Position numbers and translations under genes: made by a program
In this document: positions 1-64,000 of the stretch, piece after piece
How positions within the stretch are numbered: the first letter of the stretch is position 1
Layout: every line of letters starts with the position of its first letter
The notes under the pieces: model-generated
What the model saw: the letters and a program-made list of their open reading frames with translations, nothing else
The model's database searches: none
Told to the model about the DNA's origin: nothing
Assembly: GCA_031763025.1 (NCBI GenBank)
Contig: JASSKH010000037.1
Coordinates: 1,364,001 to 1,428,000, forward strand
DNA: 64,000 nt
Source: Macrocystis pyrifera
Taxonomy: Eukaryota; Sar; Phaeophyceae; Laminariales; Laminariaceae
Direction: 5' to 3'

Positions 1-59
1 GCTGCGGAACAAACTATTGCGTTGCTTAGTAAATCAGAGTGCATTGTAGGTGCAGAAAT

Positions 60-445
60 AGGCTGGTGATGGTGTCCATCGATAGATATTGTCCACCGCA
101 ATCGATTCTCAACGATGTCCATCGATAGCAATTGCCGGCCACAATAGATTAGACGCATCTATCGATAGCCATTGCTGGTCACAACAGATTCAGAAACTTA
201 TGTATCAATAGACATTGCCGGTCACAATAGATTAAGGAATGCATCTATCGATAGCCATTGCCGGCCACAATAGATCATGAAATGTGGGCATCGATAGCCA
301 CTGTGAACCGCATTAGATTCTGCAAGCTATCCGTCGATAGCCATTGTCGGCGACAATAGCTTTCAACCCAGGTACTTCAGCACACTCCTGCCTGAACAAT
401 ATGTTGGGGACGCAACCTATCGATAGGCATTACCGACGACAATGT
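60..445. repeat. Degenerate tandem repeat with ATCGATAG core
   Basis: About eight units of roughly 40-60 bp, each with (C/T)ATCGATAG, then CCATTGCCGG and CACAATAGAT. Spacing and sequence drift between units. It probably continues to the left of the window. Confidence 0.7.
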
Positions 446-519
446 GGCCTGGCTGTAGTGGGTATGGATGGATGCGGGCATGCGTATGTGGATTTGGCAG
501 TGTTTTAATATTTGAATAA

Positions 520-872
520 GATACCAAAGGAGTATTATTGAGTATTTGTGCGAGAAAAGCCTTTGGGTAAGAGAGCGGGAAGTGTTTTGAGTGTCGGATC
601 CGCGGGCGGGATGCGCGGGTCCGACCCGCGGGTCAGCAGAAAAGAACTCGCGGGTCACGCTGGCCCGACCCGCGAGTGACCCGTTTCTCACGGGTCATGA
701 CCTGACCCGACCCGTGAGCTTTTCATCACCTCTTGACCCGACCCGACCCGACCCGTGAGATTTGAAAAACTCTTGACCCGACCCGACCCGACCCGTGAGA
801 TTTTAAAACCTCTTGACCCGACCCGACCCGACCCGTGACATTTTGAACACCACGTGACCCGCGAAAAGCCCT
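520..872 (+). mobile_element. GACCCG-type repeat element G1
   Basis: A flank with GCGAGAAAAGCCTTTGGG leads into units of GACCCGACCCGACCCGTGAG plus a short AT-rich spacer ending in CCTCTT. The element ends in GACCCGCGAAAAGCCCTGG. The same left flank and right end recur in copies near 30.5-31.05 kb and 60.7-62.5 kb, so this is a dispersed element carrying a minisatellite rather than a local expansion. Confidence 0.6.
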
Positions 873-1207
873 GGCTATTATATGGATTTAGTGCAGAGTT
901 CACCACTGAGTCGTTTTTCTTAACCTAATTTTCTTAGCGTTCTCCATAAAGTGAGCATTATGTTCTTATTGGGCATTTTCATATTGGCGGTGTGATTATT
1001 ACAGTCAACCGAAAGGGTACTGTAACAGCAGTATGGGCAAGCCTGAGATTCTTTTTGGGGCGCCATCTTGAAACAACCTTGAGCATAAGGCTATTATATG
1101 GATTTAGTGCAGAGTTCACCACTGAGTCGTTTTTCTTGACCTTATTTTCTTAGCGTTCTCCAAGAAGTGAGCAAGATGTTCTTATTGGGCATTTTCATAT
1201 TGGCGGG
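873..1207. repeat. 118-bp direct duplication
   Basis: Bases 873-992 recur at about 1091-1207, both starting CTATTATATGGATTTAGTGC and ending TTTTCATATTGGCGG. About 100 bp of unrelated sequence separates them. The first copy abuts the right end of element G1. Confidence 0.8.
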
Positions 1208-1209
1208 GC

Positions 1210-2520
1210 TATACTGTAGCAGTACCCGTCCTACCGGTATCCTCCTGTTTTATTGTAACTACAAGTAGTGATCCCACACTATTTCCACAAACAGCAGCAG
1301 TACGTCCAGCAGCTCTGTCCTCAAAAATATGTGCGTGTGTTCTTCACATTGATTGATAATAAAATAATGGATGGGATGCAGTTGTATTAAAAGTTCTAAA
1401 TAGGTGTGCAGGTATTTGTGCGAGTATCATTTCCTTCTTGCGCCACTCCCCTAGGCACTTCCCGGAGGGGAACCTTGTATATATATTATGTCCAAGAATC
1501 AGTATATGCCACCCTTTTTCCTTTTTCCTTCCCGTTTCTTCCTCCTTGCACGTCCATTTTGGTTCATGCTCGGGGTATGTGTGTCTGAGCTTTGGCTTCC
1601 CATTTTACTTATTTATTTGGGATTCTTCTCCTTTTCTTTTTCGGTTTGTTTTCTTCGTTGCTTCTCTTTCTTTATGGTGTATTTTGGTTGCTGGCGTATG
1701 TATGTATGTTGTGTCGGCCGCACCTAGTGCGAAGGCATGGTATTGCGTAGTAGGCTATTAGTGCATTACGGTGTGTTATCTCTGTGTCGTAGTCTGTGAC
1801 CACAGAGCTCGTATCTTTCTAGGGTGAAGAATCAGCACGGACACTGGGCTTGCTGGATGTCGACGAGTAGAAGAACGGTTGAATGTGAAGAACACACACA
1901 CTAAAACCACAGCACTCCGTAAGATAACAATGATGAGAGCAATGTTATTACAAACTCGCTTGAACACCCAGAACGTCGCCAGGAAAATTAGATAGTGGGA
2001 ACCTCATCGGAGTTCCTGACATAGTTGGAGGGATTGGGGATTAGAATCTCACAGAAGTATATGTTGCAACTATTTTTAGATTTTTAGTCTTCGTTCCCGC
2101 TACCCCCGGAGCTGGGGTTTCCACATCGTGGTGCGGTATCGTCCAGGGGGATCGCCGTTGTCGTCCCGGGTAGAGGAAAATTGCGCAATACCCTGAAAAT
2201 CATAACCTGGTTGTGCTGTGCATGGACCAAAATCGGAACCTGGGTGTACTTTGATTGGATACAATTTACGTTTACGCCGCACACTGCCACTGCTGCAACA
2301 AGCAGCAGATGTCGCGCGCGCAGCAGGATACGAGTCATATGATGCCGTCCGCTCTAACAGAACGCTTGATGTGAGGCAGCACCGGACAACCCCGAGACCG
2401 GGGACACAATTAATTCACAGCAGAGAAAGAAGCTGAGCTGGCAATAGTTGAGGGGTGGTTGCGAACGAGAGAAGAGACCAAAACGTACAAGCGCCAGAGC
2501 CACCACGACAGCAAGATAAC
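1210..2520. other. No gene seen
   Basis: Only short frames on both strands, none with recognisable motifs. A pyrimidine-rich stretch lies at 1500-1680. I see no repeat shared with the rest of the window. Confidence 0.4.
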
Positions 2521-2528
2521 ATTCTTGG

Positions 2529-2906
2529 TTGGGACTGATACAAGTGCACCGACTATTTGTTGTTGCTGCTGCAGCCTATTGCGCCATTGTGGCAACGAGA
2601 GCGTGCCCCCCAGAAAAGGAACGTCGAATACGAAAAGACAGGGCACGGGCTGTAGGAAGAGAGGGCCGTCTCGTAAAGCCGGATGGGGAGAACAACTTCG
2701 GATGCAGGCAGAAGAAGAATGCCATAACAGCGTGCCTCTCTGGACTGAACTGCAAGAGCCATGGGGGGGGAAATATGAAAACCAGACGGCCCTTGGATTT
2801 CCACTTACAGTTATGTGTGTACTTCGGCGCGTGGGTGGCTGCTTTTGTGGCCTTCGAATACTATATCACATGCTCCAACGAATTGATTTTGATGTTGATA
2901 CTTTAG
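2529..2906 (+). CDS. Unassigned 125-residue ORF with signal-peptide-like start
   Basis: The N-terminus MGLIQVHRLFVVAAAAYCAI is followed by VATRA-CPP, which fits a cleavable signal peptide with a site before Cys. A basic middle part (ERRIRKDRARAVGREGR) and three further Cys residues (FGC, TAC, NC) follow. A second hydrophobic stretch, VYFGAWVAAFVAFEYY, lies near the C-terminus. I recognise no family. No second copy is seen in the window. It could be one exon of a larger gene or chance; the residue composition looks more protein-like than its neighbours. Confidence 0.28.
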   Translation: MGLIQVHRLFVVAAAAYCAIVATRACPPEKERRIRKDRARAVGREGRLVKPDGENNFGCRQKKNAITACLSGLNCKSHGGGNMKTRRPLDFHLQLCVYFGAWVAAFVAFEYYITCSNELILMLIL

Positions 2907-2914
2907 ATGCATAG

Positions 2915-3910
2915 CTCTTCACAATGTCGTTCGAATGAGCCCCTTTACACGGCAAGGTTCTTGTTCGTGGTGGTGAGGCTGCAGAGGGCACTTCATGGGA
3001 CAAAAAATGGAAAACTCTCGACAACTTTCAGCGTTCCGTATCGAAAATGCCTGCGCAAGCCTTGGAAATGTATATTTCTTCATCTTTTATTACCTTCCCC
3101 AGGCCCCTCTACAGAAGAACTTCCACCATTTGTTGGGATTTGGATGTATGAAACGCATTCTGATCCGGGGATGGGGCCGTGTTATCCCCGGATTCCGCTG
3201 CCTTCACGAATCCCAGCCTGTTTACGTGATTTGAAACCTCTCAACCCAATGGTGGGATCTCCGCATGAGGCGTGTGGTTGCGCGGCTGCCGAGTTACGCC
3301 AGACAGCTGGCAGGAGATAAGCACTGTCAGTTACTGTCAAGCAGCTGGTTCCTGCGTGAGCCTCAGCTCCCGAGAGCTTGTAAAAATAATGGCGCTCCAA
3401 GGCCAGATGTCTTGTCTTGATTATCGGTGGTTTTCAACAGGGTAGAAGTCGAAGAAGAGGAGGGACAGAATATATGCGAGGAACACTTTATTCTCAGCTC
3501 GAGCGAAACAAAACAGACCGCGAATACCCTGGATCAGCAAATATCCAACCCGAAGACCAATGGCCCTCGCTCGTCAGTGTGGGGTTAACCCGAGGTCCGA
3601 ATCTGAGTTCTTGATCTACGAAAAGACAGTTACAATTTGGTTATATTCTGAATCCGCTCGACATACCGCACTGCTTGTCGTGCCTTACCACCTTGCTTTG
3701 ATGTGACCTACTCGCCACAGGCGACTATGTTACCGATCACCAACTTGATAGGCTACTACTTTAGCTATTGCTGTTAAGTATGGTGGCTATTCCGCATACA
3801 TTATATGCTGGCTTTCGAGAGTTTAAGAGTCTGAAAATTCGCGAGGTTGTTCTTCGTGTCGAGACCAAAAACACGACCCGTCATGTTTTCTGCTAGGCTG
3901 TTTTTTTCCA
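2915..3910. other. No gene seen
   Basis: Short overlapping frames only. No repeat or RNA gene is evident before the MITE at 3915. Confidence 0.4.
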
Positions 3911-3914
3911 CTGC

Positions 3915-4024
3915 TATTACAGGGGTCCATAGTTAACGGGACCAAATTTTGTTAGTAAAAATAGGTAAATATATAGTTTTTTATGTATACCATAGGTCCT
4001 ATTAACTATGTACCCCCCGTAATA
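3915..4024. mobile_element. TA-flanked MITE, copy 1
   Basis: About 110 bp with terminal inverted repeats of nearly 30 bases, here somewhat diverged (left end ATTACAGGGGTCCATAGTTA). The AT-rich core has AAAAATAGGTAAATATATAG. The TA at each end fits a TA target duplication, as in Tc1/mariner-type elements. One of nine copies. Confidence 0.85.
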
Positions 4025-4529
4025 GAAGGGAGCAAAGTATTATTTATCTTTCACGTTTCTCGGCAACGTTGACCGCACTATTTTCACGAGTTTCCTTATG
4101 GTCCAAATAAGCCGTTTTTTTTTTGTTCAGGCATGAACACTGCCAGTTTTTTTATTCCAACTCTCGAAAAAATCAGCGCGCAACTTTGGGTTTTGTGTCC
4201 ATGAAATTGGTATTCCTACGACGCGTAGAAGAGGGAGCAATGTTGATTCAAAATAGGGCGAAACGGGCCTAAAACAGACCGAAGCTGTCGATTGGAAGCA
4301 TTAATACTCTCCAAACCGCACTGAACGTCGCCCATAGCCCTCTGAAAGATGATGGCGCCCTGATATCAAGAGCCAACCATTAACTTTGGTCGTACGGTAG
4401 TAAAAAAGGCAGAACAATGGACTGATGCACGTCCGAACCAATAAGCTTGCTGCGTTTTTGTTTCCCCTTGTATGAAACGCCTGACTCTGGAACATAAAGT
4501 GTCTGCACCTCACAGTGTATGGCTCTCAG

Positions 4530-4630
4530 ACGCAAAAAAGTCTTCACTAATGACTCCCTCGTGTTGATGCGGCCATCTAGATATGCCCAGTGTCGACTAA
4601 CTCAACGTATCCACCGACAATGACCCGAAG
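4530..4630 (+). pseudogene. Copy 1 counterpart of the possible upstream exon
   Basis: It aligns to 53599-53712 with the same CTCTCAG before it and CAATGACCCGAAGGTG at its end. One frame reads NDSLVLMRPSRYAQC, parallel to the copy 3 stretch, but frames do not agree from end to end. It is 13 bases shorter than the copy 3 stretch. Confidence 0.25.
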
Positions 4631-4689
4631 GTGTAGTATGCTGTTTCTTGCTGGAACCAGGTCGTGGTATATTTCAAACCTTCAAGGGC

Positions 4690-5750
4690 GGGGGCTCTTC
4701 GTCATTTCGCCATCCCCCGTGTTTTCGTCTTTTCATTTCACAACCAAATGTTGCTTCGGTTACAAAAAGAGGTTTCCATGCCGCCAGTTGCTGGGACCAC
4801 TGAGAGATCGGTTTATAAAATGCATGCTGAGCTCCAGCTCAAAATCGCGTTGGTTGAAAACCAGATCACACACGTGATAGGTGATCCGAGAAGATGATCT
4901 CTGGTGAGCTTGCCCTACGGCACCACGGCAGACATGAAAAGTACGAGCGTGATCAGCGTCCTTATGTATGACGGCTATGAACAGTTTGTGCTTTCGGGTG
5001 GTCTGCAAAGAGTTTGTCATCCTCGAGAATCGAGTTCGACGAGCCAGCTTCTGGTCCTATCCAACCTCCAGAATACAGGGTATTCTTGAGCATTCGGTGC
5101 GTTTGACAGTCCATGCCAACCCAAATAGGCCCATCACGTAAGCCCGGTGATACCATAGAGATCGCGTGGTCCGCATGCTCGAACGGGCTTGCGTGGCAGG
5201 AGTTATGGCCTGCGGAGTATTGGAATTGAGGATGCAATTCGACGCTGCAACGCCCGGGCCACGTGTATGTCGTGCAGGAAAGGCATGCAGCTGAAACCGG
5301 CGCCATGCGGTGGTTCTATAAGATGATGCCGGTGGTGAAAGCTTGATTGGGAGTGTGACGAGGGAACTCATTTTTTTTCCCCTCGGCCCCTCACATTGAT
5401 GCCCCTTTTTGGCACAAGCGCCATCCCGAGTGAGCAACTCCTCGGAAGCTGACCTTCGGGAAAAGGTTGAATCGTGTCCTGATTCAGCGCATTGGATGGT
5501 TCGGCTTGGCGTCACTTTATGAACGTACCAGCTTTGTCTGCTTCCCGTGTTACGAAATGACCTAAAACGCGACTAAATTCAGTGCGTGAAATGGTGTATT
5601 CACACCCATGCGTACCAGGTACTAAAGTCTCGTAGGTTTCACATTTCTTCGTTACAGCAGCACGAAAGTCCCAAGAGTATCAACAGAGATTTTCACAAAC
5701 CGAACCGAAAAATTGGCATGTTTGTACGATGCAAAGCCCTTTACCACAAC
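4690..5750. other. Insertion-like stretch upstream of gene 1 exon A
   Basis: Copies 1 and 3 match before about 4,680 (TTGCTGGAACCAGGTCGTGG) and again after about 5,755 (ACACCCGG-AACCTTCGC). The intervening 1.06 kb of copy 1 is absent from copy 3, so it is probably an insertion. On the minus strand at 4962-5120 it holds a peptide with SILEDDKLFAD that resembles TILDDGKLFSD at 31720-31800. No family was recognised. Confidence 0.4.
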
Positions 5751-5809
5751 CCCCCGCCCCCAACACCCGGAAACCTTCGCTTCGTGCTGGACTTCGAAAC
5801 CCCGCGTAG

Positions 5810-5966
5810 GCGTACTGGATTTACTGGAGCGCGTGCTTTGCGACCATCATCACGTGGGTGTTTGCTATGGCTGCAGCGATAGACGATGCATGGCTTAGCC
5901 TGAACGAGATGTCTTTTGGAGAGCTGGGGGAAGATTGCTTCTTGGAAAACTCCATATGCACACGTT
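5810..5966 (+). CDS. Copy 1 exon A: membrane span 1 and Cys-pair loop
   Basis: Acceptor CCCGCGTAG precedes the exon and donor T|GTGAGTG ends it, leaving one base of a split codon (T + AC = Tyr). It reads AYWIYWSACFATIITW then a hydrophobic run, then GEDC-x6-C. Copies 2 and 3 have the same borders and the same opening [VA]-[YF]-W-I-Y. The flanking intron sequence, for example CTTCGCTTCGTG before the exon and GAGTGCCCCA after it, is conserved between copies. Confidence 0.65.
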
Positions 5967-7904
5967 GTGAGTGCCCCACATGGGTAACGCTTGATCTCGA
6001 CAATAATTAAAACATCAACAAGTAGAGGCGTCGGCGTTGTCAGGCAAGTGGCGCACAAAAAAAATGACGCGGACCCCGTCAGTTGTTACACATGACGATA
6101 TACGCGCGTTTTCGTTCAGGTATGTCAACGGGTACGTAGGCTATTCGCAGCTACACGCTCTTGTCAGGTTTTGGTTCTGTCTGAACCCGATCGTTCTAGG
6201 GCATTCGCGAGTTTGAGTATCTGTACAACTGCGTTTGGTTTGGACCATGGAATGGATAAAGTGATAAGGTGGCCAGACTAGCTATTTCTCTCGTCTAGAC
6301 AGCCCCCGTCGCGCCACCCCGCGCGACTCAGAAGCACCCAGCGCCACCCCGTCTTATCTGGGGTCACTACGGGGGGGTGGCACCGCAACTAAGAACGCCT
6401 AGCGCATCCCTATCGCACGACGCATAGGCTAAAGCTCGAAGGTGGTGTAACTCTTGCTCGATCACCGTGACAAGTTGCGGATGACCCTATCAATCGTATG
6501 ACTCCGCTCCAGTACCCAACACAATAATTCCCACAAAGATAACTGTAAAGGCCCATAAGTGTCAACCCTACTAATAACCTCGCCGTATATCGTAGATCAG
6601 CCGAGGTCGGATGTTCTACACACAGATGTCACCATCTGATGTATATTCCAATAACTTGTCGCCACTGACCTGCAGCCGCGTTGCATTTTCGGCACAACCG
6701 TACCCCTCAGACGACGCTGCGACAGTCTTCCAATTCCTCGCGACGGCCATTGTCAGCTTCGGGCTCGTGGTGGTGGTCACTGCGGCGTTCACGTCGCCTC
6801 CGAAGACGGGCATGCTCGGGCTAGCTTTGGGGATAATGCTGGCAGTGTTCTCCTTGTTCCAGCTGATAGCCTTCTCCCTCATGGTTGCTGTGATCGACGA
6901 ATGTGAGGGCAGCAGTAGCTTCTTTGGTTCGATTACATGGGTTGGCGCTTGGTTCTTGCGGAAATAGCGTGGACGTTGGCGAGGATGCATAAAACTTCGT
7001 CGTGGAATTATGGCACACCGCGATGGTTGTGATACCCGAACATGGCGACGTTCAGTGCCAAGCAAAGGGAGGTCAAAACGAACTACAGTATCTGGTACTT
7101 GAAGTCGATGCAGGCGCCCCGAACAACCAAAAATGAAAATTATAGTAAAGCAAGCAGTAGGCCTCTCCGTGTTGCAGTTGTTTTCAGAACGATGGGGCTC
7201 CCCGCTGCCGGCGACTCGACGATGTAAAATCGAATTGTAGTCCTTGAGCGTGATGTTCGATGTTCCCTGCACGAGAAACGCGAGCGTGTTCTATCATGGC
7301 ATGACCCCGCAACTGAAAGCATTGGTCAGAAGACTCACGACGCCATACCATATGGGTTAGCGCCGATAATATGTCGAAGTGTATCCGCGGTACCGTGTGT
7401 TGCTCGCATACAACCAATACGAATGGGTGTCATAACCTACAGTCATCGATTTGAGCAACGCGGCCGCTCCTGCCGCGCCCAAAGGTTGCGAACAACAATC
7501 CTTGGAAGGTCATAGGCCGCACATGCTTCGGCACCGCCCGACAAGAGCACGGCAGCAGTCACCCCTTAGATTGCCCATCATGACCCCACCCCCACTCAAA
7601 TTCCGCAGTTTCGCCCTTATCTCCCCCCCCTCGCCGGTTCTGTATCCGCTTCGCTTAAGTCAACGACATTGCAAACAGCGCTGGACTAGGCGACTTGTTC
7701 GAAGCTGGCCCTACCGTCGGCGTGGCAGTAACGGCTTGCCTCTTAGGTCTAGCCGGCACCATCACCATCCTGGCCCTGCGCTCACGCGCAACAAATGCAG
7801 ATGAGGGCCCCCTTAGGAAGTGCATGTCTGGGGGAGATACTGTGGCTGAAGGAGCTTCGGCGGAAACACACGTCGCGGACAGTGTAACCGTTCCCACAAT
7901 ATGA
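5810..7904 (+). CDS. Tetraspan membrane protein, claudin/amastin-like, copy 1 (exons A, B, C)
   Basis: Spliced gene with exons 5810-5966, 6711-6902 and 7660-7904. From exon A on it encodes 197 residues and reads open to a TAA-free end at TGA/TAG-type stop 7902-7904. Hydrophobic spans lie at about residues 5-24 (exon A), 62-82 and 89-112 (exon B) and 137-158 (exon C). Loop 1 carries GEDC-x6-C, followed by YDAATVFQ at the start of span 2. Span 4 opens with AGPTVGVAVTAC and is followed by RSRATNADEGPLRK and an Ala/Gly/Ser/Thr-rich tail. Both introns are phase 1 with GTGAG donors. Introns are short (744 and 757 bp), the most compact of the three copies. Four spans plus a Cys pair in loop 1 fit the claudin/PMP22/amastin superfamily; this placement is inference. 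The true N-terminus is not resolved because exon A begins at an acceptor, so an upstream exon is expected. Confidence 0.72.
6711..6902 (+). CDS. Copy 1 exon B: membrane spans 2 and 3
   Basis: A 192-base exon between acceptor TACCCCTCAG and donor GAAT|GTGAGG, phase 1 at both ends. It has the same length in all three copies. It encodes DAATVFQFLATAIVSF, a short SPPKTG turn, then LGLALGIMLAVFSLFQ. An AUG-started frame from 6611 runs through it past the donor to 6967, but the shared donor in all three copies argues that translation leaves at 6902. Confidence 0.75.
7660..7904 (+). CDS. Copy 1 exon C: membrane span 4 and C-terminal tail
   Basis: The acceptor here is CTTAAG, weaker than the CAG used in copies 2 and 3, but it gives the same phase: the T left by exon B plus TC makes Phe. 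It reads a short loop 2, then FEAGPTVGVAVTACLLGLAG, RSRATNADEGPLRK and a tail ending VTVPTI. A Cys replaces the Trp that copies 2 and 3 have in the A-[WC]-L motif. No N-glycosylation sequon is present in loop 2, unlike copies 2 and 3. Confidence 0.7.
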
Positions 7905-7926
7905 AGAGTTAGGGAAGACAAGCGAC

Positions 7927-8035
7927 TATTACGGGGGACCGTAGTAAAAATGGACCTACGGTACACATAAAAACCCTTATATTTACCAATATTAACTAAC
8001 AATATTTGGTCCTATTTACTATGGTCCCCGTGATA
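7927..8035. mobile_element. TA-flanked MITE, copy 2
   Basis: Same family, placed about 20 bp behind the stop codon of tetraspan gene 1. The right end is slightly decayed (GGTCCCCGTGATAG). It may provide sequence to the gene's 3' end. Confidence 0.88.
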
Positions 8036-8100
8036 GTGTAGGGTTTTCTGGTTTGTTTCCTCAGTACCAGTAGACTACTCGTGCCTTGTGATCACGGGGC

Positions 8101-8358
8101 AGATATTGGCAATGATCTGCAGTATCAAGAGTAAAGCGGAATCAGCAACACGAACTATTAACATTTTCCCACTAATACGTATCGGAAGATATTGGCAATG
8201 ATCTGCAGTATCAAGAGTAAAGCGGAATCAGCAACACGAACTATTAACATTTTCCCACTAATACGTATCGGAAGATATTGGCAATGATCTGCAGTATCAA
8301 GAATAAAGCGGAATCAGCAACACGAACTATTAACATTTTCCCACTAATACGTATCGGA
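8101..8358. repeat. Three near-identical 86-bp tandem units
   Basis: Units begin AGATATTGGCAATGATCTGC at 8101, 8187 and 8273 and end ATACGTATCGGA. Only one or two bases differ between units, so this is a young expansion. Confidence 0.95.
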
Positions 8359-8394
8359 AGCTCAACAAGAAACACCTTCAACATACCACACCAG

Positions 8395-8760
8395 TAACAG
8401 TACCCGCTAGTACCAGTACAGTATATTCGGAGGTCAATACTGGAGGTGCTGGGCTATACTGAGTATATTTCGGGGGTTAATAATGCGAGCACTCGGCTAT
8501 ACTTGGTATTTTTCGGAGCATGACACTTCGAGTACTGGGCAAATCTTGCAGGCAGCGGTAGTATAATTCGGGGTATGCGAGTGCTGGCCTATACCATTAC
8601 GGGGGAACACAGTAAATAGGACCTTCGTTGGACACAAAAACCTCTATATTTCCCTGTTTTTACTAACAATATTTCGTCCTATTTACTGTGGACCCCCGTA
8701 ATATGTACTTTCGAGCTTTGATACTGCGAGTAGTGGGCTTTACTAAGGACCTCCTCTTAT
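8395..8760. repeat. GAGTACTGGGC minisatellite, part 1
   Basis: Degenerate units of about 55-60 bp with TACTGCGAGTACTGGGC, TATACT and a TTTTCGAGGTTTG-like spacer. Interrupted by MITE copy 3. Confidence 0.8.
8595..8704. mobile_element. TA-flanked MITE, copy 3
   Basis: Same family, inserted inside the GAGTACTGGGC minisatellite. Left end ATTACGGGGGAACACAGTAA, right end CTGTGGACCCCCGTAATA. Confidence 0.88.
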
Positions 8761-9039
8761 CGTAGAGTTTTTTCCCATGCTTGTCAAAGCCTAAGTTTGG
8801 AAATGTTGAAAATGTGTATCAAAATACGGAGGCGTTCTGTCATATTTGTTAGATTCTGCACAAACAAAAATATCAAGAAAGGTAGGTTTCATCTATTTTG
8901 GAAAAAAAAAATCACGAAAATCCTGGAAGATGAAAAAATTGCGTGAAGAAAACATGGAAATTATGGAAAAAAAGATCCGACAAGAAAGGCCCTGAGTGGT
9001 GTTAACGTGTGATACCTGCGGGTGCTGAGGTAGGTACAC

Positions 9040-9265
9040 TAACCATTTTCGAGGTTTGGCACTGCGAGTACTGGCCGATACAAAGTATCTTCGAGGTTCG
9101 ATGCTGGGAGAGTACTGGGCTATACTGAGTACTTTTACGTTTGATATTGCGATCACCCGGCCATATTCAGGACTTTTTAGGTTTGGTACAGCGAGTACTG
9201 TGAACGTGGGAGTATGCTGGTACTGCCCAGTATACTTCCAGAATACTGGGGTACTCAGATATCGT
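9040..9265. repeat. GAGTACTGGGC minisatellite, part 2
   Basis: Same unit as part 1 (ACTGCGAGTACTGGCC, TTTTACGTTTGATATTGCG). It is separated from part 1 by about 280 bp of A-rich sequence. Confidence 0.75.
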
Positions 9266-10029
9266 TAGGATATTTGCACTGCTGTGACACGTGTTGCCGC
9301 GTTCCACGTCTTGCAGCACCTAGTGTCTGTCCCCTTCGCGCTTTTTGTCGCTACACTCGAAGGACTTTGCCGATTGATTGATAGTTAATCGATGAAAGAT
9401 CGCCCAACCTTGCGCAGGTACGAATACATGTACCCTCAAACAAGCGATAAGCACGTAAGCATCTCGGCAGTGAGGTCCTCGGGAACTTCGCCGACAGCAC
9501 TCCTAGAGGAGCTATACTTCAGCTATGAATAGTTGCTGTTCCTTGTTAGTATCACGCTTAGTACTGCCGCTAGCATCCCCGACTATCGTGTTGTATACCT
9601 CGGTTTCTGCCTCTTTGGTCCCGCTTCTGGGGGCGTCCACCACGTGGCCTAAGGCGAGGTCACCGCCAGCGCGACCATAGACCACGGCAGCACCCATTCT
9701 AGCCGAGGGGGGAGCGATTCAGCCCAGTCGGTGTTTGCGGAGTTGTGGCCTGTCGTCTCCTGTTTACAGCAGGCATTGGTTGTGATCGCGTGCTCTGCGT
9801 TGTCACCGTAGTTGCAGAAGCCCCTTGGCTTCTTCCTCTTGGCTGCAGTATGCAGTGCAAAGTATCTTCTCAACAACAGTATTCCCGTAGGTATATGCAA
9901 CGTGACTGATAGCTGGCACTGGTACATAATACGTCGCCCGCCTATGCGTATTGCAGCCTTATATGCGTAATGCAGCCGTGTGTGCGCGTTGCAGCACCTG
10001 TCTCAGCGAACTTTCCCATTTTACACATA
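9266..10029. other. No gene seen
   Basis: Short frames only. The stretch lies between two parts of the GAGTACTGGGC repeat and may belong to the same insertion. Confidence 0.35.
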
Positions 10030-10500
10030 GAGCAGACGTATTTTTGGGGTTTGACACTGGGAGACCTGGGCTATAAGCAGTATTCTCGAGGTTTTGTACT
10101 GCGAGTACTGGGCTGTACTTAGTATTTTGGAGCTTGATACTACGAGTACTGGGTTATACTACTGTAGGTGTTTTCAAGGTTTGATCCTGAGAGTACTGTG
10201 TTTTACTTGGCATTTTCAAGGTTCGATACTGCAAATACTGGGCTGTACCTCGTACTCAGTATTTTCGAGGTTTGGCACTGCAAATCCTGGGCTCTACTAC
10301 AGTAGAAAGTATGTCGGGGGTCTTGGTACTGCGAGTACTGGGGCATACTCAGTACTTTAGACGCCACGATACTGTGAGTACTGCGCACCTAAGAGTATAC
10401 TGGTACTGCCCCAGTACACTGGCAGTTTGCCCAGCATACAGTACACTGGCGGTATACCCAGTATACTGTTACCATCTACCAGGTACGGTATACACGTAGA
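10030..10500. repeat. GAGTACTGGGC minisatellite, part 3
   Basis: The longest part, with at least seven units. It ends in repeats of GTACACTGGC and CCCAGTATAC. The whole 7.9-10.59 kb block splits the 3' flank of gene 1 from sequence that directly follows gene 2. Confidence 0.8.
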
Positions 10501-10589
10501 ATCGTAATCTAGAATGGCCGGCTACACTAGAGTTTCATCGCTTTTGTCACGGTGGTACTCTCCCTGCTATAGAGCAGAATTGTTCCCCG

Positions 10590-10960
10590 TCTTTCTCTGC
10601 AGGTTAGGTAAAACAGTGCTCAGCTCAATTTTTTCCTTTGCTTCGTTCCTTCCTGTAGATGGTGTGCTGTTGTCTCTTGCAGTGTTGAGAATAGAACATA
10701 TGTATACATGTGTATATTGCTTCCCTTACGTTCAGTAGTAGCAGTGTGTACCAAGTGAGACCGGGGGACGATGGGAACGACGTGCGACTTCGTACCTTTG
10801 AGCGCTTCCTGTCACGTACGTTTCAAATGTGTAAAACGTGCGGTTTTTCAAGAATCAAAATTCGATGTTCAATTTCCAGCAACGTTCTTCCCGGGACACT
10901 TTCGACTTCCTCGTATGTATATATACGAAAGCAATACTTTGCCCGGCAAGCAACCAAACA
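10590..10960 (+). other. Displaced 3' flank of tetraspan gene 1
   Basis: Short matches in order, such as TCCT(G/A)TAGATGGT, GTGTTGAGAATAGAA versus GTGTGGAGGATAGAA, and a later TACGTTTCAAATGT region, align this stretch with 34,980-35,330 behind gene 2 and in part with 63,360-63,500 behind gene 3. It probably once followed exon C of copy 1 directly. Confidence 0.45.
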
Positions 10961-11747
10961 CACGTTTGCTTTATTTTGCGCAAGCTGCACGTTTTTTCTC
11001 CGTATCTCATTTTATTATATGAGGCCTTCCTTGCCATTGCTAGTATAGGTTTCTTCGTAGAGTCAGGACAGAGTAACCATTGTTTCTATTCGTGGGTAAA
11101 TTTAGGTAACCGTACACCAGTACATATCATACTTCGAAGTATGCGTAGAGTTATTGACTGTTTGCTTTTCTCACAGGGCACCCTCGGCAATGCTCTTACC
11201 TCTCAGAAATCACGCCTGTCACATATTTTATTTGCCTACGAGCCGTTTTCCTGGTTTTCTTTCATTTCATTGCTTTTTTAAAACTACACATTTGGTGTTT
11301 CCCCATAAAACTAAGTAGTGTTTCTCTGTTAGAAACCGCCCCGCTTTAGTGAGTTATTCGAAAAACAAGTATAGCTGAGTGACAGGAGAGCAGCGACAGA
11401 GCGAAAAAGGCACGTGTCAAACTGGTTTAGGAAGCGCGGCGGCGACATCAGCAGTGGAAGCACGAGGCTGCTGGTTTTGGACAGTGGGGATAGCTTCCGC
11501 AATCTTGATCGGCGGGAGGTGGCCTCTCACAAAGCAACCCTTTTCTACCCCAGTCACAGCAGTTTGTTTCCGAGATCAAAACAGTTTTTTCAGAACCACG
11601 GAACTGGTATAAAATACCAACCGATCCAAGCCTCTAACGGGACCGTGTGTACCAGGTGTTATATCATGCCTGGCATTGTAGAGCACAGCAGTACAGCAGT
11701 GCGAGTACGGTAGTACGAGAGAGAAATGAATTTCTGACTTCAGACCA

Positions 11748-11867
11748 TTAGGGTCGACCTTAGCGAAGAGTCTTTTTCAGTTTTTTTCGGTTAGGGAAAA
11801 ACCGAAAGATACCGAAAATACTGAAAAAGACCTGAAAAACAGCAGTCCTCGTTAAGATCGACCCTTA
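11748..11867. mobile_element. Inverted-repeat MITE with TTA flanks
   Basis: Ends GGGTCGACCTTAGCGAAGA and TCGTTAAGATCGACCC form an imperfect inverted repeat, and TTA stands on both sides. About 120 bp with a second inner inverted repeat (TTTTTCAG..CTGAAAAAG). Only one copy is seen. Confidence 0.65.
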
Positions 11868-11879
11868 CTCTTCTCTCCT

Positions 11880-12030
11880 GCTCATGGTTCATGATCCACT
11901 CCCGAAAACGAGACTACTGCTGTTCATATTTCGCAGCAAGAAGACGCCGTGAACCCTTTCGCGGCTTCGCTTGGCAAAAATAGAGACATTATCCGCTACA
12001 CACCCGCTCGTATCGATGCCCGCTATGCCC
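11880..12030. repeat. Block W, copy 1 (segmental duplication)
   Basis: Contains CCCTTTCGCGGCTTCGCTTG then AAATAGAGACATTATCCGC. A matching block lies at 42,345-42,430 with CCTTTTCGCGGCTTCGATTG. Each stands downstream of a tetraspan gene and upstream of a block U. Confidence 0.6.
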
Positions 12031-12080
12031 GGTAAGCTGCAGTAGTATATATATATGGTGTAGAGCAGTAGAGCAACATG

Positions 12081-12457
12081 TCACTGCAACACTGCACGAC
12101 TACGTGCAACAGCAGTTGCCGCTTTCTTGACGCGCCCCAACTCACCTTCGACTGCCTCTGGCCCTTCTTCAGCAGCAGCCACGTTGTCCGGTTTTCCCAC
12201 GGTCAAAACATCGCTGCCTTCTAGCCCTCGCGGGGGTGGCACGTTCCGCTTATCCGTCGTGTCGACCCCCCCCACTAACTTAACGGCTGCGCTGGCTGCA
12301 GCCTCCTCCGGATAGAAGCCCGATATGACGATACGTGTACAGCGCAAGCTTGGTGTCGAAAGAGCTTGCCCAAGCCAATGCGTGGGTAAATCAACGGGGG
12401 TTCCTCGACTAGATCTTCAATGCGCCCAAACCTTCGTTCTAGCTCTCTGGTGATCAT
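12081..12457 (-). pseudogene. Minus-strand coding remnant of unknown family
   Basis: Two overlapping minus frames (12275-12457 and 12081-12347) have protein-like composition: ELERRFGRIEDLVEEPPL in one, and EEAAASAAVKLVGG with NVPPPRGLEGSDVL in the other. GC content is higher than in the surroundings, which suggests former coding DNA, perhaps of a transposable element. No domain is recognised. Confidence 0.25.
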
Positions 12458-12563
12458 TGCAACACCATCTCGGCGCTGAGAGGTGGACAGCAGCCCGCCT
12501 ACATTGCTAGCACGCTTCGTTCGTTCTGTGCAGCAGAGAGCAGAGGTCAGAGACGTGAGAGGT

Positions 12564-12720
12564 CAGATAGTCATTCCCATTGGATTGGCCATATTGTGCG
12601 GGGGGATATTGGGTTACTTTCCCCGTACCAACAAGCCTTCAAGAGTTTTAGGAACTCTTAAATCCGACGAAATTTAACAACAATGGGAATGACTTATCCT
12701 AGTCATTCCCATTGTTTAAC
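12564..12720. repeat. Hairpin around AGTCATTCCCATTG
   Basis: CAATGGGAATGACT at about 12,681 pairs with AGTCATTCCCATTG at about 12,702 across a short loop. A third copy of the same 14-mer is at about 12,567. Confidence 0.7.
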
Positions 12721-13118
12721 AATTTAATTTTCGATGAGGCAAGGAAGGAACACTGCCAGTGCTGCTGCACCGTAGCATTGCAGGCATTGCAGAACTTAGA
12801 GATGGACAGTGCAGCGTTAAGGGAAACTGGAATCCAACCCCCACAACTTCGATATCCGGATCCAGCCGTTTGAGCTGATAACAAGGCACCTTCAGCAGCT
12901 ACTGCCAGACGAACTGGACGTCATTGCGTCAAAACAGAGTGAGAGTGCCTCTTCTCCCCATCCATCTTGTCGTGGATTGCCTCGCAGAAGGACACAAGAA
13001 TACCAGCACTTGTCATTGATGTTGCTGCTGCTGTTGATGCTGTTCGTTGATTATGGTGAATGCTGTTCTTCTCACATGCATGATGAGCTATGCATTTATG
13101 TCGCCATGTACATGTTAT

Positions 13119-13214
13119 TTAACCCTTTTAGAACTGCAGTCCTGTTCTGGGGACAAACCAGTCAAATTCCAAGTAGTTTGTCCCCAAATGGGACTGCAGT
13201 TCTAAAGGGGTTAA
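13119..13214. mobile_element. piggyBac-type MITE
   Basis: TTAA on both sides and ends starting CCC are the hallmarks of piggyBac elements. The left end TTAACCCTTTTAGAACTGCA pairs with the right end TGCAGTTCTAAAGGGGTTAA. Inner GGGGACAAAC also pairs with GTTTGTCCCC, so nearly the whole 96 bp folds into one hairpin. Confidence 0.8.
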
Positions 13215-13269
13215 ACTTATTTTTAATTTCAATTCTCGACAAATCAAAGACCTCATGCTCACACAAAGG

Positions 13270-14222
13270 TCCTGAGAAGAGGCCGTTTCCTATGCGGTTC
13301 GATTTTTGAGCTTCAGATTTTGACCCGATGGTTATTCAGATATGAAGTTATCACAATAATTGTAAAATTAGGTAAAAATGGAATATAGACGAGGCGTATT
13401 ACGCAGCTTGCAAAGTTGAGTATCAACTATTTAATCAGTCGAACTCACAGCTGACGTATTTCAAAATTTATAAAATATGAACTTGGCAAATCGAAAGAGT
13501 CTACCATATGCGGAAAAATCAGATTTATTGTGCGTGTAGAGATTTTATTATTGTGCGTGTCGAGATTCCAGCAAACGCCGAGACCAACTGCGTGATTTGG
13601 CGCCGCGAAGAGACGCGCTGGGTGCGCTGCCCTGCGCGTAGGACCCAAGCGTCCGAGCCCACGCTGACTGCCTCTGGTCTGGCAGCGAAGAGACGTGGCG
13701 AGTGCGCTAGAGTCAACCTGTGTTGGTATTTTGTGTTTCATTTTTGTGACCGACTGCTGCTGCTGCTGCTGTACAGCAGTGTAGTCTACGAGTACGTATC
13801 CACGGAGAGGCGCGTGCCGAGTGCGCTTCTCTTGGTCTCTAGGCCCGAGCCCGCGCCAGCCGACTCTAGTCTGGCCACGGAGGGACGCGCCGTCCGCGCG
13901 TCGGGCGCGAAGCAACGTCGCCATACAGCAGCTGTACCACCATCCAACTCATCGGTCGTTCTGCTGCTGTTTGCTGTCGTGGATAACATCTTGAATTTAA
14001 ACAGCATGCCATTTTTCGATTTGAAAATCTGATGACCCAGGTCGTCGGATTTTGGCCTAAAATCCGATGACTTGGCCCAAAATCCGACGACTTGGGTCAT
14101 CGGATTCTCAAATCGAAAAAAATCCGGTCGGATTTTGTATATTTGGACTGCATAAGCAGGGTCATTCATTTTTGAGATCGAAAATCTGAAGCTCGAAATC
14201 GAACCGCATAAGAAACGGCCTG
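13270..14222. mobile_element. About 950-bp element with terminal inverted repeats
   Basis: The left TIR (GGCCGTTTCCTATGCGGTTC, then GATTTTTGAGCTTCAGATTT) is the reverse complement of the right TIR at about 14,172-14,218 with few changes. The core is GC-rich at 13,580-13,920, with repeated GAAGAGACG and GAGTGCGCT motifs. It also holds the hairpin at 14,015-14,118. No transposase is evident, so it is non-autonomous. Confidence 0.65.
14015..14118. repeat. Long hairpin inside the TIR element
   Basis: CGATTTGAAAATCTGATGAC pairs with GTCATCGGATTCTCAAATCG, and the inner arm CGTCGGATTTTGG pairs with CCAAAATCCGACG. The arms are about 40 bases with a short centre. Confidence 0.8.
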
Positions 14223-14235
14223 AGCCCTATAATTT

Positions 14236-15240
14236 TAATACGAGTATGGGAAGAGAACGCGAAACTCGTAAAACAGTTGGAAACAGTACAAATGACAGCA
14301 GCAAAAAAAATCCTAAGATGCTCAAGTACGACTATGTAGTAATACAGTATTAAGAGCAGAACTGGAAATGCACCCACTCAAGACAACTAGAGACATGAGA
14401 AAGTTGAACTGGCAATATAAAGTAAGGAACATGCCAAAAAAGAGGTTGCCAGCCATAGTTAGTTGGTAGAGCTGTATGGGAGAAAGTAACAAGAGGGCGA
14501 GCTGGAATAAGGTGGGATGGCCTAGTTGAGAAAGTGTGGAGGGATACAGGGGGGTGCCAAGAAGAGATGATGTCCGCCGGGAAGTTTGGGGGGTACAAGG
14601 CAGAAATAGAAAGGATAGAAAGAAGGGAAAGGCTAGCGCTAAGAAACAAGGTGGAATCGGAAAAACACTTCAGAGATATACGGGGGATTGAGGGAAGGGA
14701 TAGGAATGAAAACGTATTTGCATGACCCAATGGACTTCGCGAAACGCTGAAACTGCGCTTTCGTGTAAGGGACCTGGACCTGCCACAAAGAAGAAAGAGG
14801 CATAGTACCAGTAGCCGGGAGGAGGAGGAAGTAGATGCACAGATGTGCCCGTGTGGCAAAGCAATAGAGAGTAGAACTCACATAGTAGGGGAATGTGAAA
14901 TATACAAGGAGGAACGGGATGTGTTAGAAGAGGAGATGAGGGGAATAGACGAATGTGACATGGAGGAGTTTGATACAATGAATAGCAGCGAGAAAAAGAT
15001 CGCTATCCTAGGAGATAGATGGTGGCCACAGGCGACCCAACAGGAAGGAGATAAGATTAGCTAAAAGTTTCTATGTAATATATATGGAAACAACGTAATG
15101 AGCGCCCAATTGTTGGAGGTGTCTCTATTAGGAGTAGGAACGGTGCTCCGTCTCGAAAGGGATGCGTGGTCAATGGTCAAATGACTAAGGCAAGCAACAA
15201 ATGAGTACCCCCCCCCCCCCCCCCCCCCCCCCCCCCGCCC
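14236..15240 (+). mobile_element. 5'-truncated LINE, 3' part with Cys-His motif and C-tract tail
   Basis: The 3' part of a non-LTR retrotransposon ORF. A frame at 14843-15064 reads MCPCGKAIESRTHIVGECEI, the C-P-C-G...H...C motif common at the C-terminus of LINE reverse transcriptases. Upstream fragments read LVKQLETVQMTAAKKIL and WQYKVRNMPKKRLPAIV in changing frames with stops. It matches the minus-strand LINE at 57.40-59.43 kb down to CAACAAATGAGTAC. It ends in an uninterrupted run of about 29 C. It abuts the right TIR of the 13.27-14.22 kb element. Confidence 0.75.
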
Positions 15241-16260
15241 CATACCACAGAGGTTAATAAAGCAAGTGGGACCATGTACCGTGGGGAGTGTACTCATGTC
15301 ATACAATAGCCGTAGTCGTATGACCAACAACCCTCGCATCCCTACAATGCCGGGACAGAGCACGTCGGGTTTTCACCGACGGACATTGCTTGCACCAAGG
15401 GCGTAGCGCCGTGAGGCGTTGGGCGAGTCGCATGAAGGGTAAGCTGCATCCTGCTAGGAATCCCTTGTGAGGCGAACTTGCAATGGACGACAGCTTCGCA
15501 TGAATTGATATGTTTTCTGGTGTGGCCACTTCCAGAGACAGCAATGGGTATACTACTATGTATCTGCCTCGTGAGTACCTTACCATACGCACACTATGTG
15601 ATACGACCATTCCCCTCGTGCATAGGGTTCTCCACCCCGCACGAATGATCTAACTCGACCGCCAGCCATGGTCACCGCTAACAGCAGCAATAATTAAGCG
15701 GTACCCTGATTGTCTAGCTCACGCAGTGAGAAGGGTGTTTTTACACCGTCATCGCCAACCGGCGCCAACCCAACCTATATAATATAACATATATATAATA
15801 ATGTATATGGGGAAGGGAGGACGGTAGGGGGGATATACTATACCGCAGTACTTTTGAGCCCAAAAAAATATTTATGGCGGTGTATGATGAGAAACCGCCC
15901 AATCAATATTCACTAGCAGAGGAATTGTACGTACGTCCTAGGTTCTTAGACTTGCACGTATTTTTTATACCACCTGGCACCCTTTTCCCCATTTGGTACT
16001 TTGATCCCGCCGTGGGCCCCATCCCATTCCTTAAGGCACCCTGCTCCCACTTGGCGGTGCAGAAATATCGTCAGCCCTCCGCAGGAGCCGCCGGAGGCCC
16101 ACCTGACACCTGATCCCATTCGGTACCATGTAGGCCATACGTATCTACAGCAACTCCTGCTGTATATAACAACCGTATTGAATTTACGTGCAAATCTGAA
16201 GAGCCTTGCACGTACGTGCAATTTCTCCGCCCCTCCCCGATGGTATATTTTATAAAACAA
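15241..16260. other. No gene seen
   Basis: Short frames only. An AT microsatellite patch lies near 15,775-15,810. Nothing matches the other duplicated blocks. Confidence 0.35.
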
Positions 16261-16264
16261 ACTA

Positions 16265-16390
16265 AAAAAGCACGTCAGCTGTGAGTTCAACCGATCGGTC
16301 GATACACAACTGTGCAAGCTGCGTGAACCGTTCGCGCGTTTTCCATTATTTCCCCCGCGATTGACTACTGGCCACATTTGCAATCATCAT
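16265..16390 (-). repeat. Dispersed repeat, copy also at 36.33 kb and 13.4 kb
   Basis: Reverse complement of 36,340-36,465: both contain the arm AGTTCAACCGATCGG / CCGATCGGTTGAACT, CGCGCGAACGGTTCACGCAG and a run with CGCGATTGACTACTGGCC. A shorter copy (GCAGCTTGCAAAGTTGAGTA) is at 13,395-13,460. Confidence 0.75.
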
Positions 16391-17792
16391 TCGGATTTGT
16401 GTTGTGCTCTACAATTTTCGTAGCCGATGGCGTTGTTGCCCGGACGCGCGGCCATTTTGTTGTCAAAGTCGTTTATTGGTGGGGTACAGAGCTCCTGTTA
16501 TGGTATTCACGGTATCCCCGTTTCCCCTCTGTTGTTGAGGTGGCGTGTTTCTAATGAAACGCGCCAAGCAAATAATTTATATGACCCGCCCTGGTCTCAG
16601 TCAGTACCCTCTGAGAGTCAGGAAAGTGGGAATCATCAATAAAATACATCAAACTCTAAAACCCGAGGGAAAGTACCGTAATTTAGCAATAGCACGACTC
16701 AGATATGTGTTGCTCCCTAAAAAGTATATCAAGCCGGCCAAAATCAACTCCAATCTGCTATTTCCGAGGAAACAATGATTATCTCGCGAAATTTTATACG
16801 TTTTTCCTTGGAAAAACAAAACTAGCTTACACCGGGGGGCAGGAGAGAGGAATCGTTTGCCATCCTTTAATTTGAAATCGCACGAAAGGGTCTCCGCGCT
16901 GCCAAAACTACAAGCAAAATGACGTCCTAGATTTAGTTTTTAGTATGACATCTCCTGCAACTTTTTTTTCATTATAAATCGGCAAAGTGCTAAGCCTGGC
17001 AAATCCCGACAGCTGTCCAAATTATGTTTTTTTTATATGGTTGGAAAACGTGCTATTGAATAGAAAATCCCCAAGATCGATAATTAACAAGTGACTGTTT
17101 TTAATGTTACAAGTATGGTGGCAAGTGGTCCCTACCGGCGGCTAGCGACACGTCCAGGGTCGGCTTGGAGGGCTCAGATGCCCTGCGGAATCTGGTCGGC
17201 GTGACATCAGGCTACCAAGCGGTTTAAGAAGGAGAGATACGGTACAGCATATATCCTATATACCAGGCAAAGCCTGTATCTTTACCTGGGGGTACGGCTT
17301 GTTTCCACCCACCTTCGGTTACGGTTTTTTTTTTTTGGAGAACCTAGAGAACATTGTCCGGCGTATCGGTGCTAATGTTATTCGAAACAAAATAACACTC
17401 CAGGAAATACTATCCGCCTTGAAATCAGCGGGTCAGCGCTACCTTCGGATTTCTGACCCAAACGCCCCGCCCAAAGAATAGACAGTGCACCTTGCTTGAT
17501 GCGGGGGAATCTTAGACAAATATGAATGGCATGTAACGATGTTACTGTCAGAGACAAAATGCCAAACGGCAAATGGCGAAAACTTTTATTATTGCATACA
17601 CGGCGCCAGCTCGACTACTGCTGTCTGTACTGAGATGCTGGCAATCGCCCTCTACGAAGTAAGGTGCAAAGAGCTCAACATTGGATGTGCGGCAGTGGCA
17701 ATGTGCCAGCGCATGGTTCACCGCCTAATTTTTGGTTACAGCCCTATTGCGCCCATAAAACCAGATGGACTCGTCAAATCTGATATTCCCTC

Positions 17793-17903
17793 TATTACGG
17801 AGGTCCATAGTTAATAGGACCTATGGTATACATAAAAACCTATATATTTACATATTTTTTACTAACAATATTTGGTCCTGTTAACTATGGACCCCCGTAT
17901 TAG
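17793..17903. mobile_element. TA-flanked MITE, copy 4
   Basis: Same family, inserted in block U of unit 2. The matching block U at about 50,270 lacks it, so it arrived after the segmental duplication or was lost from the other copy. Confidence 0.9.
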
Positions 17904-17950
17904 TACCTGTTACGAGTGCGATTCCTGGGCCTTTCAATGTGTGTTTAGGT

Positions 17951-18174
17951 TAGTGTTGTATATCGGATATCGATATCGGAATCGAGTTTAATACGACACC
18001 GATAAACAAAACAACTATGTATTCGATACGATTTCCAAATTTGATACATCGAAGCTTTCGTTCAGTGTCAGCATGAGAGGCACGGGGATGCCAGGGGATG
18101 GAGGGCAAAACACGTTCGATACGATACATCGAAAAGTTCGAAACTGCGATGTATCGATACGATATCCAACACTA
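17951..18174. mobile_element. 224-bp hAT-like non-autonomous element
   Basis: Ends TAGTGTTGTATATCGGATAT and GATATCCAACACTA form a short imperfect inverted repeat of the TAG-N-G style seen in hAT elements. The inside is rich in CGATACGAT. The equivalent spot in block U copy 2 lacks it. Flanking 8-mers (GTTTAGGT and ATTTGGCG) are only similar, so a target duplication is uncertain. Confidence 0.55.
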
Positions 18175-18736
18175 ATTTGGCGGAAAGTTGGCCCCATCGA
18201 ATCTTCTGGCAGTCGCTCTATCGGCATGAAATACTTCTACACGAGTACAAGCGAGGCACCTCGAACTCTTCACAAACAAGAACTATCGACCACAACCAGC
18301 AGTGTCAACGTTCGTGTAGGAGCCGCTCCGTCCGTGATCGGTGCTGGCGCTACCCATTACCCAACCCCAGGCAACCAAACGGCGAAGACTAGTCATCTAC
18401 CCCCCTTCCTCCGGACTGTGGACACATACATGGCTCCCTCCCAGGTTGGTTCGTATTTTTGAAGTCATCACCATACTTATGGAGAGAAGAACGTTTTTTT
18501 TTTATGGCCGCACGGAATGTTGGTTGCTTGCACCTGCCCATCAGGCATGCTCGACGGCTGATTGCGAACGAGGGCCACCTGGCACGACCCGCTTTCTCGT
18601 CACGGCTCCAGTGCCTCGAGGCCTGCCCCTGACGAGAGCTTAGAGTTGAGGTACCGAAAGCACGTTCTCTGTTTGCCCATCGTGTTCTTCGGCTATGCTG
18701 GTGATGGTTGTGTACTCTCTGTTGGTTGTATCCTGG

Positions 18737-18846
18737 TATTACGGGGGACCATAGTAAATAGGACCAAATTTTTGTGAGTAAAAATAGGTAAATATATAGG
18801 CTTTTGTGTGTACCATAGGTCCTATTTACTATGGTCCCCCGTAATA
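18737..18846. mobile_element. TA-flanked MITE, copy 5
   Basis: Best-preserved copy: the ends form a perfect inverted repeat of about 29 bases beginning TATTACGGGGGACCATAGTA. It sits just past the end of block U. Confidence 0.92.
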
Positions 18847-18849
18847 GCT

Positions 18850-20640
18850 GTAAGTTTTAAGCGTACACGACCACGACCATGTCTTCTAGTTGTAGATGTT
18901 GTCGTCGCCACAGTGAACCGGTATTACTTATACTCAGCCACATGCAGCACACCCAGTGTTCGATCCGATGCAGAATATTATTCTTTATACACGACGGCCC
19001 CACAGAAAAAAATACCTGAGAAAACGAAACGTGATATATAGTGACACCTGACACGAAGTGTGTGCGTGCTGTCTCCACGTCAAACCGTTCTTTCTACCCA
19101 ACCAGTACGCCCAGTGTCCATGCCGATTCCTTATCCTAGAGAGCTAGAGAGATACAGGTTATGCGGTCACAGACTGTGAGACAGAGAAAACAACTAAAAC
19201 CAAAAAAAATGGCAAACGATTGGGTATAGCGAGTGAAATGCCAACGTACCGGGTACGAAACCACAGCAACACAAGCCAGACCAGAAAATAATAGCAAAAA
19301 GACAACAAAGAAGAAGCAAAATAATCCTGAAACGAAACAGAATACAAGTGACGCAAGTTGGTCAGAAAGGCTTCTAGAAGAAAAGCGTATATGGTACATG
19401 CTTAAGGGGAACAGATAACAGCTGCACGCACGAGGAAACACCAAGGAGAGGGAGATACCGGCATAAAGACGGCGGGCGGGGGAAGGAAACAGGGAGAGAA
19501 AACAAGGCTAAAAGCGAGAAAGAAGAGAGAAAAGAGAAGAAAAATAAAGAAAATCGTACTTATGGCGGTGATAGCAACATGGCCTCCTCCCGTCTCGGCT
19601 ACAAAACCTATTCGGGGACCTTTGCACACCTTCTGCCGTCTCCTTTCAAATCTCGTCAATAGCGGTGTCAAGTGTCAGCACTGCCCGAAAAAAATGTTTA
19701 TATTGCCAAGCCGGCCCTACTACTAAATAAAGAGCATCACAAAACAAGCCCAACGAGGAAACATATATTCAGAGAAACTTGTAGCATCCACGTCCTTGAA
19801 TCCAAAATTGTCCTGAGGCGAACGGAAGTTTCCGTGGCGTGGCGCTGTCAGCTTGTCGTGCCGTCGACCGCATGCACGCTGGCTGGTGCTCTCGGTAGCA
19901 TTATCTACACCTCTTGCGCGAGGGGGGTTCTCTACGCGGAATAATTACATGACACCCCTAGCCCGACAGAGAGCCGTTCCTAGGCCCGAAATAGTTTCAC
20001 TCGGTTAGAGGCCTTCTGCTGTTGGACTTGCACCAGACGACTACAGGTATCAAGGGTTTTCTTTCTGTTCTTGATATGTACAGGAGCCGGGTATATGGTT
20101 GTATCATACAAGCAGCGAGGCCTGGACCTATCAGCCATAACTGGTACTACCCTGTCCCTGAAAATAAGTACCGAGTGCATATTAATACTTCATCAAAAGG
20201 GTCCTTGTATTTTTAGACAGAGTGGCGGTATAACATTCTGAACGGTAAACCTTCTACCGGCCATCTGAGGAACGTTGATCATGGTCACGCTGGTGTAGTT
20301 TACGTTGAAATCCTACAACAAACAAGGTTGCGGTCTTGGGTTCGCGTCATCTTGTGCTACGGATCGGTTTTTCCGAAGACATGACGTGTTCGTTGGAAGG
20401 AACCATATGTTTTTGTTTTATCATAGTCAGCGCTATTAATAGAGTGCCCCAGCAGGTATTAATTGTTCTTCTCAGTTTAAAGTGTTTTCGTGTGTTCATT
20501 TCTGCATTCTATGAACATATTTCGATATTTTTATTTTCCAGTTCCGAGCAGATCTTAATGAAACTTTTGTTTTGACGCGATTATATGAATTTGTGCGGAG
20601 GCTTCAGGGTATCTAGTCCAATTTCTGGCCGTTATTGACG
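18850..20640. other. No gene seen; A-rich stretch at 19.19-19.57 kb
   Basis: Only short frames. The 19,190-19,570 part is purine-rich (AAAGACAACAAAGAAGAAGC) and resembles the A-rich stretch at 60.07-60.52 kb in style. Confidence 0.35.
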
Positions 20641-20727
20641 TGAATCGTGTCTTATGGGGCCTGTTTGGTGGGGGGGGGGACATTTTTCCAATAATAGAAC
20701 GAAAAATGACCAGTTGTTTTTTTTGGA

Positions 20728-20952
20728 GGCCTTCTTCCACCACTCCATACTGCTGTGGAGCTGTTGGGAAGCTTTTGCACCAGACCTCGGAGATCTGTTG
20801 CAACTATGTACGTATGGGTTTTAAGCTGTGGGCTATGACGGATCACATTTCCACCACTCCCTCCTGTAAAGCGATCGGAAGCTGTTGAACGAGACCTCGG
20901 AAGTATGTTGCAACTATACATGAGTTGTAGACTGTGGGCTATGACGGATCAC
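20728..20952. repeat. Two tandem units of about 115 bp
   Basis: Each unit holds CCACCACTCC, GACCTCGGA, TGTTGCAACTAT and ends GTGGGCTATGACGGATCAC (20,828 and 20,933). Confidence 0.85.
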
Positions 20953-20959
20953 GACAGTA

Positions 20960-21780
20960 TGTAGACTTATGCACAATCTACAACCCACTGGCTGCACAGC
21001 TGGGATACAGCACCCGTGCATCGACCACCACGGAGAGGGAGAGCATCAGCATAGCATTGTGGCCACCATCGCGTGCGTTGTAGCCGCCCAGCAGCCGCGC
21101 TGGGCAAATAATTTCGTCTCCTAACGGAAATGAATCACGATAGACGATTAAAACACAAAAAAAAAAAAACATGTTTTTTTTTCTGGTTCAGCGACTAGGA
21201 AAGCCCTGCACGCATTTCTCGCGCTTTCTTCGAGGGACTATATAGTGATGAAGGTTGATTGCCCAAACCTGTGTGGACCGCTCGTTCTTGTCGTGCGGTC
21301 CAAAACCCGAGTTATGTTGAGATTTTGCCGCCCCCCCATGAAGTATAAGTAAAATCATGATAAGGTGGGACATCGAAGAACGATGTGGTGAGATTTTTTG
21401 CCGCTGACCAACCCGACTTCCTTCCTTGATCAATAATTCCTACTAAAACGATTAAAATGCTCAGCCATACAATTTGGCCCAGTTTTGACAAATGGTTGAA
21501 TATGCTTGACTTTTGACTTGAAACCCCAATCCTAACCAAGGAAGCTTCAGTCGAAAATCCAAACCCAAAACAGCAAGGCCCGGTTTTCGAAACAAGGTAG
21601 GACGAAAAATCTCTAGTACACAATTCATCGTGAGCTTGCCATACACCCAGTTCGGCAGCAAGTCCTTAAGAAAATTATTCGGAGATGTTCGTAGCCGTCC
21701 ATCCGAATCAGTTTGGAAGGGTCAGGTGGGATCAGATCGGCGTGGAATCATGGTGGCAGGCGGTATCAGGGTAGAATATT
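20960..21780. other. No gene seen
   Basis: Short frames and homopolymer A and T runs near 21,155-21,185. It may include the degraded 3' end of the adjacent LINE. Confidence 0.3.
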
Positions 21781-22925
21781 CGATCAATATCTTTTTATGC
21801 TCCCCAGGTAGTTGTCCTCGGTCAACAGGAGGGATCGACACAGCAATAGAACCTTGCTGCCGACCTGGATGTAGGGACTACTGCTGTTGATCTTCCATCT
21901 GGTAGAACCGTCTCTGTCTGTAAGAGGTCGTCCTACTGACGGTGCCTCGGCTCCTAGGCAGGGATTGATGGACTTGCCGTAGCTTATCGTAGTTTCGACT
22001 TGCTCGTGCCCCGCGTGACGTGCCCGTACAGCAGAGTCTCCCTCGACTACCGCGGGTTTCAGCATTCACACCTTCGCTCGTAAGCGAACGCCCGGGCAGT
22101 CTTTTCTATGTTGTACCGCCGGAAGCATGCCCAGACCCTCAATACAAGCCGCACGACCGCGCCCCTGAGGCCGCTGTATTTGCTGGTAACCCCGCGAAAG
22201 TACACAAGCTCGATCGGTCGGTTGTATTCCTTGCCGACTGTAGTGACAGCGAAGGACACCTTTCCGGCGCCCTTCGTTTGCAGGCGCATGATATCTGTCT
22301 TGGCCTTCGAAAACGTGAACCCGAGCTCTGCGCAAGCAGTCAGGGTCACCGTCAGCATCCTCTGCAGTCCTCCCGGTAATCACGATACGATACCCACGTC
22401 GCGAGCGTACAGCATTCCCCATCACGTCTGGCCCCCGTCCTGCTCCTGCCTGTCGATTTTGCCGGCCAGTGTCTTGTCCTGCTTCCCGAGTTTCTCCTTG
22501 TTTTGTTGGGGTTGCACTACGTCGTCCATGATGGCTGCATCAGCGCGGAAAAGCTTCTCGGCCACGCGCAACGCCGCTGTAAGAAACAAATTGAACAATA
22601 GTGCCGCGAGGACACACTTTTACCGAAGGCCCTGCTCCACGTCGAACATACCCGAGCACACGCCGTCATCCAGCCGCACACATGTTCGCATGCCGTCGTG
22701 GATATGGGGGATGGCCGCGAGCATTTTCGCTCCCACGTCGCAGCAGGCTAGAACAGCCCATAGTAGGATAGTTCGGCCAACGGAGAAGTATGCCTTGGTG
22801 AGGTCAACGAAACACATGCATAGGGGGGTGTCCTTCCTGGCCAGCTTCTGCAGGCGTCGTACAACGAACGTCATATCGACCGTCGAGCGCCGCGGTCTGC
22901 AGCAACGTTGTTCCTCCGGCGGGGG
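21780..22925 (-). mobile_element. Degenerate LINE with reverse-transcriptase core
   Basis: Minus-strand reading gives RRSTVDMTFVVRRLQKLARK, then MCFVDLTKAYFSV (RT motif A region, where the usual second Asp is Phe), AIPHIHDGMRTCVRLDDG and MFDVEQGLR. Further on come LFNLFLTAALRVAEK, MLYARDVGIV (the YADD box altered to YARD) and a C-terminal half with SKAKTDIMRLQTKGAGKVSF. Stops and frame changes interrupt it, and its 5' half is missing beyond about 22,925. It is a dead, 5'-truncated copy. The wording is familiar to me from elements in brown algae and related stramenopiles; this is recall, not a search. Confidence 0.82.
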
Positions 22926-22956
22926 GTGGCTTCTTCCTCGCAGTAGCCGGCCTCTC

Positions 22957-23277
22957 CGGTGGCTTAGTAGGTGGTCCGGATGCCTACATGCCTACCAAAA
23001 TCAATTTCATGGGTTCAAGTCTCACCGAGTGCATACTCGTAAGGACTTTTTCTTGCGTAAAAAAATGATTAGCGGAAAGCGCGAAAGCATGGGTTACTAC
23101 GTAGATGAGAATCGACGAGCAGTGGGAATGCTGAACCCTATGCGCGACAAAAAATGAAGGCACATACCGGGGGGGAGAACGGACGACACCTGTGACCACG
23201 GCTTGTCCAGAAGACCGCTGAGGGTAAAACCTCATACGAGTTAAGCTGGAAAGTTAAGAGTGATGATAAAAAAAAAA
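22957..23277 (+). mobile_element. tRNA-derived SINE, family 1, copy a
   Basis: The head GGTGGCTTAGTAGGTGGTCC is a pol III A box and GGTTCAAGTCTC is a B box, so the first 80 bases are tRNA-like. A body with CACCTGTGACCACGGCTTGT follows, then an A-rich tail. It starts right at the truncated 5' end of the LINE. Confidence 0.85.
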
Positions 23278-23344
23278 GTACGTAGTCGCCGGGACCACCC
23301 GCGATGACTTTGAGTAGTAATTTGCCGGCGTGCGCCACGAGGGA

Positions 23345-24780
23345 GATGATCGATAGCTAGTGCCTCCCGTCCAATATTTCTTGTTGTACAGCACTCCGAT
23401 CTAGTGGCATCATCTCATTGTTGCGGCGCACCCCCTCCCCTCCACACAACTACGACAATGTCGTAAATTTTTGCCAGGCTATCCAGTCTCTGCTACCTCA
23501 GGGAGGACCGTTATTTGGCATTTTTGCTGATCACGAGTGTACGGGTCCCATGGTGCCGAACAGCAGGAGTAGTCCCCCGTGGCTCATGCATACAGCTAGC
23601 CCGCAAGTAAGGTATGATTTTCGGTCTTCCCGACCCCGCCCCACACCCTCTCCTCATATCGTTAATGGGCGGCAACGGCGAAATAGCTGTGAGGTACGGT
23701 CGGTCTTGGTCCTAGAGCAATTGAAGAGGTAGCGGTGATTTGAGGCCGTATACCGGACCGGTTTGCCCCGCACTCGTTGCGTATCGGGAGAGCGACCACG
23801 CTCGCGAACGGAGGAGACGTATCGGGACGAGGGCTTTGGAGAAGGGAGGTGGAAGTCCGTATATAATAGTTAATTCCATTCTCGTTCCGTGGAAATCTAT
23901 TGTATGCGAAGGAAGTGCTCGGTGCTCATACAGCACAGCTGCAGCAGCCGCAGTAGTTTTGGGGGAGGTGTACGATAGCATGTAAGCCGGTCGCTCCTGT
24001 GGCGTAGGTAAGTGCTAGCCTCGTAACCAGTGAGCCACTTTTCAGTCAAAAAGCACCTCATACCAGGTATATAAAATATGAGTATTTGAAAAAAGTATAC
24101 ATACAACGCAGCTGTGACATCTAAATTTTCCTCGATTTTCGTCTGTGTAAGCTGCGTGTAATATTTCGAGCGCGAGTGCTTCGGGGTGTGTAGTTTTTAG
24201 AGCGGTCTACAAAGTCTGACCGTTTGTGTACGCCATGAAGTGGCTACTCGTACCTATGAGTTTGTTACAATATGCAAGGCTACTGCTGTAGTTGCGACAT
24301 ACTCCCCGCAGATGTTGCAGTAGGTCAGCAGAGATCCAACCCAATGGCTTAATGCTCGGGCTCGTGCTGCTCACTTTTTTGATGCGCATACATGCGGTGG
24401 CTACCAATCGTGCAATGCACCATCATTAACAGAACTTCTACTTTCCTTGTACGGTAACTATACCACCAAAGGGTTTACATGCCCCGCGGGTGCTCTCACT
24501 GTATTTTTGCGTCGTGGTAACGCACGGCGCTCTTCGAATCTCCATCTCACACTCTACCAGAGAGTAAACTATCACGAAGATGGTGCCAAGTGCCTAACCC
24601 TGAAAGCTCTATCAAGCAGACGGAGAAACGAGAACAACAGAGTGTGATCACACCACTCGCTGCAACCCTCCATCCACATCGCTGAACAAGTTCGGTTCTT
24701 CTACGCCTGTCTTTTGTGGTAGTGCCAGGTATGCACCTGTCAGTAGGCTGAGAGTTTTGCACACAAGAGTAAGATCGAAA
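23345..24780. other. No gene seen
   Basis: Short frames only, with no repeat shared elsewhere in the window recognised. Confidence 0.35.
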
Positions 24781-24789
24781 TGTAAATAC

Positions 24790-25280
24790 AAGCTACTGTT
24801 GCAACATCGCGTTGTAGGCTAATTCGTACCTGGTACTTAGTATACCATTTGGGATCAGTGAGGCCTCCTGCTGCCACCAGCCGGAGCCTCTCACCCAGGG
24901 TTACCACTCCCGCCTTAATTACCTGGCAATCAACGCGACACCTCGTCGCAGAGAGTAGGTGCCCCGGTGAAATAAGCACTATCGAAATTGATGTCGTTAT
25001 CGACGGTACCCCTCGCTACCAACGATGGGCGAGCGGGATCGTCTGCTTTTTCTCCTACTGTAGCCTCTTTCCACTTTGTCGTGCTGTTGTAGAGTGGCGA
25101 TTTCGCTCACGGAGTGATCCATAATCGCTGTCTCCCAGTACAACAGTGAGGCTTTCCCCAAAAGGGATCCACCCTGCGGGCGTCCCCTCTTTTCTGTTCC
25201 AAATTGCTGTTGTAACATCGCGTCGTAGGTCAATTCGTACTGTAGTTTGGGATCAGTGAGGCCTCTCTGCTGCGGCATGA
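24790..25280. repeat. Direct repeat of about 75 bp, 405 bp apart
   Basis: GTTGCAACATCGCGTTGTAG at 24,797 and GTTGTAACATCGCGTCGTAG at 25,207 both run on to TTTGGGATCAGTGAGGCCTC. Read on the minus strand both give GLTDPK. This could be a tandem duplication or the ends of a small lost element. Confidence 0.6.
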
Positions 25281-25284
25281 GATC

Positions 25285-26330
25285 ACACCCCTTCTTGTTG
25301 ACCCTTCTCTCATCTCAATGCCGTCGCTGGTTCGACTCGCATCCTTTCTGCGGGTTCCTTCTCTTCCTTATTGTCCCCAAACTTCGAGCCTAGCTGATTA
25401 GGGGTTCTGCAAGCGTTGGTTGTCCCGTGGGAACGTTGTGTACGATTTTCCATACCTCTCCGACGCTGATGAATAAGGCGTTTAGGTATGCGATTGCGGT
25501 GTGGAAGCATCCGGGGACGCGTCTACCTGGTAGTCGGTACGCAGCCTTTCGTGGCGTGTCTCCATGCGGTTCTTCCGGAACTAGCATAACGCTCACCTCG
25601 TGCGTGAGAGGCGACAAAGGCGGAGCCTTTATGTGGGCGGTCTCCGACTAGATCGTGACGAAAACGTACGATACGAGTAGATCGTGATGAAACCTGAACC
25701 ACTTTCAACACTCTTACCACCAAAAAACAAAAAAAAACGCTCCTCGCAGCCATATGCTGGTGCCTTAGAAGGACCTCGATAAAACTTCCAAGCATGGGTA
25801 GGACCACGGGCTGGGGCTGGAGACCTCATCTCATTCAATACTTGGAACAATACTACGTACAGTAAAATTTTGAAAGCGAATTGACCGGAATCAGATATGT
25901 TTCCGTGATTCGAGATCCGATACTAAAATGAACGTGACATCGCCCCTACGAAGCGTTGCATTCTTCAACGGACTAAAAGCGAGAAAAATCGAGGTGATGA
26001 TACGTAATCTGACCATCCCTCCCACCCAACCTTTGCGACCGGGCTTTACGGTACCGCACTAAGCCCGAGCTTAGTGCGGTAGTTTATCCCGGACGAGGAC
26101 TTCTTGCTTGCGGCGGAGGCCTCATATAATCCAATACTTATAACACATGATAAGCGAAGGAGCGGAAGAATGTTACAGACGTAAAAGCCACACCCGCATA
26201 AGTCAAAGACCCCGAGGAGCTTACGTGATTAAATGGACAACACTGGCGTGAGCCGTTATCAACCACGGAAATTTATCCGGTCACTGCAGGCTACCGCGTG
26301 GGGCCGTCTCTGAGCTCTTGACGCAGTTGA
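25285..26330. other. No gene seen; hairpin at 26,052-26,081
   Basis: Short minus frames at 25,390-25,810 look mildly protein-like but match nothing I know. TACCGCACTAAG and CTTAGTGCGGTA form a perfect 12-base stem with a 6-base loop at 26,052-26,081. Confidence 0.4.
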
Positions 26331-26334
26331 AAAA

Positions 26335-26595
26335 AGTAAAAAACGCGCTCTACGATAGAGGCAGCACTTTTCCGCTAAATCGTATTCTGAATGACGGGGT
26401 TCCTTAACCCAAAATCGTCGGAAAGCCAATCTTATTTCGAAAAATGACGTTTTTGTATACTTGGGACATGGGACTATTCATCGGGATGCAATTTGATTTT
26501 TGCTGAAGTCAGTTTTCGCGTGAGATATGGAGCTCCTTAAGTGAGAAGTCTCAGAAAACTTAGGGTGAACTTCTATCGTAGAATGCCTCACGAAT
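26335..26595 (+). repeat. Dispersed 250-bp repeat R, copy 1
   Basis: Matches 32,215-32,440: CTACGATAGAGGCAGCACTT, GGGGTTCC-TAACCCAAAATCG, TTGTATACTTGG and CATCGGGATGCAAT are shared in order. Confidence 0.8.
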
Positions 26596-26599
26596 ACAA

Positions 26600-27560
26600 C
26601 TCAGCCGTGAGATCGAAAAACATACTCGACACTCATGTTTTGCCAGCTGCGTACAATACTTTGATCGCGGGAGCTACGGGAGGTGTAGCTTTGGTCTACA
26701 ATATCTGACGGTCTTTGCACGCAACGAACTCGCTACCTACAGGTATGATATATACTCTACGCTCTAGATCTTGCGATCGAATGTCGTTAGAAACAATACC
26801 GTGTCAGACTTTTTCAATACCAATGCGCGGAAAACACACATCTCGACGTTCAGTGAATCGACTACAGAAAAAAGAAACAGCTGAATTACGCGATTGAAAT
26901 CAGGCGCGCATCGTATCGGGGAGAGAGAGGGGCAAGGGAGCCCTGCTTTGAGACCCCGGATTTTGCGTCCTGCTTTGAGATTCCGAATCTGAGTGACGAC
27001 GAAAGAAATCGGGCAAGGATTATTTTTGATCGAAGGGCTGAGAGGATGGCGAAAATTCAGTAGACTATTTTTTGTGCATTTTGTTTAGGAAGGACAGAAT
27101 GATGCCGATGAAATCTCACGTTCTTAGCGCACCAATGTATCGCAGTAGTGTTATGTCTTTCTTTGCGCTTTGTTTAGGTTCAACTACCTCGCCAAATATT
27201 TACCAGTGCATTCTTTGAACAGAGAAAATTGAGAGTATCTTACTGCTGTTGACCTACCATACAGACAAAGCAGGGCTCACGAATACGAAACATACCGGGT
27301 AAGATTGGAAATATACGCATATTTCTTTATTTTTGAGTGAATCAACAGCGCCCAGGCATGCACGACACCATCCTGGTCTTACGTATCTCTCGCTGTATCA
27401 CATTTTTTACCAGGTATGTAGCAGACCACACCCCCGTGTTCACAAAATCGGGGGGAAACACAAGAAAAAATAGTCATGCAAAACTAGAAGTCTTCGTATT
27501 TCAAATGCAAACCTTTTCTCACCCCGCATCCGTCGCTTCGTTCCGATCTTCGAATCCCTC
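26600..27560. other. Upstream region of gene 2; no exon resolved
   Basis: The last 60 bases share CTTCG-TTCG and CGAA-CCCTCGCATAG with copies 1 and 3. A stretch at 27,358-27,413 (MHDTILVLRISRC then CAG|GTATGT) faintly resembles the possible upstream exon of copies 1 and 3, but its phase does not fit exon A. Confidence 0.3.
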
Positions 27561-27566
27561 GCATAG

Positions 27567-27729
27567 GTGTACTGGATCTACTGGAGTGCATGCCTTGCGA
27601 CCGTGATCACGTGGATATTTGCTGTAGCTGCAGCGGCAGACAAGGCGTGGTATGGTGACGACACGACTTACATGTTCACAGCTGGACTGGGGGACATTTG
27701 CCCCTTCTGGATTCCCAAATGCAGACTCT
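27567..27729 (+). CDS. Copy 2 exon A: membrane span 1 and Cys-pair loop
   Basis: Acceptor CTCGCATAG and donor CTCT|GTAAGT, the best donor of the three copies. It reads VYWIYWSACLATVITW, then GDICPFWIPKC, with a split codon T + AC = Tyr. It is two codons longer than copy 1, all in the stretch between span 1 and the Cys pair. Confidence 0.68.
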
Positions 27730-30700
27730 GTAAGTGCCCAATGTGGGGGGCAAATATTGTGATATTGACCAGAACACCAAGAAGTAGACCCTCAGGTTGT
27801 ACGTATGCATACGCGGAACTCGGAGCGCCCGTCGATTGGCCTCCATGGGAAGAAAAAAAAAGGAACTGTTTTTTTTAGGACGCTCGGATACTTTATATTT
27901 CATTGGGGCTCACATTTTAAGGTGGTTAATATCGGGGCTTTTCGCGGGTCAGGTCAAACCTCACGGGTGGGATCGGATCGGGTCGGGTTGGGCCGCGAAA
28001 AGCTTGACGTGTGTTGACTTGACCCGACCCGACCCGCTAGATTTTGAAAGCCTCTTGACCTGACCCGACCCGAACCGACCCGAGATTTTAAAAAAAAAAT
28101 CACCCGCCCCGACCCGATCCGGGAGATTTGGAAATCTCCTGACCCGACCCGACCCGCAAGACTTCAAAGCTTGTTGATCTGACCCGACCCTACACGCCAT
28201 CTTCCGATTGACCCGTGAGACACGAGTTTCGTGCGGGTCAGGTCAACTGGCCCCATGACATATCTCACGGGTCAACGACGAAAGCTCACGGGTCCAAACA
28301 TATAAACGTTGGCACGTTGTTCGGTTGGTTGGTCCTTGGTCCCTCGTATTTTTCCGAAAATGTCGTGCGGTTGTGTTCTGTTTTTTTCAGGGTGATGCTC
28401 GGAAACGATATTTCACACGGAACTCAGACGGGACGGTAATGCCTTTGGCGGTGATTTTGCTGGCGGTAGACGGTATTTCGTTATTTGAAGGTGACCAATT
28501 TGACGGCAACGGAAAATCCAAAATATGCCGGTAATATCTCGGCGGAAATAGGACACGACGGGAATTTCGTCGACGGTAGACGGTAGTTCGTTTTTTGACC
28601 GTAACCAATTTGACGGAAACGGAAAATCCAAAATATGCCGGTAATATATCGGCGGTAATAGGACACGACGGAAATTCGTTGACGGTAGACGGTAGTTCGT
28701 TTTTTGACGGTAACCAATTTGACGGAAACGGAAAATCCAAAATATGCCAGTAACATCTCGTCGGTAGTAGGACACGACGGAAATTCGTTGACGGTACACG
28801 GTAGTTCGTTTTTCGGCGTTAAAGCCCTCGGCGGAAAACGGAAAATCCAAATTCGCCGGTATTTGGCATATGTTGAATATGTGCGTGCCTCGCAATTTTC
28901 TCTTTTCATCACATCGAAATTGAGCAATCTTATGCAAAGAACAACAACAAACACCGGAGAAAATGTAAAAAATGAAAATCAGGGGATAGGCCCGACGGAG
29001 CCTCGTCTAACTCCCCCCCTCTCATCTGCCATTTTCCATTTGAAACCCAAACTATCATGAGTCGTCCCCGCCTCACCCACAACAAGAGCTGCTCGCCTAC
29101 ACGATGCGAACAACTGAATAATGTAATCGTATGAGGACTTTAGCTACTCGTGATTCGCTTGGATGGTAACAGGTCGTGGCATCTAGGAAACCTCAACCAC
29201 CATGTTTGCCCTCTGCAGCTGCGCCGCCGCCGATTGCTGGGCACTCTTGGCTACTCTAGCTCGTGCCTACTCTTTCGCGGCGTCCAACTCGCGAACCTCG
29301 TCAACCATGTGCATGTGGGCCTGGTAGGCAGGTGTGTGTGGGCGTGGTGGCATGGTGGCAGGCACTCTCTGCCCACACGTCCACACGCACAGGTTCTCCC
29401 GAAAGGGAACCAGTGGAACCTTCTGACCAGAAAAAAAAAAAAGAAAAAATAGCATCCACCACCTTGCTCGGTATCCAGTACTGACGGTGTCTTTTGGGCG
29501 GTATCCAGTGTTGGCGGTACTCTTCTGGCGGTATCCAGTGTTGACGGAACTTTTCTGGCGGTGTCTAGAGTTGACGGTATTTATTTGCCGGTAGACGGAA
29601 ATAGTGAAGCTGACGGAAATTTATTGCCGGTAGACGGAAATAGTGAACCTTGACGGAAAAAATTTGACGCGATGCAACACGACGGTTGTTTGCTGACGGT
29701 AGACGGTATTTCGTTTTTAGGCGGTACTGCCCTTGGCGGTAGACGGTAACACGAAATGTGCCGGAAAACCGCCGGAATTCCGGGACCGTCCACCAGGGCG
29801 GAAAAACAACGACGGGAAAAATTCCGAGCACCACCCTGGTTTTTTTCTTTTCTTTGTATATTTTTGGAGCATGATGTGGTATGCGCTTGTGAAAAGCCCT
29901 TGTATGATGAGAAAGGCACACGCCCGCACTCTGCCGGGCGGATACCTCCCGACCCCTGGGTCGACTCTATAGCTCTGACCCGATGGCTTCTGCTTCCGCC
30001 CTGGCGAGCGACCTAGCCGTGCAGCCTACGGCACCAGGAAGCAGCGTAGCTGTGCCGCCTCCAGCAGCAAGCGCAACTAACTGAGGCGGTGGATCTGTCA
30101 GCGGGGGCCACGATCAGAGAGGATCCGAGGCCTGCTGCTGCTGCCGCCGCGAGTGCAGGCTTTCATAATATCATTGTATTGGAGGTAGTTGCGTTCTTAT
30201 CTTTTTTTCAGTATTTTTTATTTCTCCCTGTTTTTATCACCTGCACCAATTTTTCTTTTTCTGCTCGTAAGAATATATCTCTTGCCTTTGTGTTTTTGGT
30301 CATATATCGCAGGTATTCCGTGTGTACGTACTCGTATATTACGTGAGTTCATACACTGCTGTCATGTGATGAGAGTGCGGCCTGTTTTTTTTGTTGAAAT
30401 GGATGGGCGTGAACATGAGTACAATAATATGCTACGGCTTCATTCCGACCCGGGCTTCGCGTATGATTATTCTACCTGCTATGATATGATCTCTCGGAGA
30501 TCGGAGTATCGGTACGAGAGAGGCCTTCGGGCGGGAAACGGCGAGTATTTTTTGTTGGACATTTCGGAGCCCGGGGTCATAAAGACGGCCTTCCGGCAGG
30601 TAGCTGCACGCTTGCAAAAAGACGGAGACCCGCGGGTCCGATCTGCGGGTCAGTCCGAAACAGTTCGCGGGTTATGGTGACCTTACACGCGAATTACCCG

Positions 30701-33700
30701 TATCTCACGAATCATGACCTGACCCGACCCGTGATATATCGAACACCTCCTGACCCGACACGATCAGACCCGCGAGATTTTCAAAACCTCTTGACCCAAC
30801 CCGACCCGACCCGTGAGGTTTCAAAACCTCTTGACCCGTCCCGTCCCGACCCGACCCGACCCGTGAGATTTCAAAACATCTTGACCCATCCCGACCCGAC
30901 CCGTGAGGTTGCAAAGTTCTTGACCCGACCCGACCCGACCCGCGAAAAGCTCGAGTTGTCTTGACCCGACTCGACCCGACCCGCGATATTTTGAATCCCT
31001 CCTGATCCGACCCGTGGGTCGGGTCATGACCCGCGAAGAGCCCTGGATAATATAAAATCGTGCCGGAAAAATATGAATCGGACGTGAGTGATACCTGGTA
31101 TAGTATAAGTCGTTTAAAAATAACGAGTGAGTCCTATGCGGGAATGGTGTTACGTGTCCTGAAATCTGAATATCACCGAGAGGTCAAGACCACCAGCGGA
31201 AACCACCGAGGCGAGCGACGAAATGCGTAGTTCCCGGAGCACCGCCGCTAGCGGATTTTTGTTTGGGTTCGCGGGACAGGAGTATCTAGCTTCTGGGGTG
31301 TCTTTTATATTGGGTGGGCTGAGGCAGCCCCCAAAACAGGCGCGTGGAGCACAGACGGCGATGCAGCTTTCGACATTTATGAGAAAATCGTTCGTTATTT
31401 GGTTGATGCTGGAGTGGCTTCGGAGATACAACGGGGAGACAATTGTTTTTTTTTCGCGACGGCTTGCTTTTTTGTAGGCGCCGCCTATGGGCTACGCTGT
31501 GTTAGTTGCCTCCCAGAGTGCTCCCTGCGGTTTCTTCGGTCTCCCTGTCTCTCGAGAATAGTGGTTTTTTGCCTTGGAAGCAGTCATCGACACGACCCAT
31601 ATTCGCATGGCCTGCTTTGGTCACACTGAACATGCCACGTCCAGCTAGGTGAACTCCCCAGATTGGATTATATTTTCGCCGGGAAAATCCCTGGGGGCTT
31701 CTTTTTTCTTCGTCAGAAAACAATTTGCCGTCGTCCAAAATAGTGTTGCCTGCATCGTGAGTCACCTTCGACCAATCAGTAATCTGATACAAGCCATTTT
31801 TTTTATAATATATTTTCCATTTTAGTTTTCCCGTTGGCCTGTCTTACCAGAAGGTAAGGAAAGGGAAAAAAAAAATCAGGGCTTTCATTGGCCGCTGGGA
31901 AAATCAGGAACCCACTTTTTTTCTATTCAGAAAAAACAATGATCTGAAAGGAATGCGCGAAAACAAAAAAAAAAAACATCAAAATCTGAGCGAAACTCGG
32001 TGAGAAAACAACAAGGGTCTCATATTCAGCGTGTCTTCCTAGTCAGGGACCACTTATGTACACAGCCGCGGAAGAAAATCACGACAGGACAGCAGTATGC
32101 AGCCCCCACACGGAGCCACCACATATGTGCAGCAGCACAGATCTCCGGTAAACAGCCAGTAGGCTAACCATACCAACAGCCGAGACATTCGCGCGAAAAC
32201 GATACAGTGGCTGACGCGTTCTACGATAGAGATAGCACATTTTCGCGGAAACGTTTTCTGAATGGCGGGGTTCCCTGACCCAAAATCGCCGGAATGTCAA
32301 TCTTGTTTCGAAAAAAGACGCCATTGTATACTTGGACCATGGGATACTCATCGGGATGCAATCTGATTTTTACTGGCGTCAATTTAGTGAGGAGCCTCAG
32401 AAAAATTACGGTGAACCCCTATCGTGGAACGCCTCGGCTCGGTGGCGAAGACATTTTCGCATGACACCCTTGAGACGAGCTTGGGTATTCGTTTTAGGCA
32501 ACTTTGGACGCGCGACCGCCTCCAGGGGAGGCCCAACGACCTCTCGGGGTCGAATTATCGTCTTGTCTGCCTGCTGGTCTGACGTTCGTGCGTTTCTAAA
32601 TCGACGATATGTGTGCCCATCCCTATATAGAGCGTACGAGCTCTTCCATTAGTTTCGCCGCTGTTTTGGTGGACAAATTGAACACCTCGGCGAAAACAGT
32701 AAGGAAAGCGAATTTTCGTTTCTTTTTGGATAAGACAGTCCCTTAGCTACTGTAGTGCTGCATTCATATCCCAGTGTGGTACCAATGCAAAATACCATCT
32801 GGGTTGGTGTTTCTCGTGCATGAAACCCTTCAATTTTGTGCTTTTGTGCGATCCTCCCTCGCCAATGACACATTCCTCAGAGCCCCGTTACCTAGCCCCA
32901 TTCCCGACAGCTGGCGGATTTTCTCTCGCACACCTTGCGTTTTGAACAATCCTTTAGATGCTATTGGTGTATGAATATATCTCAAACTCTGCCGCTAGAT
33001 AGACCTCCACGGCGCGTGTGTCGATTTCTCTGGTGTGTACAGCCAGCTCCTGTCGCGCCAACCCCCCCCGCCCCCTCTCGGCTCAGAAGAACACAGCACC
33101 CTCCCGCCTTAGCGGGGGGTGACATCGCATCTACGAGCGCAAACGACATTTCTATCGCACGAGCTTTGTTTCATTGTTTGGCCTGCCGTCACTGACCGTC
33201 AGCCATGTTTGTTTTTGTTCCGTCCTCCGTCACAACCGTACCCCTCAGACACCGCCGCAACGGCCTTCCAGTACATGGCGACGGCGACCGTCAGCTTGGC
33301 GCTCGTGGTGGTGGCCATCTCGGCATTCGCGCAGCCTCCCATGACGGGCCTTCTCGGGCTAGCTGTGGGGATTGCACTGGCATGCTTCTCCCTGTTCGAG
33401 TTGCTCGCCTTCTGCCTCCTTCTCAGCTTTGTCACCGCACGTGAGAGCAGCTTCTTTGCGTCATTTCTGCATTTTGACGCTTGGTTTTTGGCAAGGTAGC
33501 GTGGACGTTAGCGGGGCTGTCCCATCACTTCGTTTCGGAGTGTGGGCACGCTGCAACGATGGCACCCGAACACGATGGCTTCCATCCCTACAGCTCTGGG
33601 AGGTAAATGGGGGCCACGCATGGGACATGAGGCGATGCAGGCAATCTACACTAACGATAGTTTTCTGCCGGTGTGGTTACACGAGCAGTAGGCGCCTCCG

Positions 33701-34789
33701 TGTTCCCGTTGCTTTCAAGAAGATGGGGCTGCCCTCCGAGAGCGACTCCGCTAGGCACTACCAGCATGATATTTAATCAAATGGCACTGAGGCATTCTGC
33801 CTCATATTTGTAGTAGGCAGTGTGCGTGCCAGGGAAGAAGAAAACCTCCCACATCCGTTCTGAGAAAAAAATCTCGCACTGTAGCACGTTTATCACGGCT
33901 CATGCGGGAAGGATTTCGGTGGGACAAGCGCAACGAGTTACGCATTGCAACAAATGGTCCGCTTCTGTAGGAGCCGAGTTGGTCAGAATTGGGCTCCCCT
34001 ATATATCAGACTGGTGTAAACCGTGATGCACCCACGAACAGACATATAGGCAGACATACAAACTAAAGACATTGTGCAACCCTGCAAGTACCCCGCAACG
34101 TATACCTGGTATATAGTAGAGCGATAACGAGACAAGACTGCCTCATACTTGCAGTAGGTCGTGTGCGTTCGAATTCATAATATATTGGTGCTCGTAGAAG
34201 AAAGCGAGAAGCGGAAAGCAAAACGAAACTCCCACAACCGTTCTGGAAAATAGAACGCGCATCACGAACTAGGAGCTTGAACAAACGCACTGCAGCGCAA
34301 CCACCGTGTTGAGTATGCCCTGAGTACAGCTGTGGATATCGCTCAGTCATGACTGGGGAATTGGTTTGGGTTGCGCGGCCGCTCTCTCTATGCCCAAGGT
34401 TGTACACAAATCCAAGGTAGTCTACCCATGCTTCGACACAACCCGAGAAGGACACTACAACAGTCGCTCCCTGGGTGTCCATCATCACGCCCACCCCCAC
34501 TCATTTGCCGCTTTTTCGCCCTCGCCTCCCCCTCTGGCCCCTTATGTCTCCCTTCGCTTCAGCCGACTCCTTCAACCACGAGAATGAAACTGGCCCTACC
34601 TTCAACGTGGCAGTGATGGCCTGGCTCTTCGGTCTAGTCGGCGCCACCACCATCCTTTACTTCCGCGTGCGGGCAACAAGTGAAAAAGAGGGCCCCTTGA
34701 GGAAGTTCATGACTGGGGGAGGTGGCGTGGCTGGAGGAGCTTCGGAGAAAAATCTCGTCGAGGACGATGCGGCCGTTCCCACAGCATGA
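27567..34789 (+). CDS. Tetraspan membrane protein, claudin/amastin-like, copy 2 (exons A, B, C)
   Basis: Spliced gene with exons 27567-27729, 33249-33440 and 34563-34789, giving 193 residues from exon A with no interruption. It follows the copy 1 pattern: span 1 after VYWIYWSACLAT, loop 1 with GDIC-x6-C, YTAATAFQ before span 2, span 3 ending in LLLSF, loop 2 with the sequon N-E-T, span 4 opening TGPTFNVAVMAW, then RVRATSEKEGPLRK and an acidic tail ending VPTA. Introns are phase 1 and measure 5519 and 1122 bp. The first intron holds GACCCG and CCGTC-type repeats. The 3' flank matches copy 3 for several hundred bases. This is the best candidate for a working member. Where it acts is inferred only: a membrane, probably the cell surface. 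Confidence 0.75.
27940..28290 (-). mobile_element. GACCCG-type repeat element G2
   Basis: It begins with GGGGCTTTTCGCGGGTCAGG, the reverse complement of the G1 right end, followed by GACCCG arrays with AT-rich spacers. It lies in intron A-B of gene 2. Confidence 0.6.
28425..28860. repeat. Four tandem units of about 109 bp
   Basis: GACGGTAGACGGTAGTTCG recurs at about 28,462, 28,572, 28,681 and 28,790. Each unit also has CGGAAAATCCAAAATATGCC and GGACACGACGG. The outer units are less alike. Confidence 0.9.
28861..29460. other. No gene seen
   Basis: Unique-looking sequence between two related repeat arrays in intron A-B of gene 2, ending in an A-run at 29,431-29,450. Both arrays and this stretch may form one element. 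Confidence 0.3.
29462..29770. repeat. Short-period GGCGGTATCCAGTGTTGAC repeats and GACGGTAGACGG units
   Basis: About four units of 30-32 bp (CTGGCGGTATCCAGTGTTGA) lead into units with GCCGGTAGACGGAAATAGTG and GACGGTAGACGGTATTTCG. The latter links this array to the 109-bp array at 28.4 kb. Confidence 0.75.
29771..30430. other. No gene seen
   Basis: Short frames, with a T-rich patch at 30,195-30,290. It lies inside intron A-B of gene 2. Confidence 0.3.
30480..31046 (+). mobile_element. GACCCG-type repeat element G3
   Basis: The left flank has TCGGTACGAGAGAGGCCTTC, also found (reversed) at about 61,570. Then come GACCCG arrays with spacers ending in CCTCTTGACCC. The right end is GACCCGCGAAGAGCCCTGG. 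It is the fullest copy of the family in the window. Confidence 0.65.
31050..32210. other. No gene seen; minus-strand peptide similar to one at 5.0 kb
   Basis: Minus frame 31,502-31,792 starts MYQITDWSKVTHDAGNTILD and continues DGKLFSDEEK, like GSSNSILEDDKLFADHPK at about 5 kb. The source family is not known. The rest has only short frames and A or T runs. Confidence 0.35.
32215..32440 (+). repeat. Dispersed 250-bp repeat R, copy 2
   Basis: Counterpart of 26,335-26,595 in the same orientation, inside intron A-B of gene 2, about 5.9 kb away. Confidence 0.8.
33249..33440 (+). CDS. Copy 2 exon B: membrane spans 2 and 3
   Basis: A 192-base exon, acceptor ACCCCTCAG, donor GCAC|GTGAGA, phase 1 at both ends. 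It encodes TAATAFQYMATATVSLAL, QPPMTG, then LGLAVGIALACFSLFELLA. The intron just upstream (from about 32,990) resembles copy 1 from about 6,270, so the duplicated unit includes this intron end. Confidence 0.78.
34563..34789 (+). CDS. Copy 2 exon C: membrane span 4 and C-terminal tail
   Basis: The acceptor CGCTTCAG gives split codon C + CC = Pro. It then reads DSFNHENETGPTFNVAVMAW, a hydrophobic run, RVRATSEKEGPLRKFM and a Gly/Ala-rich acidic tail. The stop at 34787-34789 is followed by a 3' flank that matches gene 3 and, after a break, gene 1 downstream of 10.59 kb. Confidence 0.78.
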
Positions 34790-35330
34790 TGAGGGGGCGG
34801 GGGAAAACAAAGTGGGGTTGCAGCTGCAGTTGTAGTAGGACCGCCGACTGCATTAGGGGTTTCATCGTGATATTCGAGGTGGCATTCTCCATTCTGCACA
34901 GCATATATATATATATATATTGTTGTTGTCTTTCTTTTTTTGCGCGTTGGCTGGGTAGAACACCACTCTTCTCGTTTTTTGTCCTTTCCCTGTCATGTTT
35001 TGTTCCTACAGATGGTATTGTTGTTTTTCTTACAGTGTGGAGGATAGAAATATTGTGTGTTGCCCTGGAATTAATCACTCGCGTGATTGTGCCGTTATTT
35101 TTTAGTTGGACGGCCATACGAAGGATTTCCTTTACCTTCAGCAGTAGACCGAGGGACGGCAAGAGCGACGCGCTGCTTTGTACGTTTTTCCCCATTTCCT
35201 GTTACGTACTATACAATGACAGTCTTCAAATTGGGTGACTTTCCAATAGTTCAAAATTCAAAATTTCCGTTTCAAGGAACTTTGTTCCCAGGATGTACAT
35301 ACGTATCTGCTTTCTCGTATATACATATCA
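34790..35330 (+). other. 3' flank of tetraspan gene 2
   Basis: Shares ordered matches with the 3' flanks of genes 3 and 1 (GGGGCGGGG-AAA near the stop, GAGGATAGAA later). It contains an AT dinucleotide run at 34,903-34,920. No clear poly(A) signal stands out. Confidence 0.4.
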
Positions 35331-35445
35331 GACGTACAGTTATGTATATTCATACAGTAGTACCAAAATCAATGCAGATCCACCATTCTTTACCCATCAA
35401 GCTGCAAGGTAACCATGCCTTTGCTGTCTCTGACACAAGCTGTAC

Positions 35446-35634
35446 ATGGTTGCCCCGTGTATCAGCTGTTCGTTTTGCGGCGACCACTACTCTCGTCCCT
35501 TCGAGGTAAAGCGCGCGATTGGCAGTATCATGCCGGCTTCCGGCAGCGCGCCTGTAAATCAGGAAACGCCGAAGAAGCAGAAAACGTCGCGCCTTGCGCA
35601 GTCGACACTTTTTGCGAAAAATAGTTCGTTGTGA
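35446..35634 (+). CDS. Unassigned 62-residue ORF with CxxC pair
   Basis: Reads MVAPCISCSFCGDHYSRPFE, then VKRAIGS and a Lys/Gln-rich end with QSTLFAK. CISCSFC followed by H suggests a zinc-binding stub such as those at the start of BED-type transposase proteins, but this is only a resemblance. It lies about 650 bp behind the last exon of gene 2. Confidence 0.2.
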   Translation: MVAPCISCSFCGDHYSRPFEVKRAIGSIMPASGSAPVNQETPKKQKTSRLAQSTLFAKNSSL

Positions 35635-36124
35635 AAACAAAATGCTATTCATAGAATTACCGGACCTCGGTGATCGCTTCGGCTTCCCAGCGACTTTGAC
35701 GACGCCACTTAATACGTTCAAGATCGGGACACTTTGTGTCCCTTGCTAGGTTTGCCGTTTGACCAGGTACTCGTTGGTACTCACGTGTGTTGAATGTTGA
35801 ATGCTTACTGTAGAGATAGAAGAAGAGCAGCTTTATTCTTTTCGAGCACGATGAGAGACGGAGAGCAAGGCTCGTGCCTTGCCGGAAAACCGAAGGATTT
35901 CCATCCAAGATGCGCCTCCCAAGTACTACAAATATGATTCCAATACCTGAACCCAGGCAATTACCGACCTTTCGGCCTCATTCAAAGCAGTACCATAACA
36001 CAGCCTCCTTTCGTGAGAGCCGAGTGCTGGCGCGACGCGAAACAAAGCACTACCACCGTATATATCTACAACGCACAAGATAACACACCCCGTTTGACTA
36101 TTAATATCGAAGATGTTTTTCTCG

Positions 36125-36800
36125 ACAACGGGGAGGGCGCACTGAGTACGCCGAGCGAAGCCACCATTTTAGTTGTGTGCCCCCTCCTTGTGTTGCAGAA
36201 AGTCGATTGAATCAAACCCCGGCCCTCACGTGTCGATCTGCTGTTTCAGTGCACGAAATGGTACTGGCCGACATCATTGGACATCGAGCCTGCTGTACGT
36301 ATTATCGTCTCGTCGACCCTGGTAGCATCCAGGGGAGTCACCGGCCAGTAGTCAATCGCGGGGGAAATATTGGAAAACGCGCGAACGGTTCACGCAGCTT
36401 GCAAAGTTGACTATCGACCGATCTGCCGATCGGTTGAACTCACAGCTGGCGTGCTTTTTTATTATTAATAGGTCGGTTTGTAAGTCCGCCCCAAGGGGTG
36501 TGGTATCCTGCGCTGGCTTTGAAATTAGTCCAAGGGGGTGTTTCACCTTAAATTTTGCGGAAAAAAAAAAGTTGTCGTGAAAAATATGGCGACTAGTAAT
36601 AACATAAAACACCGGGCCTCAGTGACCGCTGCGGCCACCCTACGCTTGCAAACTCCTTCACTGGTAACCGTGCATTGGTATAACAAAAAAAGACACACAC
36701 ACACCGGACAATTTCGACGCCAATTTTCCCGAGTGCAAACGCCGAGCAAAGCCACCATTTTTCTTTGTTGTGTGTGTCCCTTGTGTTTGAGAAAATCGAC
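36125..36800. repeat. Direct repeat pair around ACGCCGAGC-AAGCCACCATTTT
   Basis: About 90 bases at 36,135-36,220 recur at 36,725-36,815: GCCGAGCGAAGCCACCATTT versus GCCGAGCAAAGCCACCATTT, then TTGTGTG, CCTTGTGTT and AAATCGACT. Confidence 0.65.
36330..36465 (+). repeat. Dispersed repeat, plus-strand copy
   Basis: Counterpart of 16,265-16,390 in the opposite orientation. It includes GGCCAGTAGTCAATCGCGGG and GCAGCTTGCAAAGTTGACTA. Confidence 0.75.
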
Positions 36801-36971
36801 TCAAAAAAATCGTCCAAGCTGGTGTGCTATCTTGCATCGACTTCGGAGTTTGTCCGAGAGTGTGTGTTCTCTCAAGTGTAATACCGTAGATTATTTTTCA
36901 TTCTACCCTTTTTTACTGGTGACTACCTGCGCCATAGACCGCGCCGGAAACACCCCACAAGTGCGTACGTA

Positions 36972-37394
36972 CTACTTTCGTCGTTGCCGTGAGTTGTAAT
37001 GTTTCGAGTGATCTGAAACAAGCGACACCTCAAGGGCGACGAGCAATCGTCGAAACCTGTATTTTTCCGTGCTATCCACCGCAGCCATTCCAATGGCCCA
37101 AAAGACAGCATGTATACATTTCCATTCCGAACTGTCCAAGATCAGAGTCTTGCCCTTGTCAAACGTCAGGAAGGACTGCAAGCTCACACGCGTGCCCATG
37201 GGAAAACCCTGGGCAGCGGGCAGGTGCTGCACGCACAGAACGACGAAACCTCCCTGCCCCACGTTGATGAGCCTTGGGAGGGACAGCCGTTCCCGCGACA
37301 GCAGTTGCCCCTCATATCCCTGCACCGTGAGGTACGACAGCGTCTCCGCTTGTCGGTAGAAGTCCCAGTGAGATCGAATCGCCAACGGCCACAC
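36972..37394 (-). CDS. Unassigned 140-residue minus-strand ORF
   Basis: Reads MWPLAIRSHWDFYRQAETLS, then LINVGQGGFVVLCVQHL and FLTFDKGKTLILDSSEW, ending in basic residues. Composition is balanced and hydrophobic patches alternate with charged ones, unlike most frames here. No motif identifies it. It lies just outside the TAACATAATGTTA-rich domain and could be a transposon fragment. Opposite-strand frames of similar length overlap it, so coding status is uncertain. Confidence 0.22.
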   Translation of the reverse strand: MWPLAIRSHWDFYRQAETLSYLTVQGYEGQLLSRERLSLPRLINVGQGGFVVLCVQHLPAAQGFPMGTRVSLQSFLTFDKGKTLILDSSEWKCIHAVFWAIGMAAVDSTEKYRFRRLLVALEVSLVSDHSKHYNSRQRRK

Positions 37395-37460
37395 GGCTAC
37401 CCCCCCTACGGTGGGGGGAACCTTGAGGTGAATGTAATAAAAGAGAGTATTAATAGTAAA

Positions 37461-37650
37461 TTACTATTAATGCAGTGAACTGCTGCGCACGTATCTTGTC
37501 CAAACGTCGGACAACGTAACAGTCGGACAACACTTGTCTACGTTACGGGACCGATTACTATTAATACAGTGAACTGCTGCGCACGTATCTTGTCCAAACG
37601 TCGGATAACGTAACAGTTGGGCAACACTTATCGACGTTATGGGACCTAAC
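37461..37650. repeat. Two tandem 94-bp units
   Basis: TTACTATTAATGCAGTGAAC at 37,461 and TTACTATTAATACAGTGAAC at 37,555. Each goes on to CTTGTCCAAACGTCGGA and GTAACAGT. Confidence 0.9.
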
Positions 37651-37928
37651 GTTGGGACGTGGTAACGCACTATAGCACTGGAGGGGCAATCACGGTAACG
37701 TGGTAACACAGTGTGAACTGGAAAACCACGAACGTGCACACACCTGAACATTATGTTTCTGCTCGATCTCGTCCAGCTCTGGTACAGTAATATTATGTTA
37801 CACTGTGATCCATGCTTGTACTAACACTGGAACACAATGTTAGGATTTCGTGTATATGCATACATTATCACTTTAACATGCCCAGATCGATATCCGCAGA
37901 TGTACGCAACATGATAACATAATGTTAT

Positions 37929-38190
37929 TGTTAAGTGTGTGGCAGTATGGACCTAGGGACCGACTACTGCTAGCAGGTTGATGCCTTTGGTTCTGTTCTG
38001 GTTACTCACACGAGGTGCTTGACAATGTTATAAGCTCTTGTATTGGTTGCTGTTTGCCTCGCCATATGTCTTCTGAACGAAGGGGCGAGGCGCTCATCAG
38101 AAAAGCAGGCGATAACGCCTGCCAGGTATGATGAGGGGACGATTGCTATAAATCATAACGCCGCAGCAGGGGAGAAGGGATACCATAACA
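37929..38190 (+). repeat. 5' LTR
   Basis: Direct repeat of 39493-39753, sharing GACCGACTACTGCTAGCAGG and AGGCGATAACGCCTGCCAGG. Confidence 0.85.
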
Positions 38191-39492
38191 CTAGCCCACC
38201 CTGAAGGGCCGTATATGCAGATTCATAGAAAACTCAAGCATGAACAAACACAATCCGGATAATTCGGAGAATGGATCGAAGATGCGGCACTTCACAACCC
38301 ACTCTCATACCTTTACCTTGCAAGGCGGTAGCCGATTGCACGTGGACACTGCGAATCAGACAACAACAAGTCCGCGCGAAGGTAGAAGCCGCTTCTGCCA
38401 CCGACGACGACTGCCGCTCGGTCGTCGAGTCCACCGCGGCCGAGGTCACGCACCTGCCAAAGCAACTCGACGTTGCCGAACGCGCCAAGGTGAATGCCAT
38501 CTACGCCCGGGAGAAATCCCGCAAGACCAAGGCGGCCGTCGACCGCGAGGCGCTGGAGCGGATGCGCTCCAACGCACCCTCTACACCGCTTCCACGTCCC
38601 TCGCCCGGCATCCCGGCCTGCCCTTTCAACTACATGCCAACTTCGTTCGACTTCACCTTCGTGCATCTGCCAATCTCCACCATCGCCACGCACACCCAAA
38701 CCGCCTTCCGCCCCGAGGACGCGAACGTGGTGTACTCTGCGGGACGCTCCCTTTTGGCTTTCATGGAGGCCTTCCCCATGGGTACATTGGACATGGTGCT
38801 GACGAGCCCCGACGCTTCGTTGCCAACAGCAACAATAAATGCGGCCTGCGACCTCCTGTTCGCCCTCCGTAAGGCGCACCAACACGCCTTACGCACTCCC
38901 ATCTGGCCGGACGGCGCTCTCCCTGCCACCAACCTCGCCATGAACCGCAAACGCGGTTCGCGCGGCGTGGACTACAAGGGTCACCATGACCGCGGTGGCG
39001 GGCGCCTCTTCCTTCCGCAGCTCCTCTTTGCGTAGCGCTTCGTCCTCGACGGGGCCGAAGTCACGCAAACTGAGCAAGGACCCTCGCCAGCGCTCTGCCC
39101 CCGCCAAAGCAGACGCCAACGACACCGACTCGAACGTCGCTCAGCTTATCCCAGGCAAGTGGTTCCTTCCCTTCTCGATGTTTATTCCGGTGGTGGCCTC
39201 CACCCCTGTCACGTAGCGAACCGGCCGCCGACGACCGTGCGCTACCGTTGTCCTCGACGACCGGGCACATGCGTCAGGCAACTGTCACAGCTATCGCAGC
39301 AAGGAGTGACGCAGCCCACGATGCTGCCGTAAAACGTGCTTATGCCAACATCAACGTCCACAAAACAGAACGTGTTACACCTATGTCGTTTCACGCAGCT
39401 CTCGACAAAACCGACGCAGCAAACCAGTTGACACGTAGTGTCAAAAATCAGACCTCGAACAGGTGCCAAAAGGGTCCTGCCGACGACGCCAG

Positions 39493-39753
39493 TGTTATGT
39501 GTAAGGCAGTATGGGCCCAGGGACCGACTACTGCTAGCAGGTTGATGCCTTTGGTTCTGTTCTGGTCACTCATACAAGGTGCTTGACGATGTTGTAGGTT
39601 TTCGTATTGGTTGCTGTTTGCTTCGCCAGATGTCTTCAGAACGAAGGGGCGATGCGATCATCAGAAAAGCAGGCGATAACGCCTGCCAGGTATGATGATG
39701 GACGATTGCTGCAAACCATAACGCCGTAACAGGGGAGAAGGGATACCATAACA
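39493..39753 (+). repeat. 3' LTR
   Basis: Direct repeat of 37929-38190; ends GGGATACCATAACA and is followed by TTAT. Confidence 0.85.
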
Positions 39754-39942
39754 TTATTGTCTACGCAGCGATAGACACGTTAGACATAACACACTAGCAT
39801 AATGTCACCCTCAAGAGGAGGGCTACACAAAACACCCTAACATAACGTTACCATGTTAGCCAGCACTACTATTACCTAACATTGTGTTACAAAGAACACA
39901 CTAACATAACATAACGTAGTGGCCAACACTACTAATGTTATA

Positions 39943-40290
39943 AGAGATACCCTGGGCTGGGTAATCGATCGGTCTTTTACCCCTATATCTCAGTAGGCAC
40001 ACCTTCACATGTGGCGTCGACGGCAGGACACGGGTTCGAACCTCACTTCGAACGTTTTTTTTTTATAGAAACGCTTGCGTGTGCGTCCCTAAAAACACAT
40101 CTCCCTGGTTCCCCAGGTAATGAAACGAAGCGGGTAGGTCAGCGTACAGACGTATACACGGTTCCGACGCCCCAAAGATCCCGCCGTTCAGAGGGGGGGG
40201 GAGAGTGTCATAAGGATTACCCTGGGCTGGGTAATCGATCGGTCTTTTACCCCTATACCTCAGTAGGTACGCCTTCACACCAACACTACG
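39943..40290 (+). mobile_element. tRNA-headed SINE, family 2, copy a
   Basis: TATCTCAGTAGGC (A box) and GGGTTCGAACCTC (B box) give a tRNA-like head. The motif ATTACCCTGGGCTGGGTAAT occurs at both 39,950 and 40,219, so the head is repeated at the far end, as in a dimer. It sits in the TAACATAATGTTA-rich domain. Confidence 0.8.
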
Positions 40291-41574
40291 TTATTCGGAC
40301 CCCCCGTCTGATTGCCTTAGGATCGGATAGTGTAATATTTAACATATGCTAGCAACGATACAGTCTTAGTCTTAGCCGACCGATATGTAACAATATAATA
40401 GGATGCTAGCCTAAATGCGAAGGTCTCTCTAACATTAGGTTACGGTGTTGCGGTCAGTAAATATCTTATTTTAGCATTCCGTTACTGCTGTGTTACCATA
40501 ATAATAAATCCGGGCCTAATATTATGTTCTGATTTACCGTTGGGGCCGAAGCCGCTCCAACGTAATGTTGTGACGTTACCCTTTGGTTCTTCCCGGGATC
40601 TAACACGTGTTGCCTGTGTTAATGGTAAAGCGGCGTTGCCGAGTAACATAATGTAGCCGTGTTATCCAATTTCGCCGACATCCCAGTAGGGGACACCTAC
40701 AAAAAGCTCTCCATGAGGGGAGGTCAACATAGTATCCCGGGGGTAAAAAAACCCTTCCATATTTTAGAGACCCCAAAAACAGAGGATATTTATGATGTAT
40801 CCCCGCAACCCAAACGCATAAAAAAAATAGGAAACCCCGCCAGTACGTTATCCATCTATAACGTAATCTACATACTCGCACGTACGAGCTAACACAGCAG
40901 TAACATATTTGTTATGTTAGATGGGAATGTACAGTACGTTATCTGCAAACTTGTGCTGCTGCATAAATTGTATACGAGCTAACACATTAACATAATGCTA
41001 GTGTTTTTGTCGATCATGTACGTTGTCTGTTCGACGTAAGTTATGGTAGCAAGACTTTCGTTACCCTTACCTAACGTCGCTCGATACGAACTGCTGCTGC
41101 GGCTGATACGGTAGCAGAATGTTAACGATATATACATCGGCCATATACGCCATCCCTCTAACGTGTGTTACGGTAGCCACTAGGAATTTCGCCAACACAT
41201 CAACATAGTGTTGCGTCAGCGTTTTTTATGGGCATGTATGTTATCGGTCTAAAGTGTGTTATGGTAGCGAGCAATAACCCCGCTAACATCCTAACACAAC
41301 GTCACTCGCTATGGGCTGATGTCGCTAGCACTGTAACATAAAGTTGACGTTAAATTGACCATGCGCGTTCTCCCTTGAACGTGTGTTACGATAGCAACCA
41401 GGAATTCTGCTAACACACTAACACAGTGTTACTCGCTATGGGCTGAATACCCTAACACCGTGACATAATCACGGCGGTCAATACGGGATCAAGGTAACAC
41501 TCTAACAAAAAGTTACGCGATCGCCTGTCATTATCGTAACACACTAAGATCAACCATTATGGTGAATTATTTCT

Positions 41575-42009
41575 GGGCTCCAGGAACTGAGTTTTTAGGC
41601 CGAATATATGCGTTTTAATCGGCAGGGCGGTCGAAAACACCGGTAGACTCCTCAGAATGCTCCCCGGCGTTTTCCGATAATTTTCGTGAACAGTTTTCCG
41701 TTTCTCCAGAGTCCTAGTTTGATTTTGGGAGCAGCCAATCAGTTTTCTCTGGAGGGTCAAAAACAAGACTGTTTGTCAGATCTGGGGCCAGAAATATTGG
41801 ATCTATGAATATTTTTGGTGAAACATCATGATGTTCTCAGAACTCGCAATACGGGCGAGCAGTCAAACTACGACTCTGGAGAACGGAAAACTGCTCAAGA
41901 ACGCGCTCGGAAAACTAAGGGGAGCATCCTGAGGAGTCTACCGGTGTTTTGGACAGTTCCGCCGAGTAAATCGCGGGTTTCCGGCAAAAATCCCCAGTTC
42001 TGAAAGCCC
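41575..42009. mobile_element. Foldback-like element with TIRs of about 140 bp
   Basis: The left arm (CACCGGTAGACTCCTCAGAA, TTTCCGTTTCTCCAGAGTC) is the reverse complement, with scattered changes, of the right arm (TGAGGAGTCTACCGGTGTTT, GACTCTGGAGAACGGAAAAC). The outer ends are GGGCT and AGCCC. About 150 bp separate the arms. No transposase is present. Confidence 0.8.
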
Positions 42010-42344
42010 TTAGAACATTTCCAACGATAATTGGTCTAACACTATGTTATCACAAAATCCAGAAAGTAGTGGTAACGTAATTTTACGTTTTTTTTTCGCT
42101 GATGCCAAACATTAACATAAAACGTCAAGTGTTACGTTATCCGAAGTGTGATCTGGTCACAACAACGGCAGCAGTACGAAGCGTACGCTCGTATTATACA
42201 ACCATCCAACTTTAGAAACAGAACACCTCTTGGAGAAAGTAGGCAAATGCCATTCATTGACGCTGCTGTGCTGTATTTCGCCCCAGTAACATATGATGCG
42301 GATAATAGTAGACGTCAATTTCGGGCGGGGTCGGCAATTGTCTA

Positions 42345-42430
42345 ACCAAGGAGACGCTACTAACCTTTTCGCGGCTTCGATTGTCAAACATAGAGACAAT
42401 ATCGCAACAGGCCACAATCTCACTCCGTTC
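42345..42430. repeat. Block W, copy 2 (segmental duplication)
   Basis: Counterpart of 11,880-12,030; see the CCTTTTCGCGGCTTCGATTG match. It stands downstream of gene 2 and upstream of block U copy 2. Confidence 0.55.
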
Positions 42431-42464
42431 ACGACTACGGCACCTACCGGGCCCACGACTACTG

Positions 42465-42605
42465 AGCAGCAGCAACGTCGTGTTTCTACTACTCATACCG
42501 CCGCTGTACCAAGCGCGCAGGGCTTGTCTTGTCTTGTGTCTTGTGTCCTAGCCAGCTCTCGGTGGTTATGGAAAAGCTGCTTCGAGCTCAAGGAATTTGC
42601 TGTGC

Positions 42606-42636
<31 letters not shown>

Positions 42637-43140
42637 GTTCATCACTTTTACTTTCCAGCCCACTCGTAGGAGGTTTTACCCTCGACGATCTTCTGGACAA
42701 GCCGTGGTCACAGGTGTCGTCCCTTCTCCCCCCCGGTACGTGCCTTTAGTTTTTATCGCGCATAGGGTTCAGCATTCCCACTGCTCGTCGACTTTCATCG
42801 AATGTACAGCTAACTCACGCTCTCGCGCTTTCCGCTAATCAAATTTATGCAAGAAAAAGTCCCTACGAGCATGCACTCGGTGAGACTCGAACTCACGAAA
42901 TTGATCTTGATAGGCTCGCGGACCACCTACCAAGCCACCGGGGACGCCGGCGTTATAGAGCACAAGAAAACAGCTGTTTTTGGGAAGTCACTTCACGCCA
43001 TTGACGGTTACAGAAGCTACCGGGCTCGCCACTGCTCGAAAACATCAGCGTTGTGCTTCTACCACTCATGTCGCCGCTGTACCAAGCGGGTAGGAGTTAT
43101 TGTCTTGTGTGTCGTGCTCTGAGCAGCTGGTGCTTTCAAA
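42465..43140. repeat. Direct repeat split by a SINE
   Basis: CTACTACTCATACCGCCGCT, GTACCAAGCG and TTGTCTTGTG at 42,487-42,545 recur at 43,057-43,115 with small changes. SINE family 1 copy b lies between them. Confidence 0.65.
42609..42943 (-). mobile_element. tRNA-derived SINE, family 1, copy b (minus)
   Basis: Reverse orientation: the T-run at 42,609-42,636 is its A tail, and CCACCTACCAAGCCACC at its right end is the A box. The body ACAAGCCGTGGTCACAGGTG matches copy a. The long pure tail suggests a young insertion. Confidence 0.85.
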
Positions 43141-43384
43141 ACCAGTTCGGTGTGTACGTTTCGCGTACGCGTGTCTCTCTTCCGGAGCTTGCTTTGGGGG
43201 GGGGGAGGGTTGCCAAGAGCCTGCAATGGCGGGGGTTTATATCCGAGCGGCGGCGTATTTAAATTCGGCGGACTTTTTTTTCAGTTTTAGGGTGAAAATA
43301 AAAGTGAATCCCTATAATAAATCAGTGGAAAACTACCCACCCACCCCTTTCAGGTATTCGTATTCCTGGGACTTTACAGGCTTT

Positions 43385-44660
43385 CCCGAGGGTAATACCA
43401 TAACACTAGCCCATCCTGATGAGCCGTATATATACCAGGCAAGCATGAATATGGTGACATGGTTAGGATCGTTACTACCTAGACCCAAGACGTTTTTTTT
43501 GTCGCGTCTAGAGGAAAGTTCTCGGATCACGTTTTTTTTTGTTCGCTTTTCGCAGGATTTTTTCAGCCCCGGTCAAAATACCTAAAAAATAGTTTCCCAT
43601 ATTGCGGAAAAGTCCCGCATCGTCGCAGAACATCTGGCAGGCGCACGGTTTGAGCCGTGTGCGCCGTGTCGCTACTCGCCACTGAACAGGACAGATCAGG
43701 GTCATGTCCAAGGTCATCTCCAAGGCCATCCGTAGAGTCATTCCCAGGCCGTGGCTGATCGCAGAAAGCGCCGTGCACCACGAGAGCTCTATTCGTCCAG
43801 TCGACAGAATCGACTCACCGACATAGTCGAGATCAACACGAAATCACAAGTTATTTTCAGGTCGTGGAGGGCTTTGTCGTCCCAGAAGTTTATTTAAGCT
43901 ATGCTCGCGAGGTACGTCGAGGTAGGGTCGCCTTTTCTGCATTAACAGTAGTAGTATTAATAGGAGTCGGGGCACCTCTAGCGGCACGATCAAGCGGACG
44001 GCCTCCGCGCGCGCCGCTGGTTTTGACGATTCGATCAGATGGACGAGCGTTGCAGCCTCATGAAACATGATACCAGGCGATAATAGGGCCCACCGCTTTT
44101 TTTTCGCGTTTCCGTAAATTTTCCGCGAAACGAGGAGAATCAAAACGGCCTGTCTATGACGATCCTTGCACCTTGATAGTAAATGTTTATGAAGGTGTTG
44201 TTCCTGGTGCCTAAAGCCAACCCTCTGACCCAAACCCGATCCCGAACCCTGTACCAGTGATCATTGCTTGGATGCTGTGCTTGGAAATACCCCAGTAGTA
44301 GGTTGATTCGTTGATTCGGCTGACTCAGGATGGTTTGGCTTGGAAAGACTGCAACTTGATTGAACCGCCTAAAATATACCCCTTAGCCAACCAGAGGGCG
44401 TAAATGGCTACCTTAGGAAGATTCGCCTCACTATCAGTATGCGACTATTAATGCTACTGCAAATATACGTAGAAGATTTGAGGAAAAACCGGTTCCACGA
44501 ACTTCTAGAACACGAATCGCAGATGCGGCTCCTCAAACCCTCCGAGGCTATGATGCCTCATGAAGGAACGCCCAATGGAGGAAAGGAAGGAGGTCAACTC
44601 GTAAGGGGCCCGAAACACGTCAGACGCTGTCCTGCCGACGACGCCAACTGTTAGGAGATT
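43385..44660 (+). mobile_element. Remnant related to the LTR element at 37.9 kb
   Basis: ACCATAACACTAGCCCATCC at 43,395 matches the junction between 5' LTR and interior of the 37.9 kb element. GTCCTGCCGACGACGCCAAC at about 44,628 followed by TGTTA matches its interior-to-3'-LTR junction. The sequence between is not clearly similar, and full LTRs are not seen. It is probably an old, broken relative. Confidence 0.4.
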
Positions 44661-44853
44661 TCCTGGGGGAAACACGTATCTTCCTCAAAGTTTTCCTATC
44701 AAACAGCACGCCCGCGTTGTCACTCGCTTGTGCTTGATTGTAAGAGCTATAACGGATGCGGCCTTCAGGAAATATCTTGCATACATCCCCGGGTTCCATG
44801 AGTCTTCAGCAATGCTGGCTCTGAGCTTAAAGTCCGCTGATGACCACAGAGTT

Positions 44854-45608
44854 TTATTGCATCCAACTCGGGCGGATAAGGTCTGAAAGACGGATCGGCT
44901 TCGCCTCTCCTTGCACCCTTGTTCCCTGTGCGTATAGGCCTTTCAAGTGATACGCCATCCCTTTACCGTATTCCTTGATCCTGGGCTTTACATACCATCT
45001 AGGGCAATGATAGTCGACTACTATAGGATCAGAAAACAGAAAAAAACTGGGGGTCGCCTTTGTGGTGATGAAACCCACCCAAGGCCCTGGCGTCTTGTTT
45101 TTTGCTCCAAAACCCACCAGGCGTAACTATATACGTGCTTTTCGACACAGCACTCTGAATTCTCAATCTTACAGAGCACAGGTCACCTCAGAACTTAGGG
45201 GGCATATGCTCCGCGGAGCAGATATTGCTCGGTGGCAAGTTTGTGGCAAGTTTGTGGTGAGATTGTGGCAAGCTTGAGGGTCATGGGCGGTCTGTGTCTG
45301 GAGGGGGACGCAAGGGCCTGTTCCGTTTCTGTATCAACGTTTTTCTGCAGAAAGCAGGAATTATTTTCCGATTGGAAAAGAGTTGATTCAAAAATGGATC
45401 TGGCGCTCACATCTTGAGCGAGATTTACAAACACGCACCACCAACGACCCTCAAACTTGGCAACAAGGACTCCCAGAACCATGGAGTAAGTACCCTTGGA
45501 AGTTATAGCTTGATCAGTGCTCTGTGAGCGAAAAGTACGTTTTGTTCTGTGGCCAGCATACAAACAAGACCCATCACTACCGACGGCACTGGTCAAGGGT
45601 TTCTGCAC
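44854..45608 (-). other. Minus-strand coding remnants of unknown family
   Basis: Two minus frames (137 and 87 residues) have protein-like composition. They lie just beyond the tyrosine-recombinase remnant on the same strand and may belong to the same element. No domain is recognised. Confidence 0.3.
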
Positions 45609-45949
45609 AATAAAAGGAGAGCCTGTTTTGTTTTTGGTTCTCCAATCTCATCGTAGTTGGCCTTAACATCACCAAACCAGTTTTCTGTACTCCCCTAGAT
45701 GTTTTGCTTCTCTAACACCCGTCGAGTCCTTGTTTCTTGTTTCTTTCCAGAGTTCAACTTTAACCATGCTCGCCCTATCCAATATGTGTGTCCCCTTTTA
45801 CCCCAATCACGCCTCGTGTATTATTAGCATTGAGCACCGCTCCATAAGCCCCAGAATTTCGTTGTTCAATCTTCCGGTTTGATCTGCTTTCATGAATCTA
45901 AAATTGTCCACTGAATGTAAGCCCGTTGCCCTACACTGAACCCCACCAG

Positions 45950-47140
45950 TTTTATACAACCTCGTACAACTCAAAATGTAAACATATGTCCACCAAATGC
46001 AGGTTGCCACCTCTTCGCAGCCTGCTCTTTCAAGACTTCAACTCTCACACCTTCCCCACATTGTCCCTTATCTTGGCCGAGTACCTCCAGCATCTGCACC
46101 ATGCGCCAATCCTCGGGAAACTCTTTTCTCCTCACCCTTTCATACGTCGTGAATGCACCACTCTTCCACCTCCCTTCTTGTTGGACCACCCAAGCCTGTA
46201 AACCCGACGCTGCCATTCTAGTGGTCCCCCCAACCCTACCTGTAGTGCATACTCCCCCGATATCAAACCTTGTGTCTCAATCAATTTCCTTGACGCTTTG
46301 CTTGTGCACGAGTCCAAACTTGCCTACACGATTTAGCCGCATACGTCGCTATTGGTTACCTCTAGGATATTCTTTCAACCGTCGAATCCATCCAATGGTC
46401 CTGTTCTTTGCATCCCATCAGATACTCCGTTCCACTCCCAAGCGATTCTTGAAGTGCAAATCACCGTTTTCTTGAGTGAAATAACCGCCCCGAACCGTTT
46501 TTGATCTCCTTTCGACGCTTGAAAACGAACTTCCACCCTACCTACACACCTCTACAAGGCAGACACAGCAGTTACAGCGAACTGTGCTAGTCCCAAGAAA
46601 AAACGCATGTGTCCTCTTGCTGTTTCAAATCCTCATGGATGTTCCCATTGGTACACGCGTAAAGTTCTGACGCTCTACATAGGTCACCTCAAATGCCAAC
46701 CGCAACACTTCTTCTCCTTCTTCGCACTCCTTCGCAAGGCGTGACCATTATTTCCAGCGACACCGCAAGACGCATTCGCGGTGCCTCCTCTTTCTAGGCT
46801 ACCCCCCCCTGCAATTCCTTTCTTCACAGACTTGATGAGATGGTTCTTCTTATAGAGGTGATTCACGCCAAGCCCTTCGGCGGGAATACTGAATAGCGGT
46901 CAACTTTCCGCCAAGGGTTGACACTTTGTTCCCTCTCGAGCAATACACCTATGCCAAGTGCTTTGATTCACATTTCGCGACCGTCTCCTGCCCCCACCCC
47001 ACGACATATTTTTTCAAGCTGCTGCATAAACTTTGCTCGTCGACGAAGCAACTCCAAGCTCCGATAGTACGACCGCAAGATCTCCGAACAATTGTTCGCC
47101 AAACTTCAGCCGAACCATTCAGCCTTCAATAGTCAGAGCG
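45950..47140 (-). mobile_element. Tyrosine-recombinase element remnant (Crypton- or DIRS-like)
   Basis: The minus strand at 45,971-46,216 has a GRWKSGAF...Y segment typical of the C-terminal catalytic part of tyrosine recombinases. Weaker N-terminal-domain-like pieces lie toward 47.1 kb. The element is clearly broken, with several interruptions, and looks old. Whether it was a Crypton or a DIRS-type retroelement cannot be told without its other genes. Confidence 0.45.
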
Positions 47141-47144
47141 CCAG

Positions 47145-48170
47145 CCGTGTCTGCCGGTGGGTTACCATGTCAGCTTCCCGGACTCTGCCGGACGCTTCGA
47201 TTATCTAACGCTCGCCTTGTCCTTTGTTTCTTCAACCTCAACCATGCTCACTCTATCCAACAAATAGACCCCCTACCCCTTACCCTAATTACGCCTGAAG
47301 TGCAAGCTGCGCTGCGGGCATTTATTACGTACAGTTTGAAGCGCCCGTCATATTGTGTTTGATCGATGAATGCTACCCCAACATATGGAAGGTGAGCCCT
47401 ATTTCTGTGTGAAGATGTATATTCTCGGAAAACTGGCTCGTTCGGGTTTTCGATAGCTTCTATACTACTGTAGCCCCCATGCCGCGTAAAATACACCCCC
47501 ATGGGCCGTACTTGCGCACCGGATTTGCAAATATCTATTTGCACACCCTCCGTATATGATGGTATTGGTGCCGACCGTTCACTCTGAGTGAATTGTCGCA
47601 CAAGGCACGCGTACTGCTGTAGTACGGATCTATGTATTCGTCACTCCGGTTCCCTCCGGAGCGGGTCGAACGTCTTGCTGCTCCATGGCTTGCGGTTGGA
47701 TCGCTCATTTGTCATTTTCGCCAAGAAGCTGCGTAGAAGAACTGCATAGATACTAATCTTCAATGTTCGTTTTACCGAGAGGACTGTATAGCGTTCCGGT
47801 GCAGTAGGAAGGTACGAGACTTCCAGACCTCGACCTCCAGCGATAGCGCTACTATTATAGCAGGTGCTCTCCGTGAGCTACAACGACACGGGGTTGGGGG
47901 ACGCTGAGTGGGGCGCTATGTTTGACGGACAAGAGGTCGACCAGCCCGGGTCGAACAGACCAAACACAGAAGTGAGGCAGGGGGGCGACGGAAATCGCCT
48001 GAGCCTCTTCACCCATATTTTGGGGCATAGCCCATTTAGTACTCGGGAACAGAGTCGGATCCTTTTTTCAGTGGGAAATGGGTTAGGCCGCACAACAGAA
48101 AGGCCCCTAGAAATTTCCGGGAAAGTGTGGGTGGGTAATGGCCGCATTTTAAGGAGTTTTGGTTACAAGT
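47145..48170. other. No gene seen
   Basis: A minus frame at 47,248-47,601 (117 residues) may still belong to the recombinase remnant. The rest has short frames only. Confidence 0.3.
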
Positions 48171-48171
48171 A

Positions 48172-48350
48172 CAAGTATTATTCTTCGCTTTTACTCTCCA
48201 GCTCACCTCGCAACGAGTTCTGAGTCTTTGCTCTTAGCGACCTTCTAAAAACGTTCCGGTCACAGGTGCCTGTCTCCCCGTCTCCCCCCCGACACGTGTC
48301 TTGGTTTTTATTTTTTTTTAGCGCAGAGAGATAATCCAGCATCCCCACGC
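48172..48350 (-). mobile_element. tRNA-derived SINE, family 1, degenerate 3' fragment
   Basis: Keeps TTTTACTCTCCAGCTCAC, GGTCACAGGTG, CTCCCCCCCGACACGTG and CCAGCATCCCCACGCT in the order of copy b. The tRNA-like head is not visible. Confidence 0.6.
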
Positions 48351-48533
48351 TACCCCTCTTTTATCATCGGTTTTCTCCAACCCGTGTTTCCTTCGCCCCA
48401 CGACCCCTCTCAGTAGTCTTGACCACCGGGCTGAGAGAATCGCGTAGCACAGCAGTCGTTTTTTTTTTTCGCACGAAGTACTGGAGCGAACCACGTTGAG
48501 CCATGCCACAGAAATAGGGGGGGGGGGGTGTGG

Positions 48534-48643
48534 TATTACAGAGGACCATAGTAAATAGCACCTACGGTACACACAAAAACCTATATATTTCCCTATATTT
48601 ACTAACAAAATTTGGTCCCGTTAACTACGGCCCCCCGTAATAG
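48534..48643. mobile_element. TA-flanked MITE, copy 6
   Basis: Same family with diverged ends (ATTACAGAGGACCATAGTAA and GGCCCCCCGTAATA). A run of G lies just upstream. Confidence 0.88.
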
Positions 48644-48649
48644 TACTGT

Positions 48650-49175
48650 TGAGCCCAACATAATCTTGTGACTGACGGAGCTCTTGAACCCTTTTATGAA
48701 TAGTACTGCCTGCGGTCCCGATTATTGAACAAAGCACTTGGAATTAGAGTGGTCCGTTCTCAAAAACGGAACTGTGGTAAGGGCATCGAGGAACCGCACA
48801 TTAAGGGATGTGACACACCTTATCGTCGGGTCATCTGTGTCCAAGAACATGCCGATGTAGTAGTACAACATGAAGCATTCGCACGAAGTCTAGCTCCGTA
48901 CTAGGTACGTACTACTGTTGGCCACGGTTCCCAAACGTTTTTACCTGGTATTCCTTCGCAGCCGACGGGACTGTTCCGCGGGTTGGAGCTGCCATCTTTT
49001 TTCTCAAAATCGATTTTGGGTGAGGGGGTGCAGAGCTCCTTACGACTGACTGTGCTGCTTCGCCACACCAGGCAAATATCAGCGACCAGAACTTAGAAAC
49101 CTGAGAAGAATTAAGTGCCCTCTCTGCCTCAGGATGGATGGCTTTTAGTTCTTGCTTGCTCCCTAAATGGCATTC
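48650..49175. other. No gene seen
   Basis: Short frames and no repeats recognised, between MITE copy 6 and block U copy 2. Confidence 0.35.
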
Positions 49176-49177
49176 CA

Positions 49178-50820
49178 AAAAGCTGGCCAAAACCCGCTAA
49201 AATCTGGCGCTTTCGACGAAACCTCGAGAGTTTTCACGAGCTATATGTTTTTCCTTGGGAAAATGGTATGCCTGGAAAATGCCGAGAGCTTCGTATCTAA
49301 ATATGTTGTTGAAGTATGCATATATATTGGAAGAGTGCGCAAAAATCACCAAGATCGAGAGTTAACAAACATCAGTAGCTGCTTATTACGGGGGACCATA
49401 GTAAATAGGACCTACGGTACACTTAAAAACCTACATATTTCCCTATTTTTACCAACAATATTTGGTCCTATTTACTATGGTCCCCCGTACTAGTATTTTA
49501 CAAGTAAGTGTGGCCGACGGCATGGGATCGGGGTGCCAAGTGGACCATGCCGGCGGCGGCTAGTTAGATGTCCGGGGTCAGTTTGAAAGACTCAGATCCC
49601 GTGCGGGATCAGGTCGTCGTGAGATCAAGGCGCCAGGAGCGAGAGCAAGGTGTTTAGAAGCAGACCTCTGGTAAAAAGTATAACCTATATACTAGGGTAG
49701 GTATAGATGTATCTGCGGGTACGGCCTATTGCCTCTCGCAAGAAGGCATGGGGTTTTAGTGCAGAAACGAAAGCAGATTGTCCGCTTTATCGAATCGAAG
49801 AGTATCCGAAACAATAGAGTACTCTCCAGAATATATTCTTCGCTTTGAGATCAACGTGCCAACCATGTTTTCGGATTCCAGAACAAACGTTTCCTCGCTT
49901 GGGGCGTGGAAATTTGGACTAATACATTCTCAGGTGTATCGGTGCACCACAATCAATGAGATGTAACGTAACTATTAATATCACAGATAGCTAACGGATA
50001 TTGGCTGAACCTTAGTTATTGTATGCATACGGTGCTACAATGTCAGCTACGCTCACCTCTGTCTACTGAAAAGTTGAAATAATGAAGTCAGTCGATTCTG
50101 GGATGGTGGGAAAACCATCCTCTGCGAAGCAACGTGCAAAAAAGCTCAAAAAAGAATGTGCGGTAGCGGCAATGTGCTCCAGCGCAACTTTTCACCTCCT
50201 AAGTATACTTTATTACCCTGTTGTGCACATTAAGCCAGATGAACTGGTCGTACCTGATCATCCCTTCAGGGCTATGGTTGATACGGAGTCAGGGCCTTCC
50301 AACGTACGTTTAGATGCCCAGGTTTGACCCCCAACATTACTGCTATCCGTAGTAACTTTCCCGACAGTGCATATATGTAAACGGGTCGCTCCGAACTCTG
50401 CACAAAACAAGTACCCACAACTAACAGCAGCACCACTCGTGTACAAGAAGCTCTGCCCGTGATTGGTGCTGGCGTTTTCCAAGCACCAGCAACCAAATGG
50501 AGAAGACCACCCAGCCACCAGTACCCCCTTCCGGTGGACGCATGACTACCTCACAGGTCGGTCCGTTTTTTCAAGCCGCCACCACGCTTCTGGAGAGAAG
50601 GGCTTTTTTTATTAATACGTAGCCGCCCTGAGGCGTTGACTGCTTGGAACCGCCCAGGTGTCGATCGACGATTGCTCAAGAGAAGCAGAAGAGTGGAGAC
50701 CATTTCGCACAATCCATTCGCCCGTGACAACTTCAGTACCTTTCGCTGTTTGCCCCTGAAGAAAGCGTGGAGCAGTGGGTCGAAACCACGTTCTCTATTC
50801 TCCCACGCGCTTGTAGTCGA
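49178..50820 (+). repeat. Block U, copy 2 (segmental duplication)
   Basis: Counterpart of 16,720-18,710, about 3 kb upstream of gene 3 exon A. It contains MITE copy 7, absent from copy 1. The parallel peptide region at 50,140-50,290 reads CAVAAMC and IKPDELV. No function can be assigned. Confidence 0.6.
49384..49493. mobile_element. TA-flanked MITE, copy 7
   Basis: Same family, inserted in block U of unit 3. The matching place in unit 2 (about 17,105) is empty. Confidence 0.9.
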
Positions 50821-51369
50821 GGGCGGACGCAGATACTGATTTAGTTGTAGTATACAGCAGCGGTGTGCCTGGTACCTGGTAGCCTACAGCTACAGGTTTT
50901 CAAACGAATACGACCGGCACGACAAGAATCTCACAGTCTGTCATTGACAGCGGCAAGCTGTTCCGCTAGGCTGCGTCGATGCGCATCATCGTCTCTGCCG
51001 ATCCGACAGAGCACGAAGAGAGACCTGTAGACCCTCTGCACGTTGTGCGATCAGCCATGGCGTGGGAGAGGCTCTGGTCAGTCTTACGCACTGGTGGGTG
51101 ATGGCATGGCTTACTCGGTGGAGCGGCTGCCCTATCCTTTACGTTCTGAATTGTTCTAAAGGGCCTGGCAAAAGTTGGAATATTGAAATATGTAGGGACT
51201 GATTTTTTCGGGGGTTATTAATTGCTTTCGTGTTTCGCGCAAACAACTACGGACGAAAGATAACAATGCATACTTAGCGGCTCGAAGCACCAACCTCCTC
51301 AGCAATCTCCGGGGCGAAGCCCTTGCCATGTCCTACCATTTTCAAGGCTTCGTATAGTTTGTTGACAGG

Positions 51370-52030
51370 ATGGTAACGCGGCAGAACCGTGAGGGGGCGG
51401 GACGGCAATTCCGCCGGGAACTTTTCCTGCCGTCTCTCCGTCCCATCCCATCCCGTCGAAAAAACAAATTGCCACCTACAACTACCATCTATTCCCGTCT
51501 AGATGCAAATATGTATCGCCTTCAATTGCCGTCCCTTTCTGTCAAGAAGATTTCTCCCGTCGCAACATGCAACGTGTCATCCCTTCCGGCCAAGGAAATA
51601 GTTCTAGCCGAACTTGACCGTTTCTTCCCTTCGAGGAATTGTTTGCTTACATCCATCCCTCCAAGAAAATACTTCTCACGGCAAATCACCATCTCTTCCC
51701 GTCAAAACAGTATTAGTTTCGACCGGAAATTACCATGCTTTCCCATCCAGGAAAAAATTCCAGCCGGAAATTACGGAACGAGACCCTCCCTTTTCATTCA
51801 TAGAACATATTTCCCGCTGGAAGCTACAATCCTTCCTCGTCAAAAGCAATTTCCCTTTTCGTGTATTCCCGGCTCTCCCCATTGAGACACGCCTCCATCG
51901 ATTTACATCCTACCAGGTCAAGCCATTTTTCTCGTCCAACTCCGTCGACTCTCCCCACTAAGACACACATCCATCGGTTCACATCCCATCAGGTCCAGAT
52001 TTTTCCGTCCATTTCCGTCGTACGAAGAGA
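51370..52030 (-). repeat. Degenerate CCGTC / CGGAAATTAC repeat array
   Basis: Irregular units with TTCCCGTC, CGGAAATTACC and TCCCGTCAAAA. The words are the reverse complement of the GACGGAAA and GACGGTA units at 28.4-29.8 kb, so it may be an inverted relative of that element. Confidence 0.5.
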
Positions 52031-52509
52031 TCAGAACCTGGACTATGCCACAGACAGCCAAGTCACCACCATCGCCATCACGTACGCAACGCCCATCGCA
52101 CACATGGAGAACCCAAGACGACAAAATCACGGCGATGGTACCGGTAGTGCGCGGGGCCCACTACTGCCGGTGGTACTATCACATACAGTCGGCACAGCCG
52201 CCGATACCACCAGCATAGCCATCAACGAAGTCGCCGACAGTTAGCACTACAATCACCGTTTTCACTGTAGCGGGCTCTGGAGTTGATAGGATATATGTGA
52301 CGTACGCCGTGTGGGAACTGTTGCAAGAGTTGGAGCCGGCCGTGAATGGCAATATTGTGCACTGCTCTGTGTTGAAGACACCATCTGCCGCGGGACAGCT
52401 TCTAACTGTCCGCTATATGCTAGCGCGACCGACAGTTTATGTTCACGCGGTCCGACAAGCAAACTATATTTCCCCAGTTTCTGCTGGGGTCTCTGTGAGG
52501 TAAATTCGG

Positions 52510-52548
52510 ATGTTGTCTGTCTGTCCGTCCGTCCGTCCGTCCGTCCGT

Positions 52549-52580
<32 letters not shown>

Positions 52581-52632
52581 TTGCCTGTCTGTCTGTTTGC
52601 CTGTCTGTCTGTTTGCCTGTCTGTCTGTTTGC

Positions 52633-52671
<39 letters not shown>

Positions 52672-52853
52672 CCTGTATGTATGTATGTATGTATGTATGT
52701 ATGTATGTATGTATGTATGTATGTATGTATGTATGTATGTATGTATGTATGTCTGTCGGTCTGTATATATGTCTGTATGTCTGTTTGTATGTCTGTTTGT
52801 TTGCGTGTCTGTCTGTTTGTCTGTCTGTCTGTTTGCCTGTCTGTCTGTTTGCC

Positions 52854-52928
<75 letters not shown>

Positions 52929-53000
52929 GTGCCTGCCTGTCTGCCTTTATGTCTGTATGTCTGCCTCCCTGTCTGCATGTGTGCCTATATACCCGCCTGT
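52510..53000. repeat. Tetranucleotide array CTGT/ATGT/CCGT
   Basis: Nearly 500 bp of tetramers: CCGT at the start, then CTGT with TTGC interruptions, a pure ATGT block at 52,676-52,750, then CTGT again. The long frames through it (for example SVCLSVCLSVCL) are artefacts of the repeat. Confidence 0.97.
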
Positions 53001-53004
53001 GTAC

Positions 53005-53595
53005 CTGCCTTCTTTCTTTCCAGAAAACATGAGGTGTTTTGTTTTCGATGTCGTCCAGCCAGTATGGCATACCTAACTGACGAAGCCTTTGTACCTGGTG
53101 TGTACTAAACACGGAAGTATAAGTTTTATCAATTGGTCGGACCAAGTATTTCCTAGACTTAAATTCAGCGGAAAAAGGCATTCCTAGTTCTAGACAAACA
53201 TATGTACAGTATCCGTCGGCCCCGGAGAGGGCTTCACTTTCCCTTAGTATACTGTAGGATTTAGAACTCCGAAAAAAACGCCTCTTTTGTCGTCACTGGC
53301 TTCAGGTTTGTTCCTGCTTTCATCATAATTTTGTTACCATAAAAAAAAAATCTCTATCGTATCTTTGCACAAGAAAAAATTAACGTTCAGCTCATTTTGA
53401 CTTTTTTTCTCAATGCCGATTGAACAATACCCGTGCTCCTCTTGGCAGTACTGCTGTCGCATTTATTGACGGCCCCGATTGCCCTACATCCTTCACGATT
53501 TCGGGCATGCGAGGAGCCGGCGGCTGGCGTCAGGCCGCCGAAGTCCGTTGTGTACAGTACGAAAAAAAAGTGTCCACACATCGATGTACGACTCT
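53005..53595. other. Upstream region of gene 3; no exon resolved
   Basis: A frame at 53,420-53,570 (FIDGPDCPTSFTISG, then GWRQAAEVRCVQYEKK) looks mildly protein-like and could hold a first exon of gene 3. There is no counterpart upstream of copies 1 or 2, so this is weak. Confidence 0.2.
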
Positions 53596-53598
53596 CAG

Positions 53599-53712
53599 GT
53601 CGAAAACCCGTTCACCGATGGTTTCTTAGTGTTGATGTCGCAACGTGCGTACTGCCTGCAGTATGCTCAGTGTCGAGCACCATCAACGAAATCACCGGGC
53701 AATGACCCGAAG
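53599..53712 (+). CDS. Possible upstream exon of tetraspan copy 3
   Basis: A 114-base open stretch between ACTCTCAG and AAG|GTGAAA. It is phase 0 at the end, which would join cleanly to exon A. It reads VENPFTDGFLVLMSQRAYCL, QYAQC, then NDPK. A homologous stretch lies upstream of copy 1 at 4530-4630, sharing GTGTTGATG, CCCAGTGTCGA and CAATGACCCGAAGGTG. The copy 1 version is not open throughout. It could be a real N-terminal exon or just conserved intron or promoter sequence. Confidence 0.3.
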
Positions 53713-53819
53713 GTGAAATAGTTCGTTCCTTGCTGAAACCAGGTCGCGGTGTACTTACTTCGACTATATTTACACCCGGCACCCTTCGCTTCGTGTCGTA
53801 CTTCGAAACCCTCGCGTAG

Positions 53820-53986
53820 GTGTTCTGGATCTACTGCGGCTACTGGGGTACATGCCTTGCCACCGTCATCACGTGGGCGTTTGCTGTGGCTGCAGCGACA
53901 GATGATGGGTTGGCTTGGGGGAAAATGGAACTGGACTCTGGGGACACGTTGCAGCAGCGATATCATTGATTACAAATGCAAACACC
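53820..53986 (+). pseudogene. Copy 3 exon A with one-base shift
   Basis: Acceptor CTCGCGTAG and donor CACC|GTGAGTG are both kept. The exon differs from copy 1 by a 9-base in-frame addition (CGGCTACTGG region) and one extra base after the DD codons. Staying in the first frame meets TGA at 53966-53968. The loop-1 half in the second frame still has a Cys pair and an N-W-T sequon, so both halves look selected until recently. Confidence 0.55.
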
Positions 53987-56900
53987 GTGAGTGTGCCCCA
54001 TGGGGAAAGCTTGATGTTGACATTGGGTAAAACACCAAGAAGTAGGTATCGACGTCGTCAGGCCAATAGCTCACGCAGAACGCAGAGTCCCTTGAGTGGC
54101 GAAACGCGAGTGTTCGCTTGGTTTGGACTGCTTTTATATTTAGTTTGGTCGGCTTTTTTTAAAAACAATAATCCCCCGTTTTGTTTTCGTCTTCTTTTAG
54201 TTTCGTTTTTGTCCCGATTCTTGACGTTTTTTGCTCAGTTGCGTCATTTTTTTTTTTTTTTTTTGTTGTATGTTTTGTGAGCTGTTGAAGTTGAGCGAGT
54301 AGTGCAGTAAGCATTGACTTTGCAAGTTACTACCTACTGCTGCCGAGTCTACTGAGTTTGACGCACAAAGCATTCTTCTCGTCACTTTCTTTGTATTTTT
54401 TTCGTCGTTTTCTCGTGTTTTTAGTTCCATTCGTCGTATTGTTCGTGGTGTACTCGATATCTCGCTTAGTTTTGACTGTTTCTTATCATGATTCGAGTTT
54501 CGAAAAAAAAGTCCTTGTTATTTTTTCAATTTCTGTTTTTCGAAAGAAAAATCTGCCGGATTTTCTCCACTTTTAATCGTTTTTTTTTTTCTCTTTTTTT
54601 TCGATTACCCTTGAATACTGCGGAGTGTTGTTTTATCTTCGATTACTATCTGCTTCTGCTGAGTCTGCTGAGTCTGCTGAGTCTGACGCAGAACAATGCT
54701 TTATTTATTTCTTCATTTACTTTCTCTCGTGTATATATTTGATTTCCTTGTACTTTGTCGTTTGCATTCGTTCATGTTTCCTTTCGTCGTTTTTAATCGC
54801 GGGTTTCTCGATTGTCTCCATTAGTTTCGGCTGTTTTTCGAGTCTGCTTTGATTTTTTTTTTTTTTCCCCACCCCTCCCCCGCCCCTTCCCCCGTTTTTC
54901 TTTACCTTACTTCGTATTTTCCGCCCCCCCCGTCGTTTTCGGTTGTTTTGCTTAGTTTTTTTTCTTTTATTTATAGATGTAGAAAGTAAAGAAAGCATTG
55001 CTCTTACTTTCTTTTATCTTTACTTTTATTGAATGCATTTGCTTTCCATGTACTGTCTTTTGTCGTTTGCTTTTCTTTTTATTTTCTTTCGCCTTCCTGT
55101 TTGTTGTTTCTCGATTATCTCCTTCGAATTTGACTGTTTTTCGACTCTGATCCAAGTTTTTTTTTTTTCAACTCCGCCACCCGGACGTTACTTACTTTAG
55201 TATTTTTTCTCCCATTTTTTTTTTTTAAGATCTCGCTCAGTGTGGACTGTTTTTTCCCCCGATTTTTCAGTTGCCTAAAAAGCGCGTAGCTCTTGGCATC
55301 TGCAAGTCCTAAGCTCCATCAAACCATGGATCCCTGCCCGCTCCCGTTTTTTGTCTAGTTTCTCCTTGAGCGAGAGTAGCGAGCGGAAGCCGTCTGCAGA
55401 GAAAAACGCCTTGCTTATTTTTTACAGTGTGACAGAAAATGTTTGCTCCCCTCAAAAAGCGCAGTTGATTGTGCAGCTGGCTGCACTTTATGTGTTCGTG
55501 TGATTGCTGCTCTATTTTACCGGGATATCGTCAACTGGCGTAGTAATCCACGGTTGTATCGTTTTATGGCGTTTTCAATTTCGTCAGACATTTCAGTTGA
55601 TTGCAGCGTTGCATTATCGTCAACTGGCGTAGTAATTCACGGTTGTACCGTTTTATGGCGTTTTCAATTTCGTCAGACATTTCAGTTGATTGCAGCGTTG
55701 CGTTGTCGTCAACAGGCGTAGTAATCCACGGTTGTACCGTTTTATGGCGTTTTCAATTTCGTCAGACATTTCAGTTGATTGCAGCGCATAAACTAGTGCA
55801 TTATTAGCCTGTCAGACACGATTCGGAGTTCTCGAGGCGGAAAACCACAGTGAACTGCGGAATTAGCTGTTTCGCTTTCATATCTCACCTATGGTGCCGA
55901 CGCGAAATGCCTCCTACTTTTGGTATCATTTTGCACCGGTACTGCACAAGCAGCACACAACTATTACGGGGGACCGTAGTAAATAAGATCAAACATTGTT
56001 AGTAAAAATAAGGAAAAATGTAGGTTTTTGTGTGTACCTTAGGTCCCATTTACTGTGGTCCCCCGTAATAGACGAAAAGTCGAGTCCCTAGCCATAAAAA
56101 CGGTATACTCTCTGCTCTTGCCGGTGGAATGGGGGAAACCCGCCTCTGGAAATCCCATACTTACATTGGCCGCGCCCATTAACCAAGGCACCCCTGTAGT
56201 ACTATGCCCATGTAGTCGCCACAAACCCCCAAGGTGCAGCGACGCTCAATTTAACTACTCCGATTGGTTCTCGCCGTTTTATGGCGCAGGGTTCGCCGTT
56301 TCTTGGCGTACAGGACACCGACAGATACGGCCATCAACGCCAATCGCCTGTAAACGTTTAGGAGAACTTAACCAGACAAGAGGATAGGGGTTTGTTGTCA
56401 GGTGACGGCACAGGGATGCCTTGGCCAATGCGCGCTGCCGATATGAGGTGGTCCCTGAGGTGGGTTTGCCTCCTATGCCGACAAGTGGCGCAAAACACCC
56501 CCGGTGTTATACCGTTTACTATTACGGGGGGCCATAGTTAATAGGACCAAATATTGTTGGTAAAAATAGGGAAATATATAGGGTTTTGTGTGTACCGTAG
56601 GTCCTATTTACCATGGTCTCCCGTAATAGCTTACTCCCATACATATATCGCGTATGATACCAACGTACAGTCTAGTGCCATAAATGGGGAATGGTTTCGA
56701 CAACCGCTCCTTGCAAGCAATGCATAACAAGAAGAGAGAAAAGAGCGGCAAATACATTATTCAGGCCACGGTGGACTCTCAGGAATTTTTGTTGCAGGCG
56801 CGAGTAGGCGTTTCGCCAAAACATACAAACGACGTGGAGATAGAAGAAAGGATTTGCAAACAAGATCATTTTTTCTCGGGTTCAGAAAAAGGCTACAACC

Positions 56901-59782
56901 TTGTCTCAATCGAGGTTTTTTTCAGTCCTGTGTTGCCCTTAATTGAACCTGATAAGTAGTGCCTCTCACGGGTTGTTGCTGCTAGCCGTCAACTTCGAGT
57001 TCAAGAAAACATCTCGTGGGTCGTTTCTCGCTGCCACAAAAGGAGAGCGCCTCAAATTTCACGGGCTACGGTTGCTTGTGGGGAGCTGTATCTGTCCGCA
57101 AGCGGAGCGCAAACTTTCAGTTGGGCGTTGTTTTTTGTCTCGAACTGAGTCTTTCATTTACCAATTTCGACCACACTAGAATATCTTAAAGTCGAGGTAT
57201 AGACCTCTGCTGAGAAAGTGCGGGCGGCTGGTTTGGAGAGAATCACACGCCGCTGTAAATGAAACACGAAGCTGGTACACCGGCTTCGTGCTAAGACACA
57301 AATCAGCCGAGGGTTCAAAAGTAGCGTGTAAGAAACAATGGCGTAACTATCTGCACCGTAAATATATCTACAGACTGGAATCACACCCAAAAACTGAGCG
57401 GGGGGGTACTCATTTGTTGCGTGCCTTAGCCAATTGACCATTGATCACACATCCATTTCGAGGCGGAGCACCGTCCCTACTCCTAGTAGAGACACTCCCA
57501 ACAGTTGGGCCCCCTTTGTGTCGTTTTCATATAATACATTAAAAAAAAAATGCTAATCTCATCGCCTTCCTGTTTCGCCGCCTGTGGCCACCATCTATCT
57601 CCTAGGATGGCGATCGTTTTCTCGCTATCTAGTGTACGAAATTCATTCGTCTAATTTCCTTACCTTCTCTTCTAACAGATCCCGTTCCTCCTTTCACATT
57701 TCACATTCTCCCACCATGTGAGTTATAGTTTATATTGCTTCGCCACGAGGGCGCACCTGTGCATCTGCTTCCTCCTCCTCCGGGCTACTGGTATACCTCT
57801 TTCTTCTTTCTGGCAGACCCAGGCCCCCTACGCGAATTCGCAGTTTCAGCGTTTTCTCGAAGTCCATTGGGCCATGCAAGTACGTTGTCTTTCCTATCCC
57901 TTGTATTGCCCCTCCGTATTCCGCAAGTCCCTCTCCGCTTTCACCTTATTTCTTAGCGCTAGCCTTCCCTTCTTGCTATCCTTTCGTTTAGTTCTGTCTT
58001 TTACCCCTCCAAACTCATCGATGGACAGCGTATCTTCTTTTTGTAATGATGCTGCCACTGCGGTGCTTCCATGCCGGTACGGTGCTCCCGCGGTGCTGCT
58101 GCGATGCTGTCGTGGCTATCGCACGAGTGGGGCGCTTGGTTTCATCTTTTATCCTTCCATGCTTTCTCGACCACGCTATCCCACCTTATTCCAGCTCGCC
58201 CTTTCGTTACTTTCTCCCTACAACTTTACCAGCTATGGCTGGCAATCTCTTCTTTAGCATTGCCTTTTCTTTATATTGTCATTCCAACTTTATCGCGTCT
58301 CTTTTTGTCTTGTTCGGGTGCATTCCTAGTTCTTCTCTTGATACTGTATTACTCGTCGTACGTGAGCATCCTTGTGCTTTTTTAGCTGCTGTCGTCTGTA
58401 CTGCTTCCAGCTGTTTTGCATAACTTCGCGTTCCCTTCTCATCATTATCTTGCATATTCTAGCTTTGGTACGATCACACTCATCAGGATGCATCTCTTAA
58501 TCCTAGTGTCAAGGTGCGAGTCTGTTAGGGTCGCTTCCACCTTCCCTACATGTGCCTTGCCCTTTCCTATTAATACTATGTTCGCTATGTGTGCATCCCA
58601 AGAGCAGTATTATGAGGTCTCTACGCCAAGGTGCGGATGCTCGTCCACAATCGCTAATTCGTCTTCTCCCCACTTCCGCTTGAAAGTTGTCAGGTTCACA
58701 TTGTCTTCGTTCCATACAACTACTGCGCACTTCTTTTACGTTCGCCGCCACCTTCCATTTCCTGATGTATTCTAGCGCATTGTCTATTTATTTCTACAAT
58801 CCTTCGGGAGTTTCTGATATCCGCACGAAGCCATCCGCAAACATGAATCCTGACACCGTATTTTTCCCCGCAGTGACTCCCTGCTTTGCTGCTTCGACTG
58901 CTACTATCAAGTCGTTAATATATATCTTGAATAGGTTGGGTGACAACGTACATCCCTGTGCAACTCCTTGTAGAACATCAACATACTTCGATATTTCCCC
59001 GTCCATCGTCATAGCACTTCTCGCACACTCCGTCATATTTTTCATCATTCTCCACATACTTCCTCTGATCCCTATTTTTTCCCACAACTTTTTCCACGAC
59101 CCATGATTCCATACTGTGTCGCAGGCCTTTTTTTACATCTAAAAATAAACAGTGCCTTGTTAGCCCCGCGTCTTTCCTACCTTGGACTATCTTGCCCAAT
59201 GTGTACACGCGGTCTACGTAAGCTACGGGTGTGGCGTAAACCCTACTTGCCCTTAGCGTATTTGTTCTTCCTTCTCCATCATCGTTCTCTTTCGACCGTT
59301 GGAAATATTACAGAATGTTTGCCTACGGTGTTTGGTGACGATATCCCTCTATAGGTGACCGGGTGAGGCTTGTCTCCTTTCTGAAATAAGTTGATCACTA
59401 TTCCTGCTCTCCATTTTCGTCCCAAATCCCTCCCTCAGACGACGCCGCTACAGCCTTCCAGTTTATGGCCACAATTACAGTCAGCTTCGCGCTCGTCGTG
59501 GTGGCCATCGCGGCGTTTACGTCGCCTCCCACGACAGGCAAGCTCGGACTGGCTTTGGGGATAATGCTGGCAGTGTTCTCCTTGTTCCAGATGATCGCGT
59601 TCTCGCTTATGGCTGCCTTCGTCGCCGAAAGTGAGAATGGCATATTTCCTTCGATTCTATCTTTTGACGCTTGTTTTTTGCCGAAATATTATGGACGTTG
59701 GCGGTGGGGGTGTCTAATTTCTGCGCCGTGGGGTGTTGGCACCCCGCGATGGCGATGGCGATGGCGATGGCGATGGTGGTGG

Positions 59783-59817
<35 letters not shown>

Positions 59818-62800
59818 CTCACATGAACTCATCGCCACAATTAATGCAATGCATTCTGTGGTCGCAGGACAGGCTCCAACAACTCTGTCTGGAGTGGAAG
59901 AAGAATACCTCGGTAGAAACGAAAAACAAGCGAAGAATAATACATATGATACTGATGTACATCTACACCTCAGACAGAAACAAAAAAGTGAGGTCCGCGC
60001 ACGTGCGTATCAGGTACATGCGGTACGCTGTACAAGTCGCCATAGAAACCAAGAAGACCGCATACTACCCAGGAAGGAATCGAAAGGATGAAAAAAAACA
60101 ACTCGACGTCGAAAAATCGAAAGCGCAGTCGAAAAAAATCAAAAATCGAAAATGGAAGAAAAGTAATCAGTTCAAGCAAGAAAGCAAGAAAGGAAGAAAG
60201 GAAACACACAAGAGAGTGCGCAGATTTTCGCGGATTGTGGGTTCGCAAGCTACGCGAGGGGTGTAGAACAGAGATAAGAACCAAAAAAACACAAACATAC
60301 TTACTCCGCTATTAAGAACACCAGAGAAACAAAAAGGAAACCAATACTCGTATGATAGACTAAGAACGAAAAGAAAGACGACGAAGCAAACCAAAAAAGG
60401 AAAAGCAGACTGTACCAAAAAGCAAAAAGGAAGATACAGAAAGAGACACAAAGTGGGGCAAACGGGAAAAAAAGGAAAGAGGAGAAAAAAAAAAAAAAAA
60501 AAAAAGGAAGAAAAGAGACAAAAAAGGGCTCTGGGGGGGACAGATATTACGAAAGAGAGGCGCTGGTACCCGAACACGGCGACCTCGAGCACCACTACTG
60601 CGAGCAAAAAACGTACAGTACGTCAAAGCCGTTCATGCTATAAGACGATGTGGATGCTCCGCACTGTTTATACCAAAAAGTTAAATAGATATGAATAGCA
60701 GTACAGTATGCAAGCAGTAGGCGCCTCCATACTGCCGCTGTTTTCCGGGCCCTTTACGGGTCATGACCTGACCCGCGGGTCGGGATAGGATGCTGTCAAA
60801 TTTCATGGGTCGGGTCGGATCGGGTCGGGTCGGTTGAGGAGCAGGGTTCCGATCTAGATGTTGCACTCTGTTGCGCCAGCACATCATTTTCGGCGAAATC
60901 GCGCATAGTGCAACACGCGCCGCAACGTGTACTTTGCACAAACGGTGCAACGCGTTTCGCCTGGTTGGCGAAAAAATACTGCGGGGTTTTTTGCACCGCA
61001 GGCGAACATAACTTGTGGGCCTTTTTGTTTCGACCGTTACGAAACGACGTTCAGGCCGTTTTCGCTGGCATTTCAGTTTCTGATCAAAATAGTCGTACCA
61101 GCTGAATCGTACCAAATACAAGTGCACCAGCCATTTCTGGACAGAATGCAATTCGATAATGATATGGGCATTGTTTTGGTTTTCTAACACGGTTAAACGA
61201 TTCGGCATAGTGCACACTTGACCTGTTTTTCAGGCGTATTTTCATGCATATATCGCAAATATTTGCCCCCGGCAGCCACCGTCTTCCGGCTTATCGGGAA
61301 CCCTGGTCAGGATGTGTGCAATTTCTGGCGGGTCAAGTCAGGTCGGGTCAGCAGGTACACAAAGCATCACGGGTCGGGTCAGGTTGGGTCAGATTTAAAA
61401 ATCTGAAGATCTCACGAGTCGAGTCAGGCCACGGCCCGTGAAATACGGGTCATGTCGCGGGTCAGGCCGCCTTGATCCGCGAATTGGTCTCTGCTGGTCT
61501 GCGGGTAAGACCCGTAGATCCTACCCGTGGATTCGATGTTCCAAAAGTCACCGCTTCCTGCTCGAAGGCCTCTCTCGTGCCGATATGCCTTAGGCCGAAT
61601 AGTCAAACGCTATTAATACCATATACCGGTATGTTGTAGCATTTTCCACATCCACGAATACCCACTTGACATAAAGATTACCCTGGGCCGGGTAATCGAT
61701 CGATATTTTACCCCTCTAGCCCGGTAGATAACACCTTCACATTTAGCATCGTCGAGGACAGGGGGTTCGAATCTCACTTCGAACATTTCTTGTATAGAAA
61801 CGCTTGCGCGTGTGGTCCCTAAAAACACATCTCCCTGGTTCCCCAGGTATTGAAACGAAGCGGGTAGGTCAGCGTACGGCCGTATACGGTACCGACGCCC
61901 CAATGATCCCGCCGTTCAGAGGGGGGGAGAGTGTTATAAGGATTACCCTGGGCCGGGGAAATCGATCGATCCTTTACCCCTTAGCTCAGTAAGTATCGCC
62001 GGCACACACTGTCGCGAAGGTGCATTTACCTCAACAGTGCTCTCTGCGGGGTACAAAATTAAAGATTAAACTGTTTTCAATGTGTCGACCCGCGGGCTTG
62101 ATCCGCTGATCAAGCCCATCGGTGGGGAGAAAAAGCCTTAGGGGTCACGGTGACTCGACCCGCGACGTGTCCCATACATCACGGGTCGTACGGAGTCTGG
62201 CGGATCGGGTAAAGTCAGGAGGCGCTCATAATCTTATGGGTGGGGTCGGAAAGTTTTTCAATATAATGGGTCGAGTCGGGTCGGATTGGGTCTTGAGGTT
62301 TTCCAATACTCACGGATGGGGTCGAGTCAGATCGGGAAGTTTTCATAATATCACGGGTTGGTTCGGGTCGGGTCGGGTCGGGTCGGGCCAGATGTCGACA
62401 GTTGACGTTTTTCGAGTCTCGGGCTGGGTCACCCGACCCGACCCGACCCGACTCAGCCCGTGAGAGGTGACCCAATCCGTGACACGTGGAGAACACTGAA
62501 TGATTTCAGCACGATGAGGCCGCCCGCTGTGAGCGTCTCAACGAGGTACAACCGTGCGGTCATCCTTGAGCGCGATATTAGAGAGTCCCCGCTCCAGAAA
62601 CGCAGGCAGACGCGCTGTACCACGGCATGACCCCCCGCAACTGTACTGCTAAGCATTCTCACAACGATCACATTGACATATAATATAGTGTAGGTTTTGG
62701 CGCTTAAGTCGCAGCGTATCCGCAATATATATATATATATGGGTGTGCGATGATGCTTACTGGTGTAACCTATTATCGTTGGTTTGAGCAACGCGGTCGC

Positions 62801-63190
62801 TCCGGCTGCGCCCACAAGGTGGAGAACAAACGTTCTTGGTAGGCATCGATCGCCGAGAAGGACACAGCAGCAGTCGTTCCCTGGGTTGACCTTCATGACC
62901 CCACCCCCACACATTTGCCGATTTTCTGCCCTACCCTCCCTCTCGTGACGCCCCTTCTTCCTCAATGCGCCGCAGTCAACCATGCCTACGGGAACAACAC
63001 CGTCGAAGCTGGCCCCACTCTCGGCGTGGCAGTGGTGGCTTGGCTCCTAGGTCTTGCCGGCACCATCACCATCCTGGTACTGCGCTCACGTGCTACAAAC
63101 GACCATGAGGGTCCCTTCAGGAAGTTCATGTCTGGAGAAGGCAGCATGGCCGGAGGAGCTTCGGCGGGACACAATGTCTCGACGGTGTAA
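53820..63190 (+). CDS. Tetraspan membrane protein, claudin/amastin-like, copy 3 (exon A frame-shifted)
   Basis: Exons 53820-53986, 59439-59630 and 62976-63190 match copies 1 and 2 in borders and phase. Introns are 5452 and 3345 bp and hold a T-rich array, a LINE, GACCCG elements and a SINE. Exons B and C are open and well conserved: HDAATAFQ, SPPTTGKLGLALGIML, EAGPTLGVAVVAW, RSRATNDHEGPFRK. Loop 2 has the sequon N-N-T. Exon A is 167 bases, which is one base out of phase. Its first half reads VFWIYCGYWGTCLAT in one frame and its second half reads GTRC-x8-C-K in the next. The shift lies near 53903-53908, where GGGT stands in for the GCA of copy 1. Either this copy is a recent pseudogene or the base is a sequence error. 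Confidence 0.62.
54130..55260. repeat. T-rich degenerate tandem array
   Basis: Very T-rich on this strand. About three drifting units of roughly 300 bp share CTTTCTTTG or TACTTTGTCGTTT, a TCTCGATT-T-TC stretch, GACTGTTTTTCGA-TCTG and a T-run. It starts where copies 1 and 3 stop matching (GCTTGGTTTGGAC) in intron A-B of gene 3. Confidence 0.55.
55525..55795. repeat. Three tandem units of about 90 bp
   Basis: TCGTCAACTGGCGTAGTAAT at 55,527, 55,617 and 55,706. Each unit ends TTTCAGTTGATTGCAGC and differs by only a few bases. Confidence 0.95.
55962..56071. mobile_element. TA-flanked MITE, copy 8
   Basis: Same family, opposite orientation of the core relative to copies 6 and 7. It lies within intron A-B of gene 3. 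Confidence 0.9.
56520..56629. mobile_element. TA-flanked MITE, copy 9
   Basis: Same family, about 450 bp from copy 8 in the same intron and in the same orientation. Confidence 0.9.
56630..57395. other. No assigned gene; 91-residue ORF at 56,684-56,959
   Basis: The + frame MGNGFDNRSLQAMHNKKREK continues SGKYIIQATVDSQEFLLQAR and ends LIEPDK. It has no recognised family and lies inside intron A-B of gene 3, so it is probably chance or an element fragment. Confidence 0.2.
57400..59430 (-). mobile_element. 5'-truncated LINE with reverse-transcriptase core
   Basis: The minus strand encodes an RT core at 58,794-59,087: RSAMTMDGEISKYVDVLQG, VAQGCTLSPNLFKIYINDLI and GFMFADGFVRISETPEGL. The catalytic FADD box is FADG, so the second Asp is lost. 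The 5' side up to 59,430 still shows pieces of the RT N-terminal region. The C-terminal side includes the Cys-His region and a terminal C-tract (read as G at 57,400-57,406). Frame changes are frequent. It is the same family as 14,236-15,240. It lies in intron A-B of gene 3 and stops within about ten bases of exon B. Confidence 0.82.
59439..59630 (+). CDS. Copy 3 exon B: membrane spans 2 and 3
   Basis: A 192-base exon, acceptor TCCCTCAG, donor GAAA|GTGAGA, phase 1. It encodes DAATAFQFMATITVSFAL, SPPTTGK, then LGLALGIMLAVFSLFQ. It begins within about ten bases of the 5'-truncated end of a minus-strand LINE, so that insertion only just spared the acceptor. Confidence 0.75.
59735..59818. repeat. 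GATGGC and TGT microsatellites
   Basis: About five GATGGC hexamers followed by about twelve TGT trinucleotides, just behind exon B of gene 3. Confidence 0.95.
60070..60530. repeat. A-rich degenerate stretch
   Basis: Purine-rich, with AAAATCGAAA, GCAAGAAAGGAAGAAAGGAA and an A-run at 60,484-60,505. It resembles the reverse complement of the T-rich array at 54.1-55.3 kb in style. It lies in intron B-C of gene 3. Confidence 0.5.
60756..62505 (-). mobile_element. Composite GACCCG-type insertion G4 in intron B-C of gene 3
   Basis: Intron sequence common to genes 1, 2 and 3 runs AGTAGGCGCCTCC...TTTTC up to 60,755 and resumes at AGCACGATGAGGCC from 62,506. The 1.75 kb between is absent from genes 1 and 2. 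It starts GGGCCCTTTACGGGTCATGA, the family end in reverse, and contains CTCGAAGGCCTCTCTCGTGC (the family flank, reversed) near 61,565. A nested SINE (61,671-62,012) and a second GACCCG array (62,085-62,480) follow. TTTC at both ends may be the target duplication. Confidence 0.6.
61671..62012 (+). mobile_element. tRNA-headed SINE, family 2, copy b
   Basis: Same layout as copy a: GATTACCCTGGGCCGGGTAA at 61,677 and again at 61,941, GGGTTCGAATCTC between them, and CATCTCCCTGGTTCCCCAGG in the body. It is nested within the GACCCG insertion in intron B-C of gene 3. Confidence 0.8.
62976..63190 (+). CDS. Copy 3 exon C: membrane span 4 and C-terminal tail
   Basis: The acceptor CGCCGCAG gives split codon A + TC = Ile. 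It reads NHAYGNNTVEAGPTLGVAVV, AWLLGLAGTITIL, RSRATNDHEGPFRKFM and a short tail ending VSTV. The tail is shorter than in the other two copies. Confidence 0.75.
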
Positions 63191-63587
63191 CCGTTTCCAA
63201 TGCGCAATGGGGCGGGGCAAAGAAAAAGTAGGATTGCGCGCCTTGTGCGGGCTTGCAGCTTAAGTAATATTAGAATCACCGGCCGAAATTTGTAGGGGGT
63301 TTCGTCGAGTTTAGTATGACGGAATTCTCCTTGATACAAAGCAGGCATGATTCTCTGTGTTTTTTGCACGCAGGCTGGGTGCTGCTGTAGAACAGCGCCG
63401 GGCCCGTTTTCGCCCTGCCACTGTAATCCCTGCCATGCTGCATAGTCCCTGTAGATTGTATTGCTGTTGCCTCTTACAGTAGGATAGAAGCTGTGTATTG
63501 CGTGACTGCCAGGTGCTCGACCCAGCCATCGTTTGAATAATATCCTGCATAGGTCTCACCATTCGCCAAGGTTAGTACTCCGAGCAC
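63191..63587 (+). other. 3' flank of tetraspan gene 3
   Basis: Matches the gene 2 flank in order: GGGGCGGGGCAAAG near the stop, GGGGGTTTCGTCGAG versus GGGGTTTCATCGTGA, GGCTGGGTGCTG versus GGCTGGGTAGAAC, and AGTAGGATAGAAG versus GTGGAGGATAGAA. Confidence 0.55.
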
Positions 63588-63900
63588 CCGGTGGCTTGTT
63601 AGGTGGTCCGCGTGCCTACTGAGATCAATTTCGTGGGTTCAAGTATCACCGAGTACATACTTGTAAGGACTTTTTCTTGCATAAAAAAAAATAATTGGCG
63701 GAAAGCGGATGAGTCAGCTACTTCGATGAAAATCGACGAGCAGTGGGAATGCCGAACCCTATGCGCGACAAAAAATGAAGGCACGTACCGGGGGGGAGAA
63801 CGGACGACACCTGTGACCACGGCTTGTCCAGAAGACCGCTGAGGGTAAAACCTCATTCGAGTTAAGCTGGAAAGTGAAAGTGATGATTAAAATAAAAAAT
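63588..63900 (+). mobile_element. tRNA-derived SINE, family 1, copy c
   Basis: Nearly the same as copy a (GTGACCACGGCTTGTCCAGA, GGGTTCAAGTATCACCGAGT). It lies about 400 bp behind the stop of gene 3. Confidence 0.87.
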
Positions 63901-64000
63901 AATCAAGTTTCGGGTAGATGCCTGTATCTTATTGTACTAGTACTCGTGGTCGTTCTTGAATAATGGCACCCGCGTGCTGGTCCTCGGTGTGCTGTTGTTT

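What the first reader, a model, noticed from the sequence alone, without database searches (positions are those of the whole stretch)
5810..63190. Three tandem copies of a claudin/amastin-like tetraspan gene
Three loci share a three-exon structure with identical phase-1 junctions. Codons split across both introns rejoin to sensible residues in every copy. The product has four hydrophobic spans, C-x6-8-C in loop 1, AAT-x-FQ entering span 2 and GPT-x-x-V-A-V opening span 4. The loop-1 Cys pair and span-4 pattern are those of the claudin/PMP22/amastin group, which is well known in animals and kinetoplastids. A tandem family in what seems to be an alga would be of interest. The loops and tails vary most, as expected of surface proteins.
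Basis: partly seen in the sequence, partly recalled or inferred. Interest (0 to 1): 0.82.

Follow-up and report, generated by a model that had tools for sequence, protein, structure and literature searches.

The report
Claudin-fold gene array in kelp
Three related genes in a kelp chromosome are part of a larger head-to-tail array encoding brown-algal membrane proteins predicted to have the fold of animal claudins, a protein group best known for sealing animal tissues, although the start of each gene is still missing and one copy looks broken.

Summary
Copies at 5810-7904, 27567-34789 and 53820-63190 share three coding exons. They are the downstream end of at least 11 same-strand copies over about 348 kb.

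Two corrections. Copy 3 has a broken frame in that exon.

Verdict: a brown-algal family of claudin-fold tetraspans, not a claudin or amastin proper. Function is inferred; expression was not tested.

The parts
5810..5966 (+). copy 1 exon A: span 1 and loop 1 with C-x6-C; internal exon, not the first
6711..6902 (+). copy 1 exon B (192 nt): spans 2 and 3
7660..7904 (+). copy 1 exon C: loop 2, span 4, tail, stop
27567..27729 (+). copy 2 exon A
33249..33440 (+). copy 2 exon B (192 nt), after a 5519-nt intron
34563..34789 (+). copy 2 exon C, stop
53820..53986 (+). copy 3 exon A, 167 nt, reading frame broken inside the exon (TGA at 53967-53969 in the acceptor's frame)
59439..59630 (+). copy 3 exon B (192 nt), open
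62976..63190 (+). copy 3 exon C, ends ...NVSTV stop
4582..4674 (+). non-coding block shared with copy 3 (53662-53756); aligned with four further copies it shows indels and no shared ORF, so probably upstream intron
53662..53756 (+). same non-coding block upstream of copy 3 exon A

Best explanation
Each copy encodes a claudin-fold tetraspan of about 195 residues plus a missing N-terminal exon: cytosolic N-tail, span 1, an outer loop with a Cys pair, spans 2-3, short loop 2, span 4 and a cytosolic tail. It belongs to a brown-algal family that has spread by tandem duplication on one kelp contig to at least 11 copies, with loop 1 diverging fastest. Most likely mechanism (inferred): the four-helix body sits in the plasma membrane and assembles side by side into oligomers or strands, as claudins and fungal Sur7 proteins do, while the variable outer loops face the wall or neighbouring cells. 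In the relatives whose N-tail carries PPxY motifs, these would recruit WW-domain proteins (such as NEDD4-type ubiquitin ligases) that set how long the protein stays at the surface. Shown here: gene anatomy, family, selection, predicted fold. Inferred: topology in the cell, location, assembly, PPxY recruitment.
Against: No sequence profile passes its cut-off in any member scanned singly with cut-offs printed; MARVEL matches more members (7 of 14) than PMP22_Claudin (3 of 14) at E up to 1. Alignments for the models were shallow (14 and 13 rows) and mean pLDDT 70-74. The models are of relatives, not of the spliced window proteins. No start exon was found for any copy. Copy 3 and k1274 look damaged; copies 1 and 2 alone do not show constraint in exons B+C (pN/pS 1.04). 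PPxY was not found in the window copies, nor in P0006, whose annotated start lies 4 residues before exon A, nor in the N-tail of P0033 (it is in its C-tail). No RNA, localisation or interaction data.
Confidence: 0.6

Rival explanations
1. The window copies are largely decaying duplicates: exons A-C survive but promoter and start exon were left behind at duplication, so that most are silent or make truncated products.
For: No convincing start exon upstream of 10 exon A copies (2.5 kb each searched, 1.49 kb for k1328), although in three places only about 1.1-2.1 kb separates exon A from the last matched exon C residue of the gene before; copy 3 exon A frame break; k1274 without recognisable exon A; copy 2's long branch of 1.05 and pN/pS of 0.60-0.88 against the 8 other intact copies.
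Against: pN/pS below 1 in 36 of 36 pairs of 9 copies; AG before exon A in 10 of 10; copy 3 exons B and C are well constrained (0.28-0.60 in 10 pairs), so its lesion is recent or an assembly error.
Confidence: 0.25
2. A MARVEL-type or other unrelated four-helix membrane protein that resembles claudins only by convergence of a simple bundle.
For: MARVEL is matched by 7 of 14 members at E up to 1, best 7.1e-4, 20.1 bits against 32.8.
Confidence: 0.12
3. One upstream first exon serves several downstream A-B-C cassettes by alternative splicing, which would explain why no start exon was found next to the copies.
For: Same strand, same junctions and same reading frame at the exon A acceptor in the intact copies; no local start exon found.
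Against: Neighbouring copies lie up to about 130 kb apart and 8 of 11 show their own stop at the usual place; relatives are annotated as single genes with their own N-tail. No PPxY exon was seen in the array stretches read.
Confidence: 0.06

Closest known systems
PMP22/EMP/MP20/claudin family (PF00822), Claudin_3 (PF06653) and TARP/GSG1L/LHFPL (claudin fold)
   Same: Predicted fold over residues 29-193 of P0002; four spans; loop-1 Cys pair; Trp after span 1; Leu-x-x-x-Cys at the place of the claudin LW-x-x-C (motif positions recalled)
   Different: LG in place of LW; Cys spacing 6-8; PF00822 best 18 bits against cut-off 26.7; PPxY N-tail in three relatives; brown algae
Amastins (PF07344) of kinetoplastids
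   Same: Tandem gene family of claudin-like surface tetraspans with a variable outer loop; sub-threshold profile match over the last two thirds of the profile
   Different: Amastin signature absent in all sequences tested; 18.6 bits against 27.2
Sur7/PalI family (PF06687) of fungi
   Same: Claudin-like tetraspan of walled cells; model for side-by-side strand formation
   Different: 1 of 14 members matches, 14.8 bits against 29.6; no evidence here for an eisosome-type location
MARVEL proteins (PF01284)
   Same: Four spans; weak profile matches in 7 of 14 members
   Different: Best 20.1 bits against 32.8 and not collinear; not among the listed fold matches

Membership tests
claudin-fold superfamily (fold level) | Four-helix bundle of claudin topology | tested here: met
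   Predicted only, two models of relatives; all 50 rows listed for each are claudin-fold by title
claudin-fold superfamily (fold level) | Conserved loop-1 Cys pair | tested here: met
   9 of 9 copies with intact exon A; copy 3 only in a shifted frame; missing in the gene model P0004. Bond itself not measured
PMP22_Claudin (PF00822) | Profile score above curated cut-off | tested here: not met
   Best 18 bits against 26.7; 3 of 14 members at E up to 1; window copies 1 and 2 no match
Claudin_3 (PF06653) | Profile score above curated cut-off | tested here: not met
   Only P0033, 19.6 bits against 28.7
claudins proper | W-GLW-C-C motif in loop 1 (named in PMC11275452, passage seen; spacing limits recalled) | tested here: not met
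   0 of 39 relatives and 0 of 9 array copies; a relaxed pattern is found in 9 of the 22 sequences, of which about half carry loop 1
claudins proper | C-terminal PDZ-binding motif | tested here: inconclusive
   VGTV ends in 10 of 19 relatives; -TV in 6 of the 8 array copies with a stop at the usual place; not the class I pattern as recalled
Amastin (PF07344) | Signature C-[IVLYF]-[TS]-[LF]-[WF]-G-X-[KRQ]-X-[DENT]-C (PMC4671664, passage seen) | tested here: not met
   0 of 39 relatives and 0 of 9 array copies
Amastin (PF07344) | Profile score above curated cut-off | tested here: not met
   P0010 18.6 and P0004 16.7 bits against 27.2; 2 of 14 members at E up to 1
SUR7/PalI (PF06687) | Profile score above curated cut-off | tested here: not met
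   P0010 14.8 bits against 29.6; 1 of 14 members
MARVEL (PF01284) | Profile score above curated cut-off | tested here: not met
   Best 20.1 bits (P0003) against 32.8; 7 of 14 members at E up to 1
MARVEL (PF01284) | MARVEL fold | tested here: inconclusive
   No MARVEL entry among the 50 rows shown; absence from the list does not exclude it

The most novel reading that the evidence does not exclude
Brown algae, a lineage that became multicellular independently of animals, carry and expand by tandem duplication their own claudin-fold surface family with fast-changing outer loops and, in some members, PPxY tails, which forms strands or nanodomains at cell-wall contacts or plasmodesmata: a claudin-like contact system evolved outside animals and fungi.
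Probability: 0.15. Interest if true: 0.8.

Novelty: new variant of a known kind. Interest (0 to 1): 0.5.

Why it matters
Claudin-fold proteins are best studied in animals, with amastins and Sur7 as outlying branches. A brown-algal branch with its own motif version, PPxY tails in some members and a tandem array in a kelp widens the known range of this fold and offers a testable set of surface proteins in an independently multicellular lineage. I saw no paper naming it in the listings of the searches run: brown alga + claudin (10 of 194 listed; mostly on gut and health topics), amastin + Ectocarpus (0), claudin superfamily + stramenopile (0), brown algae + tetraspan + genome (10 of 12 listed), claudin + Ectocarpus (2), PMP22 + claudin + protists (1). 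These cover open-licence PubMed Central papers only.

Tried and rejected
Start exon: nucleotide comparison of upstream regions; tblastn with the N-tails of P0002, P0009 and P0011 (one search used P0002 only); ATG-to-phase-0-donor candidates of 8 or more residues within 2.5 kb (1.49 kb for k1328) upstream of 10 copies (the three close neighbours k1278, k1283 and k1288 were not compared with each other; the only two hits were one k1288-c3 pair); aligned upstream blocks of six copies; a + strand PPxY scan of the stretches held then, with an in-frame ATG before the motif (17 segments, none resembling the relatives' tails). Nothing convincing. A shorter or more distant exon is not excluded. The block 4582-4674 / 53662-53756 looked like a shared first exon but carries indels and no shared frame. 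The candidate PPEY at 5065 lies between blocks that are nearly contiguous in copy 3 and has no ATG.

Viral relatives: two scans of viral contigs found none; Foldseek against viral structures gave none at E 0.001 or better, best 0.011. NCBIfam: a bacterial effector family matches 8 of 14 members, best E 7.6e-4, judged chance of membrane helices. The profile search of solved-structure sequences put Nad5 (0.021) and a mechanosensitive channel (0.032) before MP20 (0.042), so it decides nothing. Pfam on 80 ORFs of the window, mostly the longest, of 241 with 85 aa or more outside the low-complexity stretch: none at E 0.001. Rfam and tRNA scans of the window: none.
Full report
The window and its source. 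The window lies at C127:1364001-1428000 of a genome of 537,376,219 bases in 223 contigs. The published Macrocystis pyrifera assembly has 537 Mb and 223 contigs (PMC10498591, passages seen). The identity is inferred from these two numbers; no sequence was compared by name. Of the database relatives, 5 of 8, 11 of 18 and 10 of 32 hits carry a label that names an organism, and all of these are brown algae (Undaria, read from the label Undpi1; Ectocarpus; Hapterophycus; Laminaria digitata; Scytosiphon). The two profile searches scored only the roughly 8000 candidates sharing most words, so distant relatives elsewhere are not excluded.

The three copies. Repeat search and self-comparison show three similar regions. 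Exons are 5810-5966, 6711-6902, 7660-7904 (copy 1); 27567-27729, 33249-33440, 34563-34789 (copy 2); 53820-53986, 59439-59630, 62976-63190 (copy 3). All introns between them are GT-AG and the junctions are phase 1 in copies 1 and 2. Introns are 744 and 757 nt, 5519 and 1122 nt, 5452 and 3345 nt. Copies 1 and 2 are open from exon A to the stop. Copy 3 is not: its exon A (167 nt) does not fit the frame of its exons B and C, and the frame fixed by the acceptor ends at TGA 53967-53969. Its Cys pair lies in another frame. Whether this is a real lesion or an assembly error cannot be told here.

Exon A is not the first exon. In all three window copies the acceptor is an in-frame TAG directly before exon A; across the array AG precedes exon A in 10 of 10 copies, TAG in 7 and CAG in 3. 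In the 9 intact translations no Met precedes span 1. Relatives P0002, P0009 and P0011 extend 32, 31 and 42 residues further, with two, two and three PPxY motifs. Against this, P0006 is annotated to start 4 residues before exon A, and the divergent P0033 has its PPxY in the C-tail. No matching exon was found in the stretches read.

The array. A DNA search of the whole genome with copy 1 gave 20 matches, 19 on C127 and one weak one (E 1.3e-5) on C207. Reading 1064-1264 kb, 1274-1294 kb, 1326.7-1330.9 kb and the window showed 11 copies, all on the + strand, within 1079094-1427190, 348 kb. The stretches 1304-1314 and 1428-1438 kb held none. Other parts of 1264-1364 kb were not read, so 11 is a lower bound. 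Exon B has AG before and GT after at 192 nt in 11 of 11. [LV]GxxC-x6-C holds in 9 of 9 intact exon A copies.

Selection and history. Nei-Gojobori counts give pN/pS below 1 in 36 of 36 pairs of the 9 copies with intact exon A (0.37-0.88, median 0.61; first 28 codons of A, B, 50 codons of C) and in 53 of 55 pairs of all 11 for B+C (0.28-1.02). Pairs are not independent. Within the window alone, copies 1 and 2 are not distinguishable from neutral for B+C (1.04, bootstrap 0.76-1.54), while 1-3 (0.42) and 2-3 (0.58) are constrained. A tree of 18 proteins splits the array copies, Undaria and L. digitata from the Ectocarpus, Hapterophycus, Scytosiphon and P0009 rows with support 100/99 (root drawn at the midpoint), and L. 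digitata P0010 joins copy k1101 (84/94), so some duplications probably predate the split of these kelps. Regional identities are in the observation check.

What the protein is. Pfam gives nothing of note for copies 1 and 2. Among 14 relatives at E up to 1, MARVEL matches 7, PMP22_Claudin 3, Amastin 2, SUR7 1. Scored singly, the best are MARVEL 20.1 bits (cut-off 32.8), Amastin 18.6 (27.2), PMP22_Claudin 18 (26.7), SUR7 14.8 (29.6); P0033 gives Claudin_3 19.6 (28.7) and PMP22_Claudin 17.4. All are below cut-off. The MARVEL matches place the second half of that profile on spans 1-2 where span 1 is present, while PMP22_Claudin matches nearly end to end (P0002 to positions 9-155 of 161, P0033 to 22-154). 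AlphaFold: P0002 mean pLDDT 69.6, pTM 0.57; P0009 73.7 and 0.62; four long helices each. Foldseek's two matches at E 0.001 or better, of 289 at E up to 10, are GluA2 complexes with TARP gamma-2. VIA-align's 50 listed rows for each model are all entries with a claudin-fold chain by title (TARPs, GSG1L, GARLH4/LHFPL4, the Cav1.1 complex, MP20, a designed claudin fold); for rows whose title names only a complex, that the chain is the claudin-fold subunit is my reading. Z at rank 50 (14.7, 14.3) exceeds the up-to-13 that the tool reports at that rank for helical models without clear match.

How it would work. Claudins and fungal Sur7 proteins assemble side by side; Sur7 strands line plasma-membrane furrows and balance curvature (PMC10702824, abstract and passages seen). 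Amastins were related to claudins by fold modelling (PMC4671664, passages seen). By analogy I favour side-by-side assembly in the plasma membrane with the variable loop facing out. PPxY binding to WW domains is recalled knowledge. All of this step is inference.

Standing. The fold assignment is fairly strong as a prediction; membership in claudins or amastins is not met at motif or profile level. The most useful reading is a brown-algal family within the claudin-fold superfamily. No Pfam family covers it above cut-off in the members scanned, and no paper naming it appeared in the listings seen.

Noticed in passing
3914-4025, 7927-8039, 8595-8706, 17792-17904, 18732-18847, 48534-48645, 49384-49495, 55956-56074, 56514-56629: A repeat of about 112 nt in both orientations, 9 places, resembling a short non-autonomous transposon.
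   Followed up: no
692-859, 28014-28220, 30709-31007, 62438-62484: Minisatellite of about 40 nt built on GACCC units, at four places in the window.
   Followed up: no
17117-18679 and 49532-50805: Related blocks (66-75% identity in pieces) upstream of copies 2 and 3.
   Followed up: partly
8098-8360; 55526-55792; 28451-28887: Short tandem arrays of 86, 89 and 109 nt units, the first at 98-99% identity between units.
   Followed up: no
23097-23257 and 63718-63878: A 161-nt pair at 96% identity 40.6 kb apart.
   Followed up: no
42293-42838: ORF of 181 aa with a weak DUF4131 match, E 0.0022, 18.1 bits against cut-off 31.6.
   Followed up: no
C127:1274001-1287000 (L009, L010), copies k1274, k1278, k1283: Exon C of these three copies reads on past the usual stop within the 260 nt printed.
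   Followed up: no
protein P0033 (eukprot g11335.t1, 286 aa): Divergent relative (34% identity) with PPSY in its C-tail rather than its N-tail, wider-spaced loop-1 cysteines, and sub-threshold Claudin_3 and PMP22_Claudin matches.
   Followed up: partly
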